From the NCBI GenBank assembly GCA_002694745.1, contig NZMY01000007.1, forward strand, positions 1 to 41,007: DNA of 41,007 nucleotides, given 5' to 3'. This DNA is from Croceicoccus sp. (GTDB lineage: Bacteria; Pseudomonadota; Alphaproteobacteria; Sphingomonadales; Sphingomonadaceae). Of the stretch, positions 1 to 41,007 are shown piece by piece; the first letter of the stretch is position 1; every line of letters starts with the position of its first letter. Made by a program: the position numbers and the translations under genes. Under the pieces are notes generated by a model. That model was not told the origin of the DNA and did no database searches. It was given only the letters and a program-made list of their open reading frames with translations.

Positions 1-116
1 GATCTGACCCATGCTCCGCTCCTAAGCTCACTCATACGAGCGCTCAAAAGACCGGTCGTTCACTCGCCGGACAAGGCGGGGCTCACCGGATGGGTACCAG
101 GAGCTGGAGGTTTTGC

Positions 117-383
117 ATGAAGAAGTCGAAATTCACGGGCGAGCAGATCGCGTTTGCGCTGCGCCAGGCCGAGGTTGGAACACCGGTGGCGGAGGTGTGT
201 CGCAAGATGGGCGTGTCGGAGGCGACCTACTATCGCTGGAAGCAGTTGTACGGCGGCTTGGGACCATCAGAGCTGCGCAAGATGCGCCAGCTCGAAGAAG
301 AGAACAAGAAGCTGAAACGGCTCGTGGCGGACCTGTCGCTGGACAAGGCCATGCTTCAGGAAGTTCTGGCAAAAAAAGTGTAG
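117..383 (+). CDS. IS3-family transposase OrfA
   Basis: This encodes the 88-residue DNA-binding half of an IS3-family transposase. The start at 117 (MKKSKFTGEQIAFAL) is the conserved N terminus of this group; an upstream in-frame ATG at 90 is less likely. A helix-turn-helix (VAEVCRKMGVSEATYYRWK) is followed by a leucine-rich coiled coil (RQLEEENKKLKRLVADLSLD). The gene ends at 383 just after a run of seven A and a G (371-378), the usual -1 slippery site by which ribosomes pass into orfB to make the full transposase. OrfA alone usually acts as a repressor in this family. Confidence 0.9.
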   Translation: MKKSKFTGEQIAFALRQAEVGTPVAEVCRKMGVSEATYYRWKQLYGGLGPSELRKMRQLEEENKKLKRLVADLSLDKAMLQEVLAKKV

Positions 384-1219
384 CGCCTGGCCGGCTCCGC
401 GAGATCGTCCGTTGGGTGCAGGATCGCTATCGGGTGAGTGAGCGGCGCAGCTGCGCCGTGCTCCGGTTTGATCGCAAGACCCATCGCTACAGGTCGGTCC
501 GGGGTGACCAGGCGCCACTGCGAAACAGGATCAAAGAGATTGCTGCGGTACGCGTGCGCTATGGCTATCGCCGCATTCATGTGCTGCTTCGGCGGGAGGG
601 TTGGCTGGTGAATGTGAAGCGGGGGCATCGCCTGTACCGTCTGGAAGAGCTTAATTTGCGGGCAAAGCGGCCGCGAAGGCATGTCATGGCTGCCCGTCGG
701 GTGGAGCGGTCTTTGCCTTCCTGCCCCAATGATGTGTGGGCAATGGACTTCGTGTCCGATGCCCTGTTCAACGGTAAGCGATTCCGTGCCCTGACGGTCG
801 TGGATGCCTACACCCGAGAGTGCCTGGCGATCCACGTCGATCAGGGCATCAAAGGCGAGCAGGTGGTCGACGTAATGGATCGCCTGCTGTTCGAGCGAGG
901 CAGTGCTCCTTCGAAGATCAGGGTGGACAATGGCCCTGAATTCATCTCCCGGGCGCTCGATCACTGGGCTTACATCAATCGGGTAACGCTGGACTTCAGC
1001 AGGCCGGGCAAGCCGACCGACAATGCCTTTGTGGAGTCCTTTAACGGTCGATTCCGGGACGAGTGCCTGAACACGCATTGGTTCTTGTCATTGGACGATG
1101 CCAGGACCAAGATCGAGGCGTGGCGGACGGACTTCAACGAGAGCCGACCTCACACATCCCTGGGGTTCATGACGCCTGCCGAATTTGCTTCATCGGCCGG
1201 GGTTAACCCCGGCCGATGA
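371..1219 (+). CDS. IS3-family transposase OrfB (made by -1 frameshift)
   Basis: This is the catalytic half of the transposase, read in the -1 frame from the A7G site at 371-378. It has the DDE integrase core: WAMDFVSD (first Asp), RVDNGPEF (second Asp) and NAFVESFNGRFRDECLN (Glu), followed by the typical C terminus with FNESRPHTSLG. An N-terminal HTH_21-like stretch (RYGYRRIHVLLRREGW) precedes the core. No obvious independent start with a ribosome site was seen, so expression as the OrfAB fusion is most likely. All motifs are intact, so the element may still be mobile. Confidence 0.88.
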   Translation, partial: KKSVAPGRLREIVRWVQDRYRVSERRSCAVLRFDRKTHRYRSVRGDQAPLRNRIKEIAAVRVRYGYRRIHVLLRREGWLVNVKRGHRLYRLEELNLRAKRPRRHVMAARRVERSLPSCPNDVWAMDFVSDALFNGKRFRALTVVDAYTRECLAIHVDQGIKGEQVVDVMDRLLFERGSAPSKIRVDNGPEFISRALDHWAYINRVTLDFSRPGKPTDNAFVESFNGRFRDECLNTHWFLSLDDARTKIEAWRTDFNESRPHTSLGFMTPAEFASSAGVNPGR

Positions 1220-1665
1220 AGTGCCGGATCTCTCGTTCTGACCGGGGGCAAATCCGGGACAGGGTCATCGTAGGGCCGGACTCTAATCAAGCTTGGAGGA
1301 AAATCAGGGGGTCAGGTCATTGGCGACAAGCTCATGCACTGCAGCGTATCGGCAAACCGTCAAGATCGTCGGGCGATTCGAGTTTGCAAAGGGCTTCGTG
1401 GCTTTAAAGCGCGAAATTTTGCCGATTCGGCATTTCTTTCCAGTCAGGCGGGCAACGCCAGCCCTTGCCATAGGGTCTCGCCCCATTTCTAAGATAAGTG
1501 AGGTATCCTTCCCCTACACAACCTGGCATTGCACAAAGCAAATTTTGACCGCGCCATAAACGAGCGTAAAGGCCACACCCTTTCAAGTGAAGCCATTCGA
1601 TTGCAACACGGTCATTTCCTGCCTCAAAAACGAATGGTCGGTGCGTGTTTGAAGGCGTAAAGAAT
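1220..1665. other. Spacer between IS and remnants
   Basis: From the orfB stop to 1267 this is the right end of the IS3 element. Beyond it the sequence is more AT-rich than the cob region and carries only the small hypothetical leftward frame listed at 1404-1682. No RNA gene or recognised site was seen. Confidence 0.4.
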
Positions 1666-1682
1666 TCAATGGTATATATCAT
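1404..1682 (-). CDS. Hypothetical small protein (92 aa)
   Basis: I do not recognise this protein. Its start is supported by a good ribosome site (GAGG about nine bases before the ATG at 1682). The protein is aromatic and cysteine-containing (GCGLYARLWRG, CAMPGC, GWRCPPDWK) with no signal peptide or membrane segment. The upstream small frame ends inside it with a 17-base overlap, which suggests translational coupling. The setting among transposase fragments means it could equally be a decayed piece of something larger. Confidence 0.35.
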   Translation of the reverse strand: MIYTIEFFTPSNTHRPFVFEAGNDRVAIEWLHLKGCGLYARLWRGQNLLCAMPGCVGEGYLTYLRNGARPYGKGWRCPPDWKEMPNRQNFAL

Positions 1683-1854
1683 TGGTGGGCACCTCGGTTA
1701 AGCTGATAGCAAATCGAGCCGAAAAGTGCGCGAATTTGCGATAGTCAAAACCTGCTCCCATAAAGCGCGGCATTATCACGCCCGATGCCCAAACGCTACT
1801 CAAGGCAATAAGTTCGCTATTTATCATTTCTGAACATTGCGCGTGAGACGTCAT
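1666..1854 (-). CDS. Hypothetical small protein (62 aa)
   Basis: Not recognised. This is a short leftward frame from an ATG at 1854 with no clear ribosome site. The frame stays open further upstream to about 2121, but that part overlaps the IS3 and IS66 fragments on the other strand and is probably not coding. The tail (MGAGFDYRKFAHFSARFAISLTEV) has ordinary globular composition. The overlap with the 92-residue frame is the only argument for a small two-gene unit. Confidence 0.22.
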   Translation of the reverse strand: MTSHAQCSEMINSELIALSSVWASGVIMPRFMGAGFDYRKFAHFSARFAISLTEVPTNDIYH

Positions 1855-1878
1855 ACTTATATTGCTAATTTGTTTTAT

Positions 1879-2020
1879 TTCCACGCCTTCGAAACCCGCT
1901 CGGAATTGCGTCCTGGCCTTGCCCGGTGGATCACCTATTATAACACGCAGCGACGGGACTTTGGCCTCGTCGGCCAAACCTCCGCGGAGGCCTATGGCAG
2001 GATCGGCGAAACAGCGCATG
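1879..2020 (+). pseudogene. IS3-family transposase C-terminal remnant
   Basis: About 46 codons match the C-terminal end of an IS3-family OrfB: FETRSELRPGLARW, then ITYYNTQRRDFGLVGQTSAEAYG. The family normally has YYN-x-x-RPHSALG-x-TP-x-E-x-Y here. The RPH core is changed to RRD and no catalytic residues remain. It is a different element from the intact IS at 5-1267, whose tail reads FNESRPHTSLG, and is a scar of an earlier insertion. Confidence 0.6.
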
Positions 2021-2111
2021 GAGGCATGCCCCGATCCGCTGATGACCAGAGTGGCGGCATAGACAGCGAAAATCTTCACTTCGCCGCCAACCTGTCCAAA
2101 GAGGCGGGACC

Positions 2112-2387
2112 ACCTCAACACATGGCGGCGACCTGTTCGTGTTCCGAGGGCGGACGGGATCGCTGGTCAAGATCATCTGGCACGACGGCATCGGCGTGTC
2201 GCTTTATGCCAAACGGCTCGAGAAGGGTCGTTTCGTCTGGCCCTCGGCGGGAGAGGGCATGGTCTCGCTGACCAATGCCCAATTGTCCTGCCTGCTGGAG
2301 GGGATCAACTGGCGTAACCCGCCGACAGAGCTGACCTTACCGCTTCACGGCCCACACGCTGAAAGCTGCCGTAAATTCATGGCTTAG
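2112..2387 (+). pseudogene. IS66-family TnpB remnant
   Basis: The frame matches the C-terminal two thirds of IS66 TnpB: GGDLFVFRGRTGSLVKIIWHD, then GVSLYAKRLEKGRFVWPSAGEG and LSCLLEGINWRNP. In the family these read LFVFRGRRGDLVKVLWHDGQGLCLFAKRLERGRFVWP and LLEGIDWR. The N-terminal third and the partner genes tnpA and tnpC are absent. It is a fragment of a lost IS66 element directly after the IS3 remnant. Confidence 0.75.
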
Positions 2388-2554
2388 CTTATGGGCAAAT
2401 TTGGCCGATTGCGGACCATCAGCTTTTGGGCTGCAAACTGTGAAAGCGGACGTTGGAACTGGCTACCACTATGGTCGGCAGCCGCCGACATAGCCGTCGT
2501 TCGCTGCTCCGAATGAGCAAGTTAGAAGCTGTTCTTCGTTCACGGGCTAGACCG

Positions 2555-2580
2555 GCCCCTTGAGTTGCAGCCCAAGGGGC
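2555..2580 (-). terminator. Hairpin downstream of the recombinase gene
   Basis: A perfect 8-bp inverted repeat (GCCCCTTG / CAAGGGGC) with a 10-base loop lies 11 bases past the recombinase stop codon. No T-run follows on the minus strand, so it is a terminator-like hairpin and not a canonical intrinsic terminator. Confidence 0.4.
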
Positions 2581-2590
2581 GGCATTCTCA

Positions 2591-3223
2591 TTAAACTTCA
2601 GTTCGCTCCGACAGTGTGAGAGCATCGTCGATATCGACGCCCAGATAGCGAACCGTGTTCTCGATGTTGGTGTGCCCCAGCAATATCTGCACCGCCCTCA
2701 GGTTACCCGTGGCCTTGTAGATGATCGAAGCCTTTGTGCGCCGAAGCGAATGCGTCCCATACTCCCGCTTGTCGAGCCCGACCGTCGAAACCCATTCATC
2801 GACAAGCCGCGCATATTGCCTCGTACTCAGATGACCCTGATAGTCGATCCTGCTTGGAAACACGAAATTGAGGAATGATCCTCCCCGTCGCTCAAGCCAA
2901 ACGGTCAGGCTCTTTCGCGCCTCCGTCATGATCTCGAACTGGACGGGGCGTCGCGTCTTCTGCTGAATGACGGTTGCTCGATTACGAACGGCACAACCGC
3001 TTACCAAGTCGCCGATCCGGATTTTCACAAGATCACAGCCTCGCAGTTTGCTGTCGATGGCGAGGTCGAACAAAGCTCGATCTCGTATTCGCTTGTGCTC
3101 ATCAAGGAAGAACCGAATAGCCCAGATATCTCTCGGTTTCAGCGGACGTTTAGGACCGATAGTCTGTCCTGCATTCCAAGGCCGCCGATCGTGAATGGCG
3201 GGGTCTAGATCTGAATGTCCCAT
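2591..3223 (-). CDS. Tyrosine-type site-specific recombinase
   Basis: A short (210 aa) phage-integrase-type recombinase, which cuts and rejoins DNA through a tyrosine-phosphate link. Visible catalytic elements are the first Arg in SKLRGCDLVKIRIGDL, the H-x-x-R box in THSLRRTKASIIY, the second His in QILLGHTNIENTVRYLGV and the nucleophile Tyr in RYLGV. A separate core-binding domain is largely missing, as in many small alphaproteobacterial plasmid integrases. The start at 3223 is chosen for its ribosome site (GGAG eight bases upstream); the frame runs open to 3313 but then overlaps the antitoxin gene. It may resolve plasmid multimers or move the island; no att site was recognised. Confidence 0.8.
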   Translation of the reverse strand: MGHSDLDPAIHDRRPWNAGQTIGPKRPLKPRDIWAIRFFLDEHKRIRDRALFDLAIDSKLRGCDLVKIRIGDLVSGCAVRNRATVIQQKTRRPVQFEIMTEARKSLTVWLERRGGSFLNFVFPSRIDYQGHLSTRQYARLVDEWVSTVGLDKREYGTHSLRRTKASIIYKATGNLRAVQILLGHTNIENTVRYLGVDIDDALTLSERTEV

Positions 3224-3236
3224 GGCACTTCTCCAG

Positions 3237-3252
3237 TGGCCGATATTGGCCA
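3237..3252. promoter_or_regulatory. Dyad between recombinase and toxin-antitoxin genes
   Basis: TGGCC-gatatt-GGCCA is a short interrupted palindrome in the 80-bp divergent gap between the recombinase and antitoxin genes. It could be an operator, for example for the AbrB-like antitoxin; that is inference from position only. Confidence 0.25.
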
Positions 3253-3269
3253 TCGGGATGATAGCTTGC

Positions 3270-3297
3270 TTGAGCTTGGCGCACCGCATGTTATAAC
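3270..3297 (+). promoter_or_regulatory. Putative promoter of the toxin-antitoxin pair
   Basis: TTGAGC at 3270-3275 and TATAAC at 3292-3297 are spaced by 16 bp. A transcript from here would begin about at the antitoxin ATG (3304), so the mRNA would be leaderless; in agreement, no ribosome site is visible. The -10 sits in a palindrome (GTTATAAC, 3290-3297), a plausible place for autorepression. Confidence 0.4.
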
Positions 3298-3303
3298 GAC
3301 CGT

Positions 3304-3531
3304 ATGAACGCAAGTCTGAAGATCACCAAGATCGGCAACTCTGCCGGCGTTGTCCTCCCCAAGGAGCTCCTTGCAAAGCTGCGTGCAGGCGTGGGCGATA
3401 CACTCTACGTTTCGGAAACGCCGGAAGGTATTCGCATTACCGCTGCAGATCCTTCATTCGAAGCCAAAATGGCTTTGGCAGAACGGATCATGCGTGAAGA
3501 CCGGGATATCCTGCGCGCTCTAGCGAAGTAA
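3304..3531 (+). CDS. AbrB/MazE-family antitoxin
   Basis: A 75-residue protein with the swapped-hairpin AbrB/MazE fold: residues 1-45 read LKITKIGNSAGVVLPKELLAKLRAGVGDTLYVSETPEG, with the hallmark IGNSAGVVLPKE. The C-terminal 30 residues are helical and charged and would bind the toxin. The stop codon is one base from the ATG of the Doc-type toxin gene, so the two are surely co-translated. Antitoxins of this type neutralise the toxin and repress their own operon. Pairing of an AbrB-type antitoxin with a Doc toxin, in place of the classic Phd, occurs in other alphaproteobacteria. Confidence 0.88.
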   Translation: MNASLKITKIGNSAGVVLPKELLAKLRAGVGDTLYVSETPEGIRITAADPSFEAKMALAERIMREDRDILRALAK

Positions 3532-3532
3532 C

Positions 3533-3922
3533 ATGGCACAATCACCCGAACCGGTCTGGATCGAGGCCGAGTTGGCGCTTGCCATCCATGATCGGCAACT
3601 GGCTGAGCATGGCGGCCCCATCGGCCTGCGCGATGCGGATGCATTGGAATCTGCCTTGGCGCGTCCTCGCAATCAGTGGGCCTATGGCGAGGCGGATCTG
3701 TGCAAGCTCGCTGCTGCATATGCTTATGGCCTAGCGCGCAATCATCCCTTCACGGATGGCAACAAGCGGACCGCCTGGGTTCTCGCACGGCTGTTCCTCG
3801 TTTTGAACGGCGTCGAAATTGTTTATGCTCCCGAAGACGCTGTTCGGATGGTCCTGCAGCTTGCCGCTGGTGAACTTGATGAAGCAGCCATATCGGATTG
3901 GTTGACTGAAAGACGAGCGTAG
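3533..3922 (+). CDS. doc: Doc-type toxin (Fic fold)
   Basis: A 129-residue death-on-curing toxin. The Fic/Doc signature reads NHPFTDGNKRTAW (residues about 72-84), with the catalytic His and the anion-binding GNKRTA. Doc proteins phosphorylate elongation factor Tu and so stop translation; that activity is known for the family, not shown here. The N terminus (WIEAELALAIHDRQLAEHGGPIGLRDADALESALARP) matches the Doc helical cap. The gene follows the antitoxin by one base and stabilises the flanking replicon or island. It converges on the tpsB fragment 40 bases away. Confidence 0.88.
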   Translation: MAQSPEPVWIEAELALAIHDRQLAEHGGPIGLRDADALESALARPRNQWAYGEADLCKLAAAYAYGLARNHPFTDGNKRTAWVLARLFLVLNGVEIVYAPEDAVRMVLQLAAGELDEAAISDWLTERRA

Positions 3923-3963
3923 GCCGCTAACACAGCAGTCGATATCCGAGAGATGTGGTGTAG

Positions 3964-4679
3964 CTAATAGCTGACAGTTGCGACGATAGCAGCGCGGGTA
4001 TCGCGGTCGTCGGATCCGGGTGGGGCCTTCAACTGGGTGCCGACCTCGAGTTGAAGATCGAGGTAACGTCCGACCAGATAATGAACGCCGCCGCCCACGC
4101 TCAACATCTTCTCGGTCCGCTCTGTATCGGGAATGCGATGGGGCTGGCGCAGCCATGCATAATCGATGAACGCGCCCAGTTGCATCTGGTCCCTGAAATC
4201 GCCTTCGTCGCCAAACAGGCTGAAGGCTGGCGAGCGGATTTCCTGACTGAGCACCATGCCCTGACTGCCCAATGCCGTATTGGTGTCATAACCGCGCACG
4301 CTGCCAATCCCGCCGCCGCCGATCTGTTCGCTATAGGGCAGGTTGGTACTGGCGAATTGCGCCATCGCCCTTGTCACCGCGCTCATTCCATAGGGGAGCC
4401 GCGTGGTACGGGTGACGGAAAATCGCGAATAGGCATAGATCGCGTCGGAAAAGGCGATCAGATCGGCAAATGCATTGTCGTTATTATGCGCGGTGATATT
4501 GCCGGGAGACCATACCGCAGTAACTTGCACTTCGGTTTCACCGGCATCGTCAGGAATATTGGCCGTGTAGATCAACGGAAACTGGAAGATCTCGACAGCG
4601 GAATCGAGCAGCCGCAAGCCGGAGAATTCCAGATTATTGTCGGTCCGCTTGAAATCGAAGCCGAACTGCAGCCCTTGAT
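3964..4679 (-). pseudogene. ShlB/FhaC (TpsB)-family transporter, 3' part cut by the transposon
   Basis: The frame is open from the edge of the left inverted repeat (4679) to its stop, giving about 238 residues of the C-terminal beta-barrel of a two-partner-secretion (TpsB/Omp85) pore. Recognisable are LQFGFDFKRTDNNLEFSGL, the lid-lock region GIGSVRGYDTNTALGSQG (VRGY motif) and a barrel-closing end in VATVSY. The POTRA domains and the N-terminal barrel are missing; the break is exactly at the Tn3-type repeat, so the element inserted into this gene. The 5' part is not at the other end of the element. A later TTG at 4617 is not a true start. Confidence 0.8.
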
Positions 4680-4717
4680 GGGGGCATCGCAGAATCTAGT
4701 CGTAAACGTACGCTAAG
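4680..4717 (+). repeat. Left 38-bp terminal inverted repeat (Tn3 type)
   Basis: The outer end begins GGGGGCATCGC and the inner end reads ACGCTAAG. Tn3-family repeats are typically 38 bp with a GGGG outer and TAAG inner end. It matches the complement of 40236-40273 except at repeat position 19 (A here, G on the right). It directly abuts the tpsB fragment. Confidence 0.92.
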
Positions 4718-5328
4718 CCCAAAAGGATAAGCGAACGGCAATTTGCGACGCGTCATCCGTTCCCTTTGAACGGTGGATTCTGGTGGAAGCTGCCGTTCCC
4801 ATTCTGGTCCAAGGCGCGGCTATAGCTTGTAGCGCGGCAAATTACGGTGGCCTGGCCATCGTAAATGTCGCCGCGCAATAGCTGCGGTCCGTGGAGCACG
4901 CCGCCGAGGCAGCAACGCGCCCATTCAAGTCGCTCAACCGAGATCATGGCAAACCAATGAGCAGACATTCTGCTTATGACCTGAGGTGGGACAATGCTGC
5001 CGTTCGACGTGCGCCGCTCAAACGGCAGGCTTCGCCGCAACCCGCCTTAGCTAGCGTGAGATGGGGCGGATGGGGGTCTGGGGCAAAAGGTTTCCGGCTC
5101 AGGTGTCAACACCGGGACAAAAAACGGGCCAGGCTGTCAAAACCGGTCGACAGTCGAGCACTGGCGCACTTCGGTGATTACCTCTGCGGTCGGGGATCCC
5201 CGCGTCCGAAGGCCTAGTCGCTAATCAGCGAGCCGCAGACACCGTTATTCCCGCTACATCATCTAGTGGCAGCTGTGCACCACAATGATGGCCGGCGGCC
5301 TCACCGACACGCTGGATCTGGCTTTGCT
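4718..5328. other. Left end of the passenger: no recognised gene
   Basis: About 600 bp between the left repeat and the end of the cob operon. A leftward open frame (4753-5040) reads HWFAMISVERLEWARCCLGG, then LHGPQLLRGDIYDGQATVICR; I do not recognise it and saw no ribosome site, so it is not called. The sequence has the look of decayed intergenic DNA from earlier joinings. No tRNA or att-like site was seen. Confidence 0.4.
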
Positions 5329-5373
5329 CCATACCACCTGCCCCCACGAGTTGCACAGTGGCAAGTGGTATGG
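5329..5373 (-). terminator. Hairpin at the end of the cob operon
   Basis: A 9-bp perfect inverted repeat (CCATACCAC / GTGGTATGG), extended inward by four further pairs after a bulge, begins 8 bases past the cobU stop codon. No T-run follows on the minus strand. Position at the end of a 21-kb operon makes a termination or mRNA-stability role plausible. Confidence 0.45.
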
Positions 5374-5381
5374 CTAGCCGC

Positions 5382-5909
5382 TCATCCTTTAGGTTTCAGC
5401 GTCAAGGGAAGGCCGGCGAACATTATGACTGCCTCTTCAACCAATGCCGCTATTTCCTGATTGATGCGGCCCGCAACATCGCGAAACCTTCTGGCAAGGG
5501 CGTTGTCGGGTACAATGCCCAGACCCACTTCGTTGGCGACCAGAATGACCGGCCCCCGTGCGGCTGAAAGCGAGCGCGTCAGTCCTTCCGTAGCGGCAGC
5601 CGTATCGCGTTCCGCCAGCATCAGGTTCGAAGCCCACAGCGTCAGGCAATCGACCAGCACCACCGTCTCGGGCGTGCTATATACCGTGATCGCCTCCGCC
5701 AGTTCCAGGGGGGCCTCGACGGTTGACCAGCGCGGCCCACGATCGGCACGGTGCAGGGCAATCCGCTCGCGCATCTCGTCATCGAAGGCCTGGGCTGAGG
5801 CCAGATAGATCAGTTCACCCGCCAGGGCCTCTGCCCTGCCTTGCGCATAGCGGCTCTTGCCCGAACGCGCGCCGCCCAGCACCAGCAAGTGGGACAAGGC
5901 GCTGCTCAT
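5382..5909 (-). CDS. cobU: Adenosylcobinamide kinase / adenosylcobinamide-phosphate guanylyltransferase (CobU, CobP)
   Basis: A 175-residue bifunctional cytoplasmic enzyme that phosphorylates adenosylcobinamide and then transfers GMP to give AdoCbi-GDP, the substrate of CobS. The Walker A motif GGARSGKS lies at residues 12-19. His53 (RIALHRADRGPRW) probably matches the guanylylated histidine of the Salmonella enzyme. VLVDCLTLWASNLM and VANEVGLGIVP are further family motifs. The length is normal. Its ATG overlaps the cobQ stop as ATGA. It is the last gene of the leftward operon. In P. denitrificans nomenclature this is cobP. Confidence 0.95.
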   Translation of the reverse strand: MSSALSHLLVLGGARSGKSRYAQGRAEALAGELIYLASAQAFDDEMRERIALHRADRGPRWSTVEAPLELAEAITVYSTPETVVLVDCLTLWASNLMLAERDTAAATEGLTRSLSAARGPVILVANEVGLGIVPDNALARRFRDVAGRINQEIAALVEEAVIMFAGLPLTLKPKG

Positions 5910-7393
5910 GCGCTATCTCCCGCCGGGACGGAAGCGGGTCTCTCCGCCATGGCCAGCGCCACCAGCGCGTCAATATCGAGATGCTCCTCAAGCGCGGCTG
6001 CGATCTCGTCCAGCGCCGCCTCGACAGAGGCGCCATAGTCCACGCCCCCGGCTTCTACATCCATGCGCGACAGCAGCGCCCGGCGCAGCTCCGCATCAGC
6101 CAGCAGGCCGTGGACATAGGAACCAAACACCGTGCCGCCCGCATTTATCGCGCCATCGCGGCGGCCATCGGCGAAAACGGCGAAGGGCTGTTCCGTATCC
6201 GGCCCGTTGGTTTGCCCCATGTGCATTTCATATCCCTGGAATGGCGCGCCCATCGCCAGCCCGCTGACCGGACGCAACGCCTTGTGCGCGTGCAAGGTCG
6301 TTTCAACATCAAGCAGGCCAAGGCCGCTGGCAGCGCTGGCCGAACCTTCAAACCCATCGGGATCGGCGATGCTTTTGCCGAGCATCTGGTAACCACCGCA
6401 AAGCCCAAGGATCAGCCCGCCGCGCCGGTGATGCGCAAAAATATCGATGTCCCAGCCCTCTGCACGCAGAGCGGCCAGATCGGCGATTGTCGACTTTGAC
6501 CCGGGCAGGATGATGAGTGCGGCCTCTGCCGGGATCGGCTGGCCGGGCGGAACCATGTGCAGGTCCACACCATGTTCGAGCTTCAGCGGATCGAGGTCAT
6601 CGAAATTAGATATGCGCGGCAGGATCGGACAGGCGATCAGCTTGCGGCTTTCAGCCCGCGCCTTGCCGCTCTCCAGCACCACGGCATCCTCGCTGGGGAG
6701 CCGCGCCGCCGCGCTCAACCATGGGACAACGCCGAAGCCGCGCCAGCCTGAGAGGCTTTCGATCTGGGCGTAGCCATCGGCGAACAGGGCGGGATCCCCC
6801 CGAAACTTGTTGATGATGAAACCCTGGATCATCGCCGTGTCGGCGGGGTCGATGATCGTTCTCGTGCCAACGATGGCGGCAATGACTCCGCCGCGATCAA
6901 TATCGCCGACCAGCACGACGGGCACGCCTGCCGCTCGCGCAAAGCCCATATTGGCGATGTCGCTAGCGCGCAGGTTGATTTCCGCAGGAGAGCCGGCACC
7001 CTCGACAACGACGATGTCGCACGCCCGGCGGAGCCGGTTATAGCTGGCCAGAACTTCGCCGAGCAGCGCGCCCCGTGCCTGCCGAAAATTGCCCGCGCCC
7101 AATGTGCCGCGCACCCGACCATGCACGATCAGTTGCGATGTGCGGTCGGCCTGCGGTTTCAGCAGCACCGGATTCATGTCGGTATGCGGCTCCACCTTGC
7201 AGGCGATTGCCTGCAAGGCCTGCGCCCGGCCGATCTCGCCGCCATCGCTGGTGACGGCAGCATTGTTCGACATGTTCTGCGGCTTGAACGGCAAGACCCG
7301 CAAACCCCGCTGCACCAGGGCGCGGCACAGCCCCGCCACCAGCACGGATTTGCCCACATCAGAGCCGGTGCCCTGAAGCATTATAGCGCCCAT
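5906..7393 (-). CDS. cobQ: Cobyric acid synthase CobQ
   Basis: A 495-residue amidotransferase that adds four amide groups (b, d, e, g) to adenosylcobyrinic acid a,c-diamide, using glutamine and ATP. The N-terminal dethiobiotin-synthetase-like domain opens with the P-loop GTGSDVGKS (residues 8-16). DIVVVEGAGSPAEINL and LVGDIDRGG follow. The C-terminal class I glutaminase domain shows LPGSKSTIADL, the nucleophile Cys in GLILGLCGGYQMLG and the catalytic His in SYVHGLL. The start at 7393 gives MGAIMLQGTGSD and overlaps the cbiB end by 13 bases; an ATG four codons later is possible. Upstream frame extension to 7471 overlaps cbiB and is not needed. Confidence 0.95.
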   Translation of the reverse strand: MGAIMLQGTGSDVGKSVLVAGLCRALVQRGLRVLPFKPQNMSNNAAVTSDGGEIGRAQALQAIACKVEPHTDMNPVLLKPQADRTSQLIVHGRVRGTLGAGNFRQARGALLGEVLASYNRLRRACDIVVVEGAGSPAEINLRASDIANMGFARAAGVPVVLVGDIDRGGVIAAIVGTRTIIDPADTAMIQGFIINKFRGDPALFADGYAQIESLSGWRGFGVVPWLSAAARLPSEDAVVLESGKARAESRKLIACPILPRISNFDDLDPLKLEHGVDLHMVPPGQPIPAEAALIILPGSKSTIADLAALRAEGWDIDIFAHHRRGGLILGLCGGYQMLGKSIADPDGFEGSASAASGLGLLDVETTLHAHKALRPVSGLAMGAPFQGYEMHMGQTNGPDTEQPFAVFADGRRDGAINAGGTVFGSYVHGLLADAELRRALLSRMDVEAGGVDYGASVEAALDEIAAALEEHLDIDALVALAMAERPASVPAGDSA

Positions 7394-8331
7394 GCTGCAC
7401 CTCCTGCAATACCGGCCGCCATGAACCACAGGCACAGACATGCACGGGCGTAGATGCCCAATCCGCGCCAAATATCCTCTGTCCGGGCCGGGCGGTCTCC
7501 CTCCCCAATCCAGAGCTTGTCCGAAAGAATCCCGTCATAAGCGATTGGCCCAGCCAGGCGCAGCCCCAGCGCCCCAGCCATCGCGGCCTCGGGCCAGCCC
7601 GCATTGGGCGAGGCGTGCCTGGACGCATCGCGCCACAATATCCGCCAGCCACCCCCGCCGCACAGGCAGATCAGCAATCCCGACAGGCGCGCTGGAATGA
7701 GGTTCATCGCATCGTCGGTGCGGGCCGCAGCCCAACCATAGGCGCGCCATCGCTCCTCGCGGTGCCCAATCATGCTGTCGGCGGTGTTGATCGCCTTATA
7801 GGCCCAGATACCGGGCAGCCCCAGCACCAGCAGCCAGAACAACGGCGCGACCACCCCGTCGCAGAAACTTTCCGCCAGACTCTCGATCGCCGCGCGGGCA
7901 ACACCCGCGTCATCAAGCGCGGCTGTATCGCGGCCAACGATCATGCCGACTGTGGCGCGCGCGGCGGGCAGATCCTGCCGCTCCAGCGCATCGGCAACGA
8001 GGCGGACGTGGTCGTACAGGCTGCGCTGCGCCAGACCCGGCCAGGCCAGCACAGCGATCAGGGGCCAGGCCCAAGGCCCGGCGATTGCCACGAGCAGACT
8101 TTGCAGCACCCAGCCCGCACCGCCCGCCATACCCAGCAGGATCAGGACGGTGACCGCCCCGGCCATGCGCCGCTGTCCATCGGAACGCGAGGGGACATTC
8201 CAGCGCCGTTCCAGCGCGGCGATAATCCGCGCAAAGATGCCCACAGGATGGCCGATCCGGCGATACAGCGGCTGAGGCCAGCCCACTGCCGCGTCGAGCA
8301 CCAAGGCCAGGAAAGCAGTCAGATCAATCAT
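7381..8331 (-). CDS. cbiB: Adenosylcobinamide-phosphate synthase CbiB (CobD)
   Basis: A 316-residue inner-membrane protein that joins (R)-1-aminopropan-2-ol phosphate to adenosylcobyric acid. Family motifs are GWPQPLYRRIGHPVG at the N terminus, RAAIESLAESFCDGVVAPLFW in the middle and YKAINTADSMIGHR. Hydrophobic segments at about residues 55-90 and 150-180 and at the C terminus fit its known membrane location. The start at 8331 (MIDLTAFLALVLD) is chosen over in-frame upstream codons because it overlaps the preceding gene by only 8 bases and matches the family N terminus. Confidence 0.93.
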   Translation of the reverse strand: MIDLTAFLALVLDAAVGWPQPLYRRIGHPVGIFARIIAALERRWNVPSRSDGQRRMAGAVTVLILLGMAGGAGWVLQSLLVAIAGPWAWPLIAVLAWPGLAQRSLYDHVRLVADALERQDLPAARATVGMIVGRDTAALDDAGVARAAIESLAESFCDGVVAPLFWLLVLGLPGIWAYKAINTADSMIGHREERWRAYGWAAARTDDAMNLIPARLSGLLICLCGGGGWRILWRDASRHASPNAGWPEAAMAGALGLRLAGPIAYDGILSDKLWIGEGDRPARTEDIWRGLGIYARACLCLWFMAAGIAGGAAWAL

Positions 8332-9307
8332 CAGCCAGCGCCGCATCAAGGCGATCCAGCGCCTGTCGGTCGGCGGGCAGGCCCAGGCGCAGCCAGCGCG
8401 GATCGTAATCGAACGGCCGCGTCAGGATGGAATGGCGCGCAAGGCGTTCGAACAGCGCGGCGGCATCGTCCGTTTCGATCAGCCGGAACAGCGGGCAAGC
8501 ACCTATCGCGCTGTAGCCCCGCCGCGCCAGCACCGCGTCCAGCGCATCCGCCTGTTCACGCAAGGCCATCCGCATGGCGGCTGTCCAGTCCACATCCTGA
8601 TATGCCGCTGTGCCGATGGCCAGCGCCGCTGCCGATAGCGGCCAACTGCCCAGCCGCTGCCGATATTGCGCGATCAGCGCGCGCGGTCCCAGCACAAAGC
8701 CGAGCCGCACCCCGGCCAGCCCGAAGAATTTGCCGAACGAGCGGAAGATAATCAGCCGCTGTCCGTCCTGCACATGGGCGGCAAGGCTGCTGTGCGGGGC
8801 GGCATCGGCAAAGGCTTCGTCCACGACCAGCCACGCTGCGCTGTCGCGCCGCGCCGCCAGCCAGCCAAGCAGGGTGGCAGGCGACATGATCCGGCCATCG
8901 GGGTTATTGGGATTGGCAAGGATGATGGTCGCCTCCTCCGTTCCGGTCAGCTCGGTCAGGGCTACGGGGCGGCTGCGGGGAATCATTTCGCCATGGGTGC
9001 GATAGCTGGGCTGGGCGTGGATGGCAGCGCCGGGCAGGATGTCACCCAGCATCCGCAGGCCGATCTCCGTGCCTGGTACGGCACAGACATGGGCTGGGTC
9101 AGTGCCGAAACAGGCGGCGGCAGCGGCCTCCAGATCGTTCAGCGCGCCGGTGTCGGGCAGCGCCTGCCAGTCCACTGCCAGATTGTCCGCGCCGGGCCAG
9201 CCATGCGGATTGATGCCGGTGGACAGGTCGATCCACGGCGCCTTGCCCATGCCGAACTGCGCCATGGCATCGGCCAACCTGCCGCCGTGAAAACTGAAGC
9301 TGTTCAT
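8324..9307 (-). CDS. cobC: Threonine-phosphate decarboxylase (alphaproteobacterial CobC)
   Basis: A 327-residue PLP enzyme of aminotransferase fold class I. It makes (R)-1-aminopropan-2-ol O-2-phosphate from L-threonine phosphate for CbiB. The motifs are IDLSTGINPHGWP near the N terminus, ILANPNNPDGR, VVDEAFAD and the PLP lysine in FRSFGKFFGLAGVRLG. The ATG at 9307 overlaps the cobS stop as ATGA, which fixes the start. The Salmonella counterpart is CobD; in P. denitrificans the gene is called cobC. No threonine kinase (PduX or BluE type) is present in the window to supply its substrate. Confidence 0.93.
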   Translation of the reverse strand: MNSFSFHGGRLADAMAQFGMGKAPWIDLSTGINPHGWPGADNLAVDWQALPDTGALNDLEAAAAACFGTDPAHVCAVPGTEIGLRMLGDILPGAAIHAQPSYRTHGEMIPRSRPVALTELTGTEEATIILANPNNPDGRIMSPATLLGWLAARRDSAAWLVVDEAFADAAPHSSLAAHVQDGQRLIIFRSFGKFFGLAGVRLGFVLGPRALIAQYRQRLGSWPLSAAALAIGTAAYQDVDWTAAMRMALREQADALDAVLARRGYSAIGACPLFRLIETDDAAALFERLARHSILTRPFDYDPRWLRLGLPADRQALDRLDAALADD

Positions 9308-10044
9308 GTCGTGTGTATCCATAGGCCCGTGATTGCCACGCTCAGCAGCAAGCCGGTTTCGATCAACTCGATGCCTGCACCATGGCCATCGCCGGAAATC
9401 CCGCCCAACGCGCGGCGCACGTGCCACCCCCACCACAGAACGAGTAATGGTGTGACAAGCAGCGCCGGAGTGAACCACGCCGCCGCTGCCAGCGCGGCCG
9501 CCCAGCCCGCAAGATCGATCGGGCCGATGGCGGAACGGAATCGAGCCGCCAGCCCCTGATGCAGCGGCATCAGCCACCATGTCCACACCAGCGGGCCGAT
9601 GCGCGCGGCAAACGGCACCAGTACCAGCGCGCCAAACGCCCGTGCATCCACCAGCATATCCAGCAGCACCAACTTGCTCAGCAGTTGGAGCACAATCGCG
9701 ACAACGCCGAAGCTGCCGACATGGGGATCGGCCAGAACGGCCAGCAGCCGCTCGCGATCTTTATGCGCCGCGCCGCTGGCATCGGCGAGGTCGGCCAGGC
9801 CATCAAGGTGCAGCGCGCCGGTCACGCCCACCCAGACGATCAGTGCGGCTAATGCGCCCAGCCGGTGATCGACCAGCGCGCCTGCCCATGCGGCTCCCGC
9901 AACCGCTGCACCAATAACCAGGCCTACAGCGGGAAACCAGCGCATCGACCGGGCAAACGCGGCATCATCCACGACGATTGTCCGCAGTGGAGCTGGCATA
10001 GGCAGCCGCGTCAGGAATTGCAGGGCGATGATGAAGCCCCTCAC
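9304..10044 (-). CDS. cobS: Adenosylcobinamide-GDP ribazoletransferase CobS (CobV)
   Basis: A 246-residue polytopic membrane enzyme joining AdoCbi-GDP and alpha-ribazole (or its phosphate), the final assembly of the nucleotide loop. The CDP-alcohol-transferase-like motif reads GALHLDGLADLADASGA, and the RLP at LQFLTRLPMP is typical of the N terminus. About five to six hydrophobic segments can be counted. The start is a GTG at 10044 that overlaps the phosphatase stop as GTGA and gives VRGFIIALQFLTRLP, the normal family beginning. It should not be confused with the chelatase subunit also named CobS, which is absent here. Confidence 0.93.
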   Translation of the reverse strand: MRGFIIALQFLTRLPMPAPLRTIVVDDAAFARSMRWFPAVGLVIGAAVAGAAWAGALVDHRLGALAALIVWVGVTGALHLDGLADLADASGAAHKDRERLLAVLADPHVGSFGVVAIVLQLLSKLVLLDMLVDARAFGALVLVPFAARIGPLVWTWWLMPLHQGLAARFRSAIGPIDLAGWAAALAAAAWFTPALLVTPLLVLWWGWHVRRALGGISGDGHGAGIELIETGLLLSVAITGLWIHTT

Positions 10045-10610
10045 GGATAAAGCCCCGCGATCTGTGCCGTGGGGGTTGCTCCGGGCCAGACGCGCAACGT
10101 CAGCAGGCAATTGTAGGGCAGGTCAACGGCCCACGTCTGGTGCATGTCAAACCCGCACAACACCGCCAGCGCCGCCCGCATCGCGCCTCCATGCGTGACG
10201 ATCAGCGTCGGCCGCGCGGCCAGATCGCCAAGGGCGCTGGATACTCGTTCCACCAGCGCCGACCAGCGTTCTCCACCGGGCGGCGCATGGCCATCGGGAT
10301 CGTCCCAGAACCGCGCCAGTGCCGCGCCTTCTACATCGCCGGGAGCCATCCCGTCCCATGCGCCAAAGTCCAGTTCGCGCCAGCGCGGATCGATTGACAG
10401 CGGCACACCGGTCGCAAGGGCAATGGCCTCGCCCGCCAAACGCGCCCGCGACAGGTCGGAAGCGATCAGCACTTCAGCCGCCAGATTCCGCGCCTGATCG
10501 GCGCAGGCCGCGATACCGGCGGCAATAGGCGGCGCATCGGTAAGACCAATCAGCCGCCCCGCGCCTTCCGGTTCACCGTGGCGCAGGAGATAAAGGGGAA
10601 AGCTGCTCAC
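10041..10610 (-). CDS. Histidine phosphatase family, probable alpha-ribazole phosphatase
   Basis: A 189-residue phosphoglycerate-mutase-like phosphatase. The catalytic RHGEPEG box is at residues 10-16, the second histidine is in LIVTHGGAMRA and the acid residue is in ELDFGAWDGM. In the Salmonella pathway the same family (CobC) removes phosphate from alpha-ribazole phosphate or adenosylcobalamin phosphate; the position between cobT and cobS supports that role. The start is a GTG overlapping the cobT stop as GTGA. I leave the symbol empty because cobC is used here for the decarboxylase. The substrate is inferred from context. Confidence 0.88.
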   Translation of the reverse strand: MSSFPLYLLRHGEPEGAGRLIGLTDAPPIAAGIAACADQARNLAAEVLIASDLSRARLAGEAIALATGVPLSIDPRWRELDFGAWDGMAPGDVEGAALARFWDDPDGHAPPGGERWSALVERVSSALGDLAARPTLIVTHGGAMRAALAVLCGFDMHQTWAVDLPYNCLLTLRVWPGATPTAQIAGLYP

Positions 10611-11623
10611 AGGCCGTCTGCCACCCCGGCCTGCGCAAAAGTGGCCATGCCGTTGTGCGTGGCCAGCGCTGCCCGGATTACCGACACGGCCAGCGCCGCG
10701 CCGCTGCCTTCGCCCAATCGCATCCCCAGCGACAGCAGGGGATCAAGGCCCAGATGCTCCAGCAAGCGGATATGCCCCGGTTCAGCCGAACAATGGCCCG
10801 CCAGACAATGATCGGTGATCGCCGGAACGGCGGCGGCCAGCGGCGCCAGTGCGGCGCAACTGATGAACCCGTCCAGCACCACCGGGATGCGCAGACGGCG
10901 CGCCTCCAGCACGGCCCCGGCAACGCCTGCGATTTCGCGCCCGCCCAACCGGCGCAGGATTTCAAACGGGGTGTCCGGCGCATCGGCATGAAAGGCCAGC
11001 GCCCGCTCTACCACGGCTACCTTGCGCGCAATTCCGCCCGCATCAACGCCCGTTCCCGGCCCGGCCCATTGCGCGGGACTGCCGCCATAACTGCGCGCGC
11101 AAAGCGCGGCGGCGGCGGTTGAATTGCCAATGCCCATTTCGCCAACGACCAGCAGGTGCAGCCCCGGCTCCACCACCGCCGCTCCGGCAGCAAGTGCAGC
11201 AAGGCACTCCGTCTCGTCCATTGCCGCAGCGATGGTGAAGTCCGCCGTGGGCCGGTCCAGATCGAGTGCGATGACCCGCAGATCAAGTCCGGCGGCCCCG
11301 GCCAGTGCGTTGATGGCGGCACCTCCGGCAGCGAAATTGCCGACCATCGCGGCAGTCACGCTGGCGGGAAAGGCGCTGACCCCGTGGACAACGAAGCCAT
11401 GATTCCCGGCAATGATCGCCGCGCGGCCCTGTTCGATCACCGGCTGCGCCGTGCCCTGCCATCCGGCCATAAACACCGCGATGTCTTCCAGTCGCCCCAG
11501 CGATCCGGCGGGCTTGGTCAGGCTGGCCTGCCGCGCCCGCGCAGCGGTGATGGCGTCCGCATCGGCCACAGGCAAACGCTCAAGCGCCGCTTCAAAGGCG
11601 GCAAGGGACGCAAACCGGCTCAT
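10607..11623 (-). CDS. cobT: Nicotinate-nucleotide:dimethylbenzimidazole phosphoribosyltransferase (CobT; CobU of P. denitrificans)
   Basis: A 338-residue cytoplasmic enzyme activating dimethylbenzimidazole to alpha-ribazole 5'-phosphate. The motifs are LTKPAGSLGRLEDIA (residues about 34-48), IIAGNHGFVVHGVSAFP, LLVVGEMGIGNSTAAAAL and the catalytic Glu region near LGMRLGEGSGAALA. The length is close to the usual 340-350. The ATG at 11623 overlaps the DUF1636 stop as ATGA. It uses the product of BluB, encoded two genes upstream, so base synthesis and activation are adjacent. Confidence 0.95.
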   Translation of the reverse strand: MSRFASLAAFEAALERLPVADADAITAARARQASLTKPAGSLGRLEDIAVFMAGWQGTAQPVIEQGRAAIIAGNHGFVVHGVSAFPASVTAAMVGNFAAGGAAINALAGAAGLDLRVIALDLDRPTADFTIAAAMDETECLAALAAGAAVVEPGLHLLVVGEMGIGNSTAAAALCARSYGGSPAQWAGPGTGVDAGGIARKVAVVERALAFHADAPDTPFEILRRLGGREIAGVAGAVLEARRLRIPVVLDGFISCAALAPLAAAVPAITDHCLAGHCSAEPGHIRLLEHLGLDPLLSLGMRLGEGSGAALAVSVIRAALATHNGMATFAQAGVADGL

Positions 11624-12027
11624 TCCGCAACGAAGCCCTGCGGCGGGGTGCGGGTTATGAAATGCCCCTTCACGCCTTGCGTCCATTGCTTGAACGGCAC
11701 CCGGCCATGTTCGCTGGCGGCATAGTGGACCGCATAGTCCAGAATGGCGGTGGCGGCGTCCTCGTCCGGCGTGAACCGGCCCAGAACATAGCCGACCTTG
11801 CCGGGCGCGCGCAGGTGGATTGTGCAGAAATCGGTGCAGGCGAACAGGCACGGCATCTCCTGCACCGCCACCCCGGCATAGCGCGCGTCGCTCTCCTGTA
11901 CCTGTCGCAGCGCCGCCACCAGTTGCGCGCCGCCGCGCGTCCCGGCGGAGTCCTCACGCGCATCGGCGCTATGGCGGCAAGTGTTGCAGGCCACGATAGC
12001 GGGGCCGTCCTCCACGGGTATCAGCAT
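11620..12027 (-). CDS. DUF1636 family cysteine-rich protein in the B12 operon
   Basis: A 135-residue protein with five cysteines: C14 and C17 (CNTC), then C60, C64 and C68 (PCLFACTDFCTIHL). This spacing suggests a metal or Fe-S site with a thioredoxin-like ferredoxin fold. The C-terminal part (GKVGYVLGRFTPDEDAATAILDYAVHY) is the rest of the family pattern. DUF1636 proteins recur near cobalamin genes in alphaproteobacteria, but I know of no proven function. It sits between bluB (25-base gap) and cobT (ATGA overlap). Possible roles are electron supply to an oxygen-dependent step or cobalt handling; both are inference. The start at 12027 has AGGA upstream. Confidence 0.85.
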   Translation of the reverse strand: MLIPVEDGPAIVACNTCRHSADAREDSAGTRGGAQLVAALRQVQESDARYAGVAVQEMPCLFACTDFCTIHLRAPGKVGYVLGRFTPDEDAATAILDYAVHYAASEHGRVPFKQWTQGVKGHFITRTPPQGFVAE

Positions 12028-12052
12028 GGTTTTCTGGTCCTTTGATTGAAAA

Positions 12053-12718
12053 TCATCGTTCGAACACCCGGTCGCTCCACGGTTCACGCGGTTGCCAACC
12101 GTGCCGTTCCAGTTCGGGTGTGTCGGATGTGTCTGCCGGATAGCCAATGCACAGCAGCGCGATCAGCGACCAATGCGCGGGTACATCCAGCATGGCCTGA
12201 ACCAAAGGCGGATCAACGATCGACACCCAGCCAAGGCCAATGCCGCGCAGCCGTGCCGCGAGCCAGAGATTGTGGATCGCCAGCACACAGGAATATCGCA
12301 GCATTTCAGGCATGGTGGCAATGCCAAGGCCGTGCCCCGCCTCGGGCAGTTCATCGCAGAACACCGCCATCAGTTCGGGCGCTTCACGCAAGCCGTGCAG
12401 CTTTAGCGACAGGTAGTGATCGTGCCGCGCCTGCCCGGCATAACGCTCCGCCGCTTGTGCACTTTGCCCATCGGCATGGGCGGCCAGCGCCTCGCGGATG
12501 TCAGGCGTCCGCACCCGCACAAATCGCCACGGCTGCGCATTGCCGACCGACGGCGCAAGCGAGGCACAGGCCAGCAGCGCGCGCATGTCCGCTTCGCCCA
12601 CGGCGCGGCGGTCGAAATGCCGGACATCGCGCCGCCAGCGCAGCAATTGCATGAATTGCTCCGCAAATTCCGCGCCGAACACAGGCGGGACCGCGCTCAG
12701 AACTCGATCCCCGGTCAA
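12053..12718 (-). CDS. bluB: 5,6-dimethylbenzimidazole synthase BluB
   Basis: A 221-residue nitroreductase-fold flavoenzyme that breaks down reduced FMN with oxygen to give dimethylbenzimidazole, the lower ligand of B12. Hallmarks are the FMN-binding WRRDVRHFD (residues about 27-35), LAPSVGNAQPWRFV, and the C-terminal GLGWVSIVDPPLVQAMLDVP and LLCIGYPAD. The probable start is a TTG at 12718 that overlaps the cobO stop as TTGA: the conserved PPVFGAEFAEQ needs a start upstream of it and no ATG or GTG is available there. Its presence indicates an aerobic organism making true cobalamin and not a pseudocobalamin. Confidence 0.93.
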   Translation of the reverse strand: MTGDRVLSAVPPVFGAEFAEQFMQLLRWRRDVRHFDRRAVGEADMRALLACASLAPSVGNAQPWRFVRVRTPDIREALAAHADGQSAQAAERYAGQARHDHYLSLKLHGLREAPELMAVFCDELPEAGHGLGIATMPEMLRYSCVLAIHNLWLAARLRGIGLGWVSIVDPPLVQAMLDVPAHWSLIALLCIGYPADTSDTPELERHGWQPREPWSDRVFER

Positions 12719-13341
12719 AATTCAATGCCGGCCTGGGCCTTCACGCCGGAGCGGAATGGATGCTTGACCATGGTCATTTCGGTAACAAGGTCGGCCGCCT
12801 CGATCAGCGCCTCGGGGGCGTTGCGGCCTGTGACGATAACGTGCTTCATCATGTCGCGCGCGGTCAGCACCGCCACCACTTCATCGACCGGCAGATAATC
12901 ATACCGCAGCACGATGTTCAGTTCGTCGGCCAGCACCATGTGATAGCTGGGATCGGCGATCATGCGCTTGACCTCGTCCCAGCCGGCGCGGGCGGCCGCG
13001 ATATCGCGTGTGCGGTCCTGCGTGTCCCAGGTAAAACCCTCGCCCATCGGCTTGAATTCGACATTGTCGGGAAAGGCATCGAACACGGCCTTTTCACCCG
13101 TTTTCATCGCCCCTTTGACAAACTGGACCACCCCCACTTTCATGCCGTGGCCAATGGCGCGAACCACCATGCCCAGCGCCGCGCTGGTTTTGCCCTTGCC
13201 CTTGCCGGTGTGGACGATCAGCAGGCCCTGTTCGCGGGTCTTGCTGGCCATGATCTTGGCCTGCGCGGTCTGCTTCTTGCGCATCTTTTCGGCGTGGCGG
13301 GCATCGCCGCCTGCAACTTCTACTTGGTTTTCAGGTTCCAT
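12715..13341 (-). CDS. cobO: Cob(I)yrinic acid a,c-diamide adenosyltransferase CobO
   Basis: A 208-residue ATP:corrinoid adenosyltransferase of the BtuR/CobA/CobO type, which puts the adenosyl group on Co(I). The inverted P-loop reads HTGKGKGKTSAALG (residues about 44-57). VQFVKGAMKTGE, the DELNIVLRYDYL box and HVIVTGRNAPEALIEAADLVTEM are family-typical. The N terminus is charged (EKMRKKQTAQAKIMASK). The start at 13341 overlaps the cobF end by 11 bases; a longer open frame to 13542 overlaps cobF throughout and is rejected. Confidence 0.95.
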   Translation of the reverse strand: MEPENQVEVAGGDARHAEKMRKKQTAQAKIMASKTREQGLLIVHTGKGKGKTSAALGMVVRAIGHGMKVGVVQFVKGAMKTGEKAVFDAFPDNVEFKPMGEGFTWDTQDRTRDIAAARAGWDEVKRMIADPSYHMVLADELNIVLRYDYLPVDEVVAVLTARDMMKHVIVTGRNAPEALIEAADLVTEMTMVKHPFRSGVKAQAGIEF

Positions 13342-14095
13342 CGGCCAATTCCCTTCGCATGAGATAGACATCCATGATCCAGCCATGGCGCGCGCGCAGT
13401 TCCGCCCGGCGCAACGCGATCCGGGGACCGGCTTGCGCCAGGGGGCCCTGTTCCAGCGCCTCGTGCGCCATGCCCAGATAAGCGCCCCACCAGATGGTGA
13501 TGCCTTGCGGTTGCAGCCCCTCGAACGCGCAACCGCTGTCAAGCATCACGACAATCGTGTCGGCTCCGGCAGGCCAGCCATGGGCGCGCAGCAGCCGCCC
13601 GGTGGTGATCGTCACCGGGCCGGCCAGCGGGTTCAACGGCATGGCATGGGCAGCGGTCAGCGCCTGAATACTGGTGATGCCCGGCACCACCCGCACGGCG
13701 ATTTCCACCCCCGCGCTGCGCAGCCGGTCAGCAATGCGCAAGGTGCTGTCATACAGCGAGGGATCACCCCAGACGAGCAGCGCCAGCTTGCCACCGCCGG
13801 GCAAATGTTCGGCGATCTGCACCCGCCACGCATCGGCAATGGCATCATGCCAAGCGTTGACGTCATCCAGATAAGTGGCCCCATTGCCGCGCACTGGCAA
13901 GTCAAATTCCACAATCCGCGTTGGCCCCGTCAGCACCTGCGCGCAGATCTCCCGGCGCAGGTCGATCAGATCGGACTTGGCCTGCCCCTTGCGCGGCAAC
14001 AGGATCAGGTCGGCACGGTTCATCGCCGCGACAGCCTGCGCTGTCAGGTGATCGGGGTTGCCAGTGCCGATACCGATCAGGTGGAGGTCGATCAT
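13331..14095 (-). CDS. cobF: Precorrin-6A synthase (deacetylating) CobF
   Basis: A 254-residue SAM-dependent methyltransferase that methylates C1 of precorrin-5 and expels the C20 carbon as acetate. It is a marker of the aerobic pathway. It opens with the SAM-methylase glycine loop LIGIGTGNPDHLTAQA, followed by LLVWGDPSLYDSTLRIADRL and RVVPGITSIQALTAAHAMPLN. The start at 14095 overlaps the cobB stop as ATGA. The longer open frame upstream lies inside cobB and is not used. Confidence 0.94.
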   Translation of the reverse strand: MIDLHLIGIGTGNPDHLTAQAVAAMNRADLILLPRKGQAKSDLIDLRREICAQVLTGPTRIVEFDLPVRGNGATYLDDVNAWHDAIADAWRVQIAEHLPGGGKLALLVWGDPSLYDSTLRIADRLRSAGVEIAVRVVPGITSIQALTAAHAMPLNPLAGPVTITTGRLLRAHGWPAGADTIVVMLDSGCAFEGLQPQGITIWWGAYLGMAHEALEQGPLAQAGPRIALRRAELRARHGWIMDVYLMRRELADGT

Positions 14096-15426
14096 TGGGC
14101 ATCTCGGCACGAAGCGGGCGCGATCATGTGGAAATAGCTGCCGGTGACATGGCCGCGATGCGATCCGCTTTCGGCCCCCGCCGCGCCTTCGGCATCGGTC
14201 ACAAGCGCCAGCGGCGCGTCGCTCTGTTCGGCAATGGTTGAATAGTGGAACTCGTGCCCGCGCAGCCTGGTCCCGGCGGCAAGGCGCGATACCGGCACCA
14301 GCAGTTCGGCATGGCGATAGCCAAGGTGCATCTTGCGCTGGGCATGGCTGGTGACAAGCCCCAGCAGCCCGGCCATCCGGTGCCGTTCTCCGCTCTTGTC
14401 GATCAACCCCTGCCCCAGCACCATATAGCCGCCGCATTCGCCGTGCACGGGCCGCGTTTGCGCATGGCAGCGCAGGCCGGACAGGAATGTTGCAGCCGCC
14501 GCAATGGTCCCGGCGTGCAGTTCGGGATAGCCGCCGGGCAACCACACCAGATCGGCATGGGCGGCAGGCGCTTCATCGGCCAGCGGCGAGAATGGCAGGA
14601 TCTCCGCCCCGGCGCGCCGCCAGCCTTCGATCAGATGCGGGTAGACGAACGAAAAGGCCGCATCGCGCGCCATGGCGATCCGCTGGGCCGGAGGGGCAGG
14701 CAGGTTGCCGCCGTCGGCTTGTGGTGCGGCACCAGCGGCAAGGCGAATAACGTCAAGATCGACATGGGCGCGCAGGAACGCTGCAAACTCGGCAATCGCG
14801 CGATCAAGGTCGGGATGCTCCACCGCCTGAACCAGCCCCAGATGGCGTTCGGGCAGGGTCAGGTCGCCGCGCCTTGGCAGGGCGCCCAGCACCGGAATGC
14901 CCACCGCCTCCATGCCCTTGCGCACCAGCCGTTCATGACGCGGACTGGCCACGCGGTTCAGGATCACCCCGGCAAATGGCAGCCCCGGATCAAGGCTGCT
15001 GAACCCCAGCGCGGTGGCGGCGGCGGACTGCGCCTGCCCCGACACATCCAGCACCAGCACGATCGGCCAGCCCATCCGGCGGGCCATGTCGGCGCTGGCA
15101 CCATTGCCCGACGCACCCTTGCTGGCCACGCCATCGAACAACCCCATCGACCCTTCGGCCAGCACCATGTCCGCGCCCCCGGCCTGCGCCGCAATGGCAG
15201 CGATCAGATCGTCCTCCATCGCCCAGCTATCGAGATTGAACGACGGCCTGCCACTCGCCGCGCGGTGAAACGCCGGGTCGATATAGTCCGGCCCGCTCTT
15301 GAACGGCTGCACCGCCAGCCCGTCTTCGGTCAGGGCGCGCAGCAGGCCCAGCATCACCGTGGTCTTGCCTGTGCCCGATGCGGGGGCGGCGATCATCAAT
15401 CCCGGAGTCTGGTGGCGCGCGCTCAT
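14092..15426 (-). CDS. cobB: Hydrogenobyrinic (cobyrinic) acid a,c-diamide synthase CobB
   Basis: A 444-residue glutamine-dependent amidotransferase that amidates the a and c side chains before cobalt insertion in the aerobic route. The N-terminal ATPase domain has the P-loop [11 protein letters not shown] (residues 14-24), then [11 protein letters not shown] and [10 protein letters not shown]. The C-terminal glutaminase domain shows [10 protein letters not shown], the nucleophile Cys in [13 protein letters not shown] and the C-terminal [11 protein letters not shown] histidine. Start and length are normal, with ATGA overlap on the cobM stop. Confidence 0.95.
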
Positions 15427-16208
15427 TCGGCCGCACCGCCAAAACGTGACGTGGCATCCTGCGGCCTGAACCGGCGATCATAACCGGGCGCATAGAGGCT
15501 GCTTTCGGCAAAATCCTGCGCCGCCAGCACCCGCCCGACCAGGATCAGGGCGGTGCGCTCCATGCTCCCGGCGATGGCCTGTTCAATAGTGTCGAGCGTG
15601 GCGCGCACGATCCGCTGATCGGGCCAACTGGCGCGCCAGACCACCGCGACGGGGCAATCCGCGCCATAGGCCGGCGTCAGGTCCGCCACCACTTGCGCCA
15701 GATTGTGAACCGAAAGGTGAATGGCCAGCGTCGCGCCGGTCACGGCAAAGTTGGCCAGGCTTTCGGCGGGCGGCATCGTGCTGGCGCGGCCCGGTGTGCG
15801 GGTCAGCACCAGCGATTGCGCCAGCGCGGGCAGGGTCAGCTCTGCCTCCAGCGCGGCGGCGGCGGCGGCGAAAGCCGGGACGCCGGGTGTGATCGTAAAG
15901 GGAATGTCCAGCGCGCGCAGGCGGCGCAACTGCTCGCCCATGGCAGACCACACCGAAAGATCGCCCGAATGCAGCCGCGCCACATCGTGCCCGGCGGCAT
16001 GGGCGGCGGCGATTTCGGCCATGATCTGGTCCAGTTCCAGCGGCGCGGTGTTCACGATCCGGGCGCCCGGCGGGCAATGATCCAGCACGGCGACCGGGAT
16101 CAGCGACCCGGCATAAAGGCACACCGGGCTGCCCGCGATCAGATCGCGTCCGCGCAAAGTGAGAAGATCGGGCGCGCCGGGACCGGCGCCAATGAAGTGG
16201 ACGGTCAT
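15423..16208 (-). CDS. cobM: Precorrin-4 C11-methyltransferase CobM
   Basis: A 261-residue SAM-dependent methylase of the corrin/porphyrin tetrapyrrole methylase fold. It begins [22 protein letters not shown], the canonical N terminus, followed by [28 protein letters not shown] and [22 protein letters not shown], and YRASW-like [16 protein letters not shown] near the end. The ATG at 16208 overlaps the cobE stop as ATGA. The open frame upstream (to 16250) lies inside cobE. Confidence 0.95.
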
Positions 16209-16600
16209 GTCGGGGTTCCCTGAAGGTTGACACTGGCAGCAATGGCGCACGTCGCCATGCGATCGGGGGAGATGTGGCGCGGCGACAGCAGGCGCGCACC
16301 CGCGCCAGCAGCGGCAAGCGCGGACGCTTCGGCCACGCTGCCGACGTGACGAGCGTTCAGGCTGGCGATGGAGCGCGTGGGGGTGGAAACGGCAGCCAGT
16401 GCATCGGACGCCACGCCCATCAGCGGCAGGCCCAGCGCTTCGGCCAGAGGGAGCAGCGCTGCGAGCTTGTCTTGCGCCGTGGCCAGATGCGTCACCGGCG
16501 GTTGCCCCTGCTCCGCCAGCGCGAACGCCGCGCGCAGCGAAGGCAGGCCGACGCCTGACCGAAAGCCGAACCCGGCGATGATCACAGCGTCACGCTCCAT
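16205..16600 (-). CDS. cobE: CobE / CbiG C-terminal-type cobalamin protein
   Basis: A 131-residue protein matching the C-terminal domain of CbiG, which stands alone as CobE in aerobic pathways. It reads [26 protein letters not shown], then [26 protein letters not shown] and [21 protein letters not shown]. CobE is needed for B12 synthesis in P. denitrificans; its exact role (intermediate binding) is not settled. The start at 16600 overlaps the cobL end by 19 bases; the frame runs open further up but inside cobL. Confidence 0.87.
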
Positions 16601-17790
16601 TGCACCACCGGATAGCGCGCGCGCCAGCCGTGCCGGTTGCCCAGCGGTGCGGCGTCGGCCAGTTCGATGCGCAGGAGGCTCCCGCCCTTCTGGCCATGCC
16701 ACCGGGCTAGCAGCGCTTCTGATTCCAGCGTCACCGCATTGGTCACCAGCCGCGTTCCGGCGGGCAAACGTGCCCATAGCGTGTCCAGCAAGGCTTCCGA
16801 TAAACCACCGCCGATGAACACCGCATCGGGCAATGGTCCCGGTGGCAGGGCATCCGGCGCAATCCCGACGACAACTTTCAGCCGATCAACGCCCAGCGCA
16901 GCGGCGTTGGCCCGCACACGGTCCGCGCGCACCGGATCCGCCTCTATCGCACAGGCCCGGTTGGCCAGGTGGGCCAGCAGCCATTCGATCCCGATCGATC
17001 CCGATCCCGCGCCAATATCCCACAGCAGCTCACCCGCACACGGGGCCAGCGCCGATAGCGTCAGCGCGCGTACCGGACGCTTGGTCAACTGCCCGTCGGA
17101 CGCAAACCAGTGGTCCGGTCGGCCCGCCGTCAGCGGCAAGGACGGGCCATGCCCGGCACACTCGATCCCGGCCGCTACCGGATGGGCGATGTCGGTGAAA
17201 GACAGCCCCTCGGCGCGCGCGGTGCGAACCCGTTCGCGCGGCCCGCCCAGCGCTTCCATCACATGCAACGCTGACGCGCCAAAGCCTTGGCCGGTCAGAT
17301 AGTCCGCCAGCGCGGCCACCGCCGCGCCATCGCGCAACAGTGCAATGACGCGCCGCCCTGGTGCCAGGTGGGGCTTGAGCCGATCTAACGGCGCGGCATG
17401 GAGGCCAAGACAGGCCACATCCTGAACCGGCCAGCCCAGCCGCGCAACCGCCAGCGTGAAAGTGGAAGGCGCGGGGATCGCCACCCATTCGCCCGGATCA
17501 AGCAGGCGCGCCACACTGCTTCCCGCCCCGAACCAGAACGGATCGCCCGATGCCAGCATCACCACCCGCTGCCCGCGATGTTGCATCAGCAGGGCAATGC
17601 CATCGGCAAAGGGTACTGGCCATTCGATCATGGTACAGGTAATCGCGGGCAGCAGCGACAGGTGCCGTGCCGGTCCCATGACCAGTCCGGCCTGCGCCAG
17701 CGCCGTGCGGGCGGCGGCGGAAAGGCCGTCCGGCCCGTCCTCGCCAATGCCGATGATCGTCAACCCCGCTTCAGGAGCCATATCAGCCAT
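16582..17790 (-). CDS. cobL: Precorrin-6Y C5,15-methyltransferase (decarboxylating) CobL
   Basis: A 402-residue fusion of the CbiE and CbiT methyltransferase domains, which methylates C5 and C15 and decarboxylates the C12 acetate. The N-terminal CbiE part has [19 protein letters not shown] and [14 protein letters not shown] (residues about 10-90). The CbiT part starts near residue 215 with [15 protein letters not shown] and the SAM loop [20 protein letters not shown]. The ATG at 17790 (MADMAPEAG) or 17781 (MAPEAG) is the start. At 17788-17791 the four bases CATG hold both this start and the cobK start on the other strand. Confidence 0.94.
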
Positions 17791-18550
17791 GCCCAACGTC
17801 CTCCTGCTGGGCGGCACGACAGAGGCCAGCGCGCTTGCCCGCCTGCTTGGCGCGCGGGGCATTGCGACGACGCTCAGCTATGCCGGACGGACCGAAAACC
17901 CCCGCGCTCAACCGGTGCCGGTGCGTGTCGGCGGGTTCGGCGGTGTGGCGGGGCTGGCCGATTATCTGCGCCACCACCGCGTGACTCATCTGGTGGACGC
18001 GACCCACCCCTTTGCCGCAACGATGAGCAGCCATGCCGTGGAGGCGGCCCGCCTGGCCGGAGTGCCTCATGTAGCGCTGACCCGCCGGGCGTGGCAACCG
18101 GTCGCCGGAGACCGCTGGACCCGCGTTGCCAGCATCGACGGTGCGGTGGCAGCGCTGGCCGGGCACTCCCGCCGCGTAATGCTGGCGCTGGGCCGGATGC
18201 ATGTGGCAGCCTTCGCTGCCCAGCCGCAGCATCATTATCTGTTGCGCTTTGTCGATGCGCCAGACCAGCCGCCGGGCTTGCCCCATCACACCCTGATCGT
18301 CGATCGCGGGCCGTTCACCGCCACAGGCGACAGCGCATTGATGGAGGCGCACGCCATCGATCTGTTGGTGTGCAAGAACGCTGGCGGGCAAGGCGCAGAG
18401 GCCAAGCTGATCGCCGCACGGGATCTGGGCCTGCCGGTCCTGATGATTGATCGCCCTGCCGTTCCGGGCCGGGCCGAATGCTATCGCCCGGAAGATGTAC
18501 TGGTCTGGCTGGGTCATGACGCCGAACCCAAGGCCGAACGCGACGTGTAG
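17789..18550 (+). CDS. cobK: Precorrin-6A reductase CobK (inverted in the operon)
   Basis: A 253-residue NADPH-dependent reductase converting precorrin-6A to dihydro-precorrin-6A, the substrate of CobL. It begins NVLLLGGTTEASALARLLGARG, the family N terminus, followed by LVDATHPFAATMSSHAVEAARLAGVPHVALTRRAW and LIVDRGPFTATGDSALM, with CKNAGGQGAEAKLIAARDLGLPV near the end. It is the only pathway gene on the plus strand, head to head with cobL at a shared CATG and overlapping the 3' end of cobJ by 37 bases. Its promoter must lie inside cobL, and its transcript is antisense to the message running from cobJ to cobL. Confidence 0.94.
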   Translation: MPNVLLLGGTTEASALARLLGARGIATTLSYAGRTENPRAQPVPVRVGGFGGVAGLADYLRHHRVTHLVDATHPFAATMSSHAVEAARLAGVPHVALTRRAWQPVAGDRWTRVASIDGAVAALAGHSRRVMLALGRMHVAAFAAQPQHHYLLRFVDAPDQPPGLPHHTLIVDRGPFTATGDSALMEAHAIDLLVCKNAGGQGAEAKLIAARDLGLPVLMIDRPAVPGRAECYRPEDVLVWLGHDAEPKAERDV

Positions 18551-19302
18551 AGGATCGGACCGAGCTTTCGCCCACTTGGCCGTTCGATGATCCGCGTCAG
18601 GCTTGATCCGACGATCACCATGGTCCGCATGTCGGCCATGTCTGCACGGGCCTGACCCAGCGGTACGATCCGCAATTGCTCGTCGGGCGTCGATACGGCG
18701 CGGGCGAACAAGATCGGGCGATCCGGGCCGCACACTTCGCGCAGCAATTCCAGCACACGTTCGAAACCTTCGGGCCGGGCTTTTGACCTCGGGTTGTAGA
18801 AGGCCATGGCAAAGTCCGCCTCTGCCGCCAGCCGCAACCGTTTTTCGATCAAATTCCACGGCTTGAGATTGTCCGACAGATTGATCGCGCAAAAATCATG
18901 ACCCAGCGGCGCCCCCGCCCGCGCGCTGGCGGCCAGCATCGCGGTGATGCCGGGCAGCACCCGGATGTCGAGATCGCGCCAGTGGGCCGGGCCTGCCTCC
19001 AGCGCCTCGAACACGGCGGCGGCCATCGCGAAAACGCCCGGATCGCCCGATGATACCACCACCACGCGCCGCCCCTGCGCCGCGAGTTCCAGCGCATGGG
19101 CGGCCCGGTCCAGCTCCACCCGGTTATCGGACGGATGCAGTGTCAGCCCGGCGCGCGGGGCGATCCGGGCGACATAGGGAATATAGCCGATGACATCGCT
19201 TGCCCCGGCCAGAGCGGCGGTGACTTCGGGCGTAATCAGCGCCTCGTCGCCCGGCCCCAGACCGGCGATGGCCAGCCAGCCGCTCATGGCCCCGGCACTC
19301 AT
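18514..19302 (-). CDS. cobJ: Precorrin-3B C17-methyltransferase CobJ
   Basis: A 262-residue SAM-dependent enzyme that performs ring contraction and C17 methylation. The glycine loop reads LAIAGLGPGDEALITPEV, followed by VIGYIPYVARI, VVVSSGDPGVFAMAAAVFEAL and VLPGITAMLAASARAGAPLGHDFCAINLSD, then FYNPRSKARP. The ATG at 19302 overlaps the cobI stop as ATGA; a second ATG five codons on is possible. The cobL gene follows only after the inverted cobK (723-base gap in the leftward direction). Confidence 0.95.
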   Translation of the reverse strand: MSAGAMSGWLAIAGLGPGDEALITPEVTAALAGASDVIGYIPYVARIAPRAGLTLHPSDNRVELDRAAHALELAAQGRRVVVVSSGDPGVFAMAAAVFEALEAGPAHWRDLDIRVLPGITAMLAASARAGAPLGHDFCAINLSDNLKPWNLIEKRLRLAAEADFAMAFYNPRSKARPEGFERVLELLREVCGPDRPILFARAVSTPDEQLRIVPLGQARADMADMRTMVIVGSSLTRIIERPSGRKLGPILYTSRSALGSAS

Positions 19303-20036
19303 GGCCGGCGCCCCTGGCCGTGAATCAGCAGGATCGAGAAATAGGGCGTGACCGTTTCGGCCTCGATCAGCCGCGTGACCCGCTGACCTGGCATGGCGGC
19401 ATGTTCGACCAGCCATGCCGCATCCTCGCGCCCGGCAGCGGCCACCGCGCGGCGCAGTTTGGGCAGGTTGCGCCCGATCTTCATCACCACCAGCGCATCT
19501 GTATCGCGGATGCGTCGCACCAGTTCATCCTCGGGCAGGGTCGCCATCGCGATGGTCAGCACATCGTCGCCCCAGGTGATCGGGATGCCGGTTGCGTTCC
19601 ACGCCCCGGCCATGCCGGTGATACCCGGAACCACTGCCACCGGAACCGTGCCCGCCAGCCGGGTGTGCAAATGCATGAATGAACCGTAGAAAAACGGATC
19701 GCCCTCACACAGCACGACCACGTCTTCGCCTGCCTGCGCCAGCATGACCAATCGCTGCGTGCATTCGGCATAGAAAGCGGAAAGACAGTCGTTGTAGCGC
19801 GGGTCGGATAACGGAATCTCGGTCGTCACCGGATATTCCATCGGGATTTCGATCACGTCGGGGCGCAGCATTCCTTCGACAATCCGCCGCGCCTGTCCTG
19901 GTCGCCCGGCCTTGCGGAAATAGGCCACGTGGCGGGCGCCACGCACCAGCCGGTCAGTGCGAACGCTCAACAGATCGGGCGCACCCGGACCCAAACCCAC
20001 GCCGTGGATCGTCCCGCAGGAAAGGGCCGCGCTCAT
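19299..20036 (-). CDS. cobI: Precorrin-2 C20-methyltransferase CobI
   Basis: A 245-residue SAM methyltransferase making precorrin-3A, the first step encoded in this cluster. The motifs are [66 protein letters not shown] and VVPGITGMAGAWNATGIPITWGDDVL. The start overlaps the cobH stop as ATGA. Its substrate precorrin-2 must come from a uroporphyrinogen III methyltransferase (CobA or CysG) not present in the window. Confidence 0.95.
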   Translation of the reverse strand: MSAALSCGTIHGVGLGPGAPDLLSVRTDRLVRGARHVAYFRKAGRPGQARRIVEGMLRPDVIEIPMEYPVTTEIPLSDPRYNDCLSAFYAECTQRLVMLAQAGEDVVVLCEGDPFFYGSFMHLHTRLAGTVPVAVVPGITGMAGAWNATGIPITWGDDVLTIAMATLPEDELVRRIRDTDALVVMKIGRNLPKLRRAVAAAGREDAAWLVEHAAMPGQRVTRLIEAETVTPYFSILLIHGQGRRP

Positions 20037-20662
20037 TCGGTGCCGCTCGCCAAAGCGTTGATCGCAGCAACCGTGATCGCGCTGCCGCCCAGCCGCCCTT
20101 CAACGATGCAGCACGGCACCGGCGGCGCGGCCCATAACGCGGCCTTGGATTCGGCCGCGCCGACAAAGCCCACCGGACAGCCGATGACCGCCGCAGGGCG
20201 CGGGCAATCGGGATCTTCCAGCATATTCAGCAGATGGAACAGCGCGGTTGGCGCGTTGCCGATGGCCACCACCGCGCCTGCCAGATGCGGCCGCCACAGT
20301 TCCAGTGCGGCGGCAGAGCGGGTGTTACCCATTGCCCGCGCCATGTCGGGCACTTGCGGCGCATTCAGGGTGCAGATGATCTGATTATCAGCAGGCAGCC
20401 GCGCACGGGTGATCCCTTCGGACACCATCCGCGCATCGCACAGCACCGGCGCGCCAGCGGCCAGCGCCGCCCGCGCCGCACTGGCAAAGCCGGGTGAGAA
20501 GCGGATATGCGCGGCAAGGTCCACCATCCCGGCGGCGTGGATCATGCGCACCGCCACCGGTTCCTCATCAGCGAAAAAGGGCGCCAGATCGGCTTCGGCG
20601 CGGATCATGGCGAAAGACTGGCGATAGATGGCCGCGCCATCGGTTTCATAGATATGGGGCAT
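20033..20662 (-). CDS. cobH: Precorrin-8X methylmutase CobH
   Basis: A 209-residue enzyme that moves the C11 methyl group to C12, giving hydrogenobyrinic acid. The catalytic histidine is H42 in VRMIHAAGMVDLA, with flanking DARMVSEGI, ALELWRPHLAGAVVAIGNAPTALFHLL and IGCPVGFVGAAESKAAL. The ATG at 20662 shares one base with the cobG stop (TGATG). A TTG one codon upstream is unlikely. Confidence 0.96.
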   Translation of the reverse strand: MPHIYETDGAAIYRQSFAMIRAEADLAPFFADEEPVAVRMIHAAGMVDLAAHIRFSPGFASAARAALAAGAPVLCDARMVSEGITRARLPADNQIICTLNAPQVPDMARAMGNTRSAAALELWRPHLAGAVVAIGNAPTALFHLLNMLEDPDCPRPAAVIGCPVGFVGAAESKAALWAAPPVPCCIVEGRLGGSAITVAAINALASGTE

Positions 20663-21807
20663 CAAGCGGCTCCGAAATGGGCGAGAAGCTCGGCTGGGCT
20701 GAGCGCAGAGCGAACTGGCAACGCACCGGCGGGTGCGTTCAGGGAAAGATCGAACAGGCCATCGCGGCCGGTCAGCGTGACATCGGCGGCGCGCTGGCGG
20801 GCGCAGCCCTTGGCACAGCCCGAAACATGCAGCCGCCCGGCGACATGCGGTGCAAGGCGGCGGGCAAGATCGCGGGTTTCAACCGAGGCCTGCGGGCAGC
20901 AGGGCGCGCCGGGGCAAGCATCGACATGCAGCAGCGGGTCGGCAGGATTATCGATCAGCCCACCGGCGCAAACGGCAGGCGCGCCTTCCACCAGCAGCAC
21001 ACGCCACGGCGTGATCCGCACCGCTGCGGCGGGCGATGCTTCCACCATCCCGGCCAGTATCCGCGCCTCTATCCGGCCAAACGGCAAGCCATAGGCCCAA
21101 CTCCCATCACGGAGGCCCAGATCATGAAGGCCCGGCACGATGCAAGCAGCCGACGGCGCGGGCAGAATGTCGCCACAGGCCCATTCGGGCAGGACCAGCC
21201 GGTGTCGCGCCATGCGCCCCGCTTTCGCGCCGCCGCTGGCCGCAAACCAGTGGGCGAGCGCGATCAGCGCGTCCACTTCCCTGCCAGCAGCAACCGCCAT
21301 ACCGGTGGCGCGGCCATCGGCGCGCAGGATCAGACCGCCATCGCCGCCGCGCTCAATGCGGAAATCGCCCGCCTCGCCACCCAGAATGCAGGTCTGACCG
21401 GCATCGATGGCAAAGCCCACTTTACCGAGCAGATCGGGCAACTCATCCAGCCGGGTCAGCAACGCGCCCGCAATGCGATGGCTGTCATCACCGACCCGCC
21501 AATCCGGCGCGACCAGAATGTTGCGCCGCTGTTCGATGACAGGGTCAGGGTCCACCAGATCCAGCACCAGCAACCGGTCGAGCAGCGCCTGCCAGCCAGT
21601 TTCAGGCACCCCGCGAAGCTGGAGATTGGCGCGGGCGGTCATGTCGATCAGGCCATTGCCGTGCACCACGGCGGCATCGCACAGGCCCAGCACTTGCGCC
21701 CGCGTCAGGCGGCCAAGCCGAGGCTTTACCCGCACCAGCAGCCCGTCGCCCGCCATCATCGGGTGCCAGGCATCGGGGCACCAGCCCTTCACCGCAAAAC
21801 TGCTCAT
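20662..21807 (-). CDS. cobG: Precorrin-3B synthase CobG
   Basis: A 381-residue monooxygenase of the nitrite/sulfite reductase ferredoxin-like family that hydroxylates precorrin-3A using oxygen. The cofactor cysteines are in HVDACPGAPCCPQASVETRDLA and VSGCAKGCARQ. The N terminus (GWCPDAWHPMMAGDGLLVRVKP) and IDMTARANLQLRGV are typical. It is shorter than the P. denitrificans protein (about 459 residues) but both half-domains and the cysteines are present. It marks the oxygen-requiring pathway. The start overlaps the cobN stop as ATGA. Confidence 0.94.
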   Translation of the reverse strand: MSSFAVKGWCPDAWHPMMAGDGLLVRVKPRLGRLTRAQVLGLCDAAVVHGNGLIDMTARANLQLRGVPETGWQALLDRLLVLDLVDPDPVIEQRRNILVAPDWRVGDDSHRIAGALLTRLDELPDLLGKVGFAIDAGQTCILGGEAGDFRIERGGDGGLILRADGRATGMAVAAGREVDALIALAHWFAASGGAKAGRMARHRLVLPEWACGDILPAPSAACIVPGLHDLGLRDGSWAYGLPFGRIEARILAGMVEASPAAAVRITPWRVLLVEGAPAVCAGGLIDNPADPLLHVDACPGAPCCPQASVETRDLARRLAPHVAGRLHVSGCAKGCARQRAADVTLTGRDGLFDLSLNAPAGALPVRSALSPAELLAHFGAA

Positions 21808-24800
21808 GCCCTGTCCTCAAGCCTTGGCAGGCTGGCGAGGATGGAATTGCGCCGGGTCTGCCACAGCCCGGCGGCATGGAGCGCGGCAAAGCGGGCTTCC
21901 ATCGCCGCCAGCGCAGCCGGATTCTCGCGTTCAAGAAATGCGCGAACATCGGTCTGGCCCAGTGTCGCGTCGTGATAAAGGTCGAACAGATGCGGCGGTA
22001 CGCTGCCTGAAAGGTGCGCAAAGGCACCCATATGGTCCAGCGTCGCGGCCAGTTCTGCCCCCCCGCGAAAGCCGTGCCGCATCATGCCCGCCACCCAGCC
22101 TGGGTGCGCCGCGCGGGCGCGGACCACGCGGGCGATCTCTTCGGTCAGGGTGCGCGCAACGGTGCGCCCCGGATCGCGATTGTCGAGGTGGTAGAGCGCC
22201 GCCGAACCACCGATCAGCGCCTTGGCAGCGGCAAAGCCCGCCTCGTGCGCGGCATAATCGGCGGCCAGCAGCAGATCGGTTTCGGGCAAGTCTTGAAGAT
22301 GGACAAAGGCGTCCGCTCCTTCAACACGCTGGCGCAGGCCGTCAGGATCGGCAAAGGTTCCGATCGCATCGGAGGCTGCGTCAAACGCATGGTCCGATGC
22401 CGCCAGCCATGCCTCACCAGCAGCGCGCCGGGCCGCTTCAGTATAGACCTCGGCTGCATCGCCAAGACCCAGTCCATAGCTGCCGGGGGCCGGGCCATAG
22501 ACGCGCGGTGCCGCAGCCTGCCCTGCAAACGGGTTCCAGTCCGCCGGTTCATCGCGCAAACACAGCGCGCGCACCGCTTGGCCAAACAGTATCGGCAGCG
22601 CAGGAAAGGCATCGCGGAACAGGCCGGAAATCCGCAACGTCACATCGATACGCGGCCGGTCCAGCAGCGCCAGCGGCAGGATTTCGATGCCTGTTACCCG
22701 TTCGGACGCGGTGTCCCACAGCGGCTTTGCGCCCAGCAGGTGCAGCGCCATGGCGAATTCCTCGCCCGCCGTGCGCATCGTGGCCGATCCCCACAGATCG
22801 ACCACCAGCCCGCGCGGATAATCGCCGTGATCCTGCAGATGCCGCCGGATCAGCTCCTCTGCCAGTGTCACCCCTTGGGCATGGGCCGCGCGTGAAGGCA
22901 CGGCGCGCGGGTCTATCGCATAAAGGTTTCGCCCGGTTGGCAGCACATCGCTGCGCCCGCGAAAGGGGGAGCCGGAGGGACCGGGCGGAACGCGGCGTCC
23001 GTCGAGTGCCGCCAGCAATCCGGCCCGCTCGGCTGCGCCCTGATCTCCCCGCCCGAACACATGCAGCCCGTCACCGAACTGGCTGTCCTTTACATCGCAA
23101 ACGAAGCGGTCGATCCGGGTGATCGCCTCGACCAGCGTGGCCGCGTCATCAAGGCCCAGTTCCGCCTCAAGTCCCAGCACGCGCGCTTCGTCGCGGATGT
23201 TCACTTGCAGACGGTCGCGGCGGGCCGGGTCCAGCCCGCCAGCGTTGGAGAATTCATCCAGCAGCGCCTCGATCCGGGCCAGCCCCGCACCGCTTTGCGT
23301 TTGCACCAGTGGCGGGGGAACGTGCCCGATCGTAACCGCGCTGATCCGGCGCTTGGCCTGCGCCGCTTCGCCGGGATCGTTGACGATGAACGGATAGATC
23401 ACCGGCATCGCGCCGGTCAGCGCCTCGGGCCAGCAAGCATCGGACAGCGCGACTGATTTGCCCGGCAGCCATTCCAGTGTGCCATGTGCGCCGATATGCA
23501 CCAGCGCGTCCACGCTTCGCTGGCGCAGCCACAGGTAGAACGCCACATAGCCATGGCGCGGGCAGCGGGACAGGTCGTGATAGTCGCCGTCGCGATGGGC
23601 GCGTTCGCCGCGTTCGGGCTGCAAGGCTACCAGCGCGTTGCCGATGGGCAGCGCGGCAAAACGGAACGCGCCATCGGCGGCGGCAGCATCGGCTTCCGGC
23701 TCGCCCCATGCGGCGAAAAGTTCAGCGCGCAGGGTATCGGGCAGTGCTGCCAAAGCCTTGCGGTACTCTGCCATCGGCCAGTGCTGATGTGTGCATTGAA
23801 GGAGCGCTGCCAGTCCGGCCTGCGCGTCAGTGGCATATCCCGCCTCGGCCAGATCGGCCAGGATCGCCTCGGCAGAAGCCAGCGCATCCAGCCCCACGGC
23901 GTGGGCCATCTGGTATGTCTTGCCGGGATAAGTAGACAGGACCAGCGCAACCCGCCGTTCTGCAACCGGCGTTTGGGCAAGTGCGATCCAGCCCGCCACC
24001 CGCGCGGTGATCGCCCCAACCCGGCCTGCATCGGCGCGATGGATGGTGCGGGCAAAGCCAAGCGCGGGATCGCGCGTCCCCGCCTCCTTGAAGCTGGCGA
24101 CGCCTGCAAACACCCGCCCGTCAATTTCGGGCAAGACCACGTGCATGGCAAGGTCTGCCGGGGAAAGCCCGCGCGAAGCCGCTGCCCATCCCGCGCGCCC
24201 GGACGTGGCCAGCGCCAGCTGAAACACGGGAACGCCCGCGCCATCAAGCGGGGTGGCGCCGTCATCGCCCCGCGCGGAAAAAGCGGTAGCGTTGATGATC
24301 GCTGCCGGGCCAAGCCCGCGCACCCAGCGGTCCACCTGTTCGCGCACCTGCGGGGCTTTCAGCGAGGGGACGAAGATCGACAATGCATCGAAACCGCGCT
24401 GCTCGAACGCGGTATGCAGGGCGGCAAACGGGTCCAGATCGTGGGCGGTCAGGTAAGAACGATAGAACACGATCAGGACCAGCGGCCTTGCGGGATCGCG
24501 CGCAAAGGCTTCAAGATCGATCACGCCCCGGCCGGGATGCCAGCCTCCCGCCATCAGCAGCGGATCGAATGTCCGGGCGGGGGCATCAATCAGCCCCGCC
24601 AGCTGCGACAGCGCGGCAAGCGCCGCCTGCGCCGCCCTTGCACCGCCAGCATCGCACCACTGCGCAAGTTCGCGCAACGCGGTCACCGGCACGGTCGAGG
24701 CCGCATCCAGCCGCGCATCCTCAAAGCCGTCGCCGGGCAGCACGGCCAGCACGATCCCGCGCGACCGGGCCAGCGCCTCGACCTGTTGCAGCCCGTAGCT

Positions 24801-25088
24801 CCAATAGGGCGTGCCGCCGATCAGCCGGATCAGGATCGCCTTTGCGCCCGACAGCGTCCGCTCGGCATACGTGTCGACCGACAGCGGATGCATCAGCGCC
24901 GCCAGATTGGCGAGCCGCAGCGAAGGAAATGTCGCATCGTCTGCACGGGCCTGATGCCATGCCGCCGCGAACGCCCCCAGATCGCTGTCCGAAAAGGACA
25001 GGACCACAAGATCCGCGGGCTCTTGCCCCAGATCCTGCGGGACGGCGGTTTCCTCCATCCCGTGCGTTTCGCGGAAAATGACGTGCAT
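21804..25088 (-). CDS. cobN: Cobaltochelatase large subunit CobN
   Basis: A 1094-residue protein that inserts cobalt into hydrogenobyrinic acid a,c-diamide, in a complex with the AAA+ subunits CobS and CobT. Recognisable stretches are LAALMHPLSVDTYAERTLSGAKAILIRLIGG near the N terminus, YPGKTYQMAHAVGLDA, HIGAHGTLEWLPGKSVALSDACWPEAL and IYPFIVNDPGEAAQAKRR in the middle, and GLVVDLWGSATMRTAGEEFAMAL. At 1094 residues it is shorter than the P. denitrificans CobN (about 1275). The start at 25088 (MHVIFRETHG) has AAGGCG upstream and lies 10 bases after cobW; the frame is open to 25274 but inside cobW. Its partner subunits are not in the window. Confidence 0.95.
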   Translation of the reverse strand: MHVIFRETHGMEETAVPQDLGQEPADLVVLSFSDSDLGAFAAAWHQARADDATFPSLRLANLAALMHPLSVDTYAERTLSGAKAILIRLIGGTPYWSYGLQQVEALARSRGIVLAVLPGDGFEDARLDAASTVPVTALRELAQWCDAGGARAAQAALAALSQLAGLIDAPARTFDPLLMAGGWHPGRGVIDLEAFARDPARPLVLIVFYRSYLTAHDLDPFAALHTAFEQRGFDALSIFVPSLKAPQVREQVDRWVRGLGPAAIINATAFSARGDDGATPLDGAGVPVFQLALATSGRAGWAAASRGLSPADLAMHVVLPEIDGRVFAGVASFKEAGTRDPALGFARTIHRADAGRVGAITARVAGWIALAQTPVAERRVALVLSTYPGKTYQMAHAVGLDALASAEAILADLAEAGYATDAQAGLAALLQCTHQHWPMAEYRKALAALPDTLRAELFAAWGEPEADAAAADGAFRFAALPIGNALVALQPERGERAHRDGDYHDLSRCPRHGYVAFYLWLRQRSVDALVHIGAHGTLEWLPGKSVALSDACWPEALTGAMPVIYPFIVNDPGEAAQAKRRISAVTIGHVPPPLVQTQSGAGLARIEALLDEFSNAGGLDPARRDRLQVNIRDEARVLGLEAELGLDDAATLVEAITRIDRFVCDVKDSQFGDGLHVFGRGDQGAAERAGLLAALDGRRVPPGPSGSPFRGRSDVLPTGRNLYAIDPRAVPSRAAHAQGVTLAEELIRRHLQDHGDYPRGLVVDLWGSATMRTAGEEFAMALHLLGAKPLWDTASERVTGIEILPLALLDRPRIDVTLRISGLFRDAFPALPILFGQAVRALCLRDEPADWNPFAGQAAAPRVYGPAPGSYGLGLGDAAEVYTEAARRAAGEAWLAASDHAFDAASDAIGTFADPDGLRQRVEGADAFVHLQDLPETDLLLAADYAAHEAGFAAAKALIGGSAALYHLDNRDPGRTVARTLTEEIARVVRARAAHPGWVAGMMRHGFRGGAELAATLDHMGAFAHLSGSVPPHLFDLYHDATLGQTDVRAFLERENPAALAAMEARFAALHAAGLWQTRRNSILASLPRLEDRA

Positions 25089-25098
25089 GGCCCGCGCC

Positions 25099-26151
25099 TT
25101 ACGCCAGCAGCACCGCGCGAATGGCATCGGCGTCGACGTGATCGTGCTCGGCAATGGCGACCAGCGTGGTGCGGCGCGGCTCGTCAGGGCGCCACGGGCG
25201 ATCGTACTGGTGCCGCACCCGCGCGCCCACCGCCTGCACCAGCAGCCGCATCGGCTTTCCCGCAACGGCGGCATAGCCCTTTACGCGCAGGATATGGTGA
25301 TCGCGGGCCAGCGTCTCGATCCGCGCGACCAGCGCCGCCGGATCGGCGATCTCGCCCCATTCGATAACGGTGCTGTCAAAGTCGTCGTGTTCGTGATCAT
25401 CCTCACCATCATGGTGCGATGGGCGCGCGGCGATGTCGTCCTCGGCTGCGGCATCAAGCCCCAGGATCACACGCGGATCGACCACGCCTTCGGTCAGTTC
25501 TATCACCGGAACCGGGCGACTAAGCTCTGCCGCGATGATCGCGCGCGCGGCGGCTACGCCTTGGGGTCCGGCCAGATCGACCTTGGTCAGCAGGATCATG
25601 TCGGCGCAGGCCAGCTGATCCTCGAACACTTCCGACAGCGGCGTCTCGTGATCGATGCTCGGATCGGCGGCGCGCTGGGCGTCAAGCGCTGCCACATCGG
25701 GCGCGAACCGGCCTGCCGCGACCGCTTCGGCATCGGCCAGCGCCAGCACGCCGTCCACGGTGATCCGGCTGCGGATCGCAGGCCAGTCGAACGCCTTGAG
25801 CAGCGGCTTTGGCAACGCCAGACCCGATGTCTCGATCAGGATGTGATCGGGGCGCGGATCAAGCGCCAGCAGCTTTTCCACCGTCGGGATGAAATCGTCC
25901 GCCACGGTGCAGCAGATGCAGCCATTGGCCAGCTCTACGATGTTTTCCGCCGGGCAATCAGGAATGGCGCAGGACTGCAGAATCTCGCCATCCACACCCA
26001 GCGAACCGAATTCGTTGACCACCACGGCCAGCCTGCGGCCACCGGCATTGTGGATCAGGTGGCTGATGAGCGTGGTTTTCCCCGCGCCCAGAAAGCCCGT
26101 GATGATGGTGACCGGCACCTTGGACAGGGACGCCTTGGACAGGTCTGGCAT
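25099..26151 (-). CDS. cobW: CobW metallochaperone GTPase
   Basis: A 350-residue G3E-family GTPase thought to deliver cobalt to the chelatase. The P-loop GFLGAGKT is at residues 19-26, the metal-binding CxCC motif GCICC ends at C81, and LLTKVDL is the G4-like box. A histidine- and acid-rich loop (SHHDGEDDHEHDD) precedes the CobW C-terminal domain (RIETLARDHHILRVKGY). It is the first gene of the operon. The start at 26151 has GGGGAAG upstream; the open frame up to 26388 runs into the riboswitch and is not coding. Cobalt delivery is known for the family, inferred here. Confidence 0.95.
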   Translation of the reverse strand: MPDLSKASLSKVPVTIITGFLGAGKTTLISHLIHNAGGRRLAVVVNEFGSLGVDGEILQSCAIPDCPAENIVELANGCICCTVADDFIPTVEKLLALDPRPDHILIETSGLALPKPLLKAFDWPAIRSRITVDGVLALADAEAVAAGRFAPDVAALDAQRAADPSIDHETPLSEVFEDQLACADMILLTKVDLAGPQGVAAARAIIAAELSRPVPVIELTEGVVDPRVILGLDAAAEDDIAARPSHHDGEDDHEHDDFDSTVIEWGEIADPAALVARIETLARDHHILRVKGYAAVAGKPMRLLVQAVGARVRHQYDRPWRPDEPRRTTLVAIAEHDHVDADAIRAVLLA

Positions 26152-26193
26152 AGTAACTTCCCCGCGCGCCAGAGCGAGACACGGCGGGGCTTG

Positions 26194-26207
26194 CCGGACA
26201 AGTCCGG
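26194..26207 (-). promoter_or_regulatory. Dyad in the cobW leader
   Basis: CCGGAC-aa-GTCCGG, a 6-bp perfect inverted repeat 43 bases upstream of the cobW ATG, between the riboswitch and the coding region. It could take part in the riboswitch's output structure. No function can be shown from sequence alone. Confidence 0.3.
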
Positions 26208-26283
26208 TCGGCGCGCGACGACGGGCGGGCGCGACAAAGCACCCGTAACCACGCAACCCGTGCAGCCCCAGCCACACAGCTTC

Positions 26284-26545
26284 GTCGCTCAGACGGAGAG
26301 TTACCGTGCCGTGACCATCCCCTGGATCAGGCAAGAGCGACCGGTGCGCCGGCAGGTCTCCTGGCTCGCGGGGCACAGCTTGATGCACGCCTTCCCAGAC
26401 TTGGCGCTTGCGCGCTGCCCAGTGGCTGCTCCTGAATTCAGGAGCATGTGCATCGCGCTATCCGCTTACAGTTGCAGGGACAGCCACGGATTTGGGAGCA
26501 CGCTCCCGCACCGCATTCCCGATTAAGCCCCTTGCGGGGCACCGG
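26284..26545 (-). promoter_or_regulatory. Cobalamin riboswitch upstream of cobW and the cob operon
   Basis: Read on the minus strand, this is a textbook B12 aptamer (26545 to 26341). It has the closing stem CCGGTGC/GCACCGG, GGGAATGCGGTG, then GCAACTGTAAGCGG, the B12 box region GCCACTGG (around 26422) and AGCCAGGAGACCTGCC (26366 to 26351). After the aptamer, GAGCGAC at 26335-26341 can pair with GTCGCTC at 26284-26290 on the plus-strand reading, a candidate output hairpin. Such RNAs switch genes off when adenosylcobalamin is plentiful, so the whole operon is expected to be repressed by its product. Confidence 0.95.
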
Positions 26546-26647
26546 CGCGATCATTGAAGGGCGGGTTACCCCGATCCTTCACCGCGCGCTCTAGACGAAA
26601 ATGCCAGCCAAGCCAATTGATGATGTTGCTTCACGCAACGTGGACGG

Positions 26648-27694
26648 TCAGGCACCGACCGAAACCTCGATTTCATCGAACCGCTTCCATCGATAGATCG
26701 CGTAACTCGCCAGCCAGCAGAACACGAAAAGACCGATGATGGCGAAGCCCAGACCATTGAAATTTTCACCCAGTTCAATGGCGATCCGCCATGGCGCACC
26801 CGTAAGGGCCAGCTTGTCGCCAATCAGGGCCAGCGTTTCGATTCCACCAATGACAATCGCCACGATGGCCGAGATCAGGGTGATGGTGATGTTGTAGTAG
26901 AGCTTGCGGATCGGCTTCACGAAGGCCCATTCATAAGCGCCCAGCATCACCACGCCGTCCGCCGTATCGATGAGGGCCATACCGACCGCGAACAGGGCGG
27001 GCAGGACCAGGATTGTCCCGATCGACAGGCCATCGGCGGCCTGGCTGGCCGACATGCCCAGAATGGCAACTTCGGTTGCTGTATCGAACCCAAGCCCGAA
27101 CAGAAACCCCAGCGGGGCCATATGCCAGCTTTTGTTCACGAGGCGGAACATCGGCCTGAACAGTCTGGAAAGCAGACCGCGCCCACCCAATAGCAGATCA
27201 AGATCGTCCTCGGCATAGCTGCCGCCTGCACGAACATGGGCAAAAGTCCGCCAGACAGAGCGCAGGATGACCAGGTTCATGCCGGCGATCGTGAACAGGA
27301 AAAGCGCGGAAATCACGGTTGCAATCACGCCACCGATTTCCTTGAAGGCGCCGAACTGCGACAGCGCGCTGGCCGTCACCGCAATGATGATCGATGCTAT
27401 GGCAATGATTCCGGAATGCCCGATCGCGAACCAGAATCCGACCGAAACCGGGCGCTGCCCGTCCTGCATCAGCTTGCGGGTCACATTGTCAATCGCCGCA
27501 ATATGATCGGCATCAACCGCGTGACGCAGGCCCAGCCCCCAGGCAAGCACAGCGGTGCCGAGCATTAACGGCTGTGCATGAAACAGGCTGAATGCCCAGA
27601 CCCAGACCCCAATGTTGGTGGCGATCAATCCGGCAAACAAGGCACCAATTCGTCGGCGCAGAGACAGGGATGGCAGTGACTTCGTGAGGTGCAT
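26648..27694 (-). CDS. NiCoT-family cobalt/nickel permease
   Basis: A 348-residue inner-membrane transporter of the HoxN/NixA/NhlF class. The metal signature reads LRHAVDADHIAAIDNVTRKL (residues about 57-76), followed by GFWFAIGHSGI and GFLFGLGFDTATEVAILG. About eight hydrophobic segments are visible. NiCoTs move nickel, cobalt or both; the setting behind a B12 riboswitch and next to the cob operon argues for cobalt. The ATG at 27694 (MHLTKSLPSLSLRRR) fits the family; an ATG at 27763, 12 bases after the receptor stop, is an alternative without better support. It is co-transcribed with the TonB receptor. Confidence 0.92.
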   Translation of the reverse strand: MHLTKSLPSLSLRRRIGALFAGLIATNIGVWVWAFSLFHAQPLMLGTAVLAWGLGLRHAVDADHIAAIDNVTRKLMQDGQRPVSVGFWFAIGHSGIIAIASIIIAVTASALSQFGAFKEIGGVIATVISALFLFTIAGMNLVILRSVWRTFAHVRAGGSYAEDDLDLLLGGRGLLSRLFRPMFRLVNKSWHMAPLGFLFGLGFDTATEVAILGMSASQAADGLSIGTILVLPALFAVGMALIDTADGVVMLGAYEWAFVKPIRKLYYNITITLISAIVAIVIGGIETLALIGDKLALTGAPWRIAIELGENFNGLGFAIIGLFVFCWLASYAIYRWKRFDEIEVSVGA

Positions 27695-27775
27695 GATTGG
27701 CTCGGCGATTGAGGAATATACAAACGAAGGATGGCGCCGCAGACGTGCTGCAGCGCCGCCCATCAAGGGATTTCG

Positions 27776-29812
27776 CTAGAAATTGACCTTTGCGCCAATC
27801 CTCACAGTTCGAGGCTCGACCACGCGGCTCAACCGGCCTTCCACCGGAGCACCTGCATCGAAGGCGGGGATGTAGGACTCGTAATAATAGGCGATGTCCT
27901 TGTCCCGGCTGTCGAAGATGTTCAGCACTTCTCTAAATATCTCGACCTTCTTGCCCTTCCACGCGGCCCGGGCATTCATGACGGTGCTGCCTCGATCCCG
28001 GACACTGTTGTCCTCGACAAGCGGAGAAGGTCCAAGGTGGCGCACCCGAATGCTGGCTTCCCAGGGATCAAGAATGATGGCGGCACCGGCTGAAGCCGCG
28101 TTCTCAAATGCATTGGGGATGTGATCGCCATTGTCGAAGCGCGCATGGCTGGCGGTATAGTTTCCATCAAGCGCAAGCCAAGGGAACGGCCGCCAGAAGG
28201 CGACGATTTCATAGCCATGACGCCCACTGGCACCCGACGGTTCAACAGCATTGGAATCGCCAATGAAACGAAGTTCGCTGCCGACATGCAGCCACCAGTA
28301 AGTCGCGGTTAACGTGACCCCGGAGAATTGAATGCGTCCTCCCAGTTCCTTGCCGATGCCGCGAACCAGAACGGGAACAGGCGTGTCCCTGTTGACCGCA
28401 CCCCGAACATCGTTGGAATGGAATCCACGGCCCCAGTTGGCGTAGAGTTCAAGATGCGGCGTAACCTGATAGGCGATTGACGCCTTGGGAGAGAGAATCG
28501 ACGCTGAGCCACTGCCTTCGCCCAGCGACGCCGCAACAGAATCTCGTGCACGCACGGAATAGTGATAATAGTCCCCGCGAAGACCACCTGTCACACGCAG
28601 TCCCGCCAAGGGTTTCCAAGCGACTTCGCCGTAGAGCGCGGAAGACAATTCCCCGACCCGATAGTGCCCGAGAGATTCAAGAAATGCGCGGGCAGCCGTT
28701 CGATCGACACCAACATTCCCGACGGCGTCGTATCTGTTTTCGGTGCCAAGGCTCACAGCCAGACTGTCAGCGATTTCCCAATGTTTTTGTGCGGACAGCC
28801 CGAGGACCCAACGCCGGTCGAACTGCTTGATCTGCGCGCTTGTGCCATCCGGATCGGTGTAAGTGGGGTTCGAGAACATCGACCAGTCGTAAAACTGGGC
28901 ATAGACATTGGCGCGCCATGTCGGTTGCTTGACCGCGATGTTAGCCACCAGGCGCGTCGTCTCACCCCGCGCGGAAGGATCTGGAGAGCAGAACACATCC
29001 GCACACAACGCCGTGCCGATAATGCGCTCGGGGATTTGCTCGGTTGGGTGCCATGTCGCCCGGTAGGCATGGAGAGATGCCTCCAATGTGCCCGCACCGG
29101 TCGGCATGCTATATTTCGCGAACCCCGAGTAATGGCGCAGACGTTCAGGTTCCTGCCACGGTCCGTCATAGGCCTTGGCCTGGGCGACAAGCGTGAGGTC
29201 TCCGCCGCCCAGGTCGTGCAATGTTCCACCCGCAGCGACGCGGCGCCAACCATATGAACCAGTCTCGGCCGATGCCCATGGCCGGTCATAACCCTTGATG
29301 GTCGTCATATAGGCTGCTCCCGCCAGAGCGAAATCACCGCCATCGGCGCGGTAGGGCCCTTTACGAAAATCCTCCCGGCCCACGATCTCCGGAATGAGGC
29401 CGTTGAGGTCGAGATAGCCATGACCATGTCCGTGGGTACGAAAGTTCATCTGCACATCATCGATATAGGTACTGAAGTCAGACCCATGGTCGAGGTTGAA
29501 ACCGCGCAGGAAATACTGGTTGGCTTTGCCGCTCCCAGAATGCTGGGCTGCAACCAGCCCGGGCACCGCTTCCAGCAGTTCGGCCACGCGGAGAAGAGGC
29601 CGCACGAGGAGATCGGCCCCTCCGACGCTTCCTTCGCTCGCTGATTTGGCAGTGCCGATCATGGCCTCACCGCGACCGAAAACCACAATGTCGTTACCCG
29701 CCACGACTGCATCCGCGCTTGTTTGCGATGCCTTTTCAGAGGTTTCGGCAAATGCCGGTTTTCCGATACAGATCAGCGCAAGGGCGCTGCTGGTAGTAAT
29801 GGTCTTGATCAC
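27776..29812 (-). CDS. TonB-dependent outer-membrane receptor, B12-regulated (cobalt complex or corrinoid)
   Basis: A 678-residue TonB-dependent receptor. A signal peptide ends near PAFAET, followed by a TonB-box-like DIVVFGRGEAM, the plug (RVAELLEAVPGLVAAQHSGSGKANQYFLRGFNLDHG) and a 22-strand barrel ending in KVNF. The plug has an unusual THGHGHGYLDLNGL stretch with three histidines, a possible metal site. The start is a GTG at 29812 with GGGGG seven to eleven bases upstream; the frame is open to 29872. Behind a B12 riboswitch and before a cobalt permease, uptake of a cobalt complex is the best guess; cobalamin or cobinamide (BtuB-like) is the alternative. Confidence 0.88.
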   Translation of the reverse strand: MIKTITTSSALALICIGKPAFAETSEKASQTSADAVVAGNDIVVFGRGEAMIGTAKSASEGSVGGADLLVRPLLRVAELLEAVPGLVAAQHSGSGKANQYFLRGFNLDHGSDFSTYIDDVQMNFRTHGHGHGYLDLNGLIPEIVGREDFRKGPYRADGGDFALAGAAYMTTIKGYDRPWASAETGSYGWRRVAAGGTLHDLGGGDLTLVAQAKAYDGPWQEPERLRHYSGFAKYSMPTGAGTLEASLHAYRATWHPTEQIPERIIGTALCADVFCSPDPSARGETTRLVANIAVKQPTWRANVYAQFYDWSMFSNPTYTDPDGTSAQIKQFDRRWVLGLSAQKHWEIADSLAVSLGTENRYDAVGNVGVDRTAARAFLESLGHYRVGELSSALYGEVAWKPLAGLRVTGGLRGDYYHYSVRARDSVAASLGEGSGSASILSPKASIAYQVTPHLELYANWGRGFHSNDVRGAVNRDTPVPVLVRGIGKELGGRIQFSGVTLTATYWWLHVGSELRFIGDSNAVEPSGASGRHGYEIVAFWRPFPWLALDGNYTASHARFDNGDHIPNAFENAASAGAAIILDPWEASIRVRHLGPSPLVEDNSVRDRGSTVMNARAAWKGKKVEIFREVLNIFDSRDKDIAYYYESYIPAFDAGAPVEGRLSRVVEPRTVRIGAKVNF

Positions 29813-29936
29813 TAAATAGTCCCCCGGCGTCTTGCGACGTGGCCGGGGCAAACCCGCGCGAACGGGCGACACGCGCGGCGGCCGGACGCCATGGGCGGCC
29901 GACGCACGTCTCCGATGCGGCCCCAGCCGCTCGTTC

Positions 29937-30209
29937 GTCGCTCAGACGGAGTTCACCGTGCCGCAGCCATCCTCTGGACCAAGGCAAGAGCGACCAGACG
30001 CCGGCAGGTCTCCTGGCTCACGGGTCACAGCTTGATGCACGCCTTCCCAGACCTCGCATGATTTAGCGTCCGGCCCAGTGGCTGCCCCTTCCAAGAGGAG
30101 CGATGTACATCGCGCTATCCGCTTACAGTTGCAGAGACAGCCGCGGATTTGGAAGCAAGCTTCCGCACCGCATTCCCGATTAAGCCCCTTTCGGGGGCAC
30201 CGGCGCGAT
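29937..30209 (-). promoter_or_regulatory. Cobalamin riboswitch upstream of the TonB receptor
   Basis: A second B12 aptamer (30209 to about 29998, minus strand), very like the first: GCGCCGGTGCCCCCG, GGGAATGCGGTGCGG, GCAACTGTAAGCGG, GCCACTGG (30076-30082 region) and AGCCAGGAGACCTGCC (30018 to 30003). The same downstream inverted repeat is present (GTCGCTC at 29937, GAGCGAC at 29988). It should repress the receptor and permease when B12 is sufficient. Confidence 0.95.
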
Positions 30210-30647
30210 CAATGAAAGGCGGACTAGTCTGCCCGTCGATACCTCACCTAACTGAAGTGATCGGAAAAGCCAATAACGCTTGGAGCAGGGATTGAATCAA
30301 CGATTACTGCATCCCGCGCCACCATTGCCATTGGCACGGCCAGAGCGCACCAACCGCGCGCACTCGATTTGAATGGCGGGTTTTCACTGAACCTATCGTT
30401 GGCCATCGGACTCCTGTACGACCGGAAGTGGTCGACAACTGAAGCCTCAAGCGCGGACGGCAGGACGGCGAGAGTCGCCAACAAGGCTGTCGTTCTAAAG
30501 ATCCATCTGTATCATCGACGGGACCGCGCACCCCAACACGGATAACAGCCTCGATTAGGCTATGTCCTTTCGACGTGGTATTGGAGTGGATCACCTGACC
30601 ACAAATCCAGGCGTCCTGTGACTGTGGGATGATCGTGCCCGCGCCTG
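30210..30647. other. Gap between riboswitch and sensor kinase
   Basis: About 440 bp holding the promoter of the riboswitch transcript (leftward) and the leader of the kinase gene (rightward). No gene was recognised; short open frames here lack ribosome sites and resemblance to known proteins. No promoter can be named with confidence. Confidence 0.4.
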
Positions 30648-31787
30648 ATGCGCGAGGCGAGCAACGATGACAACCCGATCGCCGGTCCGGAGAAACTCCT
30701 GATGCAGATCACGCTCCCGGTGCGGACGCTGGACGAAGCGAATCTGCTCGCGCAGGCGATCGTCAACACCATCCCCGAGCCGTTCCTAGTGCTAGATGTC
30801 GATCTGCGCGTTCTCGAAGCCAGCCGCTCGTTCTATGAGGTGTTCAAAGTCGAGCCTTCTGAAACCCAAGGAAGGATGCTTTATGCGCTGGGCCACGGGC
30901 AGTGGGACATTCCCGCGCTGCGGCTGCTGCTCGAAACTATCCTGCCCGAACGCGTGGAGATGGATGGCTTTGAGGTCGAGCATGATTTTCCCGAAATCGG
31001 CAGACGAGTAATGCTGCTCAATGCGCGCAAGGTACTATATGAAGAGAGCGATACGATGGCGATCCTGCTGGCGTTTCGTGATGTGACGGAACGGCGCGCT
31101 GCCGAGCGCGACAAGGATGCACTCCTCGCGCGCTCGGAAGAATTACGGCGCCAGAACGACGTGCTGCTGCAGGAGATGAAGCACCGCGTCGCCAACAGCC
31201 TGCAAATCATCGCGAGCATCCTGCTACTCAAGGCACGATCAGTGAATTCGGATGAGACCAGCTTTCACCTGCGGGACGCGCATCAGCGGGTCATGTCGGT
31301 CGCTGCAGTGCAGCGCTATCTCGACATGACCGACGGCGTCGATCAGATCGAAGTCGGCAATTACCTTATGAAACTGTGTGCAGGGTTGGGTTCATCAATG
31401 ATCAGCGCCGACCAGCCAGTCGAGATTAAGGTCTCATCGGACGACTGCATGATCCCATCGTCGGACGCCGTGAGTATAGGCCTTGTCGTCACCGAACTGG
31501 TTATCAATGCGATCAAATACGCATTTCCGAATGCCGACAGCCACAACCAGATCACTGTCTGCTACCATATCGTAGATGGGTTGTGGACGCTGGCCGTGAC
31601 CGATAATGGTGTGGGCCGACAAGATGCCGGGATGCCCAAAGCTGGCGGCGGCCTCGGCACGAACATCGTTGCCGCGCTCGCCAGCAGCCTGAACGCCGTA
31701 GTCGTGATGGGAGATGCCTCTCCTGGCTTCTCGGTCACGATCCGGCATCAGCCGCCATTGTCCAAAAGCCCAGCGGATCGCACATGA
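30648..31787 (+). CDS. PAS-containing HWE/HisKA_2 sensor histidine kinase
   Basis: A 379-residue kinase without membrane segments. A PAS domain spans about residues 30-155 (AIVNTIPEPFLVLDVDLRVLEASRSFYEVF to AILLAFRDVTERR), a short coiled coil follows, and the HisKA_2 phosphoacceptor box reads LLQEMKHRVANSLQIIASILLL. The ATPase domain has TELVINAIKYAFP (N box), VTDNGVG and GGGLGTNIVAAL. No response regulator gene is adjacent, so it is an orphan. Kinases of this class often feed the alphaproteobacterial general stress response or light sensing; no ligand can be read from the sequence. The start at 30648 is the first ATG; one at 30702 is possible. Confidence 0.9.
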   Translation: MREASNDDNPIAGPEKLLMQITLPVRTLDEANLLAQAIVNTIPEPFLVLDVDLRVLEASRSFYEVFKVEPSETQGRMLYALGHGQWDIPALRLLLETILPERVEMDGFEVEHDFPEIGRRVMLLNARKVLYEESDTMAILLAFRDVTERRAAERDKDALLARSEELRRQNDVLLQEMKHRVANSLQIIASILLLKARSVNSDETSFHLRDAHQRVMSVAAVQRYLDMTDGVDQIEVGNYLMKLCAGLGSSMISADQPVEIKVSSDDCMIPSSDAVSIGLVVTELVINAIKYAFPNADSHNQITVCYHIVDGLWTLAVTDNGVGRQDAGMPKAGGGLGTNIVAALASSLNAVVVMGDASPGFSVTIRHQPPLSKSPADRT

Positions 31788-32404
31788 CTGGCAGTGTGTT
31801 TCCGGACCATGTTGTCGCCCTGTTCGGAAAAAACACGCCGATTGCCTCGGTCCCGAAGTTCGTGAGCGCGACGAAGGCTCAAGATGATCGCAATTGGCAG
31901 GTTCCGGCACAAACAGACCTTCCCACCGAAGCCCTGAACGGCGTAAGTTTGGTCGCCTGCTGCCGGAAGCGGAACGCCGAATCGTGGGACTTAACGGCCA
32001 TTCCCGCCTGACGAGTTCAGCGGCCGGTTCAATGTTAAAACCCGCCACTCTGCCGTCTCCGCGCTGGACATGAATTGCGGCTGCTATTGGGCCGGTTTGT
32101 TGAATGGCAGGTTCTGGCTGGGCAAAAGGCCAAAGCCGAAGCTCAGTTTTCGGGCCAGCGGATTATCGTTGTCACCGCAGGACAGGTCATGTTCTCAAAA
32201 TGCAAGGGCAAAGGACGGCCGATGCTGCCCCTGTTTTCTCTGCACTTTCTTTTCTTCAAATTTGAGGCATGGAATCCTGAGGTAGCATCCATTTTTCAAT
32301 AATTTACATCAATGAGCGAAATTTGGCGGACTGAGCAACATCGCCTTGGCTATCGCACGCAGCCCGAACTCGCGGATATTCGGAAAGGTGCTTTGAATGC
32401 CCCT
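31788..32404. other. Gap after the sensor kinase: no recognised gene
   Basis: About 620 bp between the convergent kinase and lipoprotein genes. A frame of 75 codons overlaps the kinase stop (ATGA at 31784) and reads MTGSVFPDHVVALFGKNTP; I do not recognise it and leave it uncalled. The part near 32280-32310 is AT-rich. Nothing else was seen. Confidence 0.35.
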
Positions 32405-34177
32405 TTATTTGGCGAGAGCAGCGCCCGTAACCTCGATTCCGGCGCCCGGTTGTCCTGACGGCACGGTGAAGCCAAACGTAGCACCGATTTCCTGTGCAAC
32501 GGGGCCAAAGAAGCGAGCTGAAATCGTCCCCCAGTTGGTCCCGTTTTTTGTTAGATCTGCTGTCACCGGATAGCCGTTTATGATAGTAGTGGCGAAGTTG
32601 AGAGTGCCGAAATTCTGTGTGTTCGAACCAGATTGGCCTTGAATGTTCAGTGCGCCACTCAATGATGCGGCGGAAAAGTTCGCGTCGAAACGGGACGTTC
32701 CGGTGACCTTGTAAACCGCATTTCCGGCAGCATCTATGCCTGTGCCGTAAGCAACGCCAGAATAGCTTGCGGTTCCTTTTCGCGCATAAACGATTCCTGT
32801 ATCGGTTGGAATACCATAGACCGTGTAGATATTGTAACGATTGGCCGCATTAAGTATTTCAAGAAGTTCGTTAAAATGAGCGAAGCTCGTGTATGTGAAA
32901 ACCAATTCGCTGCTAGAACTACTTGGTTTGTAAAAGTCTGCGGTAACTGTGAAGCCGTCTACGGACTTGCGGTAGGTGACGAAATAGGGCGCACTAGGCG
33001 CAATCTTGTCGGATGCCGCGATCGACCCATTAGCCATGTCTGAGCGAGGGCCAGAAAAGGAGATTGAACCGTCAGTCCGGATTGTCAGCTGTCCATTGCC
33101 TGATCCGATTTGGGAATTCTGACCACTGTTGACCAGTTCAACCCAATGGTTCGACGTGTAAAAAAGTTCGTCTACCACAAAATTCGTCAGCGCCAGATTT
33201 GCAGAAATTGGGCCATTTGACTTTGTACCAATTAGGCCCCCGGTCGCCGAGCTCCCGTCCACACCTGCTGTAGTGAATGTCGCTCCCACCTCATTTGCTG
33301 TCGGGCCGTAAAAACGACCATCGACTGAACCCTGAGACCGGCTATTTGATCCGCCGTAAGCTGCAAAACCGGAAAATGTGCCATCACCCGCCGAAAGTCT
33401 TCCAGCGAGGACCACATTAATACCGCCGCCCGAAGCACCTGCGCCAGATACCAGCTCCCTTTCGGTGACCGGCGTGACGGAATTGAAGGCACCAGTGAGA
33501 AAATCTACGTTGAAATTGCCGGTGCCAGAGAATGAACGCGGCTGAGTCCCAGGTTTGGTCGTGACACCAAATACGTCGGTAAGGAATGCTGCCGTTCCCA
33601 CACGGGGAATGGCGGGAGATGCGGTCTCAATTCCGTAGGTGAACATGTCCAGTGTGGTATCCTGGACGTTTCCGCTGACTCTGTTGCGCTGCCACAGGCC
33701 CCGGCCCACATAGCGAGGCCCGGTCCCGCCAAAGCTAGGTGCCCAAAGAGTCAGGAAATCACGACCGGCGGTCTCAGTTTTCGAGAATACAGCTTGTCCT
33801 TGCTCGCTAGAAGTGATGTCCGATGGGCTAAAGGTTTGGCTGCGTCCGCCCGTGCTTATGGTATAGGTGCCCCCCGTCGCATCATAAGTGATCGACAGCG
33901 GTGCGCTGGCCGAACTGCCGGAGTTGGTATTCGAGCTGCTCAAATCGAATTGCGCGGTTTGCGTTGCTGCAATGTTTGTGAATGACTGAGTTGCTGTCAG
34001 AGGTTCAAGAGACACATTGGTTGGCGTTGGCGTTGGCGTTGGCGTTGGCGTTGGCGCGGGAGTGGGAGGGGGCGCAGGGACCGGCGTGCTGTTAACGCCG
34101 CCGCCGCATGCCGAGAGCATGAACGCCAGAGTCATGGCGGATGTCGTTGCCTTTATGGCGTTTTGATTGGTCTGCAC
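32405..34177 (-). CDS. Surface lipoprotein with TbpB-like beta-barrel domains (Slam substrate)
   Basis: A 590-residue lipoprotein. The signal peptide ends in the lipobox LSAC (FMLSACGGG), followed by a proline-threonine linker (PTPTPTPTPT) encoded by six exact copies of a hexamer (34021-34056). The body holds two TbpB-type barrel signatures, GRFYGPTANEVGATF (near residue 300) and ARFFGPVAQEIGATFGF (near the C terminus), each introduced by glycine-rich strands. Such proteins bind host or environmental ligands (iron, haem or metal proteins in known cases) on the cell surface and are flipped out by Slam, encoded 12 bases upstream. The ligand is unknown; cobalt or corrinoid capture is only a thought from the neighbourhood. 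Confidence 0.82.
   Translation of the reverse strand: MQTNQNAIKATTSAMTLAFMLSACGGGVNSTPVPAPPPTPAPTPTPTPTPTPTNVSLEPLTATQSFTNIAATQTAQFDLSSSNTNSGSSASAPLSITYDATGGTYTISTGGRSQTFSPSDITSSEQGQAVFSKTETAGRDFLTLWAPSFGGTGPRYVGRGLWQRNRVSGNVQDTTLDMFTYGIETASPAIPRVGTAAFLTDVFGVTTKPGTQPRSFSGTGNFNVDFLTGAFNSVTPVTERELVSGAGASGGGINVVLAGRLSAGDGTFSGFAAYGGSNSRSQGSVDGRFYGPTANEVGATFTTAGVDGSSATGGLIGTKSNGPISANLALTNFVVDELFYTSNHWVELVNSGQNSQIGSGNGQLTIRTDGSISFSGPRSDMANGSIAASDKIAPSAPYFVTYRKSVDGFTVTADFYKPSSSSSELVFTYTSFAHFNELLEILNAANRYNIYTVYGIPTDTGIVYARKGTASYSGVAYGTGIDAAGNAVYKVTGTSRFDANFSAASLSGALNIQGQSGSNTQNFGTLNFATTIINGYPVTADLTKNGTNWGTISARFFGPVAQEIGATFGFTVPSGQPGAGIEVTGAALAK
34021..34056 (-). repeat. Hexanucleotide tandem repeat (6 copies) in the lipoprotein gene
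   Basis: Six perfect TTGGCG units (CGCCAA on the coding strand) encode Pro-Thr repeats in the linker behind the lipid anchor. Changes in copy number keep the frame and would only change linker length. Confidence 0.9.
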
Positions 34178-34189
34178 TGATTTTCCCTG

Positions 34190-35559
34190 TCAAAATGCTG
34201 AAGTCACGCCGAATTCGGCGGCGCGGCGACTGAAATCGTAGATGCCCACGGCGGAGCGGTTGCGTTCAGCGCGAACGCGCGCGTAGGGCGCCAGACCCTT
34301 CCATTGGATGGCGCGGAAGGTTGCTCCAAGGCCGATGCTGAAACGGTCATCGACGCGCTTCGCCGGATAGAGGAACAGCCGCGCGTCAGCGGTCAAGCGC
34401 GAATAGCTGCCGTCGAGCACCAGCGTGGTCCGGCCCCATTCCTTGAAAAAAAACCTGACGTGCCGCGTGTCCAATCGGACCAGCCCGGATCTCTCGCCGC
34501 CGTCCGGCTTACGCGGATTTGCAGTCCGCCACCAAAGCTGGCACTGAATGCTCGGTCAACGGCAACGGTCCCGGCGTAAACGGTCGAATCTTGAAGATTG
34601 TTGCGCAGGTTTTTCAGCCGGGAGAATGCGCCCTCATTCCTGATCTGGGTGCGTTTGCCGAGTGGGTGCTGGAAGACGGCCGATCCGCCCCAGCCGCGCG
34701 AAAGCGGTTCCTGCCCGTACCAGCGCCATGATGGCCCCGCCGACAGCGTTAGCCTGTCAGCCCCGGAAACAAGTTCCGGCCCGACCTGAAAAGCCAGAGC
34801 ATAATCGTCAAATTCATGAGCGCGGTAGAAATCACCGCTGCCCGAAACACGCGCCAGCAAGCGCGCCTTGACGCCCAAGGGCAGACGCGCATAGGCTTGG
34901 ACTCGTGTGGCAACACCAAGCCCCGACTTTGCCCGCGCATCATCGCTCAACGTGAAATCGCCCAAGACGGTGCCGAGCGTGTCAGACCGTGTGGCGCGGT
35001 TGACATTGCTGTCTGGCGCAATTGCAACTTCAAGGCTTCCTCCCAACGGCTTAGCCGCTGCCAAAGCCGAAGCGTAGAAACGGACAGCGCGTTCGACGTC
35101 CGGCGGAAGCTGGCCACCGGCCTGCACTGCCCGGAACTCTCGTTCTGCTGCCCCGAAGCGGCCAAGCACCGTGTTCATGCGCGCAAGTTCGAGACGAACG
35201 CGAGGCGCATTGGGCTTTTCATCGAGGATGCGGCGCAGTTCGACAGCAGCGTCACGCGGGCGGGCCATCCTATCGGCGAGCATCATCGCCAGACGAAAGC
35301 GCGCCTCGGTCCGCAATTCTATATCAGGATTGGTGGCCAACGCCCGATAAGCAATTTCGGCCGTGGCGAAATCGCCCGCATCGCGCGCGTTGTCAGCAAC
35401 ACCGAACAGTTGGGTGGGCGTCACCTGAACGGAAGTGATCGGAGTACTAGTTGATGATTCGGGAATGACTTCCCTGCGGTGCAGGTCGCTAGCCTTCGCC
35501 GACGCGTTCATGGCCAAGCCTGTGGCTGACAAGCTAGCCAAGTATAAATATAGTTCCAC
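34190..35559 (-). pseudogene. Slam-type outer-membrane exporter (TPR plus DUF560 barrel), out of frame
   Basis: Slam proteins move surface lipoproteins across the outer membrane. The first frame (35559 to 34393) has a signal-peptide-like N terminus, TPR-like helices at residues about 45-150 (AEIAYRALATNPDIELRTEARFRLAMML, AAVELRRILDEKPNAPRVRLELARM) and barrel strands (VQAYARLPLGVKARLLARVSG). At a run of eight T (34453 to 34446, coding strand) the frame is lost. The rest of the barrel, WGRTTLVLDGSYSRL to the family ending YARVRAERNRSAVGIYDF and AAEFGVTSAF, continues in another frame to 34190. One more T or two fewer restores it. It may be a sequencing error, a true mutation or a phase switch. 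The start (GTG at 35559) is uncertain. Confidence 0.82.
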
Positions 35560-35664
35560 ATGCTGTGTTTAAGCAGCGTGCGGCGACAGCACAATATCTT
35601 TGGCGTGAGTTTCTAACATTGTACCGATTTACTTGCAGCTCTGGCAGAGCCACGCAAAAGTTTC
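35560..35664. other. Slam upstream region
   Basis: A short AT-richer stretch that should hold the promoter of the leftward Slam and lipoprotein genes. No clear -35/-10 pair was found. Confidence 0.3.
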
Positions 35665-35721
35665 CTAATTCCGATGGCCAGGCTCGGTAGAACGCCTCAG
35701 CATCAAATTGCCAGAATGCCG

Positions 35722-35883
35722 TACGTTCTCATGACTGCTGTCGATCCCGCGTTCGAACAGCAAATCCTCGACATTCTGCAGCGACAGCGGAAACCGCACA
35801 TACATCATCACCACGAGGGGGACTACCTCCGGCGAAGAGTTTAAACAGCGGAACGGGCTGGCTGGCTTGCGAGGACGGGGCAT
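35722..35883 (-). pseudogene. IS6-family transposase N-terminal remnant
   Basis: The first 50 or so residues match IS6/IS26-family transposases: MPRPRKPASPFRCLNSSPEV, then VMMYVRFPLSLQNVEDLLFERGIDSSHENVR. In the family this is followed by WWNRFGP and the DDE core; here the match stops after HENVR and the rest is missing. IS6 elements make cointegrates, so this scar may mark a past joining step in building the passenger region. Confidence 0.75.
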
Positions 35884-36490
35884 CTCACTGCCCTGCCTCG
35901 GCCCACCTTACCAAGTGGTACATTTGCCCCGACAATGCCATCTAAACGGCAACTGCGCCCTTGTGGCGAACGCCCCGATGGGTACTCAGGACATTACCCT
36001 TACGATCAAGTTCGATTGCTCGATCTTCATTGGCACCGCCACCATCAGGGCACGCGGCGCTTTCCCGATCAAAGGCGCCAAGACCGGCCGAAGGGGTTTC
36101 GCAGCTCCAGTTATGCCCACCGCCGACGCTCTGTAGCACTTGCTTGTGTATCTAGAAACGGTCGTTTGTCGAACGCTATTGGGCTGCCAGAACGGGCAGC
36201 GCGCGTCAGCAATTAAGGCTTGCCCTATGAACAGCGTAGTTCGGCGCACTGCTGCCAGACAGCTTGGCTAAAAAGGGAATGGCGAGTTTCGGCACGAGCG
36301 GCCATTCACATGTCGGTTGAGCAACGACTTGGATTGGTCGGCTGCCGACTTCGCACGAGCGTCAGCTATCTCCGCGAGCTCGCTCCGATCCGGACATTCG
36401 CTTAACGGCCCGGCACCGTCATAAACCGGGGGCGAGGGAACGGCGGGTTTCAGGGAATCCGCCCCGTGTCGCGAATGTCCGCAAGGGGGC
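35884..36490. other. Gap between IS6 remnant and resolvase gene
   Basis: About 600 bp in which I recognise no gene. Several short frames exist on both strands but none has a ribosome site with a familiar product. The last 250 bases look like decayed coding DNA. No second copy of the 38-bp repeat was found here. Confidence 0.35.
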
Positions 36491-36513
36491 GACAGCTGCT
36501 TAACGGAGCTGTC
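36491..36513 (-). terminator. Hairpin spanning the resolvase stop codon
   Basis: GACAGCT and AGCTGTC form a perfect 7-bp inverted repeat with a 9-base loop that contains the tnpR stop codon (36500-36502). No T-run follows. Possible mRNA-end structure. Confidence 0.3.
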
Positions 36514-37132
36514 GTCCACGATCGAAAAGGCGCTGGCCGTCTGGACGCAATGCTCCGGTCGGATCCACGAAGCGGTAGAGAGTCTGGCGTGTCACGCCCA
36601 TTTCCGCGCAAAGATCGGCGACCACGGTTTCGGGCTTGCCCATAGCGGCCTGAGCAAGGCGTAGCTTTGCCAAGGTCATCTTGAATGGCCGGCCGCCTTT
36701 TCTACCCCGTGCCCGCGCGGCGGCTAACCCCGCCTTGGTGCGTTCGACGATGAGTTCGCGCTCGAACTCGGCGAGGCCGGCGAAGATCGCGAAGATCAGC
36801 CGGCCATTGGCGGTGGTGGTGTCGATCGACGCCCCTTCACCCGCCAGCACCTTGAGCCCAATACCGCGCTTGGTCAGGTCGCCAACCGTGTTGACGAGGT
36901 GGCGCAGATCGCGGCCGAGCCGGTCGAGCTTCCAGATCACGAGCGTGTCGTCGCGGCGCAGCGCCTTCAAGCACGCGTCCAACCCCGGTCGCTTGTCGAG
37001 CCGACCCGACGCGGCATCCTCATAGATATGTTCGGGATCGACGCCGGCCGCGATCAGGGCGTCGCGCTGGAGGTCATGGACCTGGCTGCCGTCCGCCTTG
37101 GACACCCGCGCGTAACCAATCTGAGTTGTCAC
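36500..37132 (-). CDS. tnpR: Serine resolvase TnpR
   Basis: A 210-residue serine recombinase that resolves the cointegrates formed by Tn3-type transposition. The catalytic Ser is in IGYARVSKADG (S11). The active-site arginines lie in KLDRLGRDLRHLVN. The long helix E region reads RLIFAIFAGLAEFERELIVERTKAGLAAARARGRKGGRP, and a C-terminal helix-turn-helix reads VADLCAEMGVTRQTLYRFV. The start is a GTG at 37132. It is divergent from tnpA, with 138 bp between them. It is slightly longer than classic TnpR (about 185 residues). Confidence 0.93.
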   Translation of the reverse strand: MTTQIGYARVSKADGSQVHDLQRDALIAAGVDPEHIYEDAASGRLDKRPGLDACLKALRRDDTLVIWKLDRLGRDLRHLVNTVGDLTKRGIGLKVLAGEGASIDTTTANGRLIFAIFAGLAEFERELIVERTKAGLAAARARGRKGGRPFKMTLAKLRLAQAAMGKPETVVADLCAEMGVTRQTLYRFVDPTGALRPDGQRLFDRGRQLR

Positions 37133-37250
37133 ATATACGTCCGTTTATGGAGCGCAGCAGCCGACTGCCTGCTGCCATAGCCGAGGATGTCACATAATCC
37201 GTCATGCTGTCTATGATCGATAAACGGTGTTCAATATGAATAAGTGACAC
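37127..37250. promoter_or_regulatory. Candidate res site between tnpR and tnpA
   Basis: The divergent gap holds two direct copies of TGTCACATA (37127 and 37188, each followed within a few bases by CGTC) and an inverted copy of TGTCAC at 37244-37249. It also holds a CCGTTTAT/ATAAACGG pair (37141-37148 and 37220-37227) and a perfect 7-bp dyad GCAGCAG/CTGCTGC (37154-37175). Tn3 res sites have three resolvase-bound subsites and overlap both promoters; subsite limits here are not proven. Confidence 0.5.
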
Positions 37251-37270
37251 CTCGAAATCGGGAAGCGCAT

Positions 37271-40240
37271 ATGGCGGGCAAAACGATCCTCACCCCCGGT
37301 CAGCGAGACGCCCTGTTCGATCCGCCGACGGAACCCGACATCGTCGAGCGGCTCTACACACTCGGCAGCAACGAACTCGCAGAAATTTTCCGCAGACGTC
37401 GCCCTGCCAACCGGATCGGTTTTGCCGTCCAGCTTTGCTACCTGCGCGCGCCAGGCCGCCCCCTGCGTGCCGATGAAATTCCGCCGATGCCGATGTTGGT
37501 GTTGCTCGCCGAACAGCTTGCATGCGCCGTCAGCGATTTTGCCCTCTACGCTGATCGGCTGCCGACGCTGCGGGAACACCGCGCCCAAGCCGAAGCTTGG
37601 CTGGGCATGCGCCCTTTCATGACTGCGGATCGGCGTGCCCTTTTCGACATCGCAGTTGAAGTGGCGACTTCAACCGATCGGGGTGGGGCAATTGTCGCAG
37701 CGATGGTCCAAGCCCTTCGGGACAACAATGTGACATTGCCCGCCAGTGACACGTTCGAACGTATCGCGTTGGTTGCGCGCGCACGTGCGCGAAAATCTGC
37801 GTATGCCGGAATCGTCAGCGAGCTGTCCGCCGAACAAAGCCACAATCTGGTACGACTGCTGGCAACAGACCCTGCCCTCGGTCGGACCACGCTGGCATGG
37901 CTGCGTGAATATCCAGAAGCACCCAGCGCCAGCAATCTCGCCGCTGTAATCGAAAGACTGAGCGTCGTGCGCGGGTTGGTCATCGACCCGGCCCGCGCGC
38001 GCACCATTCACGCCAATCGCTACGCCGTCATGTCTCGCGAGGCGGCGATCATGAGCGCGCAGCACCTCTCCAGGCTGGACGAGGTACGACGTACTGCCAC
38101 GCTCTGCGCGTTCGTCATTGAAATGGAAGTGACGTTGACCGACGCCGCCGTATTCATGATGGAAAAGATGGTTGGATCGCTATTCCGCCGCGCGGAACGG
38201 TCCCGTTCTGCACGACTGGTCGAAGAAGCGGGTCGCCTGAAGGAAATCGGCAAAATTTACGCGGCGCTCGGGCGGCTGCTGATCGAAGGGCGCTGGAAGC
38301 AGGAGGATCCCAGGGACGCGATCGAACGGGAAATTGGCTGGCCGAATATCGAGCGAAGCGTTGAGGAAACCGAGCTTCTTACCCGTGGAAGCGAGCATGG
38401 ACTGACGGATGTGCTGGAACGGTATCCCATGGTGCGGCGATTTGCCCCGCAGTTTTTAGCGGCATTCACTTTCAAGGCGGCAAAGTCGAACGATCCCGTT
38501 CTGGCGGCGGTGGCGGCCCTCATCGAATTGTATCGATCGAACCGGCGCATTCTCCCGCCCGTGGTGCCGCTTGGTTTTCTGCGAGTGCGCTGGCGCAAGC
38601 TTGTCCTCGATGATGGGAAGGTGGACCGCCGTGCATACGAGATCGCGGTCATTGTGCATTTGCGGGAACGACTGGGGTCGGGCGCGATCTGGGTTGAAGG
38701 CAGCAGGGCCTATCGAACTCTGGCCGACTATCTGTTGCCCAAGCCCACTTTCGAAACCATGCTGCTCGAGCAAAGAGTTCCCGTCGCCATCGACACCTCG
38801 TTCCCTGCCTGGCTCGACGATCGGCGCGAGAGGCTCGCTGCCCGGATGGCAGAGGTCAACTCGAAGGCACTGAAGGGCGAATTGCCTGATGTGATCCTTG
38901 ACGACGGCGGTCTCAAGATTTCTCCGCTCCGTAACGCGGTCCCTGATGAGGCCGAGAACCTAAAGGCACAGCTATACGGCCTGCTTCCCCGCATACGCAT
39001 CACCGATTTGCTGGCCGAAGTGGGCGTATGGACAGGGTTTGCCGATTGTTTCACGCACGTACGAAACGGGGCACCGTCCCACGATGGGCAAGCGCTGATG
39101 GCCGCCATTTTGGCCGATGCCACCAATCTGGGACTGGGCCGCATGGCGGAAAGCTCTCAAGGGTTGACCCACGCACGCCTGATATGGACCGCACAATGGC
39201 ACATCCGTGACGAGACCTATTCCGCAGCCCTGGCAGCCATCGTCGATCATCATCACGCGTTACCCCATTCGGCAATTTGGGGGCCGGGAACGGGATCATC
39301 GTCCGATGGGCAGTTTTATCGAGCGGGCGCCAAAGGTGAGGGCCGCGCGGATTATAATGCCAAATACGGCTCGGAGTCCGGCGTGCTTTTCTACACGCAC
39401 GTGTCGGATCGCTACGCCCCGTTCTACAACAAAGTCATCGCCGCCAACGCCGGCGAGGCCGCCCATGTGATCGACGGGCTGCTCAATCATGAGAGCCAAC
39501 TGGAGATCCAGGAGCATGCCACCGACACTGCCGGCGCGGTCGATCATGTGTTCGCCTTGTGCCATTTGCTTGGTTTCCGGTTTGCTCCGCGCATTCGCGA
39601 TCTCAGCGAGAGGCGGCTCTACACGCTTGCCCAGGGCACCGAATTTGCCGCCCTCGATCAATTGATCGGGGGTGCCGTCAACGTGAAAGCCATCGAGGAT
39701 GACTGGGCAGAGGTGCTGCACCTCGCTGCATCGATCCGCACTGGCACAGTCAGCGCCTCCGTCATGCTCAAGAAGCTGGCGGGCTATTCGCGTCAGAACT
39801 CGCTGTCGCGGGCGCTGCGGGAGATTGGTCGGGTTGAAAGATCGTTGTTCATGCTGGATTGGCTCGATGACATTGACCTACGTCGCCGCACCAACGCCAA
39901 TCTCAACAAGGGCGAGGCCCGCAACGCTTTGGCCCGCGCTGTATTTTTCAACCGGCTTGGCGAGCTGCGGGATCGGACATTTGAGAACCAGCGCCACCGG
40001 GCGTCGGGCCTCAACCTCGTGTCGGCCGCGATAATCCTCTGGAATACCGTTTATCTCGGGCGGGCGGCCGATTATCTGCGCCAGCAAGGCCGTGTCATTG
40101 AGGATGAGCTATTGAGCCATGCCGCGCCACTGGGCTGGGAGCACATCAGTCTTACCGGCGATTATCTCTGGAGCGACATGGAATTGCCCGAGGATGGATA
40201 TCGCCCACTGCGCACGCAAAACAGCCGGTCAGGCGCTTAG
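37271..40240 (+). CDS. tnpA: Tn3-family transposase TnpA
   Basis: A full-length 989-residue Tn3-type DDE transposase. The N-terminal DUF4158 region starts MAGKTILTPGQRDALFDPP. The C-terminal catalytic domain shows the first Asp in AAILADATNLGLGRMAE, the second in EHATDTAGAVDHVFALCHLLGFRF and the Glu in NANLNKGEARNALARAVFFNRLGELRDRT, with SSSDGQFYRAG and FYTHVSDRYAPFYNKVIAAN between. All key motifs are intact. The start at 37271 has GGGAAG upstream and is preferred over an in-frame GTG at 37244. The stop codon lies inside the right inverted repeat, as is common in this family. It should drive replicative transposition. Confidence 0.96.
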   Translation: MAGKTILTPGQRDALFDPPTEPDIVERLYTLGSNELAEIFRRRRPANRIGFAVQLCYLRAPGRPLRADEIPPMPMLVLLAEQLACAVSDFALYADRLPTLREHRAQAEAWLGMRPFMTADRRALFDIAVEVATSTDRGGAIVAAMVQALRDNNVTLPASDTFERIALVARARARKSAYAGIVSELSAEQSHNLVRLLATDPALGRTTLAWLREYPEAPSASNLAAVIERLSVVRGLVIDPARARTIHANRYAVMSREAAIMSAQHLSRLDEVRRTATLCAFVIEMEVTLTDAAVFMMEKMVGSLFRRAERSRSARLVEEAGRLKEIGKIYAALGRLLIEGRWKQEDPRDAIEREIGWPNIERSVEETELLTRGSEHGLTDVLERYPMVRRFAPQFLAAFTFKAAKSNDPVLAAVAALIELYRSNRRILPPVVPLGFLRVRWRKLVLDDGKVDRRAYEIAVIVHLRERLGSGAIWVEGSRAYRTLADYLLPKPTFETMLLEQRVPVAIDTSFPAWLDDRRERLAARMAEVNSKALKGELPDVILDDGGLKISPLRNAVPDEAENLKAQLYGLLPRIRITDLLAEVGVWTGFADCFTHVRNGAPSHDGQALMAAILADATNLGLGRMAESSQGLTHARLIWTAQWHIRDETYSAALAAIVDHHHALPHSAIWGPGTGSSSDGQFYRAGAKGEGRADYNAKYGSESGVLFYTHVSDRYAPFYNKVIAANAGEAAHVIDGLLNHESQLEIQEHATDTAGAVDHVFALCHLLGFRFAPRIRDLSERRLYTLAQGTEFAALDQLIGGAVNVKAIEDDWAEVLHLAASIRTGTVSASVMLKKLAGYSRQNSLSRALREIGRVERSLFMLDWLDDIDLRRRTNANLNKGEARNALARAVFFNRLGELRDRTFENQRHRASGLNLVSAAIILWNTVYLGRAADYLRQQGRVIEDELLSHAAPLGWEHISLTGDYLWSDMELPEDGYRPLRTQNSRSGA

Positions 40241-40594
40241 CGTACGTTTACGACCAGATTCTGCGATGCCCCCAGCTATCCCCTTGCTGCCACTCACGTG
40301 AAATACCAGGGCGCCAGGGCAGAGGCTCCCGACTTCGCTGACCGCTTGCACTATCTCCGGGATCGCGTCGTCGGAAACCGCGATTGCAATGACGTCACAA
40401 CCGGCGACGATTTTGGCGAGAGAACAGACTATCCTGGCATGGTCGGCCTCTTCGACCAATTCGCGACACTTCGCGAGCGTGCGACCCCATACCATTATTG
40501 GCGCCACGGATTGGTAGATCAGGCCAAGTGTCAGCGCCAGCGCGACCCTTCCGGTTCCGATAATCCCGATTTGCTTGAAATGCGGTGAGCTCAT
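40229..40594 (-). pseudogene. DUF2520-like Rossmann-fold protein, 3' part lost to the transposon
   Basis: The native part runs from the ATG at 40594 to 40274, about 107 residues: an NAD(P)-binding Rossmann start KQIGIIGTGRVALALTLGL, then VWGRTLAKCRELVEEADHARI and DVIAIAVSDDAIPEIVQAV, ending HVSGSKGIA. This matches the N-terminal domain of DUF2520 / 2-dehydropantoate-reductase-like proteins. The frame then runs through the inverted repeat for some 14 foreign residues to a stop at 40229. The C-terminal domain is absent. It is not related to the tpsB fragment at the left end. Confidence 0.75.
40236..40273 (-). repeat. Right 38-bp terminal inverted repeat (Tn3 type)
   Basis: It reads CTTAGCGT inward and GATGCCCCC outward on the plus strand, and is the complement of 4680-4717 at 37 of 38 positions. 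The tnpA stop codon is within it. The outer edge cuts the DUF2520-like gene. Confidence 0.93.
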
Positions 40595-40755
40595 TCTGGG
40601 TAGGTAGCGGTCCTCAGAACGTAGTTCTATCTCTCCGTTCCGCCGATCGAGGTATTCTTTAGCGGGCGCGACGGAGACGAGGCGTTTGACATTCAATAGA
40701 CCGCGGGGCAGCACGGGCTTCGCCGCTCGCGACAACCAATTTCCGATGGATATTT

Positions 40756-41007
40756 ATGGACGACTTTGACGCTCGCCGTGCTTCGCTTGACCTCGTCACG
40801 GCCTTTGTAAACAACCATAAGCTCAGCGCGACTGAGCTGCCGATATTGCTCGCTGATGTATTCAGGGCGATCTCGGGCTTCGATACACAGGCTCTAGAAT
40901 CTACGAGATCCAACGAGACCGTTTCCGAGCTCGACTCTGTGCCCGCGTCGGCAAATGAAAAGCCCGCTGAATTCGAAGCACCAGTTCCCGGTTCAGCCGC
41001 AAAGATA
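40756..41007 (+). CDS. MucR/Ros-family transcriptional regulator (partial, runs off the window)
   Basis: 84 codons are visible with no stop. The start MDDFDARRASLDLVTAFVNNHKLSATELPILLADVFRAISG matches the N-terminal helix pair of MucR/Ros proteins (typically LVSAYVSNN-x-V-x-x-x-ELP-x-LI-x-x-VH-x-AL). The zinc-finger domain would follow beyond the window. Such proteins are AT-rich-DNA-binding global regulators of surface polysaccharide, motility and cell cycle in alphaproteobacteria. The gene is divergent from the DUF2520-like fragment, with 161 bp between. Confidence 0.75.
   Translation, partial: MDDFDARRASLDLVTAFVNNHKLSATELPILLADVFRAISGFDTQALESTRSNETVSELDSVPASANEKPAEFEAPVPGSAAKI

Follow-up and report, generated by a model that had tools for sequence, protein, structure and literature searches.

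The window, i.e., the whole stretch of 41,007 nucleotides that we analyzed, contains a 35.6-kb Tn3-family element whose tnpA and tnpR genes are intact and whose limits are two 38-bp inverted repeats with one mismatch (Table 1). Repeat and profile searches confirm the preliminary description in this respect, and the left repeat has its partner in the right one rather than in an unrelated nearby element. Tn3-family elements have terminal inverted repeats of around 38 bp, with GGGG outside and TAAG inside; here the outer ends read GGGGG and the inner ends TAAG. Of 13 inverted-repeat pairs reported in the window, this one ranks first (40 nt, including one base outside each repeat, and 98%), the runner-up having 32 nt and 75%. 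The transposase matches the NCBIfam profile transpos_Tn3 with 1048.5 bits (cut-off 500) and the Pfam domain DDE_Tnp_Tn3 completely (positions 1-389 of 389), and the 3' part of its gene overlaps the right repeat. The element thus combines a DDE transposase, repeats of around 38 bp with GGGG/TAAG ends, and a 5-bp target duplication, as is characteristic of the family.

This duplication extends over two contigs. The left flank of the element ends with TTGAT, and contig C16 carries the element's last 99 bp followed by TTGAT (bases 100-104 of C16, outside the window). The occurrence of TTGAT on the left in contig C29 and on the right in C16 reads as a 5-bp target duplication, indicating that the element has moved. 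Within the window contig there is no duplication, the flanks being TTGAT on the left and AGCTA on the right. The difference may well be due to an artefact of assembly, even if we would not give this even odds: the 734 bp past the right repeat would be misplaced, C16 being the true right neighbour. The overlap with C16 is exactly 99 bp, as in an assembly-graph overlap, the duplication is restored by it, and the assembly contains one left end but two right ends of the element. However, the right flank also has the look of a gene interrupted by the repeat, the result to be expected from a genuine second insertion. Among the 13 other genus entries that were searched, the flank of this gene had a single partial match (76%). 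The doubt touches only the copy number and leaves the existence of the element unaffected.

Within the Tn3 element lies a cob unit of 25,448 bp, starting with TGGGACAATG and ending with AGTGGTCG. Its G+C content is around 66%, versus 59% for the remainder of the element. To delimit the cob genes at 5382-13341, we took the limits from an annotated copy at 99.9% identity and then checked the open frames; identities were assigned with Pfam. All 24 genes of the unit, of cob, transport, and regulatory type, are open and have no internal stops, and none of them is a recombinase gene. The TonB-dependent receptor scores just 23.7 bits with the B12-receptor model, whose cut-off is 599.7. The pathway had been called nearly complete, which is fair except that the CobS and CobT subunits of the cobaltochelatase, as well as CobA, were not found among the genes of the cob block. 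CobT is encoded elsewhere in the genome in all 21 genomes searched.

Table 1. Features of the window (positions counted from its first nucleotide).
Feature	Position	Strand	Remarks
TTGAT, left copy of target duplication	4675-4679		
Left 38-bp terminal inverted repeat, Tn3-family element	4680-4717	+	
Tn3 DNA between left repeat and inner cob unit	4718-4986		
Inner cob unit	4987-30434		25,448 bp
cobU/P	5382-5909	-	
cobQ	5906-7393	-	
cbiB/cobD	7381-8331	-	
Threonine-phosphate decarboxylase	8324-9307	-	
cobV	9304-10044	-	
Histidine phosphatase	10041-10610	-	
DMB phosphoribosyltransferase	10607-11623	-	
DUF1636	11620-12027	-	
bluB	12053-12682	-	
cobO	12715-13341	-	
cobF	13331-14095	-	
cobB	14092-15426	-	
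cobM	15423-16208	-	
cobE-like	16205-16585	-	
cobL	16582-17790	-	
cobK, precorrin-6A reductase	17789-18550	+	331.9 bits, cut-off 231
cobJ	18514-19287	-	
cobI	19299-20036	-	
cobH	20033-20662	-	
cobG	20662-21807	-	
cobN	21804-25088	-	
cobW	25099-26151	-	
Cobalamin riboswitch, upstream of cobW	26334-26561	-	RF00174, 99.4 bits
NicO-type nickel/cobalt transporter	26648-27694	-	
TonB-dependent receptor	27776-29704	-	Under cobalamin riboswitch
Cobalamin riboswitch, upstream of receptor gene	29986-30219	-	RF00174, 97.6 bits
Other Tn3 passengers right of inner unit	30435-36499		Common to PW4
Histidine kinase, Tn3 passenger	30648-31787	+	
Surface-lipoprotein-like gene, Tn3 passenger	32405-34177	-	
Slam-like TPR protein, Tn3 passenger	34393-35559	-	
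tnpR, serine resolvase	36500-37132	-	Divergent from adjoining tnpA
tnpR-tnpA intergenic region, expected place of candidate res site	37133-37243		111 bp; sequence by eye
tnpA, Tn3-family transposase	37244-40240	+	998 aa
Right 38-bp terminal inverted repeat, Tn3-family element	40236-40273	-	

The same composite element, at 99.6-100% identity and with a different left flank, was found in the fragmented Croceicoccus MAG PW4 (JAPYSD01), whose rpoB is 95.9% identical to that of the window genome. The composite is now present in two species of one genus. The PW4 copy differs by an 839-bp insertion inside the kinase gene and by the interruption of both repeats, near the inner end, by one and the same foreign sequence. 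The change of left flank, together with the duplication across two contigs, upholds the view that a mobile Tn3-family unit transposon bears the cob cluster; in the part of the open literature that was covered we found no B12-prototrophy transposon, in agreement with the earlier statement that these are not an established class. The right repeat of the window recurs without change as the terminal repeats of a Tn3 on the Sphingopyxis granuli plasmid pRW412b (NZ_CP063841.1). This relative, whose tnpR-tnpA region is 76% identical (97% of the query covered), has a 5-bp duplication of its own (TGATT) but is only around 5.0 kb long and lacks the B12 genes. Among 396 genomes of the order, the Tn3 repeat (up to 3 mismatches) occurs in four, i.e., the window genome and three others in which the window's cob cargo was not shown. 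In one of these (G178), the 95 bp adjoining the repeat resemble the end of the window tnpA (84% identity). The plasmid search with the right-hand passengers of the Tn3 gave coverages of at most 13% among the matches listed, and the exact search of viral contigs with the inner part of the repeat gave no match.

Sphingopyxis, Novosphingobium, Sphingobium, and a Sphingomonas MAG also possess the cob unit (99.9% identity), with the same bases as end points but differing surroundings. This identity spans 18.6-25.4 kb in four records without this Tn3. Of the nine other records compared in detail, only PW4 has the block inside the Tn3, the remaining eight (Sphingopyxis 113P3 plasmid, Sphingomonas MAG, Novosphingobium B1, Sphingobium CECT 9361, S. 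cupriresistens, Sphingobium Ant17, D43FB, BiD32) carrying it without this element. Copies in different genera have 0 to 21 differences, while host rpoB is only 81-84% identical to that of the window genome in the three of four carriers measured. The units of Novosphingobium B1 and Sphingobium CECT 9361 have no difference over 18,575 bp, with rpoB at 81%. These rpoB values are nucleotide identities only; a protein tree was discarded because the longest-frame rule had chosen wrong frames in many rows. Within the genus, the window-type CobN is present in 2 of 14 species.

These data do not sustain the idea that it is the Tn3 element that spreads B12 synthesis, since the block has sharp ends of its own and eight of the nine records lack the Tn3. 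Nor does the block sit at one place in relatives devoid of the repeats and tnpA: its loci differ. One could still suppose that only the Tn3 moves, being intact, mobile, and common to PW4 and the window, and that the unit was copied out of such elements. The eight records without it make this hardly credible, as does the fact that the window and PW4 units stand apart, sharing 6 sites against all other copies and diverging from them more than B1, CECT 9361, and the Sphingomonas MAG diverge among themselves. A B12 transposon exists, but the inner unit accounts for the wider spread.

The left end of the unit is identical in the window, 113P3, CECT 9361, the Sphingomonas MAG, Novosphingobium B1, S. 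cupriresistens, and D43FB/Ant17, and the right end in the window, CECT 9361, the Sphingomonas MAG, Novosphingobium B1, S. cupriresistens, D43FB/Ant17, and BiD32. D43FB and Ant17 have the left end on a separate contig, which by our own reading would be linked through an insertion at 5099-5101. The 113P3 copy (Sphingopyxis sp., NZ_CP009453.1) is 99.92% identical over 25,395 bp and has the same left end, but an IS3-type element cuts its right end and no Tn3 of the window kind surrounds it; this plasmid has a different Tn3-family transposase (around 43% in translated comparison) some 8 kb right of the unit and a lone repeat-like match (91-95%) around 118 kb away from it. Among plasmids, 113P3 was the only record matching the right unit end. 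The left end matched 41 records, with a full match in 113P3 only and the other 40 through an internal IS3-like stretch (around 66-84 bp among the 39 listed), while an exact search of viral contigs with it gave none. A more distant cluster on a Sphingomonas paeninsulae plasmid (NZ_CP032828.1) has the same order from cobU to nicO at 84% DNA identity, but homology ends at 5378 and 30277, both unit ends are absent, and the interval from the transporter to the right-hand riboswitch region is occupied by other genes.

Several copies adjoin plasmid-type genes, and large plasmids could move the block between hosts. The shared ends might then delimit a single recombined segment of ancestral origin that spread through homologous recombination or on larger plasmids, and not as a mobile unit. 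We regard this as very improbable, as the sequence adjoining the unit is shared by no two sites, so that identical end points would be left unexplained by transfer on plasmids alone and equally by homologous recombination in the flanks. On the right-hand side, B1 and the Sphingomonas MAG have slightly similar flanks. Plasmid backbones were matched by S. cupriresistens on the right of the unit and by CECT 9361 on the left, the opposite flank being absent from the two stretches fetched in each case. Four plasmid stretches of around 7 kb have the left flank of the B1 copy, none having the right one; the left flank of the Sphingomonas MAG gave only short matches in the plasmid search. No empty site was found for the unit in these comparisons.

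The sole feature common to the flanks is the pattern C-N6-(unit)-N6-G, with one invariant column per side among 40 flank columns: a C at -7 in 7 of 7 left sites and a G at +7 in 7 of 7 right sites (6 of 6 without BiD32). In the window, the C opens the last 7 bases before 4987. A complementary pair at equal distance arose in none of 20,000 shuffles and, when BiD32 was left out, in 1 of 100,000. Integron gene cassettes insert at a GTT core with attC, and no such core was found at the unit junctions. There was likewise no inverted repeat between the two unit ends, by end comparison and by eye, and no common flanking element, as in an IS-flanked composite, among the flanks of eight sites. Hairpins at the unit ends were no better than in shuffles (z -0.08 and -0.18, for stretches that on one side lay one base beyond the unit).

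The CECT 9361 site has a 5-bp direct repeat (AAAGC on both sides), as a DDE transposon would leave, and in 113P3 genes for a TniQ-TniB-Mu-type transposase lie left of the unit. The unit could thus be cargo of a Tn7- or Tn5053-like transposon, its transposase lost or acting in trans and its duplications mostly erased by later rearrangement. This seems unlikely, because a duplication is present at only one of six testable sites, the symmetric C and G at distance 7 would not be expected, an integrase gene separates the Tni genes from the unit in 113P3, and translated comparison of the flanks fetched from other sites revealed no Tni-like similarity. That integrase was itself considered as a common helper and rejected: relatives (45-72%) occur in only 4 of the 8 other carriers searched, and no common motif lies behind it.

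The C-N6/N6-G flanks and the duplication at one of six sites instead suggest integration by a tyrosine recombinase, which, since the unit encodes none, would act in trans. According to two papers (PMC10214605, PMC5385486), SE, GInt, RIT, and Tn554 elements encode tyrosine recombinases of their own and have a 6-bp exchange region at their junctions (6-7 nt in GInts), with terminal inverted repeats in SEs and direct att repeats in GInts. Compared with these descriptions, the cob unit has 6-bp spacings at its junctions that may correspond to such a region, and a size similar to that of GInt cargo units, but has neither recombinase genes nor terminal inverted or att repeats.

We therefore propose, as the probable explanation, two mobile layers: a cob unit with fixed ends that integrated at unrelated sites, one copy of which is nested in a Tn3 element. 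The inner layer would be the 25,448-bp unit with the aerobic cob pathway, cobalt and corrinoid uptake genes, and two riboswitches. It may move as a circle or a copied intermediate, joined by the recombinase to C-N6-G targets through a 6-bp exchange region, which would leave no ordinary target duplication. The outer layer, the 35.6-kb composite, would transpose by the usual Tn3 route, making a 5-bp duplication. Judging from the gene content, the host would gain de novo synthesis of adenosylcobalamin, using its own CobT. We more tentatively suggest that the 25-kb unit is a non-autonomous element for a whole pathway, which a tyrosine recombinase acting in trans inserts into C-N6-G targets within accessory hot spots, and for which capture by the Tn3 provides a second transport.

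The patchy distribution of B12 synthesis is usually ascribed either to horizontal transfer of an unspecified kind or to loss. In the present case, what was transferred can be defined down to the base, as one unit with two fixed ends, and hence the gain of a pathway of around 20 genes becomes directly testable. CobT is left out of the unit but encoded elsewhere in all relatives searched, which hints at why the package can be functional on arrival. The presence of the unit in unrelated sites and its nesting in a Tn3 that has moved, an example of how it can gain a second vehicle, provide a concrete route for the spread of B12 synthesis.

A strawberry-notch gene adjoins the B1 copy, and two plasmids with this gene, which carry other cargo at the very same point, give a hint that the unit has siblings. 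When searched in other plasmid contexts, the RAC04 start returned only the query record, and that of S. macrogoltabida only the query and one further record of the same species. Compared by eye with the unit's first 16 bases, the starts of this other cargo match at 13 and 11 positions.

The cob genes of the window very probably form a unit of their own, nested inside the Tn3 element, i.e., an architecture of two layers (see the table). A scan of genome contigs for CobN gave 123 relatives, from which 80 loci were kept; DNA-level comparison with the window covered 22 of these, and one plasmid search was added. For the copies with 99.9% identity, the blastn alignments stop no more than 3 bases away from the same pair of points, and reading the common stretch base by base gives a unit of 25,448 bp. 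Novosphingobium sp. B1, Sphingobium sp. CECT 9361, and a Sphingomonas MAG have both of these ends; the copy of Sphingopyxis 113P3 has the same left end, and on the right it runs to 30381, where an IS3-type element cuts it off. The S. cupriresistens copy (~96-98%) also has both ends. Sphingobium D43FB and Ant17 (~90%), which have the copy at one and the same site, keep the right end; an insertion at 5099-5101 seems to have separated the left end, which is found on another contig. The BiD32 copy (~89-95%) is truncated on the left at 5068 and carries an additional G at its right end. The sequence adjoining the unit is shared by no two sites, even if genes farther away in some flanks are related and there is a slight likeness between the B1 and Sphingomonas MAG copies in the bases immediately to their right. 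Among the matches listed for open-licence PMC articles (titles and starts of abstracts), no paper dealt with a B12 transposon or a mobile cob unit in sphingomonads.

Features of the window (contig C29) and of contig C16 of the same genome
Feature	Contig	Coordinates	Strand	Remark
IS3-type transposase gene	C29	113-1219		integrase core domains
Tyrosine-recombinase-like gene	C29	2591-3313
Tn3 element	C29	4680-40273		35.6 kb
Left terminal repeat	C29	4680-4717		38 bp
Cob unit	C29	4987-30434		24 genes
DUF1636 gene	C29	11620-12027	-
Surface-lipoprotein-like and Slam-like TPR genes	C29	32405-35559		Tn3 passengers
TnpR	C29	36500-37132		intact-looking by its models
TnpA	C29	37244-40240		intact-looking by its models
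Right terminal repeat	C29	40236-40273		38 bp
Third repeat copy	C16	61-99
Second Tn3-type element	C16	10922-15854		~4.9 kb

The outer layer, the Tn3 element, has moved. The terminal inverted repeats of the preliminary description, with one mismatch, stand well above the 12 other inverted pairs reported. The 5-bp duplication looked for at its ends is absent within the window, which is one entire contig (C29, 41,007 bp) of the 59 in this draft genome, since TTGAT precedes the element there and AGCTA follows it; it was found instead across two contigs. With up to 3 mismatches, the repeat occurs three times in the assembly, the third time on C16, whose first 99 bp are identical to the last 99 bp of the Tn3 element and are followed by TTGAT, the partner of the left flank in the window. 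This left flank corresponds to the end of a transporter gene of the ShlB/FhaC type (Pfam 34.8 bits, cut-off 22.7), and a reading by eye (~35 codons) gives modest support for its frame fitting the one that ends at the C16 repeat. On the right, the repeat looks to have interrupted a Rossmann-fold gene. In the assembly, the right end of the element occurs twice and the left end once, which may reflect two copies partly collapsed, an incomplete second copy, or an erroneous join. The stretch left of the element, with the first two genes of the table, is in part repeated in other contigs. The second, different Tn3-type element of C16 lies ~10 kb away from the right end on that contig; its tnpA-tnpR is 68% identical to that of the window and its end repeats are related. 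Among the passengers, the surface-lipoprotein-like gene (slam_lipo 58.8 bits, cut-off 80) adjoins the Slam-like one (26.8 bits, cut-off 35.2), a possible type 11 secretion pair moving with the B12 genes; PMC12282271, which treats T11SS cargo and possible cobalamin links, bears on the Slam-like passenger.

That a Tn3 transposon carries the cob cluster holds for the window and for PW4, a Croceicoccus sp. MAG that is another species of the same genus (rpoB 95.9% identical over 2,701 bp), but this element was found around no other copy of the unit: in the nine other entries searched, tnpA-region matches were ~64-73% identical or short (for 113P3, the plasmid only). On the 113P3 plasmid, the gene for another Tn3-type transposase lies 8 kb to the right of the unit. 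In PW4, two contigs cover window positions 4713-34731 and 34718-40240, respectively, at 99.6-100% identity. Its rpoB and CobN are placed exactly as in G416, an entry of that genus given as 810 contigs, 97% complete, 9% contaminated. The same foreign sequence breaks both terminal repeats near the inner end, which we take to resemble the insertion of IS110/IS1111-type elements into Tn3 repeats; the outer part of a left-type repeat is on a third contig, with a flank that differs from that of the window. The repeat parts of PW4 are found at positions 1-52 of one stretch, in the last 49 bp of a second, and from 1054 onwards in a third. The kinase gene of PW4 has an 839-bp insertion (3641-4479 of its stretch) with a CTAG duplication and frames that, by eye, look like an IS5-type transposase.

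The spread of the unit looks recent. Over 18,575 shared positions, the copies differ from the window at 6 (PW4), 13 (113P3), 15 (B1), 15 (CECT 9361), and 17 (Sphingomonas MAG) positions, and the window and 113P3 at 21 over 25,395 bp. B1 and CECT 9361, with rpoB 81.0% identical, have 0 differences over the same 18,575 positions. The rpoB of the window genome is 81-84% identical to that of the six carriers measured outside its genus (113P3 not among them). Six sites unite the window and PW4 against the other four copies, in keeping with a single capture of the unit by the Tn3 element. Within the genus, the unit's CobN was found in 2 of the 14 species searched, the window genome and PW4; G406, another member, has a distant CobN relative only, and PW4 has one as well.

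How the unit moves is a more tentative matter. Of the 40 flank columns on each side, one is invariant: a C at distance 7 on the left and a G at distance 7 on the right (7/7 sites each). A complementary invariant pair at equal distance arose in 0 of 20,000 shuffles; when BiD32, which had to be shifted by one base at its end, was left out, it arose in 1 of 100,000 and a further column, at +33, is invariant. Such a symmetric pair 6 bp off the unit could stem from a tyrosine recombinase whose exchange region spans 6 bp. This resembles the 6-bp exchange region of SEs and Tn554, which use a tyrosine recombinase (PMC10214605), and the 6-7 nt one of GInts (PMC5385486). Three observations count against this mechanism: no recombinase gene in the unit, no empty site found, and a 5-bp direct repeat at one (CECT 9361) of the six sites testable on both sides. 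We regard it as possible, though somewhat doubtful, and the whole statement, architecture and mechanism, as fairly probable.

At the landing sites, integrase genes end 34 bp (Sphingomonas MAG) and 42 bp (113P3) from the left end of the unit. Next to the CECT 9361 copy is the end of a GajB-like helicase gene, to which a gene on the opposite side of the D43FB copy is related; a RES/Xre toxin-antitoxin-like pair adjoins the S. cupriresistens copy and a strawberry-notch gene that of B1. In related plasmids, the places that the unit takes in B1, S. cupriresistens, and CECT 9361 are occupied by other accessory genes. Behind the strawberry-notch gene, where B1 has the unit, plasmids of Blastomonas RAC04 and Sphingopyxis macrogoltabida have starts resembling its left end (positions 4112 and 4102 of the plasmid stretches compared), followed by cargo that differs from cob (copper genes in RAC04).

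The cargo agrees with the preliminary description: the genes of the unit, all without internal stops, span the aerobic pathway from precorrin-2 to nucleotide-loop assembly, together with bluB, a NicO transporter, a TonB-dependent receptor, and two riboswitches. The unit would thereby allow B12 production, as judged from its gene content. CobS, CobT (chelatase), and CobA are not among its genes; CobT was found elsewhere, above the cut-off, in all 21 genomes searched, whether or not they carry the unit, and among 14 control genomes in Caulobacter alone. This lone chelatase subunit is also kept in species of the genus without the unit's CobN, probable B12 non-makers. The DUF1636 gene of the unit is found at the same place in the annotated clusters of 113P3 and S. 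paeninsulae.
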